From contig OX579637.1 in NCBI GenBank assembly GCA_951230915.1, positions 32,674,001 through 32,738,000 on the forward strand: DNA of 64,000 nt. The letters run 5' to 3'. This DNA comes from Antitrichia curtipendula. Taxonomy: Eukaryota; Streptophyta; Bryopsida; Hypnales; Leucodontaceae. The notes under the pieces are model-generated. The model was not told the DNA's origin, did no database searches, and was given only the letters and a program-made list of their open reading frames with translations. A program made the translations under genes and the position numbers. Shown here piece after piece: positions 1 through 64,000 of this stretch. The stretch's first letter is position 1. Each line of letters starts with the position of its first letter.

Positions 1-3000
1 TCATCACAGTCGCGATTTGCGTTGTTGTCATCTTTGTCGTCTACACCATCAAAATCAAACAGATCTTCGACAGCATCTGAGGTCTGATAGCCCTCGACCT
101 CGGAATTTTCATTTCAAAGCTCGGTGACTATTCTTCCACGTCCACGATATCTGGGCACAAACCTCTTGTGTCGTTTCACAGCAGGGTTTGTGCCATCAGC
201 CTCTACAGCCAGTCCTCTTCGACCTCTGGAAATCACAAATGGTGTGGTCGTCAAAGTGGGGTCCGGAGTGTCCGTTCAGGTGAACGGTTCTATTAGCACT
301 CCATGGCGTCTCACTCCTATTCCCCGGATAGGGTTTGTAGGGGGGGTTGACGATGATGCTCTGCTAGTGTTCTTTCCTCCGCGAGAACCACGAGAACGTG
401 ACACATATTCACCCATGGCGGGGTCACAAGGGATTTGAGGGGGTCTTCCACCTCTAGTAGTATTCGAAATGTTCTCCACCGTCACTTCAGCATTCCCTAT
501 AGAGCCTAATCCTTCTCCAAAATGTATGGAGGTAGGATTTGGAGTTCTAGTAGCAGATGGAATAGACCGTTGCACCTCTCGGCCTCGTCCATGACCAATT
601 ATAGGAGCCGCAAAAGAACGCGGGAGCGCAACACTAAATTGTGTTTGAAGAATGTCATCATATTCCACACGCTCAGGGTCAAAACGCCTCCCAAAACTAA
701 TGTGCCGTTCATTTGTTGCATCTATACGAGCCATTCTCGTACCTCCAATGTTTGTAGCATGGTGCCTTGTTTCAGATATATTGTCACCGGCTTGGCCTCC
801 CACCCCGCCAAGTCTCCTACTACCGTTGCCATTATGGGCAGACCCATCATTATTTTGAGTTGTACGATTCCCCAAATTCCCTCCATTCCCATCATTGGAG
901 TCGTCTCTATTCCCTCCATTGTTTCCTGGACGGGGATGATCGTTGTTGTTGTCATCGTCGGAGGGGGGATCATCATTGCCAGGAATTGCTGCATTGGCTT
1001 CTTCACCCTCAGAAGAAGAAGAGATTTGTTGACCAGCATACGCTCCACCAACGCCTTCGTTTGGAACAGGAGGAGGTGAAAGGTTGCGGCGAGGACCGGG
1101 CCCCCAATGATTTTCAGGAATATTGTCATCGAGATCTGGTCCAACCCCGTAGTAATTCCTCGCTTCCTCAAGGTGATCGGCCCCTTCTCCCCACAAATCT
1201 ACATTTGCCTGGAATGGCGCAGGGGCCCTAGGCATTTCCATCTCTTTGTCTTCCGCATCTTCTGCTTGCATTGCAGCAAATGCTCGATTAGGTTCGTTCA
1301 CCGGGACGGGGCCAAGAGCATTTGGATCGGAATCCTCCGAGAGCACATTTACGTCATACCAACGAACTGGATCGGCCCCTGGTCTCTAACAAAGGACACG
1401 GCTATTGTATAGATGTATACCAAAGCTTTGGCCTTATCCACTGTCAAGCGATTTCTGCTCCTGTCGTGGACAAAGGAATACATACTCCAATTCCTTTCAC
1501 AAGACAATGCCGAACATGTAAGGGATAGAACACGCTCTGCTATTTTGGACAAGGCCCGATCTGCGATCCGGTGCCACCATTGGTGGGGAAGCAAACTGCT
1601 CTCACGAATGTTGGGTGTTTCGTCAGGACTGTATGGTCCAGTACTCTCTTCGTATTCAGTTAGTTCCTCCATGACGACATCAAAACGCACACCCACCACA
1701 TCTTTTAATTTGTGGACAACCCGATACAATGCACGCAGCGTAGTTCCGTCTTCTTTAAGCTGCGGATGGTCCTTGATGTATGGATTCAACAACGCACCTG
1801 CATAGTGAAGATCAGTAAATCCGAATTTCCATCTTTTTTTGAAGGGTATCTCCAACTCGTTAGCTAAGACGTCGGGTAGGTTGAAGGGTGGCTCTCTCAG
1901 TGAAAACACGTGTGCCCTCAAATTGTGCATTGTAAGCCACGCCTTGCCCATGGCTGGTTCTCGGCCATCAAACACACGCAAGGCCTTCAGCACGTCTTCC
2001 ACTATGAACACATAATCTCTGCATCGTTGCCAAAAACCCAGCTCTCTAATAGTGTGGACCACAGAGCCTGCGATGGTAGCCGATTGCGGACCATTTGGTA
2101 CATCCCGTAACCCCGCCATGTAATTCTGAACACGTGGGTGTAGTATCAAGGCCTCCAGTGCAGTCCTCAATAGAACCAACCGTTGCATCATCAGGAAGTT
2201 ACAAGCAAAGCGGGTTTCGGCAGGCACTAAGAGCTGCTTGTTTGGACTCAACTCACGAAAAGTGGACATTGTTGCATGATGGGCCCTAATGTATTGGCAC
2301 AGGTATTTTGCCCGAGCAATTAAGTTCTTGAAACCGTGGAGTTTGGTCCAATCTTCCAACAACAAATCTAGTGTTTGCGCCATACAACCCTACTTGAAGA
2401 TATGTGGGTACGTGGAAATGACATCCTTCATTGCTCCAAGCATGTTTTTGGCGTTGTCTGTACAAATTTGGGTTACATATTTGGGACCCACCTTGTCGAT
2501 GAAGGCTTTCACTTCGTCTGCTATGTACGTCATGGTCTTCAGTTGCCCAGACGTGTCTATGGATCCCAAAAACACATCACTAGTGGGACAAGACATCATG
2601 ACGTTCATTAGGGGCCGACGATTGACGTTGTCCCAACCATCAGTGCATAGCGTGACCCCATAATTCTTTACAGCAAAGGCCGTTTTTGCTTTGATCTCGT
2701 TCTCGATTTGCAATCTCTTGGGTTCAATCAAATGGGTCCTGAACTGATGGTACGAAGGTGGACTGTATTCAAAGCGCGATACAGAGGTTGCCCTCACCGC
2801 CGCGATGAATGCTGGATTCCTCGCCACATTGAATGGCACATTTGCTTCATAGAAAAAACTTGCCCACTTTTCATCCAAGTCCTTCCTCTTTGCCATATTC
2901 ATAGCATCCTCCATGCGTTGTTGACGTACTGGTCCAGATCTTGTTGAATTTGAAGCAGCGCGGCTCATAGATCGTTGCGGAGGCTCAAATGATTCGGATG

Positions 3001-3358
3001 GATGACTACCATTTGTCTGCCCTCCCCCCGTTACTTCATTTTGAGTGGACTGGCTTGAACTCGCTATGGGACCAACTATGCTTGGAGCGATCGGATCTGA
3101 CTGCATGCCTTCCACGTTTTCAACCATCATTTGTTGAGGAACAAAGTTTGCACAGTTGGCAAATCGATGCCGCACAGCCCGAGGCATTTGGGGACACAAA
3201 GATTTATCCGACTTGTTTTTGAACCCAAAATGCGCAAAAGCCCGCTCACGTTTGTAGCTAAATGTGTTGTTGCAGAAGAGGCAAGTCACTTTACTTCCAT
3301 CATCTGAAAAATCGTATCATGGTTCCCACTCCCTCGTTTGTTTTCGTAAGATACCCAT
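1..3358 (-). pseudogene. hAT-A: hAT-like transposase pseudogene (BED / DUF659-like / hATC + acidic tail), runs off left edge
   Basis: Reads leftward from an ATG at 3358 (MGILRKQTREWEP), which matches the starts of the two sister copies. A BED-like finger follows (CLFC, then H and a later C), then a linker, a DDE core with TDGWDN and CTDNAKNM, DLLLEDW, and the hAT dimerisation motif SCERNWSMYSFVHDRSRNRL. A long low-complexity acidic C-tail continues beyond base 1. In-frame stops are TGA 3317-3319 (WEPW to WEP*), TAG 2390-2392 (sister copies have FQGC), TGA 276-278 and TGA 114-116. One base is missing near 1377-1380, where RWY..VLSEDS continues in another frame. All four stops can be C-to-T changes. 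By family knowledge hAT proteins are cut-and-paste transposases; this copy should encode no full protein unless read through. It is divergent from RING-1, with a GC-rich array between them. The family call is firm; exon structure was not tested. Confidence 0.85.
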
Positions 3359-3599
3359 TACAGCCCCGGATAAGTGCAAAATAGGATGTTTCAACAAGGG
3401 TTCAGGATTCTTCAATGTCTTCAAGGAATACGTGCCAGTAACAACTGTTAGCGCCAATCGTCCACTTGAACTGATTTTGACATCACCTCAGCAAAAAACC
3501 GGAGCAGTCCTCCACCCACTATCTCAATCAACCCAGGAACTCAAAATGAACACCTGGAAAGAGGCACGGGTGGAAGACAAAGGGCCTCTTGCTGCCCCC

Positions 3600-3835
3600 T
3601 CTACTTTTATACAATATCGTTGTAGTGGCGGGGACCTAGTCAGTACAGGCGGGGACTTGTCGCATGGGCGCGAACGTTGTTGGGCTTGGGCGCGGACGCA
3701 AACAGTCCGGGCGCGGACGCGAGAAGGTCAGGTTTGGACGCAGGGCATGGGCGGGGACGTTGTCGTGGAAGTCCGCGCCCGGACACATTGCCGGGCGGGG
3801 ACGTCCGCGCCCGAACAGTTTCACTGGGCGAGAAC
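3600..3835 (-). promoter_or_regulatory. TATA box plus GGGCGCGGACG array between hAT-A and RING-1
   Basis: About eight irregular copies of GGGCGNGGACG or its reverse complement lie at 3625-3835. On the minus strand they are followed by GTATAAAAG at about 3604-3612, roughly 250 bp before the hAT-A ATG. RING-1 starts 250 bp to the right on the plus strand, so the array could serve both genes. Only a weak TATA-like CCATAAGTA (about 3867) precedes RING-1. The array and TATA are visible; promoter function is inferred from the same layout at the other genes. Confidence 0.55.
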
Positions 3836-4086
3836 AGAGTGCGCTTTTCGTGTGCGCGCTAGGGCCCATAAGTACCCGCCCAGTCTGGGTACATTCCCCA
3901 ATGCCGACCGGTCAGCCCTGAAATCGTGGAATTCGCTCTAGAGCTCCATGTTGGAGCTTTAGACCTCAGCATTGCAATCAGGACTCGTCACGTCCATTTC
4001 ACTACTTCCTTCCTTCCAATTAAAAACAATTGCACTATTCCGTAGTTGAGATTTGTTCTTAGCATGCGCTAAAATCTTGATGCAGT

Positions 4087-5163
4087 ATGTCCCAATCTAG
4101 TCAGGGCACGGTAAATGAAACGGTTGATGTTCTTTGTACTATAAGGCCTCGTGATAAGGGGAGGGCTCGCAATTGCAAAGCATCCAAAAAGCGCTTGCAT
4201 ATTCTATTTGATTCAAATAAGCTAGCCTTTGCTGGTTGGGAAACCGAACCACAACCTTGGACCAAAAAAACTTGTGACAAATACATTGATTGGTGTCACA
4301 TAGATAAAGTATTTCCACACAGTGAGCACAAAAAACACTGCAAGCGCAGTGTAGCCAACCTGCACTATTGCAAGGACCCAAAGTTCCTTGAAAGATGCAT
4401 CCAAGTACATCAGCACCAATATCGCACCGTGTATGTAAATAGGAACGAATGTAGCCTTGCCATCTTGCGTATGGTGTATGTAGAGCAGAAACTAATTCGT
4501 CGTGTAGATTGGTCTACGATATAGACTGCTTCAACACAAATTGTGAAAGCTCCAAAGAGCATTGAGATTCCACATGAACGGAAGTATAGCTATGGGGGCC
4601 TGTCTAAGGCAAAATATGCTATAGAACACACTGCAGATGAGTTGGTACAATGGTCCGAAGATTCAGATGTTGACCTCAAATCTGGATGCACAAAGGAGGA
4701 GAGGGATGAAATATTGCTTAATCTAAGAGACACTCAACTTCAGTCTTATTATGAGTCTTTGGTTTCATCAGAGAGCACTGAAGGTGTTCATATCGAACAG
4801 GAAGAAACAGAAATTCACAACAACGTTGCTGGATCATCATTTGAACCACTTGAGAATTTGGGAGAACAACTCGCGGTTATTGATAGGTGGAACCAACTTG
4901 AGCAAGGATGTTCAGGAGATGGGACTAAGTTGGAGCCTTCCATGATGACAGAAGGGTTATTACATATGGTGGACGGGGAAACAGGGATGTCCAACCTAGA
5001 CAATGCTTCTTTATTGAAGATTATTGAAGGCCTAAAGGGCAAAGTTTCACAACTTCGTCGAGAGAAGGAGATCATATAAAAAGAGTTCAATATTAAAGAA
5101 GAAAGATACAAAAAGAGGATTGAAGACTTTGAGCATGCCTGCCGCCATATTGATGAAGCTTGA
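4087..5163 (+). pseudogene. RING-1: truncated member of the YIDW-domain / coiled-coil / RING-H2 family
   Basis: The ATG at 4087 opens a frame whose N-terminal domain matches RING-2 and RING-3: KLAFAGWE, PWTKKTCDKYIDWCHIDKVF, then RRVDWST. A TAG at 4522-4524 interrupts the frame, which continues through an acidic linker (ELVQWSEDSDVD) and a predicted coiled coil (LLKIIEGLKGKVSQLRREKE). A TAA at 5077-5079 and a TGA at 5161-5163 follow. The RING-H2 domain of the other two copies is absent, so the gene is 3'-truncated as well as stopped. A TTAA-type element starts 340 bp downstream. The family assignment rests on the shared N-terminal motifs; ubiquitin ligase function cannot be claimed for this copy. 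Confidence 0.75.
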
Positions 5164-5500
5164 CCTCTTTGAATTGACCAATGAACAATGCAGTTCAGGC
5201 GTTAGTAAGATACATTAGGGGCATAGGGGCATTGTATATTTGTTTATATGATAAAACCTAGGACTGTTCATGATCCTAAGATTGTTCATGTATTGATGTG
5301 GAAACATTGTATGCTTTTTGGTTGTAATTTGAAGCTTCAATGACAAGCCCTCTTCTGCAAGTCTAAGATCATAATTGCACCTACAACCTCACGTTGCTTA
5401 TGTTGAGTTTGATGGTCTACAAATGCACTTTTCTCAATTGTATACAACCACAAAGCACAAGATACATAGGTTTAGAAAAGTAACCAAAATTTTGATTGTT
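5164..5500. other. Spacer between RING-1 and a TTAA element
   Basis: AT-rich sequence with the near-repeat GACTGTTCATGATCC / AAGATTGTTCATGTATTG near 5260-5300. No coding signal is seen. It may be the residual 3' UTR of RING-1. Confidence 0.4.
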
Positions 5501-5504
5501 TTAA

Positions 5505-6190
5505 CCCCTAAAGGACCGGACGACCAGTTGTCCCTTCGGGGTACAATTTCGGTGATTGGGTCCGGGCAGATTCCTACTGTCTCAATTTCTAGTAATATTT
5601 TTTGGGATTTTTGGAGGTTGTGTATTTTTGCAAGAGCTTTGTGAAAATATAATTTTTATTTTCATTCATGCCTAGGAGCCAAAATTATGGCATAATAAGC
5701 AAAAATGGAATTTGGCAGGCAAGCCAAAAAAAATCACAAAAAGTCTAACAAATTTGTTCAAATTTTTTGATTCAAAGATTATATTTTTGTCTACATGTGA
5801 CTAATAATGAGAAAGTTATGGACAATCTTAGTTTTTCCGAGCAATGTAAGCATCTTCTCGAAAAAATAACTTGTAGAATTTTATTTTTGAATGCAATTTT
5901 TAGAATTAAAAAAAAAAATTGTTAAATAGGGCTAGATTTTCTTGCTAGAACAATTTCTTTGTTGGGATAATTGTGATTCCATTTCATCTAAAAGCAATTA
6001 ATAATTTAGTATTTTCTTCAATCTTGAACCCAGCTCTGCTTAACAATTAGTTTTTAATGAGTGAAAACTGAAAACTAAGTGCTTTTCTTGCTAATTTCTC
6101 TTGGTACATTCTCAACTCAACTACTTAACATAAATAAGAAAAAAATCAAAATCAATAGTGCAAATAATTTCAACTAAAAAGATTCAAAGC
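5505..6190 (+). mobile_element. piggyBac-like TTAA MITE, left portion only
   Basis: TTAA at 5501-5504 is followed by CCCCTAAAGGACC and by about 690 bp similar to the left and middle of the complete copy at 15674-16595 (TTGTCCC..CGGG, ATTATATTTTTGTCTA, AACTTGTAGAATT). It stops where the 77-bp array begins. No right end is found nearby, so the copy is truncated or was interrupted by array expansion. Confidence 0.65.
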
Positions 6191-6194
6191 CAAA

Positions 6195-6592
6195 TGGCTT
6201 TCGGGAGTATCTGGGCGTGGACGCAGGGGGGCGCGGACTCAAGGAATTCAGAATCACTCCCGGAAACCAAAATGGCTTGCGGGAGTGTCCGGGCGCGAAC
6301 GCATGGGGCGCGGACTCAAGGAATTCAGAATCACTCCCGGAAACCAAAATGGCTTGCGGGAGTGTCCGGGCGCGAACGCATGGGGCGCGGACTCAAGGAA
6401 TTCAGAATCACTCTCGGAAGCCATTTGGGTTCCGGGAGTGTCCGGGCGCGGACGCATGGGGCGCGGACTCAAGGAATTGAGAATCACTCCCGGAAACCAA
6501 AATGGCTTGCGGGAGTGTCCGGGCGCGGACGCAAGGATTTTGAGGCGCGGACTTACGGACTAGCGGGGACTCAAGGGCGTGGACTCAGGTGA
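6195..6592. repeat. 77-bp tandem repeat array containing GGGCGCGGACT
   Basis: About 4.5 copies of a 77/76-bp unit. The element GACTCAAGGAATTCAGAATC recurs at 6236, 6313, 6390 and 6466. Each unit holds two GGGCGCGGAC-like cores plus CTCCCGGAAACCAAAATGGC. No array-type gene follows it. The open frames across it are products of the repeat. Confidence 0.9.
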
Positions 6593-6845
6593 ACAGCACC
6601 TTCGCTGTGACTTTGACTTTGACATGGGATTCTTCCTCTCCATTCAATGTGGATTGCATTTATTTGTTGCACTTTGCCTCTCATTTCTACTCCCTTGTTT
6701 GTATGATTAAATACGCAAATGAATAAAGTACACCTACTCCACTTTCCAAAGGAATTCAAGGGGAAATTATACTATAATGGCCAACAATACATGTGTTGTT
6801 TTTTCATAAGCACTTGCTAATGGAATTGTTGAATTAAAATTATGA
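6593..6845. repeat. 250-bp module, copy 1 (downstream of array)
   Basis: From GACATGGGATTCTTCCTCT to GAATTAAAATTATGAA the sequence is repeated, with substitutions and small indels, at 8345-8585. Both copies sit directly after a GGACG-type array. No conserved reading frame is evident. It may be a noncoding transcript, an old promoter-proximal region or a mobile-element end. Confidence 0.75.
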
Positions 6846-7240
6846 AACACACGGATTTCCGATTTCTAGCCATTGCCTTCATATTGTTCAATTTTTAGGA
6901 AATAGTACTCTATTCCTTTTCAAACAGTTATTCATTTCATTGTTGAATTTGGAAAGAGAGAACTAAAACAATGGCTCTATTAACATTGTTTGGAGCAAAG
7001 GATTTTATTCCTTAATGAACTTTTATCCATTTCATTGTTGGAGTTCGGTTATCGCGAATAATTTTGTAATTGTCGGAATTAGCGAGAAGGGTTGGGTGGC
7101 GAAGCACTTCTATCTTTATTAATTTAATTATCTCTTTCGGCGTGGCACAAGTGTGTTCCCACAAGGCTTTGAAAATTTCATTGTCGGAAATTGCAAGAGA
7201 GGTTTGGTGGACAAGCACTTCTACCAATTTTTTTAATCTT
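6846..7240. other. AT-rich spacer with short internal duplications
   Basis: Segments around 7065-7120 and 7180-7225 resemble each other and 7625-7675 (GGTTTGGTGGA.AAGCA(C/T)TTC). This suggests an old ~115-bp repeat flanking the 62-bp minisatellite. No gene is seen. Confidence 0.4.
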
Positions 7241-7590
7241 CAATGGTAGCCACTCCCAATGATGAAAATCTTAATCACTCCCTCCCGGTTCCACTCTCTC
7301 CCCATTTTTTTTTATCTTTAAGGGTAGCCACTTCAAATGATAAAAATCGTAATCACTCCTTCCCCATTTTTTTTTATCTTTAAGGGTAGCCACTTCAAAT
7401 GATAAAAATCGTAATCACTCCCTCCCCATTTTTTTTATCTTTAAGGGTAGCCACTTCAAATGATAAAAATCGTAATCACTCCCTCCCTATTTTTTTTTTA
7501 TCTTTAAGGGTAGCCACTTCAAATGATAAAAATCGTAATCACTCCCTTCCTATTTTTTTTTATCTTTAGGGGAATAAGGGTAGCCACTGC
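7241..7590. repeat. 61-63-bp minisatellite
   Basis: About five copies of a unit with AGGGTAGCCACTTCAAATGA, then TAAAAATCGTAATCACTCC and a poly-T run. AGGGTAGCC starts at 7321, 7383, 7444 and 7507. Central copies are almost identical; the edge copies (7241 and 7577) are diverged. Confidence 0.9.
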
Positions 7591-7964
7591 CAATGTGGTT
7601 TCACCGTGAGGCCTTGGAAATGCTATTGTAAGAGTTGGCAAGAACTCAAGAAGGATTCGGTGGAGAAGCATTTCCACCCTTATTAATTTTTTTCCTTTCA
7701 GCGTAGTGTTGTAACAAGGCTTAAAAGTTTAATTCTCTAGATAAGCAAACATGGATAACATATCATTAAAACATCATTGAACGATATGGACATATATTTT
7801 TAGAAGCGGAATAGGAAAGACATATAGAGGTAGTTACTCCAGTAATTTAAGTAATCAAGGACGTTAGGATTTATGGTTTTCAGGGTTTTAGGGTATTAGG
7901 TTTACTGGTTTAGGGTTTGGAAATGGGTTTCAGCTGAACGTCTAGGGTATGGTTTCTGAAAGTG
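7591..7964. other. Spacer ending in telomere-like TTTAGGG variants
   Basis: No gene is seen. Around 7868-7920 there are several TTTAGGG-like units (GGTTTTCAGGGTTTTAGGG, GGTTTAGGGTTTGG) immediately before the next array. Confidence 0.5.
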
Positions 7965-8345
7965 TTTGGGCGCGGACGCATGGCAGGGACTCAATGCTGG
8001 GCGTGAACCTTGGGGCGGGGACGTAATTCCCTGTCGCGTCTGTTGCGCGCGGGCGTGGACTCCTGGGCGCGGACGGAGGAAGGGCGAGGACTCATGGGCG
8101 CGGACGGAGTACCGGGCGGGGACGAAATTCCCTGTCGCGTCTGTTGCGCGCGGGCGTGGACTCTTGGGCGCGGACGGAGGAAGGGCGAAGACTCATGGGC
8201 GCGGACGGAGGACCGAGCGGGGACATAATTCCCTGTCGCGTCTGTTGCGCGCGGGCGTGGACTCCTCGGCACGGACGGAGGAAGGGCGAGGACTCATGGG
8301 CGCGGACTTACGTCCGAGCGGGGATTGAAGGGCGAGGACTTAGGG
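7965..8345. repeat. 101-bp tandem repeat array containing GGGCGNGGACG
   Basis: Three copies of a 101-bp unit. CTGTCGCGTCTGTTGCGCGC recurs at 8031, 8132 and 8233. Each unit contains four GGGCGNGGAC-type cores. Like the array at 6195-6592 it is followed by the 250-bp module rather than a gene. The long open frames across it are compositional. Confidence 0.9.
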
Positions 8346-8585
8346 AAACAGCATAATGGACTTCGGCATGGGATTCTTCCTCTATAGTCAATTGCAGTTT
8401 TTTGTACTTTGCCTCTCATTTATGCTTCCTAGTTTGTATGATTAAATACCCAAATGGAGAAGTTCACCTACTCCACTTTCCAAAGGAGTTGAAGGGGAGA
8501 TTATATTTTCATGGCCAACAATACATGTGTTGTTTTTCCACAAGCACTTGCTAATGGAATTGTTGAATTAAAATTATGAACCACT
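8345..8585. repeat. 250-bp module, copy 2 (downstream of array)
   Basis: Partner of 6593-6845. They share CATGGGATTCTTCCTCT, CTACTCCACTTTCCAAAGGA and CAAGCACTTGCTAATGGAAT. Similarity ends near 8585. Confidence 0.75.
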
Positions 8586-9086
8586 CATAATGGATTTTTC
8601 AATGGCCGCGCTCACAAGTTTTGACATTTTTTATACTTCTTCTTGTACTGCTATATTTCAAGATGGCAAAATCCTAATATTAGATATGCAATCATACAAT
8701 TTTGGATGTCATGTACAGATTGCAATTGAAGTAATGGTCCAAGAGAAAATATCATCTTTTATTTATGGTTTGTTATAAGTCTTTTTTTTTTCCCCATATC
8801 AATTTATCCATTTCATTTTAGACGGTATGGAAACTCTTGTTTACCGGGTAATGTCTGCATGTTCTTTAAAAAACAACTCACAAATTTCTGAATTAAAATT
8901 TTTTTTTAAGGAAAGGTTCATTTGGAACTTGGAGGGACAGTCTTACCATTGGGATTATGGTGTCTCAATTGTATGTATTCAATTTTTGTTAACACATTTT
9001 TTTGTTTCATTCAAATCTTACTATCTTAGACCTACTTTGACTTCTGAATTTCTGGATGAAAACATGTCCACAATGGTGGTGCTTAT
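8586..9086. other. AT-rich spacer
   Basis: Two short open frames (8590-8778, 8827-9090) lack recognisable motifs and have AT-driven composition. I see no supported feature. Confidence 0.3.
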
Positions 9087-9090
9087 TTAA

Positions 9091-9650
9091 CCCCTAAAGG
9101 CCCAAGGCCAATTTTCTGGCAAAAACTACTCAAAACTGCCATTAATATAGCAAAGAGCCCAAAAAAAAATTTAATGTGTTTTTTGCATATTTTACCATAG
9201 GATCTTATACTAAACTAGTGTAAGAATGTGTGGAAGAAATTTTAGAAACTTTGACCAAGTAGATTACAATATATTTGCATTTAAAGTGAAGGAATCAAAT
9301 TTTTTCGCACCTCGTTCAACTACATTTTTGGGCTTTCAACCTTTTTAACTTAAAATTTTTGCTCCAATGATTTTGAATTTCAAATTTTATATGTTGAAGA
9401 ATTGAGTTTAGAATCTAGGAAGAAAAATTGAAAAAAGAAACACTTAGTTTTCACTCATTCAAAATTTGTTAAGTAGAAGTACGTTTAAGATTGAAGGAAA
9501 AATGAAATCATTAATAGCTGTAAGATAGGGTTGAAATATACTAATCTCAACGGTGAGATTGTTCTAGCAAGAAATCTTAACCTTGTGCAGCTTTTTTTTT
9601 TTTTTAATTGTCAAAATTGAGTTCAGAAATGAATCCTACAAGTTATTTTT
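9091..9650 (-). mobile_element. piggyBac-like TTAA MITE, reversed, truncated by a GC-rich island
   Basis: TTAA at 9087-9090 plus CCCCTAAAGGCCCAAGGCC starts a reversed copy. AAAACTGCCATT, GATCTTATACTA and GCATTTAAAGTGAA match the inverted right half of 15674-16595. It ends near 9650 at the GC-rich island, so its left end is missing. Confidence 0.65.
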
Positions 9651-9651
9651 A

Positions 9652-10325
9652 TGGGCCCCGTTGGAAATGCTGACGCTCCCAACGGGGCGAACTGCGGCGC
9701 AGGGAGGGGAACGGGGAGATCGGGGAACGGGGGGAACGCTGGGGAGAAAGGAGAGAGAGGGTTGGGGTTGCAAGGGAATGCGGGAGGTTTCTTATTTTCG
9801 TTTCTCGACTGCTATGGCGTCTTGTGGAGTAAAATTGATGTGAATTTCGTGGAAGAAATTGCTTTGGAGATTTTGGATTTGGAGATTGGAGAAGCGGAAA
9901 TTGCTTGAGCTAAGGTTGGCAGAGTGATATTATTACATTATTTGCAGTTTCAAGTTGAGAGTACGAAGAGGTCACTCTTTTGCGAGTGGTTTAGGAAATT
10001 TCGTCTCATTGTATCGTGTGCATTGGGAACGAAGTAATTGACGTCTATTTAGGGATTCATTTAGTCACTGCAAAGGATTCTGTGTTTGCAATTCTCGCAA
10101 GTGAAGGAATCGCCTTTCCCGTCCTCCGCACAATATCGCGGTCCAAAAACTGACGCAGAGGAATGCGTCACTCCCTCGTAGAACGTTATGATTCAGCGAT
10201 TCTATTTCGAATCTGTTTCGGAATGGAGGAGAAGATTTCACGGGGACGGAGGTGAAGGAGTAGCAAGAGAGCTGGTGCTCTTGAGTTGGATCGTGGTCTG
10301 CCAGCGGGTGGTGTCGTCGTCCCAA
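9652..10325 (+). promoter_or_regulatory. GC-rich island with hairpin and G-quadruplex-type tract
   Basis: Composition switches abruptly from AT-rich to GC-rich at 9652. GCCCCGTTGG (9655-9664) and CCAACGGGGC (9679-9688) form a perfect 10-bp inverted repeat. Around 9705-9745 four or more runs of GGGG are spaced 3-5 bases apart, which fits a G-quadruplex. It looks like the promoter or 5' UTR of a host gene starting near 10326; this is inference. Confidence 0.4.
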
Positions 10326-10451
10326 ATGGCTGCCACTCGCGGTTACGCCGTGCCCGGTGCAATGTGGGCCAAGTGTGTGACCAATTTCCATTCCGAAGGT
10401 CGCTGTTTCGTCTTCCTGGAGCGAAAATCCATTCGCAATTTTGTCCTGCAG
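10326..10451 (+). CDS. Candidate first coding exon of an unidentified gene
   Basis: The ATG at 10326 lies in good GC-rich context (CAAATGGC) and opens 42 codons (MAATRGYAVPGAMWAK...IRNFVLQ) ending in CAG at a plausible phase-0 donor, CAG|GTCAGT. I do not recognise the protein. A longer frame begins upstream at 10188 without a stop, so the start is uncertain. No following exon is identified with confidence; an open stretch at 10886-11095 is a possibility. TTAGGGTTTAAG elements in the presumed intron resemble the telo-boxes common near plant housekeeping genes. Confidence 0.3.
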
Positions 10452-10876
10452 GTCAGTGGACATTGCATTACTTCGTTCTTTTATAATGAGCTCGAATTTT
10501 AAGTTTCTTGAATAATTAGGGTTTAAGAAGAGCGAGCGTTTGATTGTGATTTGAGAATTGGTTGTGATAGTTGTGGAATCGAGAGAATGGATGTTGCTGG
10601 TGAACTTATGATGCTGATGTTTGGTAGGATTTAGGGTTTAAGATTAGTGGAATTTCGATCGCAATCTCGTCGTGCAGGTTAGCGGACGTTGCAGTATTTT
10701 GTTTATATAAAGGGGTCGAGTTTTTAGGTTTCTTTAATATTTAGGGTTTAAGAAGCGTGTGAGTGTTCGATTCTGATTTGAAAATTGGTTGTGATAGTTG
10801 TGGAATTGAGAAAATGGATGTTGCTGGTGAAATTCTGGTGCTGATGTTTGGTAGGGTTTAGGGTTTAAGATTTTCG
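10425..10876 (+). repeat. Tandem duplication of 226 bp spanning a splice-donor-like site
   Basis: Two adjacent copies (about 10425-10650 and 10651-10876) share GCAGGT(C/T)AG, AGGGTTTAAGAAG, TTGGTTGTGATAGTTGTGGA and ATGGATGTTGCTGGTGAA. The duplicated CAG|GT sites lie at 10451/10452 and 10677/10678, exactly 226 bp apart. Confidence 0.85.
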
Positions 10877-12335
10877 GGAGCCAGGATGTGTACCAGTGTA
10901 GCGCCACCGCCGATTGAGAAGAAGGCAAATGATTGGAAGAAGCTTAAAGGGAAAGAAAGCGATCGAGAAAGTTTGCAATCTGTAGTGGTCGTAGAATCGT
11001 CCAACAAAAATCTGTTGATGATCAACGCGACCAAAACAACAGATCGGGCCCGGTTTTCTACTAGTGGGTGCCGGATCAGCTCGTCCTCATATTAATTCTA
11101 TCAAAGCTGCTCTGAAACGGTTGGTCTCTGCATCCTCTTCTCGTACTACCTTCTGTTGGGTTTTCACCTAAATCAAACAAGCCAAAATACAGTAAGAAAA
11201 ACAAGCCCTCAAATTTCTAGTGCAATGAACCAGAAACCAAAACTTGTCAGGTTTTGGAAATGAATTGTAGCATCTCATTCTTAAATCATATGTGTCAGTG
11301 CTCTGACTGCATGAATTTTAGGATTGCGACATTTGAAGTGGTGATCAATGGATCATGGGTTTAGTCTTGGACTACATCAGAAGACTTTGAAATTCAATCT
11401 AAAATAATGTGTGAGGAACACAACTTTCCAAATTCTGTTTAAAGTGAAAGCAATTGAGTGAGAATTCAAATCCAATTTGTTCAGAAGTGCACGTGTTGAA
11501 CATTTTTGAACTGAAAAATTAGTGAAAAGAGGCCCTTTATTGAAGACATTCAATAAATTACTTCAAGAAATGGTGAAAATTTTGTATTGCTATTTAATTG
11601 CTACCACATTTTGTTAAAAAATTCCCATTGTAGGAAAAACTCAAAAAAGAAGTCAAACAATGTTGTGTACACAAAAACTTCAACAAAGTGACTGATGACA
11701 AGCCTCATGAGCTATATTAAACATTCTAAAGGGATTGAGATGCTTTGTTTACACCTCATACTTACTATGCACAAACTTTTTTAGTTCTAATTAGTGAAAA
11801 TCTCCTTTCTTAATTGAGATTTTATTTGTGGCATTTTTTTTTCTAGAATTGGAAAACAGGAAAGCAATACTGAATTTTTTTGGAAATATTATTGATTTTT
11901 GGATGCATAAAATTGCCAAAATTCCTCCAAAAGAATTACATTTCAAAAGTGACATTATATTGTCACATTTGAATTGGTTGAATTAATTGTAATTCATGTT
12001 TCATCCATACTCTATACTGATATGAGGGTAAATGACATCATTATTCTTAAAATTCCATCTTCAAGAGTAATACTCATTCAACAGCAAAGCATTATAAAAA
12101 TTTCTAATAAAATTTTGCAATGAGAAGGAAATTTATAGTTGTATGTTAGCTCTTATAAGTGTACAAAAAAGTTATTTCTTCAAAATCAATGAGGAATTTT
12201 TTATCAATGCTTCATTTGTGGAAAAAAGACCCGTCATTAAAATCTTGACTAGAAAACAAGGCATCTATAAGAACTTCAATCATCAGATTCTACTGAAAGA
12301 GTTCATTAGTTCATTTAGAATAAATAATTTGGCGC
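10877..12335. other. Weakly coding-like stretch then AT-rich spacer
   Basis: 10886-11095 is open on the plus strand (MCTSVAPPPIEKKANDWKKL..) and follows a CCAG, so it could be an exon of the gene starting at 10326, but no family is recognised. From 11100 onward the sequence is AT-rich with no supported feature. Confidence 0.25.
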
Positions 12336-12339
12336 TTAA

Positions 12340-13270
12340 CCCCTAAAGGACCAGCCTGCAGCTGCAGAATTTGCCAACATAAAAAAACTGGACAGGTACA
12401 TGTGGCCAGAGATTTACAAGTTTGAGGCTGAAATTTTAATAGAAGTTGTGGATGAGGAGTACCTTTCATTTGAACTAAATTTTATGACATTTGGAAATAC
12501 GAGTCAAAAGTTATGGCCTAATATGTTACTTTTTTTCTCAGCCGGGCAGTTAGGGCAGATCAGAAAAAATCACTTTTTTCAGAAACAAAAATTTGAAACT
12601 GGTTTTCCAGAGCTATCTATACGTGGAAAGCTTTTAATCATTCCATTTTGACCAATGAGTCAAAAGTTATGAGGAGTTTTAGTTTGCGGGCAGTTTTGGA
12701 ATCTTTACTCTAAAATAAACTTTGAAGTCTTTTATCTTACTCAATTTTCAATATTTTTTGAAAAAAATAAAATCATAGGATGTAGATTGTTTAATACAAC
12801 ATTCCAACCATTGGGATTGGCATTTTTCAATTTCATATCTAAATTCTTAACAATTAAGTATTTTGAATCATTCTCTACTTCATTCTACTTACTACTTTTT
12901 TCCTATATGTTGTACAATTCCAAATGATGTGAAAATTTTCAAGCATGTAGCCAACTTTTTTAGGAAAAAGAATCCAAAGAAGCACCACCATTTTGGACAT
13001 TTTTTCATAGAAAAGTGAGCTTTTGAAGTGCAGCTGCCCGGTTTTTTGCAGGGGTCAAAAAACGATTTCAATGATTTTGAATGCTTATATCTTGCAATCC
13101 ACGTGGTGAAAATTTCTGAAACTTTTACCACATATTCTCAAGTCAGCATACTACAAGATCCTATGGTTACATGAGTCAAAAAAAAGTTTTTTTCAAAAAT
13201 TTGGTACTTGTACTAAAAACAGCAGTTCTTGAGAGTTTTCAGTGAAAACATAGTCACGGAACTTTAGGGG
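12340..13270. mobile_element. piggyBac-like TTAA MITE, subfamily 2, full length
   Basis: Flanked by TTAA at 12336-12339 and 13271-13274. The left end reads CCCCTAAAGGACC; the right end reads (GG)AACTTTAGGGG. 931 bp, no transposase frame. TIRs beginning CCC with a TTAA duplication are the hallmark of piggyBac-type transposition. The interior (AAAATAAACTTTGAAGTCTT, ATGTTGTACAATTCCAAA) recurs in part at 48230-48900 and 13816-14350. Confidence 0.8.
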
Positions 13271-13274
13271 TTAA

Positions 13275-13811
13275 TGAGCTAATTCTCATTAATTCAGGCC
13301 TGCAAAATGAAGTCTCTTGAGCTACCTCTAAATGTGGTACCAGGTCATCAATTTTGGGAGCTCATCCCAAATGTTTGATTTCTTTACCAAAATGAATCGA
13401 AATCAATATTTTTTCAAATTCTTTTTTTCACCATAGAAAATACAATTTGGGCATCTCTTTACTATTGTTTGTTTTGCCAACCTTGACATTGGTATAGCAT
13501 ATATATTATGAGACTGCCTGTGCTAGTAGGATTCACTGATATTTGGATTATTAGGTTGCAAGTGAACCGTAAAGAAAATATATTTTCTCAATATAAATGA
13601 CGTCAATTTTTCCTCACTGATAATCCAAAAATTCCTTTGCGACTGCACACTCGTAAGTTGTGACTAATTTTCTCCTATTTTCTTAAAATGAAATTGCACA
13701 ACCTTGAAAATGGAATTGCACAATTGTTCAATGCTTGGAAAACCAAAAATGAGTCACAAGTGTACAGTCAAAAACCATTGTTTTCTTATTCTGAACATTG
13801 ACATTGATTAT
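13275..13811. other. AT-rich spacer between two TTAA elements
   Basis: No gene is seen. CACTCGTAAGTTGTGACTAA (about 13648) and GAGTCACAAGTGTACAGTC (about 13751) form a loose inverted pair. Confidence 0.3.
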
Positions 13812-13815
13812 TTAA

Positions 13816-15079
13816 CCCCTAAAATTGGGTAAGATAAAGGACGTGTGTGTGTGACTAGAGATTTTCATATTTTGACGCAAATTTTAATTGAAGGTAGAGA
13901 TAAGGAATATCTTTCATATGCACTAAATTTCATGACATTTGGAAATAGGAGTCAAAAGTTATAGCCTAATATGTTTGTTTGTTTTTATAACTGGACAGTT
14001 TGGGCAGATAAAAAAAAATCACTTTTCTCATAAACAAAATTTTTAATTAGGTCTCTTAGAATTATATATACATGGAAAGCTTTGAATCATTCCATTTGGA
14101 TCAGTGAGTCAAAAGTTATGAGGATTTTTTGTTTGCGGGCAATTACAGATTCCCTATTCTAAAATAAACTTTGAAGTCTTTTATCTTACCCAATTTTCAA
14201 TATTTGGAAAAAAAATAAAATCATATGATGTAGATTGTTTGTTACAAAATTTCAACCATTGGGATTGGTATTTTTCAGTTCCATAATTAAATTCTTAATA
14301 ATTTGGTATTTTGAATCATTTTCTACTACTATCTACTTACTATTTTTTTGATGCCTGTTAGCCTTCCCTCTTGCCTATCAATCAAGTAGTTCACCATTAT
14401 GTCTAGATCTACAACAACATTTTCTTTGAGATACAACGTTGTTACAGCAAATGATAATTTGACAATCCAGACTAGAATGACAATTGAAGCAATGCGGAGG
14501 TTTAAAAAAAAAATTTAACCCTAAACCAAAACAACAATTATCCCTACTTGTCCATTTAATAAGACATTGAGCATTGAGAGCATTATAATCTTTAGAGATA
14601 AAGACTAAAAATTAATTAGAAAACAACATAAATTGTTATCATAGATCCAACTTTCTTCAATACATGATTTGGTAGGTGATTCTCTAGGGCCCACACGTCT
14701 TGTTTGATTTTTTTCAAGAAGATGCTATAATTGCCCGGAAAATAAGATTGTCCATAACTTTTGCATAACAAATCCAAATGGAATAAATCGAAGCTTTCCA
14801 TGTGCATGAAAATAAAATCTATATGATAAAAATTAAAAAAAAATAAAAATTAAAAGTTCTTGTGAGGGTTTTGTTTCTGCCCGCCGAACTAAAATTTGGA
14901 TTTTTTCTACCATAAGTTTTGCTACCAGGCACCGGTTGAAATAAAAATTACATTTTCGGAAAGCTAATGTGATTCTCTATTTTCACAAAAAAAATCAGAA
15001 AATTACAACAAATATTGAGACCGTAGGAGCCTGCCCAAAATTTATTTTGTCGCTCCAGGGGACAATGGGCCTTTAGGGG
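13816..15079. mobile_element. Chimeric TTAA MITE (subfamily 2 left end + inverted subfamily 1 end)
   Basis: TTAA at 13812-13815 and 15080-15083, with CCCCTAAA and (GGGCC)TTTAGGGG ends. The left ~540 bp match subfamily 2 (TTTTATCTTACCCAATTTTC). The right ~450 bp are the reverse complement of the left end of subfamily 1 (GGAGCCTGCCC, GACAATGGGCC). A non-homologous middle (14350-14600) joins them. It therefore has two left-type ends in inverted orientation. Confidence 0.7.
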
Positions 15080-15173
15080 TTAAATTCTATTTCGTTCCCT
15101 CGTTGGCTACAATGCCTCATGCTTGAAAATATTCACCACATTTGGAATTGTCCAACTAAATGATAAAAAATTT

Positions 15174-15669
15174 TAAGTATATAGTAGTTAAGGAAGGTTC
15201 AACATTCTGACTGGTAAATAATTTTATTATAAAATTGAAAAATGCCAATCTTAAAGGTTGCCATTTTTTAGTCAACAATCACCATTGTAGGATTTAATTT
15301 TTTTTAAAGAACATTGAAAATTGAATACGAAGAAGGAGCCGAAGGACTGCAAAATTTATTTTACAGTAGCCACTAAGTAGTAGGGAATCCATAGCTGCCT
15401 ACAAACTAAAAATCTTCATAACTTTTGACTCATTCATCAGAATTAAATGATTCAAAGCTTTCCACATATATACAATTGTAATACTGTATAGAACCAATTT
15501 CCAAAATAAATAAAAAGTAAAAAGTGATTTTCTAGAATCTCGATCCATTTGTCCAATGAAACCAGAAAATAACTTATAAGCCCATAACTTTTGACTTATA
15601 TTTCCAAATGTCCTAGAATTTAGTGCAAATGAAATATTCAAGAGCACACCTTCAATTAAAATTTAAGCC
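15174..15669 (-). mobile_element. Truncated subfamily-2 TTAA MITE, reversed, host of a nested element
   Basis: The reverse complement of the subfamily 2 interior is recognisable (CATAACTTTTGACTCATT, CATAACTTTTGACTTATATT, CTTCAATTAAAATTTAA). Its sequence resumes after the next element at about 16600-16625 (AGAAATCTCTAGTCATA), matching the region just inside the left end of 13816-15079. Confidence 0.6.
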
Positions 15670-15673
15670 TTAA

Positions 15674-16595
15674 CCCCTAAAGGACCATTGTCCCCTCGGG
15701 AGACAAATGGGTTTTCGGGCAGGTACCTACGAGCTGAAATTTTCTCCTGACTTTTTGAAACTTTTTTTGGAGGTAGAAAATCTGATTAGCTTTATGGGAA
15801 TATAATTTTTTTCACAATCGGTGCCCGGGAAAAAAAGTTATGCCCAAATAAGCTCAAAACAGGGGTCGAGGGGCAGCAAAAATAATTTACATTTTTTTTT
15901 TTTTTTTTTTTCTAATTTTTTTTTCTTGTAGATTATATTTTTGTCTATCTGAAAAGCTTTGATTCATTTCATTTGGATTTTTTATGAGAATGTTATGGAC
16001 AAGCTTGTTTTCCGGCCACTTAGAGCATCTTCCTGAAAAAATAACTTGTAGGATTCATTTCTGAATGTAATTTTTATAATTTTTCAAAAAAAAAAGTTCC
16101 GTAAGGTTTAGTTTTTTTGCTAGAACTATCTCACCATTGGGATTAGTGATTTTTAATTCCATATAAAAGATATTAATATTTTAGATTTTCTTTCTATCTT
16201 GTGCCTACTTCTACTTAACAATTTCTTTAATAATGAAAATTAAGTTTTTTTGGATTTTCTTTTTTCCCCTAGACTCTCAACTCAATTCTCGACTATAAAG
16301 ATTAAAAGCTCAAAACCCTGTAGTGCAAAATATTTAAGTTAAAATGTTCAAAGTCATAAAATCTAGTCCCGTAGTGTGCTGAAAAACTTGTTTTTTTCAC
16401 TTTAAACGCAGATATCTTGCAATCTGTGCGGTCAAAAATTCTGAAATTTTTTCCATACATTTTCATACTAGTTAGGTATAAGATCCTACGATAAAATGTG
16501 AAAAAAAAACAATGTTCAATTTTTTTTACTCTTTGCTATAGAAATGGCAGTTTTGAGTGTTTTTTGGCAGAAAAATGGCCTTGGTCCTTTAGGGG
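15674..16595 (+). mobile_element. piggyBac-like TTAA MITE, subfamily 1, full length (reference copy)
   Basis: TTAA flanks at 15670-15673 and 16596-16599. The terminal inverted repeat is CCCCTAAAGGACCA / TGGTCCTTTAGGGG-like, 922 bp, with no coding capacity. The left interior has GTCCCCTCGGGAGACAAATG; the right interior has GTATAAGATCCTACGATAAA and AAATGGCAGTTTTGAGTG. Other copies in the window are described against this one. Confidence 0.85.
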
Positions 16596-16625
16596 TTAAA
16601 GTAAGAAATCTCTAGTCATAAATAC

Positions 16626-16931
16626 ATGCACAAAATTTTATATAGCCCTAGAAAACATGACAGTTCATTAGGAATTCAACAGCTATGCAATGAATTAATT
16701 CAGAAATCCCACTTGCACATACTGAAAAGAGAAAGTGTATATACATTTCATATGCATCAACAATACAAAATGGAAAAAATGTATGATTTCGTCACTGTAC
16801 TATTATCTGCACATCAATATATGTAATGAATTACGGTAGAAAAAAAGGACTCTACGAGTCTGTCTAAAGCCTGTAGCTATGTACTTTTGTGCGATGTGCC
16901 TTGATGTTATCTACAACACCATGAAGTGCAC
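16626..16931. other. Spacer / RING-2 3' flank
   Basis: AT-rich sequence with no coding signal; probably the 3' UTR side of RING-2. Confidence 0.3.
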
Positions 16932-19298
16932 TTAATCGATATTCATGGGGCTCTGTGCCGTACCACTAGGACCTGCTTCGTCGTCGTTTGCCCCGGCTTC
17001 TACAATGCAGTCCTCATTTGAGCCAAGCTGAAGTCGTCGAGCTCTAGACCGGGTTCGTTTCGTTGGTCCATCTTCCTCAAGTATGGCCTTCAGAAACTAC
17101 GAGCCACGCATTTGTTCAAGAGCACGCTTCGTCCCAGGACTGTGCATGTCAAGCAAATAATCCATTGCATCGTTCTTAAAAATCTCTCTCCATTCCGACT
17201 CTGACATCATAAGCATCTCCTGAGTTCCCGGTACTTCATATTCAGACTCATCCACGACTTGAACCCGGTCATCATCAGTGATACGCACTCCATCACGTCC
17301 CCATCGCCATGATTTCGGATGAAGTCCAAATCGGAATTGTTTGGTGGCTTCGTCCCAATGTCCGTTGAAGCATTGGTAAAAGAAATTTCACTATCCGAGA
17401 CTGAACTTGTCTTTGATGGGAATCAAGTTCTCACACACTTGTACGACCTCAGTCGGATCGTTTTTCCAACCCCATTCTCTAGCGAGCATTGATTTCTCTC
17501 CAGAGTAATGCTTGAAACGCCAACTCCAAATAAGGTCTTGTCCCCATATATCAGAGTTATGGGGGGAATTTATTACATTAAATTCCCAATCCGGTGGCAT
17601 GTATGGGACCAGGCCGAACAACTCGTACAAGCGCTCGTGGAAGGGAGTCTTGCATACAGCGCATCGCCTACGCGTTATCTTCAAACTGATCAAACAAAAC
17701 GGATGGTAGAGGTGCTCGCATGTGCCTAAGTGCATTCCACCTTCGGGGCCAAATGGATTTAAGCAAATGATGCACGTAGTCCCGTCTAAAACGAAGCTAG
17801 AAGGTTGTGGCCACAACAACTTCGGCTCGTTTGTAAGATGTGAAGAAATGGCGTTTGCGAAATCCCAGTTGTGTGCGGACCAGTCAATGATCTTCATGTT
17901 GCCACCAATGGATTTCATTACCCAATCTTCCCGATCAAAAAGATCGTCTATAAGGGTCCATGATGTTAAACCGAAGGCCCTCTCCTGATTGTGCTCAAAG
18001 TAATTGTTGGCCACCTTTTTGAACTCCGTGGCCATTTGTCGGTTCGTATCGACGGTGAAGATGCATGCTAACTTCCACTGATAATATTGTGCTACCAACG
18101 CAGCCAACCAACCTCGCAACTCAACATTGTTGGCACGTAAAACAGTGAGTTCTTCACTATTTTCGACTGTTTGGGCGCCCACCAACCCTACGACTGGTAT
18201 GTTCGCAAATGCATCTAATACGTCAAACGATAATGAGTCCTGTGTTGCTGACATGGATGCACTAGCATTTATGGCTGGCAGCGGTGCAAGAACCGATTCA
18301 CTGAGGCCTGTGGTGGGACCCCTCACGCCTTCTAGCACTGCAGTCGTTGTATTTTCTTCAGCCAAAGATATTTCTGCACCATCTACTTGTGAAGGCATCC
18401 CTTGAGCATGCCCTCTTGGATCGCGCCCTTCATATCTCATCATAGCGGCTTCGAGAGCTTATCGAAGTTCTTCTATGTCACATTCCCGCTGCGATAGTAA
18501 GTCGCTCTTGTCCTTCAGTTTGGCCTCGCATTCAGCCAAATTGACATTCAATCCTTGAATGAAGAGATCTTTTTCGGCCAATTGAATCTTCAAGGCGTTG
18601 ACCACATCCGTGTCAGCTTCGCCCACCGCTGCATTTGCAAGTGCGGCATCCATTGATAATTGCGTGGCCCTCCATCTTTTAGTACGTTGCGTAGCCCTAG
18701 GACCAGGTGGACATGGTGGAGTACGAGTTCCATCCGAGTCTCTATCTGTTTTAGAATCATCGGTCTCGTAGTTGTCAACGCTCGTAATTTGCGTCCTGAT
18801 GCTGCCCAAACCACCCTCTGGATACTTTTTTACCCCCCTTGGAATAAATCCGTTGGCCGGCGTCGGAATAGTGACGTTGGAACCTACTTCTTTTAAAGTT
18901 GACCAATCCACTCGCTTGTGAAGCTTTATTTCCGCGTGGACCCCACGTGCAATGAAAAGATTGACTTCATTTCTTTTCACAGTGGGCTGGTCGTACAGAA
19001 CTTGGTACACCTCAATGCAACAATTTTTGAACTCTTCGTCGGTGCAGTACTTCAAGTTCGCCTTGTGAAATCGTCGATGAAAATTGTGTCGTTCTTCCGG
19101 GAACGCCTTGTCAATGTGGCACCACTCTATGTATTGAGCGCAATTTTCGACACTCCACGGTTCTAATACCTCCTCCCATCCCTTGAATGCAAGTTTCGCT
19201 GGATTTCGAAGTACGTGCAGCCGCTTGGAATGCTTTTGTCTGGCACGTTCTCTTGTCTTGTCTCGTTCTGCTTTTGTCCTCCTCGATGGTGTCTCCAT
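16932..19298 (-). pseudogene. RING-2: YIDW-domain / coiled-coil / RING-H2 gene with four in-frame stops
   Basis: From ATG 19298 (METPSRRTKAERDKTRERAR) to TAA 16932-16934 the whole 789-codon frame is collinear with RING-3, with no indel. The N-terminal domain has KLAFKGWEE, CAQYIEWCHIDKAFP and RVDWSTLKEV. A coiled coil follows (NALKIQLAEKDLFIQGLNVN), then RING-H2 CIIC-x14-CEHLYHPFC-x10-CAVC, then the conserved PFHERLYELFGL and WGQDLIWSW region and a basic tail (KRTRSRARRL). Internal stops are TAA 18459-18461, TAG 17391-17393, TGA 17388-17390 and TAG 17097-17099. RING-H2 domains normally recruit E2 enzymes for ubiquitin transfer. The unbroken frame between stops suggests recent decay by transitions. 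It is divergent from KIN-1. Confidence 0.8.
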
Positions 19299-19419
19299 CG
19301 CTCGTGGACTTTGGAAAAGTACGGGTGTGTAATAAATAAGACCCCACAAAGCCGCCCAAGCAACCAGCTCAATGAAGAATTGGAGGACCCAGGAAGTTGT
19401 GAGGCAAGAACTGAGTGAA

Positions 19420-19645
19420 TGGGCAGGGACTTATATAGTCGCTGGGGGGCGCAAGCACTGGGTGGGGACGCAGTCTCGCTAGGCGGGGACGGAAAAGCAT
19501 GGGCGAGGACGGAATCGCGTTAGGGCGAGGACGCAAGGACAGGGCGTGGACGCAATCGCGTCTAGGCAGGGACGTAGTTGCGTCAGGGCGGGGACGCAAA
19601 TCTGTCTGGGCGTGGACAGTTCTCCGTAGGGCGGGGACGTAAGGT
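19420..19645 (-). promoter_or_regulatory. RING-2 promoter: TATA box and GGGCGNGGACG array
   Basis: On the minus strand GACTATATAAGTCCCTGCCC (19421-19440) lies about 125 bp before the ATG. Upstream of it, 19440-19645, are about nine units of the type GGGCG(G/T/A)GGACG spaced about 20-25 bp. The TATA context is nearly the same as in KIN-1 (GACTATATAATCCCTGCA). Confidence 0.65.
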
Positions 19646-19649
19646 GAAG

Positions 19650-21150
19650 AAAGTAAGAAAATTTTTAAAAAGGGAAGTTGGGGTCAAATACCAAAAATAG
19701 GGTCTGGAAAAGGAAATAAAATTTTCAAGTACATCAAAGAAAGTAAGAGACCTATAGGATGTGCCAAAGTATAGGATGTGCCAAAAGAAAGACAAAATTT
19801 CACCTAAACCAAGGAAATGTACTCCACAAAATACGGTGTGAACAATAAGAACAAAATTGTTTAGATGCCTTTACAAGAAAAGAGGGTGTGAAAAAAGAAC
19901 TAAATTGTTTTGCTCAATTTTTTTATTTGATCAGCCTTTGGGGCTTGGCTATTTTTGTATTTTTTTTTTTTTTAATGCAATGGGTCTATCATTTGTTCAC
20001 CCACCCCCACCCCCACCCAAAAAAAAAAAATAAGAAAAGGAAATAAAAATCTCACCGAAACCAAAGAGACCTATCCAAAAGAATAAGGTGTAGAAGAAGA
20101 AATAAAGAATTCACCTACACCAAGGGGATCTAGCCCAAAAAATAGGGTTTGATGTCTTAAAAAGGTTTAATATTAACCAAAGTGTCTTGTGATTAAAATA
20201 GGGTGTGAAAAAAGAAATAAAAATGTCACCTAAACCAAAGAGCCATATTCCAAAAAATAAGGTGTGGAAAAAGAAATAAAAATTTCACCTAAGCCAAAGA
20301 GAACTACCCCAAAAAATTTGGGTTTGAATAATAAGAATAATTTTTTTTCCATTAGAGTCCTTGAAACTTAAAAGAAAAAGTGTGTGAAGAAGAATGGATC
20401 TTTTATATTATCCAACGTGTTTTATCAGCTTAATCTAAAAAATAAAGTGTAAAAAATGAAATAAAAATCACACCTAAACCAAAGGGACATACGCAAGAAA
20501 ACAGGGTATGTAAAAAGAAATGAAAATGTGACTTGAACCAAAGAGACATAGCTTGGAAAATAGGGTATGGAAAAAAGAAAAATTATTTATATTAACCAAA
20601 GTTTCTTGTCCATTAAAATAGGGTGTAAAAAAAGAAAAAAAAATCTCCCCTAAATAAGGAAAATCTATAAAAAAAAATATAGGTTGCAAAAAGATAAATG
20701 CAGAATTGAACTAAACAAACATGAACCACATCCAAAAATAGGGCGTGAACAATAAGATTTTCATTTTCATTTTCCACCAGAGTACCTAAACTAAACAAAA
20801 TAGGATTTAAAAAAAAGAAAAATGTCAACTAAACCAAAGAGACCTACTTAAAGAAACAAATTGTGTATGAAAGTGAAACAAAATGAATTTTTTATACTAA
20901 CCAACATGGCTTAAATGCTTAATGTCTTAATCCCCCCCAAAGGTAAAAAAATGAAATAAAAAACACACATAAATCAAAGATATATACCCAAGAAAATAGG
21001 GTATGTAAAAGAAATAAAAAATTGACCTGAATCAAATAATCGTATCCAAAAATATAGGGTAAAGAAAGGGACATTAAAATTTTATCTAGAATTACCCTTG
21101 GAAATAGGGCATCAACCAAGAGAATTAATTTTTTTCCCCCCAAAAGGCCC
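19650..21150. repeat. Degenerate ~59-bp minisatellite between RING-2 and KIN-1
   Basis: A purine-rich unit recurs across 1.5 kb: CACCTAAACCAAAGAGACCTA, then CCCAAAAAATAGGGTGTG, then AAAAAGAAATAAAAAT. CACC-type unit starts include 20053, 20112, 20227 and 20286, about 58-60 bp apart or multiples. The short open frames on the minus strand are repeat products. Confidence 0.75.
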
Positions 21151-21189
21151 TGAATTCAAGAAAATAGAAAATTAAAAATTAAAATGGCG

Positions 21190-21447
21190 ACTTCATCGAC
21201 CGGGCGGGGACTTCATGGACAGGGCGGGGGCGCCATCGATCCCGGATATAATCCGACGGGCGGGGACTCAAAAAGGACGGGCGGGGATTGAAAACTGCAT
21301 GGGCGGGGGCGTTACAGACTATGGCGCGGACGCAGTTGCAGTGCGGGGACGTTGTTCGAGCTGGCGGGAACTCAAACTGTACGCGCGCGGACGTCGGGCG
21401 GGAACGTAGTCGGGCGCAAGCGCGTTCGAGGGGCGGGGACTATATAA
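21190..21447 (+). promoter_or_regulatory. KIN-1 promoter: GGGCGGGGACT array with TATA embedded in the last unit
   Basis: About twelve GGGCG(G/C)GGACT/G units run from 21190 to 21440. The final unit reads GGGCGGGGACTATATAATCC, placing the TATA box (21440-21447) directly in the repeat. The ATG of KIN-1 is about 200 bp downstream. Confidence 0.65.
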
Positions 21448-21643
21448 TCCCTGCACACTCCAGTTATCCCCTACCAAGCCCTCTCTGGATGCCTCCCACG
21501 TTAGTTCACTCAGGGGTCTAATAAGGGAGATTGATGGAGTTTGGGGCTTGGCCCTAAGAGCATATCCGGGTTTTTTGTTGTTTTTTCCAACGAATATCAC
21601 TTCAGATTACTCACCAATCATATACGAAGAATACGATTTCAAA

Positions 21644-23237
21644 ATGCAAGCAGAAGGAAGTGGTTTGTCTGGGAAGCGTCCGCTGCTCGTGGACATGGAG
21701 CAGATTGATGAAGAAAGTCTTCCACCAACACACATGTCATTGGCGTCAGGTTCATCACAGCCTTCATCGTCATCGGGGAAGAAGAGGGCAAAGAAGCTGC
21801 CGAATCCGAATTGGCCTCCACTACAATATTCAAATGAAGCTAGGCTAATATTGGTGGAGTTCTACAGAGTGCGAAGCATTGCATCGTTGGAGCGAAACTA
21901 TGTGAACAGGAATGTCGACGGTTACGATGCGTTAGTAGAGCATTTACGGAGAGAGCTTGACGAGAAGTTCGCCGCATCTGAGCAGTTCAACAATTGCACA
22001 GATTATTGGTTATACTCAGACTTCTTGGATAACACGGTGGTTTAGCTGACTACCAATGTTGTGGACAATTGGCGTTATTGTATGAAAAAGAAAGAAGACA
22101 AGAGCAATTGGGAATTTGGGATGAAGCAAATCTAGAATTTGTTTAAAAATTACGCATAGTTGAGACTTGGTGTCGTAACTTTAGCGTAAGTTGCCATAAA
22201 ACAAAACAACCGTGGAAAGAAACACAGGAAGAAAAAATTCTGGATGAATGTGTGAGCGGATCAATGTATTGGCTATCACCGTCGGTAAAAGTGGTAACAA
22301 TGCCAGGACGAGAGGCTGAAGGTATCTACGGGCACGTGAGGAAGGTGCGGCTTACGAAACTTGCAAACATCCCCACCTGGCTCGAGTTTGCGGGAAAGCA
22401 CTTGAAGACCACAGATCAAAAGGCAAAACGTTGCGAGATGTTGGTTGAGGCTACAGGATGTCCGGTGAAGCATCCCGGCATCATCAGGTTGACATACATG
22501 CATCCAAAAACAATGGAAGGTTATTCGCTTTGGTGGAATGGCGGGTCTTTAATTAATTTCCTAAGCAAATATGATTCCAAAGTTCCCGAATCAATGGAAG
22601 TGGATGACATTGTGAAGATGACGGATACCCAATTGACAATTGACGAGTTGCAGTGGGTTGCCACATACCGCAAAAATCGAGTGAACTTGGCACTATCATT
22701 GTTGGTTATTGTGGGCAAATGCCACGAGGCGGACTACATACACAACGACATATCTACATCCAATATTTGCTCCATTTTGCTCCATGGAAAAAAGAGAAAG
22801 TATATTTGGGGATTTGTGATTGGGGACTTTCCAGTTGAGTCCTAGAGAACGCGCCATCAAGATATGGTTACCGAAAGCAGGAGGCACTTGATAAGGAGAA
22901 AGCAGCTCGAAGGTTTGCTGCTCCGGAATTGTTCTATTTGTACGGAGAGCAAGGCTCAACTACCTCACTGGAGGTCATGGAAAAAAAACATTTATACTCT
23001 AAAGCTGCTGATGCATATGCCACAGGATGAGTAGCAGCTCAAATCTGGAAACAAGAGTGGGATCTAGTTTATTTTCGCAAGGACCAAGTGTGGAAATATA
23101 CAAACCTACTAGTGAAATTGAAAAGCCTTCAAAACGAAGATCCGCAAGGAAGGGCGTCCATCCCGGATGTTCTTGATAAATTGAGAATGGCACCGTACTG
23201 CTGGATTATGCCTGAGTGTTGTTATCGGAGACCGTAA
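21644..23237 (+). pseudogene. KIN-1: protein-kinase-like pseudogene
   Basis: ATG 21644 (MQAEGSGLSGKRPLLVDMEQ). After a Ser/Lys-rich linker the N-terminal domain matches KIN-2 (NWPP..EARLILVEFY). The kinase domain has GHVRKVRL, FAGKHLK (candidate ATP-binding Lys), YSLWWNGGSL, YIHNDISTSNI (HND catalytic loop), GICDWGLSS (DWG for DFG) and AAPELFY. Lesions: frameshift near 22043 (DNTVV then ADYQCCGQL), TAA 22144-22146, frameshift near 22770 in the catalytic loop, TGA 22836-22838 and TGA 23028-23030. The true end is TAA 23235-23237. The family would be a Ser/Thr-type kinase by motif order, with nonstandard HND/DWG. Arrays flank it on both sides in opposite orientation. Confidence 0.75.
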
Positions 23238-23694
23238 TTTTTTTTTCACTCTAGAAAGTTTGGCAGGTGAAAGTTAGGTTGAAGGAAAAGGTTAACGTAG
23301 TTAATCTATTATCCTCAGAGAGGATCATGTACATTTTACCTCATCGGCTCAGCCAAACATTGTTCCATATATAAAACTACGGATATATTTAAAAGACTAT
23401 TCTTTCCAATTACTATTTTTTTTTGGCATGAAGTAAAAATTGATGACCTATGTATGTCCAAACTCTTGAACAATGCAATTATATACCCTAAATCAAACAT
23501 TTGGCGCAGATAGAAGATACAAAATAATAAACAAATGCCTATTGTATAAATGTATAAATGTGTATGTAACTATCAAGTTTTAATCCAAAAATGTCTGGCT
23601 TCAAAAAGGCAGGGATGTAACAATGTAGCACTTCCCAAGAGGAAAATGAGCAGCAACGTCCATGCCCAAACCAAATACCGTTGGCGCCTATGTT
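23238..23694. other. KIN-1 3' flank
   Basis: AT-rich with no gene. It ends where the inverted GC-rich array begins. Confidence 0.3.
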
Positions 23695-24150
23695 AAAGTC
23701 CGCGCCCAATCGAACTTCAGTCCGCGCCCTGACATGAGTCCACGCCCCTACCTTATTATGTTCGCGCCCTGACACGAGTTCGCGCTTTGCTCGACTTAAG
23801 TCCGCGCCCGTCCTTTTAAAGTCCACGCCCTGACTTAAGTCCGCGCTCTGCCCGAATTAAGTCTGCGCTCGAACTTAAGTCCGCGCCCGTCCTGTTTAAG
23901 TCCGCGCCCGCTCTTAAGTCCGCGCCCCGTCCTGTTTAAATCCGCGCCCGCTCTTAAGTCCGCGCCCCGTCCTGTTTAAGTCCGCGCCTTGTTCGACTTA
24001 AGTCCGCGCTCGGAGTCTGAGTTGGCAGCCACGTAATTCCACGTCAACCTTTTTTTTAATTCACATAAAGTCAACAACATGTTGACTACATCGGACGGGC
24101 GAAGCCTCAATCGGACGGACGAACTGGACGGGCGGGCGGGCGGGCGACTT
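23695..24150 (-). repeat. Inverted GGGCGCGGACTTAA array
   Basis: About fifteen units of TTAAGTCCGCGCCC (reverse complement GGGCGCGGACTTAA), with higher-order repetition of CCGTCCTGTTTAAGTCCGCG about every 36 bp. It is inverted relative to the array in front of KIN-1. The right edge (24095-24150) holds CGGACGGGCG and (GGGC)n runs. The minus-strand frame 23539-23826 is a repeat product. Confidence 0.85.
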
Positions 24151-24194
24151 GCCCGGTGTGACAACCCTGTTTTCAGGGGGGTATACTTGGTGAG

Positions 24195-27100
24195 CATTAC
24201 CTGGGTGTAACTGTTTTAGATGTCTTCTCGGGAAACAAGGATGCCATCATGACTCATTCCCGTTGGCCATTACCACACTACTGGTTTCCTAATGGTAGAT
24301 CGTTAAAAGAGACAATCGACTACTTTGCTGCCTTCCCCGCCTCTGAAGACCCCTTAGCATATCTTGGAGGGAGAGAGAAAGCACCTTATCGATTTATAGT
24401 TTGCAAACCCAGTGTTTGCGTAAAGGATCCCCTGGATACCTGCAGAACTAAAGATTCTGAGATTCGTAAGGTTAGTTCCGTCAGATGCTGCAATAGGCGG
24501 TGCTGCCAATTCTTTCCTCAGGTGCAAACATAGCTCGTAAGGCTGAGATACTATTTGAAGTCGTTTGACGACCGACGCGAATACGGGGTCGCTGCTGGCG
24601 GTCTAGTTCATAATTTCAAGGGGGACCAGAACCAGAAAGTCATCACACTAGAAGGTCAGGAGGTATGCATTACTGCGTGGTACACAATTCACAGAATTTC
24701 AAAGTCCTCATTCCATAATTACCAGCTAAAGTACAAAGGTGGCGACGTTTCAGCGGTGCATGGAAAAAAGGGCGTTAAGCGACCTCGTATTCAAACCGTT
24801 CAAGTAACTGGAACAATGAAAGCAATCATTGATGAGAACGCTGATCAAATGCCTCACCAAATGCGCGATATTGGAAATGGGAGGATGGACACTCTCAAAA
24901 TTCTGCCTGCTGGAAACAACTGGAAACGTGTGCTCGTTGAAGCCAACGAGGTACTACATCTTATTTCCTCTCACTGATCAAATAATCTAGACATTGTCGG
25001 ATGATCCTTCCGCACCTTCATTTGTGGATTGTAGAGTGAGAGTTCTTATTTGCATATTCTGACATTTTATGACGCCTCATCCGGATATCTGTGGATGCTA
25101 TATACGCACCTTCATTTGTCAATTGCAGACCGAGAGTACTTATTTGCTTAATTGATGATTGGTTTCCCAGATTCACTCATCTGGAGATCACCAGGTGCTT
25201 CATCCATAGCCTTGTTGTCGAGTATAGATTGTTAGTTCTGAGTTCACACTTGTCATTGAAATTACATGTAGCCTCATCTGGAGATCTCCGAATGATCGGT
25301 CCGTTGCGTCATTTGGTCCTTCTCACCTTGGGAGTTCTTGTATGTCTAGTTTATTGCAACGTTACATGGTGATGCTCTCGTTGCTCATATGTAAGCCATG
25401 TTGGTCGTGCAGCTCAATGCTGACTACGGCCTTCCTTCTGTTAGCCAGTCAACGATTAGTAGAATCAGGAAGGAGCACTTCAACAATGTCTCTATTAAGC
25501 CCGTTGGAAGTTCTTTTGCAAAATGTACTACGTGTGACCAGCTGCAACAGTTTCTTCTTAAATCGCCCAAAGGGAGTCCTGAATTTGTAGAATTCACAAA
25601 GCAACGAACTCGACATCATAATCACCAAGCTTCTTGCCGTCGCTTGTATGCATCGTGGCGTGAGGAGTCCAAGAGGAATCCGCGCGAGATATTATGTGTG
25701 ATTCACGATAAGATGGATACCTCAAAAACAGCTTTACCAAGGATGCGCGTGACAACGAAGGCTACACAAGGTTTGGGGCAAATACCAATGAGTGTAACAA
25801 GAATGGTAGCTCATGGTCACGGTGATGGTGCATATGCCCACTATGCACCATCGTGCTGGCCGAGAGACTTGAATGCTACAATTTCGTCGTTGGCCAAACT
25901 ATTTCGCCGACTAGAGGGTGCACCGATTCGAGAGACAGGTGACCTATTTCCATTTCCGCCAGCAAACCCTATGTTTGAGGCATTGTTGAGAGGAAAGTCC
26001 CGATGTATGGATTGTTTGACCTTAACGGAACCAGCAGCTCGGCTTAAAGCCTCTTCTCTTCCGAACCATTTATATCTTCAGCTTGACAACTCTGCTAAGG
26101 ATAACAAGAACCAATACCTTATGGCGTTTTTGTCCTTGTTAACTGCGCGTGGTGTCTTCAAGGAAATTCAAGTTGGTTTCCTACTCGTTGGACATACTCC
26201 CGAAGATATCGACGCTTATTTCAGCCATTTGTTAAGGCCTTGAAGACCAAGAACATTTTTGTCATTGTTGACCTGATGAAAGCCTTCATGCAGTCCCAAG
26301 AACTATCATTCATGCCAGAGTTTATACAAGAGGTGGCGGATTTTAAGTCCTTTGTAAAGGATTACATTTGTAGTGGCACAACAAGATTAATTGGATTGGG
26401 GGAGATGCATCTTTTCGGGTTTTACGTGGATAGTGATGGGGTCCCTGTTATGAAATTTAAGGCGTCAACAGTTGATTCACGTTGGGTACCATCTGACATG
26501 CCTTCTCAATGCGTCTGGAAGAAAGATGAGTTTGGCCGGGCGATGCTCCCTCCAGGCTGTCCCAAGCCTGTTCCGTTCAAACCTATGTGGGGTAGCGAAG
26601 TTCCCAAAGCCACCGGGAATCAAGAGAAGGCCGTTGAAATGGCAAGGAAAGCTACGCTGACCAAGGGGTTCATGATGGTAGGACTAGAAAAGTACATTCA
26701 ATACTGGCAGAATGGGATGTCTAAGTGCGAAGGATTTGCAACTGCCTTTGGTCCATATGTGGAATATTGGAATTGTGTGCTTTGTGAGTTGAAAGAGCCA
26801 TTATCCGATTGTCCTACGGAATTGGTGGAAGATTTCTGGCCACTCAGCGATTGGAGGCAGGCTCCTGATGAAGTTCGTCAGGCAGGGCCGAGGGTCAATC
26901 CCGTGGACGTGATTCCTGAGGAAGAGGTCCCGGAACCTTATTGCGGACCGGCAAATGAAGCGCCACTGGAATGCTTCAATCCTTGGCTGGACATATGTCC
27001 AGGGTCATGGGTTCTTCTGAGACCTGATGACCCTGCAGTCTGTCTTGTCTGGCGAGGTAGGGCATTGTCCACTGTATGTAGATTGAATGGAGATGTGAAT

Positions 27101-27346
27101 GACGGGAAGTTCTTGCTTCAATATTGGCGACCTGATAATTCTGAAACTACCCTGGAATTACGCTATCAGAATTGCTGGTATAGTAAATGGGTTGTTGAAA
27201 ACAGTCCCCCCACTTGGGTGGATGCAACTTGCATAGTTTATTCGAATTGGTCCAAGATAGTAGATCTGAAATCACGAACGATTCCGAAGAAGAGTAGGGA
27301 AGCTGCCTTAGTGAATTTGAATAGGGCAAATCAGGTGGACCCTTGA
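24195..27346 (+). pseudogene. DUF7869-type (transposase-like) gene, one intron, 5'-truncated and broken
   Basis: The frame is open from about 24195 (HYLGVTVLDVFSGNKDAIM) and the first ATG is 24249. A Cys-rich segment (VRCCNRRCCQFF) and EVCITAWYTIHRISKSS precede a probable intron 24951-25412 (GAG|GTACTA...GTCGTGCAG|CTC). The core after it has LQLDNSAKDNKNQYLMAFL and GFLLVGHTPEDIDAYFS, as in the DUF7869 family found in mosses, liverworts and some animals. Lesions are TAG 24531-24533 and a one-base loss near 26232, where HLVKALK is split between frames. The C-terminal part (26240-27346) has FHLFGFYVDSDG-like and WYSKWVVENSPPTW segments. Mobility is inferred: LxLDN and GHTxEDxD resemble an RNase H-fold nuclease core. 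Confidence 0.7.
24951..25412 (+). other. Probable intron with duplicated segment
   Basis: 462 nt, GT...AG, joining EANE to LNADYGLPSVS in phase 0. It contains an imperfect ~95-bp duplication (CGCACCTTCATTTG at about 25011 and 25105) and three copies of the CATC(T/C)GGAGATC-type motif. Confidence 0.55.
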
Positions 27347-27370
27347 TCGAGTTAGGGGTCCAGGTTGTTT

Positions 27371-27402
27371 AGAATGCATCTGGAGTTCTCCAGATGCATT
27401 CT
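27371..27402. terminator. Perfect 15-bp inverted repeat after the DUF7869 gene
   Basis: AGAATGCATCTGGAG, two bases, CTCCAGATGCATTCT. The arms are exact reverse complements. It lies 25 bp after the stop codon. It may be a 3' hairpin of the transcript or a protein-binding palindrome; the core CTGGAG..CTCCAG recurs nearby. Confidence 0.6.
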
Positions 27403-28539
27403 ACCTTAGTCATCCAATGAAAGGGCACATGAGGATTATCTTTGTATTGTGCTCTTTTCATATATGATTGTAGAATTACGTCAATTGTTAGGCATAGCTG
27501 AGTTGGATGATATGTCTGGCTATGATACATCAGAAGATGAATGTAGCTTTCATGTAGTTGATTTCCGCCGTGCTTGAAACCGGATGCGTAACCGTTAACC
27601 TCTGGTTGGCGTTGTATTTTTTATCATTTATTGCAGTTGAACCTGTGTTCTTTTGAATGACTAGAAATATAGATGGTTGAGAGTTAGCATTCATTTGTAT
27701 CTATCAAAAAGACTGTCCTCTATGCCAAAGTCCGTGACTCGTATAATTCTACGGTTTGCAATATCAGTTCCGTCACTGAGCTGCACCACTTCCGCTGTTT
27801 TGGCTCCCCCCTTTCCTTAAACTTAGAAATTATTTGAGTTTTTCTTTCTAGATTACAGAGTGACTAAGGTGCATACAGTATCCTGCAGTTATTCATTAAG
27901 TGTTTTGGAGGCGGCCATATTTGCTTCTCTCGTCCGTCATCAAGAGATTTCTCGGTAGGTTAGAAGAACAACTGGTTCTATTGGGGTCCAGCCTCCCAAG
28001 AAACTATGAAGTTGTGTAGGGTAACGATCGAGTGGGAACGCCTTACGCAAACGAGGGACTCACGGACTCCTTCAGTGAAGTAGCTGTAGGGTCTTCAGTG
28101 AAGTCATTGCCGAGTACTAAAAACATATTGGAGAGCGACTAAGGTGTGAAATCTAGCTTCTAATAATTCTCAAGTGTAGGCCGAGCCGTGCATACTTGCT
28201 TCTACCATTTGTCATCGGGAGATCTCTTGATATGTTTTGAAAGGTTGTATAGGCTGTATAGTGGATGCAGAAGTCCTTGTCAAAGGAGGTAATTCTTGAA
28301 ATCCTATCCGGAGATCTCCCAGTTCAGTTAAATGAACTCCTCAATCTACATTCAAAGATTTATTTGAGACTTCTAAGGAAGAATCTTGGACTAGGAACTA
28401 CATAATTTCTTTGAGTTCCAAACACCATTGAAACCACTTTTCTGAATAGTTACAACTTAGGGATTTCAAAGCATGTCCACATCACTTGATTCCAGAAGAT
28501 CTCCAGATACATAGGAAATGGGAGATTTCCAGATGGATA
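27403..28539. other. 3' flank of the DUF7869 gene with GGAGATCTCC motifs
   Basis: No coding frame. Palindromic motif variants occur at 28213 (CATCGGGAGATCTC), 28305 (TATCCGGAGATCTCCC), 28494 (AGAAGATCTCCAGAT) and 28520 (GGGAGATTTCCAGATGG). I infer these belong to the same element as the gene. Confidence 0.4.
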
Positions 28540-29180
28540 GCAAAACATTGGGGGATTTTAGTCCTTTTTTATTTTTGGACTCCTCCAAAGTCCAGAAATT
28601 GATAAATGTGGCATCTCCAAAAGTTCCATGGCCTTTTTTCCATCAAAAAACACTCAAAATTGTCATTTCTATTGCAAAGAGGAAAAAAAAAATTTAATTA
28701 TTATTTTTTTGCATGTCTAAGCATAGAATCTTGTATTAGACTAGTATAAGAATGCATGGAAGAAATTTCAAAAACGTTGACAACGTAGATTGTAAGATAT
28801 TTCTATTTAAATTGAAGAAAACAAGTTTTTTCAAGAAGATGCTTAGATTGCACAAAAAAAAATTCTCCATAATTTTCTAATCATTAGTCTTAACAGAATG
28901 ATTCAAAATGTAGACAAAAATGTAATATTTGAAGATAAAATTAAAAATTAAAAAAATTCAATTCTTTATGATTTTTTCTAGGCTACCCCTCGAGCTGCTT
29001 TTTTAAATTAGGATGGCATAGCCTTTGCTCCTGGACATTGATTGAAATAAAAATTATATTCCCATAAAGCTAATCTAATTTCCAATCTCCAAAAAAAATC
29101 ATGTCAAAAAATTGAAATCACATAAGCCTACCTGAAATCCCAATAGTCCCTTGTAGGAATTTTGGGATTTTAGGGGATAA
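28540..29180 (-). mobile_element. Decayed TTAA MITE, subfamily 1, reversed
   Basis: It reads from GGGGATTTTAGTCC and CACTCAAAATTGTCATTTC to GAAATCCCAATAGTCCCTTG and GATTTTAGGGGATAAC. It is collinear with the reverse complement of 15674-16595, but AT-richer and with damaged ends. Confidence 0.55.
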
Positions 29181-29577
29181 CATAATATTCCATAGCTGTC
29201 TTTGACATTGCCTTTCCTTCATGCACCAGGCTCATCACATTGAGCTTCCTCCTGTCCACTTAGCTACCAATGAAATACTATTGAATGTGAAATATTCCAA
29301 ACCATCTATTGTAGAGCAAAGGCAGTGACAGTGCATGCTTCTGAATGTTATGAACTCTATTCCCTCTCTCCAAGCAATATCATCATTTCCTATCAATTGA
29401 GACAGTGCCACTGTTTCCAAGGAATTGCCCTACCTATGTTAGGAGACAGCGCTGTTTTAGAATATTTGTTTGATAATGAATCACACTTTCCTCATGACAT
29501 GAGTGCTGGGGGATTGCTTGGACTTTGAACTGAAGAAATTACATGATTGGAAATCTAGTGGTTGGTTTTCAAGAGAT
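29181..29577. other. Possible 5' flank of the PF16-like exon
   Basis: Less AT-rich than its surroundings. Open frames of ~60 codons exist on both strands (29235-29420, 29325-29528) without recognisable motifs. It may be promoter or 5' UTR. Confidence 0.3.
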
Positions 29578-29676
29578 ATGGCAACAACAAGGACTGTCCT
29601 GCAAGTGCTTGAAAATTATCAGAAATCACGTATCATCTTTGTGCAAACAGTTGCAGAGCTTGCCAACAAACCTCAG
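29578..29676 (+). CDS. PF16: First coding exon of a PF16/SPAG6-like axonemal armadillo protein
   Basis: ATG 29578 opens 33 codons (MATTRTVLQVLENYQKSR..FVQTVAELANKPQ) that match the conserved N-terminus of SPAG6/PF16, where R-VLQVFEQYQKAR and FVQMVAELA-RPQ occur. PF16 is an armadillo-repeat protein of the axonemal central pair, needed for flagellar motility. The exon ends CCTCAG|GCATGA, which would be a GC-type donor; a canonical GT is absent. A stop follows two codons later if unspliced. I could not find later exons in the window, so either introns are very long or this is an isolated duplicate. Identity rests on a short but specific match. Confidence 0.6.
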
Positions 29677-29689
29677 GCATGATTTCTGA

Positions 29690-32374
29690 TTTACAGTTAT
29701 TAAATTATCACTGATACTTAGTCTTTATCTTTTCCTAAACATACCCCTGTAATACTTGGCCAGGGCCAACAGCCACATTGCACTTGGCATTCTGAACAAA
29801 CATGACATCTGTGCCAAATAGTATTCCTAGGTCATTGTTTCGAAGTAGTTCAAGAAAATATAGGACTACACTGTATGTCCTTATGTCCTTATAAATTATT
29901 TATATGTTTGTAAACCCTTTTGATATATGTTTATATGACAAGGGATTATGACAGATCTTGGTAGATGAAAATATGAAAATGTATATAGATTGATTAAACA
30001 TAAAAATGCAAATTGAAAAAAACCAATTATAAACAATGATTGTTGTCAAATATCAGTAATAAAAATACTGAGGTGATTGTAAATTACTAAACTTCGAGTA
30101 GCTACAGCTGAGTCCTCAAACCAAGAACCATTTCAGCAAAATATCCTCAAATGTATGTCATGTACAATTGCAAATATTATGTAATGCAAAGAAGTTTTCC
30201 AAGATGTAGTGACCTCAAGAAGACTGACTCTTAACATAAATATTTTGAACATTAAAACAAAAATTCTACATATATTACATTTTATTACAAATATATTTAA
30301 TCACTTACAATATTTTCAATGAAACAAAACAAAATATTTTTAATTTCTTAAAGAAAAAAATTGAGTGTTATAATACATTACTTAAGAAAAGTAACATATA
30401 AAACATATTTTTAATGTAAATTTGGAAATTAGTTTAAAATACTTGTATACATACAATAAATATGAAGTATTCCCTTAAACTATACATGAATTGATAATGC
30501 TTTTACTATTTCTATATAATTGTACATACAGTATTGCATCCACTACATTATTACAATTTTAATTTCAAATAATATGTGCAAATTATCTGATATAAGGATT
30601 ACAAATTTTGTCATTAAATTTAAAATTGCAAAAGTCCTATTTTCTTTATTACACATCCTTTAACAAGGTATATATTTATGAATTTCTTCAAATTTTAATA
30701 CAAAATTTATGAGAGAAATGTAAGTCTAGATGCTTACAAAAATCCAAACTTATAAAGCATAGGCAAAAAAATTTAAACTAAACTAGGATTCCTACTTCTT
30801 TTTTTTAAATCACCAACATTACATAATATTCAAGAAATATTAAAGTCGATATGATAACCTTTCATATAGCGTAGTAGAAATTAATGTTGTGGATATCAGT
30901 AGTTAAAAATGTTTTTATAACTTCCACATAGATAAACATTTGGAAAAATCAATAATAATTTAGTAATGAACTATAAGCAATAAAGTAACTGAAGGTGTGA
31001 CTTGCACCTTTAAAAAGCTTTCAAGCAATGGTATACACTCACAAGGTTCTACATAATTAAACCCAACTAGGTGAATCCTACCACAAGTTTGGGAATTATA
31101 GTTGTGAGAAAAATACATGTTATACAAGTTAAATATAATTATTTTTTTTTACTTTCAAATGATTAGTTTTATATACTAAATATTTATATATTTTTTTCAT
31201 TTACTTATAGTTTTTATACTATATAAAATTATCTAGAACTTTAAAGAATGCATTGATTTATATTAGAAATATATATTTGTTAAATTATTTTATCAAAAAA
31301 AAGATTTATGCTAAAAATTATTATTCTAAATAATTTTAAAAGATTGAAGATAGCCTATATAATGGAAAAATAATCAGCAAGCATTCAATGAATGACCTAT
31401 GACAATATTTTAAGTTAACACCCAGTAAAGTAAACCAGCCCATTATAGTCGGAATTAGGAATTCGACCTCATGTAGTTGCTGAAATTTTTCAATTTTTTC
31501 TCCCATAATAGTGCAAGTGTGAGAAACAGTGAGAGCAATTGAAGCTATGAATTTTTTAAGTGCTCAATTTAGCATGGCTCAAAAGACTACCTTAGAACCA
31601 ACAAATTTTGAATCCATCATGCTCATTTTGCTCTCCTAAAGCAATCATAATATTTTCTAACATGGAAGGTCTAGAAAGTCAATTCTTACAACGAATTCTC
31701 ATTGAAAAATTGGAAGTTTCTAATGAAGTCACTAATCACTCCATTACTGTCATGTAAGACATCTATTGAAGCCAAAATCTCACCAACTGAAAAAAAACAT
31801 AATGGGATCCTTTTCTAGATGTCCACTATGGGTCATGTGACCATAATGGGCTGTTTAACTTTATTAGTGTTTGAATATTATGTCACAAATAATTTAATTT
31901 GTATGTAATACCTCTAGTTTTATATTGAATTCAATTTAAAATTAGAATATTTGAAGAAATCTAGTCACACAGTACTTCGCACGGAACTTCCTTCAACTTG
32001 GTGTCTTTCTATATCAATATATTTTAGTAGAACTTTCAAAATTTGAATGAATTTTGGTATTTTTAAAATTTTGATATTGTTATATGAAGTATTTCTATTG
32101 AAGCTTTGTTTTAATCATATTATAAAACTTCAATCTATGTACTCAATATTCAGAAGGCATAGAAGTTCTCTAGGTGTTCTAAGTACTTCATTCTATGAAT
32201 TACAATTTCTAATTTATGAATTGAATTCATAACATTAATATTTTATTTAATTTTTTTTTGTGTTTCTATATATATTTCCATAAAACTTTAAATAAAATTT
32301 TAATTTTAAATCACAATTGAAGATTATTTGACTTTTTTTCATTGTCTTGTAACATATGTCAGTTTATTAATTTT
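29690..32374. other. AT-rich desert
   Basis: No supported gene. Sequence near 29760-29860 is less AT-rich; on the minus strand it encodes GTDVMFVQNAKCNVAVGPGQ, a possible scrap of a retroelement or other gene, but too short to assign. Confidence 0.3.
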
Positions 32375-33305
32375 TCTAAAGTCTCATTTTCACCTCGAGA
32401 GACAAAATGAATTTTGGGCAAGTTCTTACAGTCTCAATATATGTTGAGATTTCTTAAACTTTTTGTGAAGGTAGAAAAATACTTTAAATTTCTTGGAACA
32501 TAATTTTTATTACAATTAATCCTTAGGAGTAAAGGTTGTGGCACAAAAGTTATGATTGATTGGTGGGTTGAAAAGAACCCCATAAAAACTTTAATTTTTT
32601 CTAAAAACACACACTTGTTTCTCATATATTGTATTTTTATCTACATAGAAAGCTTTGATTCATTCCATTTGGATTAGTGCTGTGAAAAATTATAAGCAAT
32701 CTTGTCTTGGGGGCAGTTGGCACATAGTCTAGAAAAAATAACTTACATGATTCATTTCTGAATTCAATCTTTATAATTTTTCAAAAAAAAAGGTTTTATT
32801 AGGTTAAAATCCCTTTAGTTGTTAAAACTCTCTCACCTATCTTACATGATGAAGTTAGTGTGTTTCAATTGCTTCTTAAAACTATTAATGGTTCATTTTT
32901 TTCTTCATTTTTGAACCCACTTCTACTTAAGAACTTTTCAATGAGTGAAAATTAACTTTGCTTGTTTTTAGTTTTTTCTTAGACTCTCAATCCAATTCTT
33001 TAATGTAAAAAATTGGAAATTCAAAACTAATAGTGCAAAAAATTTGAGCTAAGAAGATTCAAAGTCAAATAATTTAGTCAAGTAAGGTGCAAAAAAGGTT
33101 GTTTTCCTCAATTTATATGCAAGTATCTCACAACCTACATGGTCAAATTTTCTGAAATTTCTTTCACATACTTACTCTAGTCTAGTACTAGATCCAATGA
33201 TTTTGCAAAAAAAAAATGATTTTAAAAGTTATTTTGCTCTTTGCAATAAAAATGACAATTTTGAGTGTTTTTTACTGGAAAAAAGGCCTTGCAATTCTAG
33301 AGGTT
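32375..33305 (+). mobile_element. Decayed TTAA MITE, subfamily 1
   Basis: Collinear with 15674-16595: CACCTCGAGAGACAAAATGAATTTTGGGCAAG at the left, CAACCTACATGGTCAAATTTTCTG and AAAATGACAATTTTGAGTG at the right. Termini have decayed (TCTAGAGGTTAC for TTTAGGGGTTAA). Many C/G positions have become T/A. Confidence 0.6.
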
Positions 33306-36300
33306 ACTATACTATGAAACGTTAATATTTTTAAATGTTTTAGTTATAATTTTTTTTGTATACAGATAAATTTAAACAAAAAGTAATTTACAGTCACTTT
33401 TAAATGAACTGAGTTTTATTTTAAAGTATTTTTTATTTGAGAGAGCTGTGAATTAAATTAACTAAGAATGAATACTGTATTGCAATTATTATTTAATTTT
33501 TATTTAATTTATTTTATTCTCACAGACTGGATTAAAACTTGTTAAGCCTTGAAATTTTCAAAATATAATTTTCAAAAAATATACTTATCTTTAAATATAA
33601 ACCTCCAGAGGACCAAAGATTCTTTACACCAAAGATTCTTTACACAAGAGAAGTAATCAAGTTGTATATACTCCAAAGATTTATATTTAAAATGTTCAAT
33701 TCAAATATTGAAAAATTTGCCACTACTAGAACCAATGAAAATATTGCGTATATTGATGAAGAAATAAAAGATGTTATAATAGAGTTGATTGTAAAGTAAA
33801 CCCTAGTTTGTGCAAGGAGTGATAGAGGAAGGATTATTTTACCCCTAAGTGCTTCTGTGTGTCTTTCAATACATGTATACAATGTCCAATGTGGAATACA
33901 AAGCCTTGCATGGGAATGTTTTATTGTTCAATTATTATTATTCTTTTTTTTTTTAATGCGCATAGAAGTCTTCTACCGAATTACGCACTTCCTAGTTGCA
34001 TTAGACATAATGCTAATTTTATAAATATGGAAAGATTGGAGGTTATCAGATTTTGGGATCTGAGTATATATACATTCTATCCAAAGCACCCTAGGGTTCT
34101 GGACAATGACTATGATTCACACAAGGACGAGGAATAGTGCTAAGTATTGAACACCAGTCATAGGTAGTCGGGTCATTTTTCCTTCCAAATAACCTTCACA
34201 ACTAGGCACACCCTACTATAAACCCAAGGGGAGTGAAGACAAAGGACTAGCTTGAACCTACTCCAGTCATGGTCTGTAGATGCTAGCAAAGCAACTGCAA
34301 CTGCCACAAACTGGCATCGCGGGTCATGGAAGATCTGGACAAGGGATACGCGAGAGCACATGCAGTGGAGGAGTATCCGTAAACCCCCTAAAAATACACC
34401 CAAAAGCGTGTTCAGCAGTCTCTAATTTCATCGTCAAACATCACAATATTTTTCCAAAAATGTGAGCAAATTGATGGTAGTATTAGCTTCAATTTTGTTT
34501 TTTTTAGATATTTGGCCAATACGCCAAATAAATTGGAGAACAAGGGCTGTATATGAATTCAGAGGGCAGAATGTGGCCTCTAAACCACTTAAGGGTTACG
34601 ATCAATGCAAAAGAAACATACCATTAAACATTGCATTATTGTTTTTTAAATGTTGATCCACTGGAATGCTTATGCAATATAAATTTGATAATCATGGAAC
34701 CACTGATATGTTACTTGAATGCTAAATGTCTGTCATATCATTCTTCACATTATTAAAAAAGAGTTCTTAAATTTTTTTAATACATATATATCATGTTTTT
34801 TTGTTTTTATAACTGAACCTTTTCATTAATACATTCTACAAAGGCATGCTCAATACCATTCTTTTAAATTTAAATTGATATTGATTTTATTATATTCATT
34901 AATCATAATTTATACCTAGTTATATTTATATCATCTTCTTAAAAATATTAATTAGTTTAAAACTCTTAAACAAAAATGTCTTTCAAGGACCTACAAAACC
35001 TTTGAAGTTAAATTAAATTGAATGATAGATATTTATAATAGACATAAAATAAATGGAAGTCAAAGTGAGATTATACATCCAAAATGAAAAATCAAATAGT
35101 AAATAGGGATTTGTGTTAAATAAATATGCACCTATGATTAATAGGTTTCATTGGATTTAATTTTAAACAAAATGATATTCATCAAAGTATATGTAAGACC
35201 AAATTGTGTAAAAGCTAATTTTCTTACAATATTAAAATTTAAGAAAAACTGATTTACTTTTGAAGATCTTTTTGTTGTGTTCATATGATCATAATAAACA
35301 TCACTGCAAAGAAAAACTCTTATTATGACCAATGGTCAAATAGAATTGTTAGTGCTTGTAAATTTTGTTAAAATTCATTAATATTTTTTTTAAATCAATA
35401 AAAAAATTACATCAAACTTTAATAGTAAATTTTAACAAAAATTTAAACTGTACAGTTAAATGGTTCGATTTACTTAGAACTCAATTACAAAATATCTTTG
35501 TGTTTTTAAATTTAATATGAACAACTATTCTGTTCTAAACATTTAACAAAAATTGCCATATAATTGAGAAAATTTACTTAAAGCTAATTTTATTTCCATA
35601 AAAATAATTCTACTAGCATTTTATATTTTACTTAAGAAATTATTTTAATTAAAAAATTTACACACTTCAATTTAGATATACTATCATATAAACCTCTAAA
35701 ATCTCAAAATTGATTTGAAATAAAAGTGTACATTACAAGCCTCATGTTATATTTTCTGATGAAGTCTTACATATAGTACAATCATTACCTAACTAGTTTT
35801 CAAGATGGAATTCTAAAGTTGAGCAAATTCAATTGAATATATAAAATGAAAATTTTCAAAAGAAATATTTTGCCTACAGGTAATTTTAATTTTAATTTTT
35901 TTTTTGCAAGACATAAAAATTAACTTTTTGGTAAAATGAGAAAGATAAAAGTAATGAGTAAACTGCAATCATCTTCAAATACACATGAAATTCTAATAAA
36001 AAATGGATATGTGATTTAATTCATATTTATTGTTTCATATGTGATTTAATTCATAATTATTTAATAATTAAGATGTATTCAATTTTAAAAATTTAAAGAA
36101 AATATGTTTATACAATTGGTCAATTTGTGTAGAAGACATTTTTTTTAATGTTTCATTTAATTTGCAAACTTATCTGAAATCTATTTTAAGTATTTAAGGT
36201 GAAATTATTTTTTTAATTTTAAAATAAAATTATTTTATATTTTATATTGATGTGAATCTTTGACTTCATAAGTGAAAATAAATGAATTTTTTTGAGTACT

Positions 36301-36679
36301 TTAAATTAAAAAATTAAAAAATTTTGATTAAAGATTTCTAAAAATTGGTATGATTTACTTCAAAGAAATTGAACTGTCTTAAAGTCAATAGTATTTGAAC
36401 CAGGAAAAATGGCTACCTAATAGTGATTCTCAATGTCAAATTTTAGATTTAATAATATCAAAGGAATAAAAGAAGGAAATTTGGATTAAAGTTGAAGAAA
36501 AAGATTTAAAAAATTGTGACTAATTAAATTCAGGTGTCATCAATATGATTTATCTGAAAATTAATCAATACATTTATTTTTCTTGTAATAACTTAGTTGA
36601 TGTTCAAAATATGTTAGTATATTTGTTAGAGTTCACTCAATTGGAATGATGTAATAACTTCGTTGATGTTCAGAAGAAT
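33306..36679. other. AT-rich desert with one less AT-rich patch
   Basis: No gene supported. 33859-34450 is less AT-rich, with open frames (33859-34137 +, 34280-34465 +, 34173-34403 -) that carry no recognisable motif. It may be an old element remnant. Confidence 0.3.
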
Positions 36680-37568
36680 TAATTTAACCACTCAAAACTG
36701 CCATTTCTGCTGCGTTCATTCAAGAAAACATTAAAAATATAAATGTTCTAGAATCTAACTGTAGAACCTTGTACTTTACTTGTCTAAGATCATGTTGTGA
36801 AATTTTCATGAAGTTTGACCGTACAGTTTGGAAGAAATTAGCATTCAAAGTTGAAAAAAAAGTTTTTTTGAACACTAGCATGCAATTTCAGATGACTTTG
36901 ACTGCCCTATGTGGAATTTTTTGGCACTATGGACTTTGATTTAAGAAACATTCTAATGAAGTATTGAGTTGAAAGTCTAGGAAAAAAATTTCAAAAGAAA
37001 AATGCTTGTTTGTCATTCTTTAAAAAATTGTTAAATAGAAGTAGGTCCAAGATTGAAAGAAAAACTAAACCATTAATACCTCTAAGATGGGATTGAATCA
37101 TCATAATCCCAATGGTGAGTTTGTTTTAGCAATCAAACTTAACCTTATCGGATGACAGCTTTAAAAACTTTGAAAAATTGCATTTAGAAATGAATCCTAT
37201 AATTTATTTTTTTAAAAAGATGCCTAGCTAGATTGCCCAAAAATAAGATTGTTCAAAACTTTTACATCACTAATCCAAATGGAATGAATCAAAATTTTAT
37301 ATATAGATAAAAATATGATCTACAAGGAAACAAAAATGTTATGTTTTTGTGGATTTTTTTTTTCTGCCTATTGAAGTAAAAATTATGTTACAGATGGCAT
37401 AAATTTTGCTCTTGGTCACCAATTGAAATAAAAATTATATTTTTGCGAAGCTAAGAATTTTTTTATCTTGTGAGGAAGTTAAAAAAAAGTTTCATTAAAA
37501 ATTGAAGTCATAGGAACCTGTCCAAAATCCATTTTGTCCCTCGAAGGGACAATGGTCCTTTAGAGATT
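36680..37568 (-). mobile_element. Decayed TTAA MITE, subfamily 1, reversed
   Basis: It starts with CACTCAAAACTGCCATTTCTG and ends with GTCCCTCGAAGGGACAATGG and TCCTTTAGAGATTAAT, matching the reverse complement of the reference copy with a degraded terminus. Confidence 0.6.
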
Positions 37569-38774
37569 AATTTCATAATGTATAACACATGTGAATTTAT
37601 TAATAGAAATTGATTTTAAATGAAATGAAGAAATATTATAAACTTTTATTTGAAGTTTTCTAAGATAATCAATTGATGCTATATGAACAAAAAATATAAT
37701 TATACAATTTAATGTGGGCTTTTGTATCTATCCAAAATTATTTGAGGTTGTAGATTTGTATATAAACACAAAGTATAAAATATAGAATTTTTTTTGAAAT
37801 ATAAACAATTAATAATATTAGTTCAACAAAATTTGATGAATAAATAAAAATACAAACAACAAAATCAAAATCATAAAATTTATTTAATGCAAGAAACCAA
37901 CTTTAATTTCCAAAATTACAAAAGATTTTGTATGTTCATTTTTTGTATCTTTTTTTGATGAAGCTACTTTTGTATATTTTTTGTTGCTAGAAATGCAAGA
38001 GTTGTTGTAGAATCTAAATTGTATTTAAGTTCTGTTCTTAAATGTATATTATCTCTCTTATTGTATAAACATTGCTTTAACAATTTTGAAATCTTTTATT
38101 GCTATTTATTTATTTTCTTTGGATAATGTTTCTAAATTCCTAATTCTCTAAAATTATATTTACAATATTATTTTAAGATTCTATATATCTTATCCAATAG
38201 CCAAATATTATGCATTTTTTTGTTTTAGAGATTCCAAGAATAACTATACAGCTCTACAATAACAAAAATCTAGAATGCAATAATACAATAAAATGTTATT
38301 TGAATATTCTAAGACTTTCATAGTTTTGAATGTTTTCATTTATTCAGTTACTTCTTAAAATCATATTTTGGATAATGTCACTTTAAAAATTCAATATTTG
38401 TTATGTGAAATTTACAAGACATATGTTTTTTTTTAAAGACCTTTTCTTAGCGTTACAATTTAAAAAATATATGGCTCAATGAAAAAGCAAAAAACAAAAA
38501 ATTAATAAAACAATTGACTTAATAAATAGACTGCTACAAAATGTGTCATTGTCTTAATTGCATACCATGCATTTAAGGATTCAAATACCAATTTGTGCAC
38601 ATGATTCTTTAGCTGCTAAGAAACAACAAATTGAAATAGATTCTTTCAAGAATAAAAAGCACTATTCAGAAAGGTCATGTTCTATTATTACAACTTCAAG
38701 CTATGTTAAGTACTTTGAAGTGCAAGTTATATATAAATTCTATTTTTTTTTATCAGTGGTTTAGAATCCCTTAG
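37569..38774. other. AT-rich spacer
   Basis: Nothing recognisable. Confidence 0.3.
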
Positions 38775-39605
38775 TTCCTAAAGTTTCTAGATATGACGGA
38801 CGAAATGGATCTTCTTGTAGGCTATTATAACCCCAATTTTTAATGTGATTATTTGAAAGTTACGTGATTATTGAAAAGTACATTAGCTTTCAGATAACAT
38901 AATTTTTATTTCAATTGGTTCCAAAGAGCAAATGTTACTCTACAATAACCTCAAAATTGTAGTAATTAGGCAACAGAAAAAAATCTTCAAATTTTTTTTC
39001 TCATAGACAATGTTTTTTGTCTAAAGAGGAAGTTTTTTTTCATTCCATTTGCATTAGTGGTGTGAAGGTTGTGGAGCTTCATATTTGTGGATAATCATAA
39101 AAACTTGTGGAAAAAATAAGAAACTAAATTCAATTTTGAACTCAATTCTTATAATATTTCCTAAAAGAAACCTTCAAAAGGTTAAATGTGCTTTCTAGAA
39201 CAATCTCATCACTTGGCATTAGTGTATTTCAACTCTATCTTAGAGCTACTAATGATTTAGTTTATCCTTCAATCTTATACTAACTTCTACTTTATGATAA
39301 TGAAAATTAAGTTTGCATCTTTGAATTTAGGAAAAATTAATTTCAATTCAAATCCTGAACATAAATTTTCTTAAAACAAAAAATAAAGTGCAAAAATTTT
39401 GAAGTAAAAAAGATTCAAAAGTCAAATAATGTAGTCATAGGACGTGCACAAAAATCCACACATTTACACTAGTTTAGTTCAATATTCTAGTATTCCACTA
39501 TTAAATTTGCAAGAAAATATTAAAAAAATTCTTTTGTTCTTTCCAATAGATATTATAATTTTGAGTGTTTATTTAATTAAAAGTTTTCCTTGAAATTTTG
39601 GGGGT
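38775..39605 (+). mobile_element. Decayed TTAA MITE, subfamily 1
   Basis: Left part AGTTCCTAAAGTTTCTAG..GACGAAATGGATCTTC.TGTAGGCT and right part AGATATTATAATTTTGAGTG..CCTTGAAATTTTGGGGGTA are collinear with the reference element but strongly eroded. Confidence 0.45.
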
Positions 39606-40099
39606 AGTGTATACAATATGAATTTGTATCATATTTTTCTTTTAGCTCAATCTTTTTTACCTTGTAAATTTTGATGAAAAATATCGTATTTCTTGCCTTT
39701 GTATATCCAAATGTTGGATATCTTCATTATGAATACTCAATTTTAATTTTTAAAGACTTTCTAATTCCTCAATCAAAAGATATATGATAGTGACAAAGTA
39801 TAAACCTTCCATAAAATTTATAGTTAATTAATTTCAAAGTTTCTTTCTTATTTTGATTTATTGTCAATAAGAAACATTTGAAATTCACTAGTTTCTAGCT
39901 CACAAGTCCAAAATTTATAAAACCTTTAATTTGTATAATTTTTGTATATATATTTTTATCTTGAGAGATTTTTCAATTTTGTCTTGAACAAATAGGGAGA
40001 ACCCAGTACACTAAGAAAGAAACCATGACAACAACAAAGCACTCAAGCCACTATGACTATGCAATGAAGTGAATATAAACAAAAGAAACAGAAGAATCA
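39606..40099. other. AT-rich spacer
   Basis: Nothing recognisable. Confidence 0.3.
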
Positions 40100-40450
40100 A
40101 GTACTAAATAAACAAGCAAAGTAGAAGCCCCACTCTGTTCCACATAATAGTGTTGTTTGTCTAGTTGCCAAAATGAGTGATTATAACCAAATTTTTCTGA
40201 ATTCGGCCCAAATAACTTCAGCTTGAGTTGGGCATTGACAAACCCTACCTTTGGCTTTCATCTACACTGTCCTACCCAAGTCTAAGAGAGCCATTCACAT
40301 GATTTTTTGAGCACGTTCTTGAGGCCAAATATTTTGCATAAAAACCTTGCAATTTTGAGAAATCCATATGGTCTATAGTAAAGAGCCTCTAAATAGACAC
40401 CAAACATGTTTGAGTTGACTAATCCTTCATAGAATTGGGGAACCAAAAAT
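40100..40450 (-). pseudogene. Non-LTR retroelement (zf-RVT type) C-terminal remnant
   Basis: One minus-strand frame reads VWCLFRGSLL*TIWISQNCKVF..QERAQKIM*MALLDLGRTV*MKAKGRV..AEVIWAEFRKIWL*. The pattern WTIWxxxN..VF is typical of the zinc-binding reverse-transcriptase-associated domain at the end of plant LINE ORF2. The stops lie where Trp (TGG) or Gln (CAA) would fit. The assignment is tentative and by motif only. Confidence 0.4.
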
Positions 40451-41706
40451 ACATTGGGTATAATTGAATCTGCTATGAGGGCTTAAAAGTGGCAAATCCT
40501 CATGCATGTGATGAAAGATGGATTGGCTTAGTTCCAAACCTCTAGAGCTCGTATAGAGTCTTAAAACCTATAACTGGATGTCCTCGTGGTATTTTTTCTG
40601 CAACAATTGCAGCTCACATCTATGCTAAAGTTGATGTGAGTTTTCTAAGAATGAATAGCTATTGCATTATGCCACATTGACTACATAATTGCCGCTTCTT
40701 TTTGTAAATACGTCTTATGCTATAGGTCTCTCCAATCAAGCAAGAAATTGAGAAGAAAATGGCTTGTTTGTTTAGATGGTATGGAGCATTTGAGTTGGTT
40801 GAAAGAAGTAGTCTGCTTGTGGATGTCAAATACGTCATAAGCTAGTTACCGTTATCCCGCATCCACCTCCTTGGATCAAATTCCAGGGAGTATATTACCT
40901 CCAAAAAATAAGAGTGGCACTCTTGTATAGCTTTTCTATAGCCTAAGATCCTAACTCTTTGATCAAAATCCTTGACGACAATAACTTCATTGGATTTTGG
41001 GATTTTGGAAAGCTATCTGGAAGTAGGCTTGACTGTTGCCCTAATAACTACTGCCGCTAGGGAAATAACATAGAGTTGTGATGGTCATGCCAGTAGAAAG
41101 GTATCATTACATTACCATGTCACAATTGGTAGCTCATCAATTAAAGAGGCATAAATGCCAATCAAATGAAGTCTCTAGAATATGGACATTGTCCTGTTGT
41201 GATCTAGTTGTTGGAATTGATGAGCATAGCCATCCCGTTGTGGAGGATCTTTAAATAAGGTAGCGCCAATTACTTTGTTTGGAATCCGTGAGATTATATG
41301 TAGTTTCCAATTCTAGACAATGTCCACATTCTAGAGATCAGCAATCGTTCCTAGCCCTTGTTGTACTAGTTCCTCAGAACTTTTCTAAGCAAAATGGAAA
41401 TTAAAGCCTATATAGTTTGTTGACCACTATAAGCTGGTCATAAGGACCTCTATGACATTGGTAGATAGGATATATTCAATATATTTGACCATGTAGCGAC
41501 ATGCACTTGTGATCCTATTCCAAAATCCAAGAATCAAGTATTAACGATGGTGCGTATACCATATGCTTTCCAACTTATCAAAATCTTATCATTAGTCTTA
41601 TATTAGCCTTACATGACTCCCAAGGCATAAAGAAAAAAATCAAATTACATGCTCTAGAAACATAGATTTGTATCAATGTTAATCCTTATAGATCCAATGG
41701 GTGTCA
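40451..41706. other. Retroelement-like debris, unassigned
   Basis: Moderate GC compared with the desert to the left. No frame longer than 60 codons is recognised. The near-repeat ATTCTAGAGA(TC)/TCTAGAATATGGACATTGTC pair (about 41170 and 41315) suggests rearranged element sequence. Confidence 0.3.
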
Positions 41707-41707
41707 A

Positions 41708-41770
<63 letters not shown>
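41707..41770. repeat. (ATT)n microsatellite, about 21 units
   Basis: Uninterrupted ATT repeat followed by poly-T. The Asn-rich minus-strand frame here is purely a repeat product. Confidence 0.95.
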
Positions 41771-41771
<1 letters not shown>

Positions 41772-41889
41772 TTTTTGAACAAATGAAAAAACCATTGCAT
41801 TTAAAAAAAATCCATAATACAAAACAACCAAGCTGTGAGGTTGGACAAATGAAGAAATGAAGAGTAAAAAGAAACAATAATGAGAAAGA

Positions 41890-42450
41890 GCAAGAACCCT
41901 AGATAAATCTACAACCAAGAGGGCTACACCCTTGCCACTTAATAATGTTACCCTCTCTTGAGGCTAACAACTTGGAGTGGAGCCAAATGTTATCAAGTTT
42001 GAGCCAAACAGATGGCGCTTGGTGGGGATTGAGCTTAGATGACATTTGGGCTTTAAGGCACGCCACTTTGCCTGAGTGTAGAAGAGAGCCCCAAAGTGCT
42101 TGTTGGAGGAGGCCATGCGGCCAAAGCGTATATGCAAACACCTTTTGGTTCTTAGCAATCCAAATTAACTAGAGTGAAGAACCTTTCAAGAGGGACCAAA
42201 TAATTCTAAAGTCATGAAACCAACGGGGCAAAGAAGAGTCCAAAATATAGAGAGTAGTCTTGAACCGTACGTGAGGATCCATCTCAGGTTGGTCATCCCG
42301 CATGTGTTGCATTACACATGAATAGAAGTATTTTGGTACCGGCAATTTAAAAAAAAATTTAAGAAAAAAATTCTGCAACATGAAATTGACAATTATATCT
42401 ATTTGACGGTGCAAAAACACAATCTAATACTATTAAGGTTCTGACCTTGT
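41890..42450 (-). pseudogene. Retroelement-like remnant, minus strand
   Basis: The minus-strand frame has YTLWPHGLLQQALWGSLLH, KVACLKAQMSSKLNPHQA and IWLHSKLLAS..IIKWQGCSPLG. These repeated-sounding segments look like non-LTR polyprotein debris upstream of the zf-RVT-like piece at 40.1 kb. Frames switch near 42170. Assignment uncertain. Confidence 0.35.
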
Positions 42451-42930
42451 TGCTATCAACCCATGAAGTATCGGCAATGTGTGAATTTGCAACATTGTCA
42501 AAAGTGGGTATACGCTTTGCAAACTATTTTATAGACGAGATTGGGTCAAGTATACAACCACAAGACATTGTTGAAACTTGTGATCGTAATGGCATTACTC
42601 ACAAAGGGTTTGGATCTATCTACAAAAAATTCAAAGGGGCTCTTAAGTCTGCTAGCAAAGAGCTTTGCATTAGCTGCTTGTCAAATCTTCACAAGGTCTC
42701 TTTGATTTGTCAACAATTGAATTTGAAGCTTTCAGCGTACATGGGTTCATATTATTCAATCAAGGAATTGTTTGAAGTGCCAACTACAAGTAAACATACA
42801 AAAAACCCCGCATTAGAGTGATTTTGAATGAGCATAGCAATTTCTTTGTAGACGTTGAGCAAGTCTAGTGAATAGTGGTAGAGTTGTACGATATCACAAA
42901 TGAAGGTAATGTTATTTATTCTCTTATTTT
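42447..42930 (+). pseudogene. Unidentified multicopy-type gene fragment with frameshift
   Basis: 42447-42821 encodes CEFATLSKVGIRFANYFIDE, DIVETCDRNGITHKGFGSIY, CISCLSNLHKVS and YMGSYYSIKELFEV. The frame then shifts by one and continues ILNEHSNFFVDVEQV, two stops, and IVVELYDITNEG to about 42910. The composition is clearly protein-like and broken like the other genes. I do not recognise a named family, though I suspect a repeat-encoded protein. Confidence 0.45.
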
Positions 42931-43776
42931 TTAAAATTTCATCTTCTTTGATCTGCATGTAAAACAAGACTAAGAAACTTCGTTACTTGACATTCACTAT
43001 AGCATTCACAATATCTTTAAACAAAACCTAAACCATTCAGTTGGATTTCAAGGAATTTAATATTGTACATTTGATTCAGTTGTGAAAAATAGAATTGGAG
43101 ATTGTTTAGATGAAGTAGATGCCACATAAATTGCCACACAAATATAAATTCTTACAATTTTTTATAAATTTTAATATAGTAATTGTTGTTAGCATATCTG
43201 GATTGTATTTGGATCAATGATTACCAAATTAATTGTTAATGGATCGATAATTAACGGTGATCAATTGATCGTTATTGGATCAACTGTTTTCGGACTATTA
43301 ACTTGATACCTATGTCTTTACACAAAGTTATTAGGTGCCCCTCTCATCTTTGTTATAAAACTTGATGAAGTTGAAGTAGTTCATGCATAGAAAGTGGAAC
43401 AGGTTAGTATTATCCTTACGAATAGAGCCTTAAATATGTCACTTAATCCAAATAGTGCCGATTAGTTCTCTATACTGTCCTGAGCAAGAGATTTGGCCCA
43501 TTGCATCATTCCAAACACCAAAAGAATCTCATGAGATCTTGTAGTGGGTCTTCTCAAAGACAAAAATTCCAAAGTTAATAGAAGCCCAAGGCAATGGTCA
43601 ATTGCTAGAAGTGCCAGGAATTGGTTTGTATTCTATTGAATGGCACCTTGCAGCAGATATGAAGATAATAAGGCCACTTCACACTAGGCGGCATAGTCAA
43701 GAGTTCGTCGATTTCCACCAATCAGATTCTAGAGATTTAGGAATTTGGACTCTCGATCCTTCACACTAGACGGCAT
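42931..43776. other. Spacer before assembly gap
   Basis: A palindrome-rich patch near 43200-43290 repeats GGATC(G/A)AT-type words. An 18-bp near-identical repeat CTTCACACTAGGCGGCAT (43677-43694, and 43759-43776 with one change) abuts the gap. No gene is seen. Confidence 0.35.
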
Positions 43777-43976
43777 NNNNNNNNNNNNNNNNNNNNNNNN
43801 NNNNNNNNNNNNNNNNNNNNNNNNNNNNNNNNNNNNNNNNNNNNNNNNNNNNNNNNNNNNNNNNNNNNNNNNNNNNNNNNNNNNNNNNNNNNNNNNNNNN
43901 NNNNNNNNNNNNNNNNNNNNNNNNNNNNNNNNNNNNNNNNNNNNNNNNNNNNNNNNNNNNNNNNNNNNNNNNNNNN
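43777..43976. other. Assembly gap (200 N)
   Basis: Exactly 200 N, so the length is probably nominal. Translations across it have no meaning. Confidence 0.99.
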
Positions 43977-44120
43977 CCTTTGTATTGGAAACCCAAAAAC
44001 CTTAATGGTATTCCAAACATCAGTTTACTACAATGAAGCGGCAATAAACAATCGATTGCCACATAGTGCCATCTATGTATCATAAGTATTTGGACATCTA
44101 GGTTTACATCCCTTCAGTCC

Positions 44121-47100
44121 CTAAGGATTGTAATCACTATCTCCCTTCACTTCAGCCCCGCTACTCTCACCTCTTCTTTTCCATCCGGTGTCTTCATCGC
44201 TGGATGCCTCTTCCATATTGTCTGATGAAGATTGTAGAATTCTCACTCCGAAACCATGTACTTCCCTAGATTTACGTGATCTGAATGCTTTACCCTCCTT
44301 TTTCACTTGTAATATGGACTTTCCAATGCTTTCCCTAAGGTCGGTGACCGGTTTTATTTTCGTCATCGGAGTAGGCTGAACTGCATCTAGGGGGGTTCTA
44401 CTCACATTCGCTTTCTTTGATGGAGACATAGCAAAAGGCTCTATTGCTCTTTTCTTTTTGTCTATTTTAGACTCTTTCACAACTAATTGTCTTGCTTTTC
44501 CGCCTTCTTGAATGATTACCTTCGTTGCGCTCAAGGACTGCGGTATACGGTTTGCTGATTTGAGAAGACCTTGTGATGAATGCCTAGATTTTTGAGCGAA
44601 CATTTGAGCCAACGTCTCGTCCTTGTCATCATCACTACGTGATGAAATGGATAGACTGTGATTAATGAATTGCCGTTTTCCACATGATGAACCTCCACAA
44701 CCATCCAAAGTTGTACTAGCAGTTGTAAGTAGTGTACGTACACCCGGTGCAAGACCAGTACGCGGTGGTAATTGGGGATCTCGCAGAAGTGGCTCCTTTC
44801 CTTTTCCATTCCGGGTTAGGATTGGACTCCCAGACTTCATAAAACACATGTCTTCATTCTCTTCTACTTCACGTGGTTTGATATTCTCAATCCTTGGTTC
44901 ACCACTCTTCTTGTTCAAGAACACCGCTTTCAATTGAACCCTTGTGTTCCCCATATTCATTGGGACCTTTACCCCCAATCCGCCCTTGTCATTGTCTTTG
45001 TCAATCTGTTCCGCTCGTGCCGCTACCGTGGATGGAGAGTTGGGAATTGGAATCTCTTCACCCATTTCAAGAGTCCCACCATTGATAAGCATTGCCCCAT
45101 TTATTGCCGCATCTCGTACATTCATTGCCTCCTTATCCGCTAAAATCTTTTCGCTAGTCAACAACCCGGTCCCATCCATATATTTGGCTATCGGAAGGTT
45201 CTCTTCATCACATCCACGATTGTCTTCATCTGATGTATAATCGTAGACGTCTCGATCATTGGCTCCCAAATCTTCATCATTCTGATTAGGGCTTTGAAAC
45301 GGCTCATTGTTTGAAATCGGCTCATCATAGTTCACAGCATTTCCATCATAAAATGCAGCCTCATGATTTTCAACATCCGAATTGTGCATGTCGTTGTCCA
45401 TAGCACCTCCATCATCGAATGTGAGCTCGCCATCTTCCGAATCCTCATTTTCGGAGATAGGCATATCTGTATCTTCGAAAAGCACGTTCTCATGATACCA
45501 TTTTTTCTCATCCCTTTCCTTGGATTGGGCTAAGACTTTTGAATTGGTGTACACGTACACCAAATCATCTATTCTCTGTGGCTTCAACTTGTTCCTAGAT
45601 TTGTTGTGAACAAAAGAATAGCTACTCCAATTTCATTCACACGAAGAAGAGGAGACCGGTTGTGCCAATATCCTCTTGGCAATTGGAGCAATGAGCTTTC
45701 CACACGCGCCTTTAAAATCCCACCAAGCATGTGCCGACAATTGCTGTTCACTCGGCTCCAACATGTTGTGGAATGGCGGTTCCCTAAGTCAAAAAGCGAC
45801 AAACTCCTTCACAACCGCGGCGTAATCTCCTGGTTTACAAATTTTCATGAGAACACGCTTGCATGCCTCTATCGCATTTTGATCGTCGGCTAATTCTTTG
45901 TCTTCTAGAAGGTAGGGGTTCAGAAGAGCTCCTGCAAAATGCAGATTGGTCTCTACCATTTTGCGTCGGTCTCTAAAATACGCCAGCAGCGGATCGGCAA
46001 GAGCCTTGTTCAAACAAAAAGGCTCTCCAACCAAACCGGAGACGTGTTTTTCTAGATTTCTCATAATGTGCAAAACCTTGCCCATGCAGGGCGTCTTCGC
46101 ATCCAAATCACGTAGCCCATGCACAACAGGACCCACCAAGTCCTTAAAATTCTGACAACGGCGCCAGAAATGGTCGCTCATAAGTATTTTAAATACCTCT
46201 CGACAGTCACTGTGAGATTTCGATGTCCGGCCAAACTTCCTCATGTACTCATTCCACTGCGGGTCCGTCACTGTCTGTTGCAATGGACCCTTCACCTTCA
46301 ACAAACGTGCAATTGTGATGAAATTGGAGGCAAACCTTGTTTCACCCGGCATCAACAAGCTATACTTGGGCTCGTACTTCTGATATATTGCAAGCGGTTT
46401 ATGCCTCATCTTGAAGAACTTCACTACGGTTTCCGCGTTGTCCACTAGGTCCATTATCCATGCTTGTTTTCCCCAATCTTTTAGTAACAAATTCAAGGCG
46501 TGTACCACGCAACCTTGGAAAAAAATGTGTGGATTTGTAGCAATCACTAGAGCACATGCTGCGGGATTCACAGGCGCATTATCTGTAGTCACTTGCACCA
46601 CATTTTGAAGGCCCACTTGGACTATGAATTTCTCTAGGAGAGCGGCCAAATACGTAGCGTTCTTATCGGCCCCAGTCGTATCCACCGCTCCTAGGAACTG
46701 CTCCCCCGCAGAGGACACTAGCATGGCATTTATCAATGGCCGATTCCCGGTCGAGCTCCATCCATCAATGGATAGCGTTGCTCCGAACTTTCTAATGCTG
46801 TCTTCGGTCCTCTTCTGTAAATTTGTCTACACCTCCGCCTTTGCTTCGTCAAGCAATTTATTGCGTATATCATTGTACGATGGCGGGATGTAGGGCCTAC
46901 CAAACTCAGCTGTTTTCTTCACTGCTTCTTTGAATGCTGGATTTCGAGCTACAGCAAATGGGATGTTGGCCGCATAAAAGAATTTGGCCCAGATTGCATT
47001 TAGAATCCGTTTATTGGCTGTCTCAAATCCTTCTGATAGCCTGCTCTGCCTCTGCGGCCTACTGCTTGATTCCCGCACAGTGTCACGTTCGCTTGATGTT

Positions 47101-47474
47101 TGTGTATTTGGATTTCCATCAGAGGCCGCACGAAAGGATTGTTGCTGTGTTGTGCACGAGTCTTCTTGTGTACAAAGAGACGTCTGCCTCCCACTTGAAA
47201 GATCATTGGCGACCACAAGCATGCCATTGCCATCCACATTGTCTCTTGTAGATTTTCGTGGTATATCTCCATTGCAGCGAAGAAATAGATTTTGAACTTG
47301 AGATGTCAACTTCGGACAAAGGCTTATTTCGTTATCTCTCAAATCTGATGCACCTTTATATCCTAGATGGCTAAACAAACGGCTTGTTTTCCTTGCGAAC
47401 ACCAATTTGCAAGCTTTGCATTCTACTTTACCAACTGATGGGGTACCATACCAACAAGACCAATCCTTGCTCAT
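44121..47474 (-). pseudogene. hAT-B: hAT-like transposase gene with three in-frame stops and no frameshift
   Basis: ATG 47474 (MSKDWSCWYGTPSVGKVECKAC) to the stop at 44121, 1118 codons in a single frame. BED-like finger CKAC..HLGYKG..C at ~15-60, DDE core IDGWSSTGNRPLINAM and TTDNAPVN, then NLLLKDWGKQAW, GETRFASNF and hAT dimerisation SSSCE*NWSSYSFVHNKSRN. The ~490-residue tail is acidic and ends GDSDYNP. Stops: TAG 46827-46829, TGA 45789-45791, TGA 45633-45635. The last one turns the invariant CERNWS Arg codon into TGA, so CGA-to-TGA is the direct explanation. All three fit C-to-T decay. The tail has an Asp/Glu-rich block (NEDSEDGELTFDDG) and a basic KKKRA nuclear-localisation-like stretch. 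Confidence 0.85.
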
Positions 47475-47710
47475 AGTGACCAATTCGGATTGTTTATATT
47501 CGAATGAAATTGTAAAAGTAACGCAGTAACGGGTTGATAAATTTTGTCAAAAACAAGACACACAATGTGTGCACAAAGCCTTGATAACCAAAGCCCCCTG
47601 TCCACTGAACTATACATTACCAAGCAAGGGACCCAAAATGGGTCGGAACCTAGCCCTTGGAAATCAAAGCGTTCAGTTTCTCAAGAGTGCTTGCAAATGG
47701 CAAGGGTCTG

Positions 47711-47945
47711 GAATTTATAGTTCTGAGGTCGCTAGTGACCGTCGAACAGGGAATGAAGAACATTATTTCGGTCCCAACGGTTAGGTGGACTGTCGGACGC
47801 AGAGTCGGACGGGGTTGGACGGCGTCGGATCGTCCCAACGATCGGTCGGATAGGGTTCGGAATTCGGTCGGCAGTTCAGTCGGCGGTGCACAGGTCGAAT
47901 GGCCTCTCCGTCCAATAGTCAGACGGTCGGTTGAATCGACCGATT
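47711..47945 (-). promoter_or_regulatory. hAT-B promoter: TATA box and GGTCGGAC-type repeats
   Basis: The minus strand has CTATAAATTC at 47711-47720, about 240 bp before the ATG. Loose repeats of GTCGGACGG / CGGTCGGAT lie at 47775-47945. They are less regular than at the other genes but share the GGACGG core. Confidence 0.5.
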
Positions 47946-48229
47946 TCTGTTTGGGTTCACAAAGTGAAGGGCTCAAGTCTCAAGGGCTTGATCCTTACAT
48001 GCCTAAGGCCCTATCTAGCGTATCTAGCTTGTGAAAAAAGAGCACAGACTTATGGAGTTATAGTTGGCGCATTATATGTTCTCCACACTCAAGGAAATTG
48101 TTTGTTTTCCAAAATCAAACCATAGACGTGTTCAATGTTTTAGCTTATTACTATTATTAATATGCACACCAATCTCTAGTGTCAAATTGCATATGAGTTG
48201 AAAAAAGTTGAAAAAATATATGTGTACTT
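47946..48229. other. Spacer
   Basis: No feature recognised. Confidence 0.3.
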
Positions 48230-48900
48230 CTCATGCCCATTATGTTTGACAAATTAGGAAACAAATTTTTCTTGGGATTGGACGTGAGATGGACAACTAA
48301 AAATCATGTTAGCTCACTAAAATATACTTTTAAAATTGGTTCCTTTGATTTATATATACGTAAAAAGCTTTTACTTATTCCATTTTGATTTTTGAGATGG
48401 AAATTACAAAGTGTTTTTTATTTTGCGGGCAATTATGGATTTGCTATTGTAAAATAAACTTTGAAGTCTTGTATTTAACTCAATTTTTAATAGTTTTTGG
48501 AAAAAAGTAAAGCAAAATAGGTACATTGTTTAGGGCAACAGTAGAACCGTTGGAATTGAGGTTTTTCAATTGCGTAATTATATTTTTTTCAATTTAGTGT
48601 TTTGAACCAACCTCTACTTCTTGCGTCTTCCTATTTTTTTCATATATGTTGTACAATTCCAAAAAAACTGAGAATTTTCAAGCACGTATCCAAATTGGTT
48701 TCAAGAATTAATTTAAGGAGTAACCACCATTTTGGACATTTTTCCATTTAAATGTGACCTTGTCAAGTGCAGCGGCCTTTTTTTGGGTTGCGCCCGAAAA
48801 AGTTTTTTTCAGCAATTACAAATCTAATACCTTATAATTTACAAGGTGAAAAATTCTGAAATTTTCCCTATTCTACACATTAACAAGTTTACTACAAAAT
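48230..48900 (+). mobile_element. Decayed TTAA MITE, subfamily 2, interior only
   Basis: Strong collinearity with 12620-13140: TTGCGGGCAATTATGGATT, AAAATAAACTTTGAAGTCTT, ATGTTGTACAATTCCAAA and CCACCATTTTGGACATTTTTCC. Terminal CCCCTAAAGG ends are not recognisable. Confidence 0.6.
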
Positions 48901-49153
48901 CTACCAAGCATGTGTCCTAGCATTTAGGAATTCATCCATCAGTGACAGAAAAGTAACTTCTAATAGAAGGACGCAAATCATATAATTGCCCAAAAGGGAT
49001 AGCACAAAATACCATAAACTCTTAGCAAATCAAAACATATTTGCATTCTGCATATCTTTTTATATTAAAAGAAACTCATAAATACCATGGGTACATTGCT
49101 TTAGTGGTACTACATTCTCCTGAGATCCAAACACCACTCCACGCAATTCTACC

Positions 49154-49504
49154 CTATTCCAAAAAAAGGCCACCGGCACTATATATTATTACCGCTACGT
49201 TCCCCCGATACACGAGACGGACACTCATGAGTCTTGCACTTCTGCGGCAAGGCGTATGCACAAGATTTGTTCCAACGGTGGGCCCTGCGGACCTAGCTTC
49301 CAAGTCAATGAGGCCAAACTGTCGTTTTGTTTCCGGAGAGTGGTCATCGTCGTCTTCCAACCTCCGTTTCTGCTTCCGCTTGGGAGACAAGTCCACTTCC
49401 CCTGCCTTCAACGCTTTGAGTGCACTATCCACTCGACGGACCAAGGCGTTGACCGCTGCGTCATCATCTTGCATGTATAACCATGCAGGTCGATTTCCTC
49501 CCAT
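49154..49504 (-). CDS. Candidate small basic/acidic protein, unidentified
   Basis: The minus-strand ATG 49504 opens 116 codons: MGGNRPAWLYMQDDDAAVNA, then VDSALKALKAGEVDLSPKRK with a nuclear-localisation-like KRKQKRRLEDDDD. Charge clustering looks protein-like, but a plus-strand frame (49041-49553) overlaps it, so the call is weak. Its 5' end lies 50 bp from the palindromic array, so it may be the truncated partner of hAT-C across a shared array, or a fragment of a larger gene's C-terminus. Confidence 0.3.
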   Translation of the reverse strand: MGGNRPAWLYMQDDDAAVNALVRRVDSALKALKAGEVDLSPKRKQKRRLEDDDDHSPETKRQFGLIDLEARSAGPTVGTNLVHTPCRRSARLMSVRLVYRGNVAVIIYSAGGLFLE

Positions 49505-49549
49505 CAGGGTTGTCTATCCGGACGTGACGTGGGCTTTTCACGTCCGAAT

Positions 49550-50230
49550 GTGATGACGCGTCCGTCTTGACGCGTCACAGCCCGTCGCCGATACTGACGG
49601 GACCATCCGGAGCGCGGATGAAGTCTGTCCATTCTGCGACGACGTCGGGCCGTCTCCTAGACGGTGACTCCGTCGCCAAATGGACATCCGTCTCTTGGAT
49701 GGAGAGCCCGTCTGTGGACGAAGAGGCCGTCCGCTGGACGGTAAGCCGTCCCCTGGACGGTAACCCGTCTGCTGGACGGAGAGTCCGTCGCTGGACGGTA
49801 AGCCGTCCTTTGGACGAAGAGTCCGTCGCTGGACGGCAAGCCCTCCGCTCGACGGAGAGTCCGTCGCTGGACGGTAAGCCGTCCTCTGGACGGAGAGTCC
49901 GTCGCTGGACGGCAAGCCGTTCGCTGGACGGTAAGCCGTCCTCTGGACGGAGAGTCCGTCGCTGGATGGTAAGCCGTCCCCTGGACGGAGAGCCCGTCTC
50001 TGGACGGAATTCTCGTCTCCAGGACGGTAATCCGTCCCTTAGACGGCCTCTCCGTCCTCTGGACGAGAAACCATCCCGTCCCCTAGACCGGAATATTACA
50101 AGATGGGACAGTCGCCCCTTGGACGGTTTCGTTGGCAAGGCTGCGGGTTTAGGGCCACCCCATCAGCCGTCACTCCGTCTAGCTGGGTTTAGGGTTTAGG
50201 GTTTTAGGGAGGGCTTCAAGGTGTATATTA
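49550..50230 (+). promoter_or_regulatory. hAT-C promoter: 19-bp palindromic array, TTTAGGG tract and TATA-like box
   Basis: 49670-50130 holds about 20 units of 19 bp such as CTGGACGGTAAGCCGTCCT and CTGGACGGAGAGTCCGTCG. Each is internally palindromic (GACGG..CCGTC). They end in GGGTTTAGGGTTTAGGGTTT (about 50184-50205), then TGTATATTA (50222-50230) about 220 bp before the ATG. A possible 3' splice site TTTTTTGGTGCAG lies at 50405-50417, so a 5' UTR intron is conceivable. Confidence 0.65.
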
Positions 50231-50446
50231 AGGACTTCTGCCTATTCAAGATTACTTTCCCTTGCTGATTTTGCCTTTCATGACTTGGTTGGAGTACAAC
50301 CATTGCGGTAGAGCGAAGTCCAAGAAGAGTGTGTTGCGGTGGCACTTGTTGTGAGAGCAACAAGTGTTGTTTCCACATCACATTTCAAACAGAATACTAA
50401 TCTTTTTTTTGGTGCAGGGGCAGGTAAAGGAGGACAGATAAGAGCA

Positions 50447-53343
50447 ATGGGTGGAGGAAGATCACAGTGGGAACCTTGGTATACACTATGGCCAAATGGA
50501 AAAGTTGTTTGCAAGTTTTGCGAAGCTTTGCTAAGCTATCAAAAGGATCGGTTGCTTTTCCATTTGGGATATAGACGAAATGACACCCTCCTTGGAGTGA
50601 GAGCGTGCACTAAAGTCAATGCAGCCGTGAAGGTAATGCTTTTTAATTGTGGAGGACATATACCTACGGACACTTCGCACGGAACTGGATGCGACGTGGA
50701 AGTGACATCACCATCAACGATACTACCAAGTGTAGTACGTGGTGAGCAACAACATGATGCTTCAATCTCGGCAAACGATGGAGGAGAAAACACTGGGGGG
50801 CAAAGCTCTCAAGTACGATCATCGGAGGCGCCCAACCCTAGTTTGACCCACAGTCGATCGATGAGGCAACTGTCTCTACAAGAAGGACTGAACGCATCAA
50901 ACAAGCAAGTACTTGACAAGAAGTGGGCTAAGTTTTTCTGCGAAGCTAATATACCATTCAATGTAGTGAGGCATTCTGCTTTTCTGGATGCAGTGAAATC
51001 AACATCGGAATCTAGAGTTGGCTACAAACCTCTAGCGTACCATGCACTTCGTACAAAGCTCATAAAATCTACAAAAGACGAAGTGGCAGCAATTGTAGCA
51101 GAGAAGACAAGGGCACCAATCCACAAATATGGCGTTACAATATGCTCTGATGGATGGGACAACGTTACACATCGACCATTGATGAATGTCATGTTGGCAT
51201 GTACAAGTGGAGAGGTTTTTCTTGGATCGATAGACACAACAGGCGAATGCAAAGATACTACTTACGTGGCTAATTGCATGGGTGATTACATTGACGAGGT
51301 AGGGGCACAGAACGTGGTACAAGTTTGTACAGACAATGCAGCAAACATGTTGGCCGCTGGCGCTCTGTTACTTCGTAGATTTTCACACATATATTTTCAA
51401 GGGTGTTCAGCACATGCACTTGACCTTCTACTTGAAGATTGGGGAAAACAAGATTGGATTACAAGTATGGTCAAGAAAGCCAAGTCAATTGTGAAATACA
51501 CTCGAATGCATCACATGCCACTTGCAATCTTTCGACGACATTCTCTTAATCACGTTTTGAAAAATCCCGTTCAAACACGCTTTGCTACCATGTTCCTCAT
51601 GATCGAACGTTTGGTGGAGGTGAGGGAAGCGATAGAATCGACAGTCCACGATCCGCAGTGGAATGAGTACACGCGGAGATTGGCATCCAATCAAAAGCAA
51701 AGAAAAGCTAACGATGTGCGAAGATATGTGCGAACGGATGAATTTTAGAGGAAATGTTTGAACTTTGTGCACATAGTGGAGCCCGTGTTGATTGCTCTTC
51801 GAGAGTTTGATGGCAAGCACCCGTGCTTAGATAAGGCATGGCTTGTAATGAGGCAAGAGAAGCCATACTAAGAGTTTTGCGCAAATTGGCTGTTGGAGAT
51901 CAAGCATTTGCTTCAGCTTTGTCTGAGTACCAAGCATTTAGAGATCGGCGAGGCATTTTCGGTGGACTTCCTGATGTAAACGCCTTGAATTTGCAACCTC
52001 ACGAATGGTGGGACCTTCTCGGAGCCGGTGCTCGTACACTTGCACCGATTGCCAGAAAGATCCTCGCGCAAGTGTGTTCTGCATCATCCTGTGAACGCAA
52101 TTGGAGCATGTATTCATTTGTCCACAACAAATCACGCAATAGATTGACATCAGAGCGTGCTGAGGAATTGGTTTACATTTATACCAATTCCAAGACTCTT
52201 AGAGAAAGGGCTGCAACAAATCCGACAAGGTGGTATACTGAAAACATGATGTTAGAGGATTCCATGACAGATGAATCTGATGGTCTAGACCGTGGTTCGG
52301 TTCTCTCTGATCCCAATGATGACGATTCAGATGATAGTTCCAATGACGACGATGAGCCACCGTTTGATAGATTTCGTGGGGCGGGAGGAGTGCGTCCTCT
52401 AATTGATGCATCCGTATTTGACTTTGAAGAGGGGGATAACAACGACAATGACTACGAGGGACATCAAGGAAGTCCACCACGAATGCCACAAACGTGGAAT
52501 GCTGGGCCAAGTGGGGGCAATACAAACAAGGACGTTGTGGCACCGAGACCACTAAGTCCAGACCCTATGGATGTACAAGTTGATGCCACAATAGAAAGAG
52601 ATGGTGTTGACGTTCAAAGAGGACGTGAAGAAGACGTAGTAGTACCACCGTCATTGCCCATGAGGACCACCCGCAGTGAAGGGCCCCCTCAAGGTGGAGA
52701 AGCACATATGGCCCCTCCAAATCGAGTCTCGGTTGCACAAAGGCAAATGCCAATATTGGAAAATCTACAAATCCAAAGTTCATCAAGGCCGTCTAGTTCC
52801 GACGGCCGTCCACACGAACCAACTTCGTCGATAGGTACACGATTGGCTGATATGGTGTCACAGCGTATGACTAGAAATACGACTTCATTGCGGCCACCTG
52901 TACATGCCAATAATCGAAGGAAGCGTCCACGACCACAAGGTACTATTAGTGAACGTGTAAGTAGTAGAACGCGTAGAAGGCTGAGGAGGGAAGAAGCGGC
53001 TTCCCAACCATTTTCAAGAGAAGTTCAAACAGGAGGACCCAATACAGATGGCATTATGGACGCAATGGGCCAACGACCTCTTCGGACGTTGTCTTCTATA
53101 ACTCGACCACAACGAAACCGCAATTCCGAGGCCTCCAGCGAAAGTGGTAGTGCAACATCCAATGATGATGGTGAATCCATTGGTGGTACTATAGGTGAAG
53201 ATGGTGAGGTTCCAGGAGATAGTGATTACAGAGGGCCGGTGCCTCGACAAGGTCCACTCGAAGAAATGGGTGGTAGTGAACCAATAGTACAAGAAGCAAA
53301 TGCAAATACTTCTATGCGCATTCTTAGGCATAGAAGACGTTGA
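50447..53343 (+). pseudogene. hAT-C: hAT-like transposase gene with one stop and an internal deletion
   Basis: ATG 50447 (MGGGRSQWEPWYTLWPNGK). BED-like finger CKFC..HLGYRR..C, IPFNVVRHSAF, DDE core CSDGWDNVTHRPLMNVML and VCTDNAANM, FQGCSAHALDLLLEDW, then TAG 51746-51748 where hAT-A and hAT-B have Trp (FWQRC/FWRRC). Near 51845 AWLVM jumps to NEAREAILRVLRKLA in another frame. Against hAT-A about 60-70 residues are missing there, so a deletion caused the shift. The rest is open: SCERNWSMYSFVHNKSRNRL, RWYTENMMLED, then ~380 residues of acidic and Arg-rich tail ending with GDSDYRGP. It is the least damaged hAT copy apart from the deletion. KIN-2 lies tail to tail, 1.3 kb away. Confidence 0.85.
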
Positions 53344-53473
53344 ATGTTTTTGAAAAGACAATAGGGTCTTCATGTTTTCAAATGCAATGGTTTTAGCAGC
53401 TCAATACCTTGCATATTGAAATCAGCATTAATATGAAATATGACTTTTGTTCCTTTCATTCTCATAGAACTGT

Positions 53474-53790
53474 TTACCCCTAAAGTCCCGAAGTCATTAC
53501 ACAAAAAAAACGCAAAATTATCTTTTCTCTTGCATTTGCCTCAACATACGGAAAAAATGTTTTTTACAACATCTAACCGTAAGATCTTATACTTCACATG
53601 TTTTTTATCACGTGGTAAAAATTTCATGAAGTTTGACCGAATAGATTGAAAGACATTAGCATTCAAACTTGGAAAAACTAGTTTTCTGAATGCTAGCTTT
53701 GCAATTTCAGATTAACTTTCACTGAGTGTGATTTATGGAAAATTGGGCCTTCGGGGCACTATTGTTTTTGAATTATTTTTTTGAATATTC
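53474..53790 (-). mobile_element. Partial TTAA MITE, subfamily 1-like, reversed
   Basis: TTTACCCCTAAAGTCCCGAAG followed by AAGATCTTATACTTCAC, CACGTGGTAAAAATTTCATG, GTTTGACCGAATAGATTG and AAAGACATTAGCATTC. The same words occur in 63008-63300. It lies 130 bp after the hAT-C stop. Confidence 0.55.
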
Positions 53791-54670
53791 AAGAATTGAG
53801 GTCAAAATTTGAAAGAATTATTGCAATTGGAAACTACGTTTGCAATCCAAATAACACAGTGTGGTGTTTTTTTCATGTATGTTTTCTTTTTTTCAAATTT
53901 CATTAAAATTAAAATTATAAAACTATGTTTTGTGTTCATTCATTCATTTATGGCCCCAGTTTCAGATTATTCTCATACATATTATAATTGATAAAATTTG
54001 GTTTCCATGTTTAGCTTTATAAAATCACAATAAAATCAATTTTCCATTGAATTTTCTGGAAAAAAAAAGCATAAATAGAAAATGAATTCTTACGTATGTT
54101 GAAAAATATTAAAATATTATGCTGATTTTCAATAAAAATATAAATTTGGTTTGATAGTCAAATTTGACTTCAAGCTTTTCTTTGTGGTTGTTTACTAGTT
54201 TTGGGCATGAAAAATTAAATAAACAATTGAAAATTTTTCTGACTAGAAATTTCTATTGATATTTGTACCTCTTGTAAAAAACTAAAAAATTTAGAATCTC
54301 TTGATTTGTTTTTTCTATTTTTACTTATTTATGGCATGAAGTGCAACAAAAATGTTGACAATTACAATTTTGCACAAAACTAATTGAAATTTCTTGTAGT
54401 GATATACAATTCAAAGTTTTTAGTACTAAAGATATAAGATGTGTGTTTACACGCAATTTAAATGATAAAGTTAGGGAAGACAAGAAATTTTTTACAACTC
54501 AATGTTTAGGTAAAATACGTTTATAACTTTATATAAACCAAAATGAATACAAAATGCATTGAAGCCACAAAGTGTGCTACATTGCTATGGATGTCCTCAA
54601 GCCCATACTATAATAACCGCATGTACTAAGTGAACACTAATTTTGCAACTATATGGTAATACACTATTAT
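53791..54670. other. AT-rich spacer between hAT-C and KIN-2
   Basis: No coding signal recognised. Confidence 0.3.
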
Positions 54671-56332
54671 CTAATCTTCATTGCACGCCTGCTCTTCTTG
54701 AAGGTCTTGTTCTTTGCGGGCCTCGCGGTAGCAATCCATGGGTGGTGTCCAAAACGTTGGAGCACCACTTAGACGTTGCATGACTCCAGTCACCGAGCGT
54801 CGTTGTAGTGGCTCTGCCTTGCACAATTCACCCAACATGGTTTGAAACGTACCAAATGCCATAAGGTCCGGAATCATATCTACATTTCCGCGATCTTTTT
54901 TCCATACCTTCATAGCCAATTTCCCTATGGAGTATCCGTCCGTGTGTATACTAACACACGGTGGCTTAACCCTGCGAGTAGGAGATGATGAAGTTCCTGT
55001 CTCTCCAATCAAGTACATCAACTCAGGAGCTACCCACCAACGTTGCGCTCGGGTTGCCTGAAACTTCCTTGGACAATTGAATTGGTAAAGAGAAGGGGTT
55101 TCTTCGTTGATGCGGCTACCCATTCCCCAATCACATAGACCAATCCACACGGTTCTTCCATCATCATTTGGAAAATGAAGCATAATGTTCTCCGGTGTGA
55201 TGTCATTGTGCAATACAGAGCACTGTTGCACTGCATCCACAATGCAAATCATCGCCCACGCAAGTTCAGTGCGCTTGCGTCTATATGCCATGAGTCGTTT
55301 GGCTTCTTGCATTGATTGGGGAGTTGCATGGTAAGCCAACTCCCCAATTTCATCTGGATCTCGGTTCTTCTCATCAAGGGTAAACATGGCGCCGAGAGTA
55401 CCGCCATTCCACCATTGCGAATAACACTCCATGGTCATGTCATTTATAGCAAAGAATTTGATGACCCTTGGATGCTCGTACGGACATACCAATGCCTCGA
55501 TGGACAACTTCTCCCTGGACTTCTTCAATTCATCCACGCGCAAGGCTGACTTCCCAGCTAATTCCATATTCTCGGGAATATGTTTTGAATTTTGAACACA
55601 TACTTTGCGCACCCTCCCATGCCTCCCTTGTTTGCTATGGCCAGACAAAGGAACCACCACCACTCCTCTTTCAAGGAAAACCACTCCTCCTGCAGCTTGT
55701 TGACCAAAGGCCAAGTTCTGACTTCGTTGAAACCATGGAGCGGAACGGATGTTGCTTGAAGATAATCCACGCACTGCATCATGCCACCAATACACCTTCT
55801 TGTGCAACAAACTCAATGCTTGTTGTCTGGGCACTACACTCTTCTCAAAGCCTTTTATTTTTTCCGCAACTTAGGCAAGGTTGAAGATACACGTTTGCAC
55901 TTGTGACTCCAACCAATGATCGAAGCATTCTTTCGTGCGGTCTTCATGCCACTCATCCGCGCTCATTGTTGTCCAGAACATGTGGTGGAACTTTTGTTTA
56001 ATTTTATCCACTCCCTGTAATCCGCATGAGACGTATGTTGAGTTCAACTGCAAAATCGAATACTGATCAAAAAATTCCAACGCCACTTCATGCAGTTTGC
56101 GCGTTGCACCCTTGCTTGGCCACTTCTCCGGATTTGTAGCCTTGTGCCTCCTTCGTTGTTTTTTCTTCCCCTTCGAAGACTCTCCGCCCCCCACAGCAGC
56201 TACAGACCCTTTTGCAGCTACGGCCTCTGAAACGGGCTCTGGTGATTCCGCATCCGGGTCCATAACCGGTGCATCTCCAACACCTGTCCACCAATCATCA
56301 ACCTTTCTCTTCGAGAAATCGCGACCAACCAT
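54671..56332 (-). pseudogene. KIN-2: protein-kinase-like gene with one in-frame stop
   Basis: ATG 56332 (MVGRDFSKRKVDDWWTGVGD), Ala/Glu linker, basic KGKKKQRRRHK, then an N-terminal domain (NPEKWPSKGATRKLHEVALE) shared with KIN-1. TAA 55871-55873 follows FNLA and the frame continues VAEKIKGFEKSVV without shift; CAA-to-TAA would explain it. Kinase features: GRVRKVCV, LAGKSAL Lys, YSQWWNGGTL hinge-like segment, VLHNDITPENIML catalytic loop (His, Asp and Asn kept; the usual Arg is Asn), LCDWGMG (Asp kept) and VAPELMY. All residues needed for phosphotransfer appear present, so an active kinase is plausible if the stop is absent in other copies. A GTG in frame at 55834 is not a likely start. It is divergent from RING-3. 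Confidence 0.75.
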
Positions 56333-56530
56333 CGTGACAGTAACAAGTAACAAATAATCAAAATCAAAGGAATTAGGAATTCGTCTTCCACAAAGTGAAA
56401 AACCGCCCCCCTTATTCCTCAAAACAGCCTCTACCCAGCACCCACGCTCGCAAGCAAAGACTGCAACCAATCCAAGACAAGAGAGCACCGTCAGAGCAGG
56501 AGAGACTGTGGCGAAAGTACCCTAAAAACA

Positions 56531-57150
56531 GTCTTATATACCCATTTCACGTGGCCGGGGTGAACTGACCTCCTCGCTCGGCCCTCCGGGCCGACCCTGT
56601 TTTCCGCACCATTCCTTTTTTGCAAATTTTGAGTTCATAAAGACCCCTAATTAGTTCAATCACATCAAATAATAACCCTGGATCGGCCGAAAATAGAGGG
56701 CTTTTTTTTACATGCACCCCTGGTAAAGCCGAACGAGGGGGTCAATCCACCCCAATCATTCACGTCGACGGACAGGCCGTCGAGAGGACGGACAGAGCGT
56801 CCAGAGGACGGGAAGGCCGTCCAGAGGGACAAGCCGTCCAGGGGCCAAGCCGTCCAGCCCGCGGACTGGCCGTCGAGAGGACAAAGAGGCCGTCCAGGGG
56901 TGGAGACCGTCCAGCCCGCGGACTAGCCGTCGAGAGGACGGAAAGGCCGTCCACGGGGGGAGACCGTCCAACCTGCGGTTTTAGGCCTGAGGACGGGAAG
57001 GCCGTCCAGCCCGCGGACTGGCCGTCTAGGGGGCCAAGCCGTCCAGCCCGCGAACTGGCCGTCGAGAGGACGGGAAGACTTTCGAGAGACGGGAAGGCCG
57101 TCGAGAGGACGGGAAGGCCGTCGAGAGGGCGGGAAGGTCGTCGAGCGGGC
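56531..57150 (-). promoter_or_regulatory. KIN-2 promoter: TATA box and 20-bp GGACGGGAAGGCCGTCGAGA array
   Basis: The minus strand has GGGTATATAAGAC (56531-56543), about 205 bp before the ATG. About fifteen 20-bp units such as GGACGGGAAGGCCGTCGAGA run from 56762 to 57150; each contains an inverted GACGG..CCGTC. The intervening 56545-56760 is GC-rich without repeats. The unit is closely related to that of RING-3. Confidence 0.65.
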
Positions 57151-58551
57151 CATTCAAAACAGTGCTGGCCGAGTGTAACTCATTTCTAATCCTTGTTCGG
57201 AGAATTTTTCATTTATGTGGTTTGGCACTCTCGGACTTGTCAGGACAGGTGTCCTCCCTCTCAATCGGGCATTAGACTACGGTGGCGGGTAGTTTAAGAG
57301 TGCTAACTTAATGTTCACACTTGTTTCAATTAGAGGACAAATAAATACCAGAGATGACATTCAAATGCTCAAAAAACAAGGTTTAATGCTCATTTAGAAT
57401 GGAATTATATTTTGTTGCACGTAAATAATGGAAAAAACATAGCAAAAACCATAGAAGGTCAAATTGAAAACTTCTTAATGTCAGTCCTAGAATGTTCTAT
57501 TTGGATGTTCATGTTAATATTTGATTCATTCTAATTGCACCCATTTTCACAAAAGTTGTTGGCATTGGGCAATGTTTTTTTTACAAAAATCCCAGAATCT
57601 CTCAATTCCTTAAAATAATTTATATTCTGTAGGGCTCAAATTCGAATTCAAATGAATTTTATCAATTATAACTCGAACAATTTCACCTTTGGAATTATTG
57701 TATTTTGATTCCATCCTTCCCTGCATGTAAGTGCACCTGACAATTTAGTATTTTGTTGAATTTTAAACCCTGTCTACACTAATATACTCAACTCAAAGTC
57801 TCAAACGTACAAACATTCAATAACTTACTAAGCTCGGATCAAATATACAAAGACCAAGACAATAAACCACCCTCTAAATGCTCTAGTTAAAGGTAGTAAG
57901 ATTAAAACTCTGAAATGGTTAATTATGAAATAAGTGAAAGACCTCCTAAACAACATATGTCATATGCATATCATTGATTAATGTAAAACATTGTTTTGGC
58001 TTTCCATTCATACATTACAGAAAAAGAATGTAGCCCTATACATCTAAACTTAAGAATGTTTTACCTTCTAAAGATATTGTTATGCCGTTTTTTGGTGTCT
58101 TCAATATGTTTTATAAAACTTTGATTTTAAATCATTAATCTATTTTTTTCCAATTCAAACTTCAAAGACTACATCTCGATCAAGTTTTGCACTTATAATG
58201 CCAACTAAAAAAAGGAAGAACATTTTTCGTGGTTTTCGGTCCATGCTAGGTTTTGAAGTAAATCCTATAGGACAATACCCTAAATCCCAAACCTTAAACC
58301 CTAAACCCTAAACCCTAAACCCTCTTCACTGTTGCAATTTTAAGAGTATTTGATGTTCAAGTTTATGTAACTATAGCAAATAAGAGTGGATTGGTGTAAT
58401 AAAATTGAAATGCAACATTGAGTACATGAGCTTCACATTTTTGTGGTCTCTATATTTTTTTTATGGCTTCTAAACTATAAAGCAACTAACGGTGAATTAT
58501 TATAGTTTTTCATATGGATTGTTTATTAATTGCTTATGTAGTACCGTATGT
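57151..58551. other. AT-rich spacer with telomere-like tract
   Basis: No gene. At about 58283-58322 there is (CCCTAAA)n: AAACCTTAAACCCTAAACCC continuing for four units. This is the reverse orientation to the 50.2-kb tract. Confidence 0.5.
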
Positions 58552-58850
58552 TAACCACTAAACTGACTAAAGTCCCAAGGCCTCTTTTGCATCCTATATC
58601 TGAAATAAATTGCCATTTCTATAGTAAAGAATGTAAAAAAAAAGAATGAATGTGTTTAGGACTTTAGGCCTTTAAGGTGCACATCTACTTGTAGTATGTA
58701 AGATCTCATACTAGAGTACTAGAGTAGTGTTCAATTGACCAGAAGAAATTTCACAAACTTTGCCTATATAGAATTGTAGATTGCAAGATATTTACAATCA
58801 ACTTCAACCTCGGAACGCCCAACGACATCATTTAGTGCCAATTTGATGGC
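58552..58850 (-). mobile_element. Partial decayed TTAA MITE, reversed
   Basis: GTTAACCACTAAA..AAAGTCCCAAGGCCTC, ATTGCCATTTCTATAGTAAAGA and AAGATCTCATACTAGAG match the inverted right half of subfamily 1. The other end is missing. Confidence 0.5.
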
Positions 58851-59689
58851 AATTCAATCACTTCAATGAGATGGAAAGATTGTGGAAGCGTTCAATTCAT
58901 TTTTCGGGGACCTTCCATGTTGAGTTCCAAAGTGTATCCAAATGATTTTGTAGTCTTTCCGATATTTGCCTCCGCGTAATTTAGAGTTTAGGAAAAAAAA
59001 AAAAAAAAAAATGCTACTTTAGTGTATCTTGGGAAGTTGTTGCTCCTTAGTCTAAATCTGAAATTTATCCCCCAAATTGATATTTTCTGAGTTTGAGTCT
59101 AACTATAAGGCAAAAGTTCATTTTCTCTAGTTCCTATTTTATGTAAAATCCCCCAACACGACCCTAAAAATGAAATTTCATTATTGCGATTTGCACTTCG
59201 AATGTGTTTTTAATGTCTACTACATTTAGTACATTCTAAATAAATCATGAAATGGAAATTAAGTTTATGCTATGATCGATTCTAATGTCATTATCCTTGT
59301 GATATAAGGTAAACCTGCCTATGACAGGCAGAATGACTGATTTGTTGTATTGCCTTTAGCAAAAATAATCAAATTTTTTCCATACAAAGACACATGTGAG
59401 AAATGAAGAACGCAACTGGAATTTTATTTTTTGGATTAAATATGATTTTTTAAAAATTTTTGAAGTGTACTGTCCAGTAAGCCCAAAAGAGTTTGTAGAC
59501 TACCCCAAATCAGCAAAAAATTGTTTCCATGATGGTCATCTTCCCACTTAAAACAGTCATAACATTTTCTAAGATGGCTACAAGACTTTCTAACATGGAC
59601 ATGACATGAAGAAATAAAAAAACTGCTTTTTACTAAAAATAAAAAATCAATTTTCAAAAGAATACCCATAAAATTTTTAAAGGGCCGTT
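58851..59689. other. AT-rich spacer
   Basis: No feature recognised apart from a poly-A run at about 58992-59010. Confidence 0.3.
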
Positions 59690-60274
59690 CAGGACATTCA
59701 GCAGGCTGTCAAGAGGATGGGCGGGCCGTTCCTGACCAGGAACAGGCCGTTGAGAGGACGGGCAGGCCGTCCCGACCACGAACAGGCCGTCGAGAGGATG
59801 GGCGGGCCGTTCCCGACCAGTGACAGGCCGTCAAAGAGACGGGCACCCCGTCCTTTTGGACGGCCTTTCCATCCAAGAGACGTGTAGGCTGTCAAAGAGG
59901 ACGGGTATGCCGTCCAGGAGAGGGGTATGCCGTCCAGGAGATGGGTATTCCGTCGAGGGGACGAGCAATCCGTCGAGGGGACGGGTAGGCCGTCGACGGA
60001 ACGGGCAGGCCGTCAAGGGGACGGGCAGACCGCCGAGAGGACGGAAAATCCGTCCGTCCAAGTCTCGGGCGGCGGTGTAATTATTTCCCGAACCTGTCGA
60101 CGGTGCCCCGAACCCGTTGACGGCGTCCCAACCCTGTGTCGGACCTCTATGGACGTATCGGCCGTCCATTCCAGGGCTGTCCCACGCCTTGGACGGTCTG
60201 GATTCGGGGGGGGGACGGGATGATGTTATGTTAATTACCCTGCCTAATCGGGTCGGTAATTGGGGGGTATAAGT
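59690..60274 (+). promoter_or_regulatory. RING-3 promoter: 20-bp GGACGGGTAGGCCGTCGAGG-type array and TATA box
   Basis: 59690-60060 contains about 18 units with GGACGGGCAGGCCGTC-type palindromes; looser CGTCGACGG / CCGTCC words continue to about 60215. GTATAAG at 60268-60274 lies about 210 bp before the ATG. The plus- and minus-strand open frames across the array are repeat products. Confidence 0.65.
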
Positions 60275-60479
60275 AAACTTTTTTGGACAGTTTACGTGCT
60301 TCCTCTTTTGAGTTGCACTGTCCGAGCTTGAGAAAGCTTCGCTCTGTAATTTGAGGGGAAGTGTTATACATTTGACATTGTTTTGCCACATTTCAGTTGC
60401 CTTCACGCAACAGAAGGCAAAGCAAATTGTCATTGTATTCGCATACAGTATCGTGTGTGTCATTTTATAGGTATCAAGA

Positions 60480-62744
60480 ATGGACGTAGAGGATGTAGCA
60501 GGAGGTTCGGGACCTGGAGGTGACCCCCCAGGAGGTTTGGTACCTGCAGGTGAACCCCCAGGTAGAAGGAAGAGAGGAAACAGAGCAACCTTGGATTGGG
60601 GCACACTTAATGCCGAAGAGGTTATGGCAAAGCCTGGGTGGTTGGAGGCAGATGGCCCATGGACAAGAGTGATATGTCGTCAATATATAGATTGGACCCA
60701 CATCAACCGCCATTGGCCACATGACCGGTACGAGGTGCACGTGAAATCTGGCGTGGTAAATATTGACCAGTGCCAACATCCGCACTTCAAGAAGAGGATG
60801 ATTGAAGTATCATTGGTACTTTGGAGGGCAAGATCCAAGAAAGACGGGACACTTTCATTGTGCCAAATGGCATATGCGGAGGTTTTTCTTGGCAAGGATG
60901 TGGACTGGAGCAGCTTTTTGGGCAAATCGCGGAATAATGCATTTCCAAATCGAACTCGCCACATTGCACCAAATCCTACTGTGCCGTTGGACAATGTACC
61001 AAATCTTGCCGTGCCATTGGATGATGTCCAAAATGTGCAAATGGACGTGGTTCCACTGGCAGAACGTCCAGGGACGGAGTTGATGGAGATAGAAGTTGGT
61101 CAGGGCAGCGGTCCAGATGTAAACCAACAAGCTGTGATTGGTGGAGTGCAAGCTGACGGTGAAGAAGTAATTCGCTTGCGCCAATTAGTACAAACACTGC
61201 AAGCAGAAAAAAAAGAAACACGACGACAACATGCTGCAGTGTTAGAAGTTCATCATGCAAGGATGCGGGCCGTTCAAGATGAAAATGTGCGCCTCATCGC
61301 ACGTGAAGCCGAGCTCGTAGAGCGTGAAAGGCGGGTCAGCACAAACTCAGTTCCACCACTCGATCTTGTAGTGGAACGTGCTACATACGGTGCAGACGAA
61401 GACACACCAGGCCCGAGCAATACATCTGAGTTTGTGCTGCGATCACGATCCACTTTTCCAAGTGCAGAAAGTGCCACATTGGATATTATGCGTGCACGTG
61501 CTAAGCGAGTTGAAGCAGAGCTTAGAAGTACTCGCACAAACGTGGAAGAATTAACAAACGCCATGCATGCTTTGGAACTTCGTGCCAACAACGCCGAGGC
61601 CGAGGTGGTGGTGGTTACTGCAGCTAGAATAACCTTGGAGCAGACCATGACCGCATTGAGTGCTGAAAATATGCGGTTGGTTCAAAATCCTCAGATGGAG
61701 CAGAGGCTGCTTCAAATGTGCAACATGAAGTTGACATGCATCTTAGCGCTAAAAGAAGCTGAGCAAATGCAACGTGAAGTGAGGAGAGTGGCTGCAGAAT
61801 TCAATGATGGCGGTCAACGTTATTTTGGCTTGACCTCGTGGCCTCGGGTGGCAGAAATGTTCACCGATGATTTGCCGGCGTATAGGGAGAATTCAAGCAT
61901 CAATTGGAATGCCCGTCCAGACTTGGAATTCCAATATAATATCGATCGCCAACGGTACGGGCCACCCAACAACGATGGCATTACGCCACTAGTGTGGCCT
62001 TTCGTTCCAGATTTTGTAAAAGATGGAACAACATGTATAATGTGCCAACAACCGTTTGGCCCCGAGGGTGGATGGAATCTTGGTACATGTGGCCATCTAT
62101 ACCACCCCGTGTGTCTTATTCCACACATGGTCACCAGAAAGAGATGTGCGCAATGCAGGGCTCCATTTCATGCACGACTGTACAAAACGTTTGGCCTTGA
62201 AGACCACATGCCTCAACATTACGAGTACAATGAAGAAAATTTACCGGGCCCCGGTAATAGAGTACATTGGGGGTCCGACATGACATGGCTTTGGAAGTGG
62301 GGCCACCACAACCGACACCTCCCGGCAGGAACGGTGGCTGACATACCATGGACGAGTGACAACCAAGTGACAGAGGTGATCAGGAGGGTGTTTGGAGACA
62401 GTGATCCAGGGCGTCGACTATATTTTGGTCAGATTGCCGGTGGACATTGGGACCCAGAACGCTCAATTTTTATACGCGCACCACATCCACAACGCATCAT
62501 GTTTAACTCTCAAGGCCAGCCAGTCGGATTTGAGGGGGAATTGAGCTATGAGGAAGAAATGGCGTACATTGAAGACAATACCTTCCATGAGCCAGCCCTC
62601 GTGAATGACATTTTTGGGCACTTACATGATAGATACGATATAGAAGCACTTCAGCTTCTGAGGACTTTCGAATCGCAAGAAGAACTGCAGCAATTTTTGA
62701 GAAATAGCATAGCACGCGGCGTTGTAATCGAAGATGTAGACTAG
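60480..62744 (+). CDS. RING-3: intact YIDW-domain / coiled-coil / RING-H2 protein (754 aa)
   Basis: ATG 60480 to TAG 62744, open throughout and intronless. Residues 1-35 are Gly/Pro-rich with a basic RRKRG. At ~45-150 is the family N-terminal domain (GWLEADGPWTR, CRQYIDWTHINRHWP, KDVDWSSF). ~225-285 and ~340-415 are heptad-rich coiled coils (LRQLVQTLQAEKKETRRQ). RING-H2 at 519-559 has the pattern C-x2-C-x14-C-x-H-x2-H-x2-C-x10-C-x2-C. After it come conserved PFHARLYKTFGL and WGSDMTWLWKWGHH, and an acidic C-terminus. RING-H2 proteins usually act as E3 ubiquitin ligases, so ubiquitination is inferred; the coiled coil suggests oligomerisation. It is the only undamaged member of the three families here, so it is the best reference for the broken copies. 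It shares an intergenic interval with KIN-2. Confidence 0.9.
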   Translation: MDVEDVAGGSGPGGDPPGGLVPAGEPPGRRKRGNRATLDWGTLNAEEVMAKPGWLEADGPWTRVICRQYIDWTHINRHWPHDRYEVHVKSGVVNIDQCQHPHFKKRMIEVSLVLWRARSKKDGTLSLCQMAYAEVFLGKDVDWSSFLGKSRNNAFPNRTRHIAPNPTVPLDNVPNLAVPLDDVQNVQMDVVPLAERPGTELMEIEVGQGSGPDVNQQAVIGGVQADGEEVIRLRQLVQTLQAEKKETRRQHAAVLEVHHARMRAVQDENVRLIAREAELVERERRVSTNSVPPLDLVVERATYGADEDTPGPSNTSEFVLRSRSTFPSAESATLDIMRARAKRVEAELRSTRTNVEELTNAMHALELRANNAEAEVVVVTAARITLEQTMTALSAENMRLVQNPQMEQRLLQMCNMKLTCILALKEAEQMQREVRRVAAEFNDGGQRYFGLTSWPRVAEMFTDDLPAYRENSSINWNARPDLEFQYNIDRQRYGPPNNDGITPLVWPFVPDFVKDGTTCIMCQQPFGPEGGWNLGTCGHLYHPVCLIPHMVTRKRCAQCRAPFHARLYKTFGLEDHMPQHYEYNEENLPGPGNRVHWGSDMTWLWKWGHHNRHLPAGTVADIPWTSDNQVTEVIRRVFGDSDPGRRLYFGQIAGGHWDPERSIFIRAPHPQRIMFNSQGQPVGFEGELSYEEEMAYIEDNTFHEPALVNDIFGHLHDRYDIEALQLLRTFESQEELQQFLRNSIARGVVIEDVD

Positions 62745-63007
62745 ATTGTGTATAACTAGATAGATGTATAGAATTAAATACCGAAAGTTGTACAAAGTGA
62801 ACGTATATAATTATGTAAAGCCTTTATTAGTTTACCATGTACTTCAACGGATTTATAAAATATGTACATTTATCGTTTTCTTTCCACCTCGTGTATTGTT
62901 GCTTCGCCTTTGTCAATTTTTGTAATCTATTGGACCTTTTTGTAATAGTATAGAAGAAGCTTGTATGCTTAGATGGTAGGTAAAAGAGTGTTCTATTTTA
63001 TTTTTGG
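62745..63007. other. RING-3 3' flank
   Basis: AT-rich; probably the 3' UTR. It ends at the next TTAA-type element. Confidence 0.35.
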
Positions 63008-63640
63008 TGAAGCCCTAAAGTCGAAAGTCCATTTTTTGGCCCAAACCACCCTAAATCACCACTTTTGCTATGTTCACCTATGAATTAAATTTTCCAATTT
63101 ATTTTTTGAATCGAACCAAAGGATCTTGTTCTACACTTGTCTTAGATGACGTGATAAAAAATTTGTGATGTTTGACCGTATGGATTGAAAGTTATTAGCA
63201 TTCGAAGTGAAAGAAACAAATTTATTTTAAGAAGTTGCTAGGATTGCCCGCTCCACAAAAAACCCATAACTTTTCCATTCCTAATCCAAATGGGATGAAT
63301 GAAAGCCTCCCATTTAAAAGAAAATACAATCCAACTGGAGAAAAAATATACAAATTTGTATTTCATTTTTTTGTGGATTTTTTTGTCTACCCGGAGTCTT
63401 GGACCGCCCGGTGTCCCGATCTCCCCTGTTTGAGGTTATTGTGGCATACCCTTTGCTCCTAGGCACCGATTGGAATAGAAATTGTATTATGAATAAACTC
63501 ATAAGTTTATCTATCATTCTATTTTATCATTCTTATGAAAAAGTTTTCAAAAGTTTTAGTAAAAAATGAGATCATAGGAGCCTATCGAAAATCCATTTTG
63601 TCCCTGGCAGAAAGGACAATGAGAGTATGTTACTTTAGGG
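63008..63640 (-). mobile_element. TTAA MITE, subfamily 1, reversed, decayed termini
   Basis: GCCCTAAAGTCGAAAGTCC..CACCACTTTTGCTATG at the left and GGAGCCTATCGAAAATCC, TTTTGTCCCTGGCAG..TACTTTAGGGGCTAAG at the right are collinear with the reverse complement of the reference copy. The TTAA ends have mutated. Confidence 0.6.
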
Positions 63641-64000
63641 GCTAAGAAATAAAAACAATGGAAATTCTTTACCAAAGCAAGAAATAAGTAACAAATTATT
63701 TGATTGCTTCATATTTGATGAAATCTCCTTTAAGTCTTTAGAATTAAACCAAAAAATAATTCACGTTTTGTAACTTTTGTTCTATTAGTTTTAATGTTCT
63801 TTTAGTTGGACTATTGATTGACTACTCCCTCATGTTTATTTTTAAATCCAAAGTTTACAAATTAAAGTATTGAACATTTTCCATTTTTTCTCAAATGGCA
63901 TTATGGAAATCAAATGATCAAAGTTTAATATCTTGCAATTGCTAACTTGATAAGGTCACACTACATGAAATTTATTTGAAAATCAATTGAAATAAATGAC
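63641..64000. other. AT-rich spacer to window edge
   Basis: Nothing recognisable. Confidence 0.3.

What the first reader, a model, noticed from the sequence alone, without database searches (positions are those of the whole stretch)
1..62744. Three unrelated gene families (hAT-like, RING-H2, kinase) share one promoter architecture
Seven of eight copies have: GC-rich tandem array with GGACG core, then a TATA-like box, then a 130-250 bp leader, then ATG. The TATA contexts of RING-2 (GACTATATAAGTCCCTGC) and KIN-1 (GACTATATAATCCCTGCA) are almost identical although the proteins are unrelated. Seen directly: the layout and motifs. Inferred: the genes are one co-regulated or co-mobilised set, perhaps with the BED-finger protein binding the arrays, as Ac transposase binds clustered subterminal AAACGG repeats. 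I know of no described element with this three-gene content.
Basis: partly seen in the sequence, partly recalled or inferred. Interest (0 to 1): 0.9.

Follow-up and report, generated by a model that had tools for sequence, protein, structure and literature searches.

The report
Three-gene hAT transposons with motif arrays
The three gene families are the contents of large jumping genes of the hAT kind, each carrying a transposase, a kinase and a RING-finger protein, with the same short DNA motif repeated at both ends and in front of the genes; it is a more elaborate transposon than I found described.

Summary
The pattern is real, but what explains it is shared membership of transposons, not a shared host promoter. 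The hAT, kinase (KIN) and RING genes lie together inside large hAT-type DNA transposons. Element A starts at window 49505 and runs 16,127 bp, past the window end. Element B (25,756 bp) starts left of the window and ends at 24169. Both have CAGGGTTGTC ends and exact 8-bp target duplications; 12 of 12 A copies with both ends found have matching 8-mers, 11 exact. A-type ends occur about 600 times. Gene order is hAT-KIN-RING in 33 of 33 A copies; related families keep the trio in other orders. Motif arrays stand at both ends and before the genes, and 26 of 28 sampled array clusters lie in A copies. A and B use different motif versions. So 'co-mobilised' is supported; co-regulation and array binding by the transposase are inference. 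A strict TATA box is present in 5 of 8 genes. The window's hAT-2 belongs to another hAT family without shown kinase/RING partners. Filed as a new variant of the hAT superfamily, resembling Arabidopsis VANDAL elements in logic, not ancestry.

The parts
49505..64000 (+). Element A, 16,127 bp, C5:32723505-32739631; its last 1,631 bp lie beyond the window (read in L061)
   Evidence: left end, right end and 8-bp duplication CCTCCCAT on both sides
49497..49504 (.). Target duplication CCTCCCAT at the left of A
49505..49514 (+). A terminal inverted repeat CAGGGTTGTC (10 bp identical at the two ends)
49688..50046 (.). A left subterminal array, also directly upstream of hAT-3
   Evidence: TGGACGG/CCGTCCA 12 in 49601-50100
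50339..53343 (+). hAT-3: transposase gene of A, read as two frames (50339-51748, 51838-53343); broken here by a deletion of about 0.18 kb relative to other copies
   Evidence: DUF659 and Dimer_Tnp_hAT; deletion
54671..56488 (-). KIN-2: kinase gene of A, read as two frames (54671-55834, 55871-56488)
   Evidence: Pkinase 35.4 bits, cut-off 31.7; catalytic residues invariant
56767..57145 (.). Array upstream of KIN-2
   Evidence: also in 2 of 2 other copies fetched
59702..60055 (.). Array upstream of RING-3
   Evidence: present upstream of RING in 30 of 30 fetched copies
60480..62744 (+). RING-3: coiled-coil RING-H2 protein of A, 754 aa
   Evidence: zf-RING_2 22.1 bits, below the 27.3 cut-off; all eight C/H ligands invariant in 5 sequences
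1..24169 (-). Element B, 25,756 bp, C5:32672414-32698169; its first 1,587 bp lie left of the window (L080, L081)
   Evidence: TTTTCAGG beside both ends; ends share 18 of the first 19 bp
24151..24169 (-). B terminal inverted repeat
24170..24177 (.). Target duplication TTTTCAGG of B
   Evidence: found again at C5:32672406-32672413
276..3358 (-). hAT-1: transposase gene of B
   Evidence: 39-45% identical to hAT-3 in its two main stretches
3601..3860 (.). Motif cluster upstream of hAT-1 (GCGNGGAC 8)
4087..5160 (+). RING-family fragment inside the span of B
   Evidence: 29% to RING-3 over 4105-4521
6192..6533 (.). B-type array, no gene assigned
8013..8307 (.). B-type array, no gene assigned
17238..19298 (-). 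RING-2: RING gene of B, in two frames
   Evidence: 28.6% to RING-3; zf-RING_2 below cut-off
19453..19617 (.). Array upstream of RING-2
21189..21308 (.). Array upstream of KIN-1
21548..23228 (+). KIN-1: kinase gene of B, in several frames
   Evidence: 31.6-32.5% to KIN-2
23693..24011 (.). B subterminal array

Best explanation
The window holds two large multi-gene hAT DNA transposons, A and B. Each carries a DUF659-type hAT transposase gene, a divergent protein-kinase gene and a coiled-coil RING-H2 gene (probably a ubiquitin ligase). Shown here: ends, 8-bp target duplications, high copy number of A-type ends, fixed gene content, motif arrays at both ends and before the genes, family-specific motif versions, and short derivatives of 0.25-0.5 kb that keep the ends. 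Inferred: the subterminal arrays are binding sites of the element's own transposase, as AAACGG repeats are for Ac. The same or another element protein also reads the arrays before the genes, so that each family recognises and controls its own promoters, possibly against host silencing, as VANC does in VANDAL elements. The kinase and RING protein would adjust the transposase or the host silencing machinery; this last step is the weakest.
For: Left ends 620 (up to 3 mismatches; reversed-pattern control 0) and right ends 587 (up to 2; control 4). 8-bp duplication in 12 of 12 A copies with both ends found, 11 exact, 1 with one mismatch, in B and in 4 of 4 short derivatives. Gene linkage: RING-KIN 47 of 59, RING-hAT 36 of 59, hAT-KIN 65 of 91 within 20 kb; order hAT(+)KIN(-)RING(+) in 33 of 33. 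Other families: RING with KIN 102 of 116; hAT with either partner 98 of 117, random mean 3.3, maximum 9 of 200 trials. Array confined to the element in 26 of 28 clusters, A and B dialects distinct. Paired A ends are 253-496 bp (17 of 39) or at least 15.7 kb (22 of 39), none between. Catalytic residues of the kinase invariant in 14 sequences, RING ligands in 5.
Against: No binding, expression or silencing data. The hAT-2 family lacks shown partners. One of 13 tested A copies had no right end at the predicted place; TSD copies had been chosen for having a listed right end. dN/dS among copies is only mildly below 1 (hAT N-half 0.60, RING 0.75), which does not prove that RING is needed. 44 of 59 RING hits contain stops (my count); the window's own hAT-3 is broken. 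Arrays before KIN were looked at in 3 copies only.
Confidence: 0.93

Rival explanations
1. The arrays serve transposition only. Those inside the element are left over from fused or nested smaller elements (or spread by gene conversion) and do not regulate the genes.
For: Short derivatives keep ends and 6-12 motifs, so end-proximal motifs are enough to travel; B contains two arrays without assigned genes (6192-6533, 8013-8307).
Against: An array stands upstream of hAT and of RING in 30 of 30 fetched A copies each and of all three genes in both families, with the family's own motif version; gene bodies of A have few motifs (7 and 6).
Confidence: 0.35
2. Kinase and RING are captured host passengers without function for the element.
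For: Gene capture by plant transposons is known (PMC13317346, passage); dN/dS for RING 0.75 is weak; many copies carry stops.
Against: The trio is linked in families whose proteins are down to about 30% identical and in at least three gene arrangements; catalytic and zinc residues are kept.
Confidence: 0.15
3. Host gene families with a common promoter type, co-regulated but not mobile.
For: Shared motifs and similar TATA contexts.
Against: Exact termini with target duplications, about 600 dispersed A-type ends, short derivatives.
Confidence: 0.01

Closest known systems
Ac/Ds and other hAT elements
   Same: CAGGG ends, 8-bp duplication, hAT transposase, subterminal clusters of a short motif (AAACGG in Ac: PMC3260210, passages), short non-autonomous derivatives.
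   Different: Ac is 4.6 kb (same paper) and one-gene (recalled). Here 16-26 kb with kinase and RING genes, and arrays also before internal genes.
VANDAL elements with VANC anti-silencing proteins (Arabidopsis)
   Same: Multi-gene DNA transposons whose non-coding parts hold tandem copies of a short motif that differs between related families (PMC5735166 passages; PMC10398659 abstract).
   Different: VANDALs are Mutator-like elements with VANA/VANB/VANC genes (MULE class recalled). Here a hAT transposase, 8-bp duplication, kinase and RING; no anti-silencing shown.
En/Spm (CACTA) with TnpA
   Same: Subterminal repeats beside the promoter read by an element protein (recalled, no call).
   Different: Ends and duplication length differ (CACTA, 3 bp; recalled).
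CGG-binding proteins derived from hAT transposases
   Same: hAT BED/Hermes DNA-binding domains often prefer CGG or CGC, and motifs of four hAT proteins match subterminal regions (PMC8097297, abstract and passages); the arrays here are CGG-rich.
   Different: Domesticated or one-gene animal and fungal elements; binding here is untested.

Membership tests
hAT superfamily | 8-bp target duplication | tested here: met
   A: 12 of 12 with both ends found, 11 exact; B exact; short forms 4 of 4
hAT superfamily | short terminal inverted repeats of the CAGGG type | tested here: met
   10 bp in A, 18 of 19 in B; that CAGGG is typical of hAT is recalled
hAT superfamily | hAT transposase domains | tested here: met
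   DUF659 136.6 bits, Dimer_Tnp_hAT 37.2 bits, both above cut-off
hAT superfamily | catalytic D-D-E triad | tested here: inconclusive
   candidate DGWDN, TDN and SSCERNWS read by eye in the translation; no structural or profile test
hAT superfamily | N-terminal zinc-finger (BED) domain | tested here: inconclusive
   C..C....H pattern by eye; no zf-BED match in Pfam
VANDAL/MULE | 9-bp duplication and MULE transposase (recalled) | tested here: not met
   8-bp duplication, hAT domains
VANDAL/VANC-type anti-silencing | element protein binds the motif arrays and removes silencing | not testable with these tools
   arrays present and family-specific; no binding or methylation data
CACTA (En/Spm) | CACTA ends and 3-bp duplication (recalled) | tested here: not met
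Protein kinases | kinase domain with catalytic lysine, HxD aspartate, asparagine and DxG aspartate | tested here: met
   Pfam above cut-off; K95, H209-D211, N216, D235 and G237 invariant in 14 sequences; activity not tested
RING-H2 proteins | eight C3H2C3 zinc ligands | tested here: met
   C519, C522, C537, H539, H542, C545, C556, C559 invariant in 5 sequences; Pfam score below cut-off

The most novel reading that the evidence does not exclude
A lineage of giant hAT elements has kept, through divergence to about 30% protein identity and through changes of gene order, a transposase + kinase + RING-ligase trio and a self-addressing code: each family has its own motif, repeated at both ends and before its genes, and read by the element's own DNA-binding protein to activate and de-silence only its own kin, while kinase and ligase act on host silencing or on the transposase. 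This would be a second, independent invention of VANDAL-type sequence-specific anti-silencing, in hAT elements.
Probability: 0.3. Interest if true: 0.85.

Novelty: new variant of a known kind. Interest (0 to 1): 0.62.

Why it matters
hAT elements are usually thought of as one-gene transposons (recalled). Here two hAT elements, and by gene linkage further families, carry a kinase and a RING gene and mark genes and ends with a family-specific motif. This makes testable whether plant DNA transposons other than VANDALs evolved their own regulatory or anti-silencing code, and what a transposon uses a kinase and a ubiquitin ligase for. It also matters for annotation: many kinase, RING and hAT gene models in such a genome would be transposon genes.

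Tried and rejected
Viral or prokaryotic source of the accessory genes: scans of viral contigs with RING and with the kinase alignment, and of prokaryote genome contigs with the kinase alignment, gave no relative by tblastn; these scans look for a few short peptide patterns only. Relatives came from a database of predicted proteins without organism names: 4 for RING, 41-67% identical, and 23 for KIN, 31-87%. Solved structure related to the kinase by sequence: none at E 0.01. RING structure model: mean pLDDT 46.5, so no fold search was made.

Species: not identified. A plant is likely from the CCCTAAA-type repeat (58277-58323); a moss is only a guess from genome size, and the genome papers listed did not settle it.

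hAT-2 as a third three-gene element: not supported (no other RING or kinase stretch near it by tblastn).

Left end of B inside the window: not found (no pair listed); it lies outside.

Literature: (search listings, open-access PMC papers only) showed no described hAT element with kinase and RING genes. Subscription papers and repeat libraries were not searchable, so absence from print is not established.

Sampling limits: protein listings of the genome search are the best scored candidates (59, 91, 107, 150, 116, 117 and 126 of 1173-2451 first-look candidates); pattern listings show only the first 100 places; length pairing used 90 left and 84 right exact-match places on C1-C3; the 28 array clusters are those of the first 100 of 546 matches.
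Full report
WHERE. The species was not identified; a plant is likely.

OBSERVATION. All eight genes counted have the GGACG-type motif upstream, 4 to 29 within 1.2 kb; a strict TATA box within 600 bp is present in 5 of 8; the two quoted TATA contexts are exact. The layout is real; the 'seven of eight' figure is not reproduced for the TATA box.

ELEMENT A. Genome searches with the RING, hAT (N-half) and KIN proteins listed 59, 91 and 107 hits at 91-100% identity; these lists are lower bounds. Within 20 kb, RING has KIN in 47 of 59, RING has hAT in 36 of 59, hAT has KIN in 65 of 91, nearly all at one spacing and orientation. The left terminus CAGGGTTGTC was located in 29 of 30 fetched hAT loci, with different sequence to its left. 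The right end was read 2.9 kb beyond the RING gene of the window copy, and CCTCCCAT stands outside both ends. I then tested 11 further copies that had both a fetched left flank and a listed right end, and one sister copy with a predicted right end. Of these 13 in all, 12 showed both ends, and all 12 have matching 8-mers (11 exact, 1 with one mismatch); the sister copy's right end was not at the predicted place. Element A is 16,127 bp: hAT(+) KIN(-) RING(+).

COPY NUMBER AND SHORT FORMS. Left ends: 620 matches with up to 3 mismatches, reversed control 0. Right ends: 587 with up to 2, control 4. Pairing 90 left and 84 right listed places on C1-C3 gave 39 pairs: 17 of 253-496 bp, 15 of 15.7-18.3 kb, 7 from 18.5 to 32.4 kb, none between 0.6 and 14 kb. 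Four of four fetched short forms have exact 8-bp duplications and 6 to 12 motifs.

ELEMENT B. CAACCCTG at 24162-24169 is followed by TTTTCAGG. If this is an end, TTTTCAGG before CAGGGTTG should mark the other end. It stands at C5:32672406, outside an array to the left of the window. Element B is 25,756 bp and its ends agree in 18 of the first 19 bp. It contains KIN-1, RING-2 and hAT-1. Identity to A proteins: RING 28.6%, KIN 31.6-32.5%, hAT 39.3-44.6% in the main stretches. Its hAT-RING distance is 16.0 kb against 7.3-14.1 kb in 12 sister copies, 8 of them 10.3-11.8 kb, so it probably holds insertions; the RING fragment (4087-5160) and two arrays without assigned gene lie in that part.

OTHER FAMILIES. 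Searches with KIN-1 (150 hits), RING-2 (116) and hAT-1 (117) list further families at about 55-73% identity. RING has KIN within 15 kb in 102 of 116, KIN has RING in 102 of 150. hAT has RING within 30 kb in 75, KIN in 88, either in 98 and both in 65 of 117; random placement gives a mean of 3.3 and a maximum of 9 for 'either' in 200 trials. Orders among those 65: KIN(+)RING(+)hAT(+) 40, KIN(-)RING(+)hAT(+) 23, two others once each; A is hAT(+)KIN(-)RING(+) in 33 of 33. The trio is kept while its order changes. Ends were verified for A and B only. Against generality: of the hAT-2 family 17 of 126 listed copies lie near a listed KIN or RING hit (random mean 4.5, maximum 9 of 50 trials), and no RING or kinase stretch was found near hAT-2 in the window other than those of A and B.

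ARRAYS. In fetched A copies the array precedes hAT in 30 of 30 (16-42 motifs) and RING in 30 of 30 (10-27); 29 flanks outside hold 9 motifs in 21,545 bp. KIN arrays are present in the window copy and in 2 of 2 others fetched. A pattern for the right array matched 546 times, reversed control 0. Of 28 clusters among the first listed places, 18 stand at a listed A right end and 26 at such an end or within 25 kb of an A gene; 2 had neither in the incomplete lists. Motif versions: three A arrays hold 25 TGGACGG/CCGTCCA and no GCGNGGAC, the A right array 31 and 0; six B-side arrays hold 57 GCGNGGAC and 1 TGGACGG, the far end of B 9 and 0; hAT-2 has 2 TGGACGG and 0 GCGNGGAC. The shared architecture follows element membership.

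PROTEINS. hAT: DUF659 and Dimer_Tnp_hAT above cut-off; KIN: Pkinase 35.4 bits against a cut-off of 31.7; RING: zf-RING_2 22.1 against 27.3, below cut-off. Kinase lysine, HND, asparagine and DWG aspartate are invariant in 14 sequences; all eight RING ligands in 5. dN/dS among 30 copies each: hAT N-half 0.60 (below 1 in 395 of 429 pairs), RING 0.75 (346 of 430); neutral decay after insertion pushes both towards 1. By my count, 15 of 59 RING hits have no stop inside.

RECENT ACTIVITY. A sister of the window's A copy lies inverted, its RING gene end 20.2 kb away. It is 99.96% identical over 5.3 kb around RING and 97.9% around hAT, shows the same break in hAT, and has a different left flank. This suggests a recent move with transposase from another copy; its missing right end keeps this unproven.

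HOW IT MAY WORK. Clusters of AAACGG near the ends bind Ac transposase (PMC3260210, passages), and hAT DNA-binding domains often prefer CGG or CGC (PMC8097297, abstract and passages); the arrays fit both. VANC proteins bind short motifs that form tandem repeats in non-coding parts of VANDAL elements, differ between related families, and cause loss of silencing (PMC5735166 passages; PMC10398659 abstract). I propose that these hAT elements use their arrays in both ways. The roles of the kinase and the RING protein are inference only.

VERDICT. hAT membership is firm by duplications, ends and domains. The trio and the family-specific motif arrays are what is new in my searches: a new variant of a known kind.

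Noticed in passing
window 44121-47594 (hAT-2): A further hAT family, not generally linked to listed kinase/RING genes. 33 of its 126 listed copies lie on contig C5 (37.2 of 400 Mb), against 4 of 59, 6 of 91, 7 of 107, 5 of 150, 6 of 116 and 7 of 117 for the other six protein lists. C5 could be a special (sex or gene-poor) chromosome; not tested.
   Followed up: partly
window 25398-27346: DUF7869 gene 1.2 kb outside the end of element B; possibly another mobile element.
   Followed up: no
window 58277-58323: 6.7 copies of the CCCTAAA telomere-type repeat inside element A, between KIN-2 and RING-3.
   Followed up: no
L061:1658-3031 (minus) and L073: Directly beyond the right end of A lies another RING-family gene (22.8% identical), and L073 holds a kinase-like stretch (by eye): more element families of this kind stand nearby.
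   Followed up: no
C8:23628990/23647248, C2:8081416/8111595, C4:12774402/12805732, C1:21570385/21599755: Several hit pairs with identical scores lie inverted to each other 18-31 kb apart, like the sister copy of element A: either a preference of the transposition or duplication process, or assembly artefacts.
   Followed up: no
window 6192-6533, 8013-8307 and 7292-7572: Two B-type arrays and a 62-bp tandem repeat without an assigned gene within the span of B.
   Followed up: no
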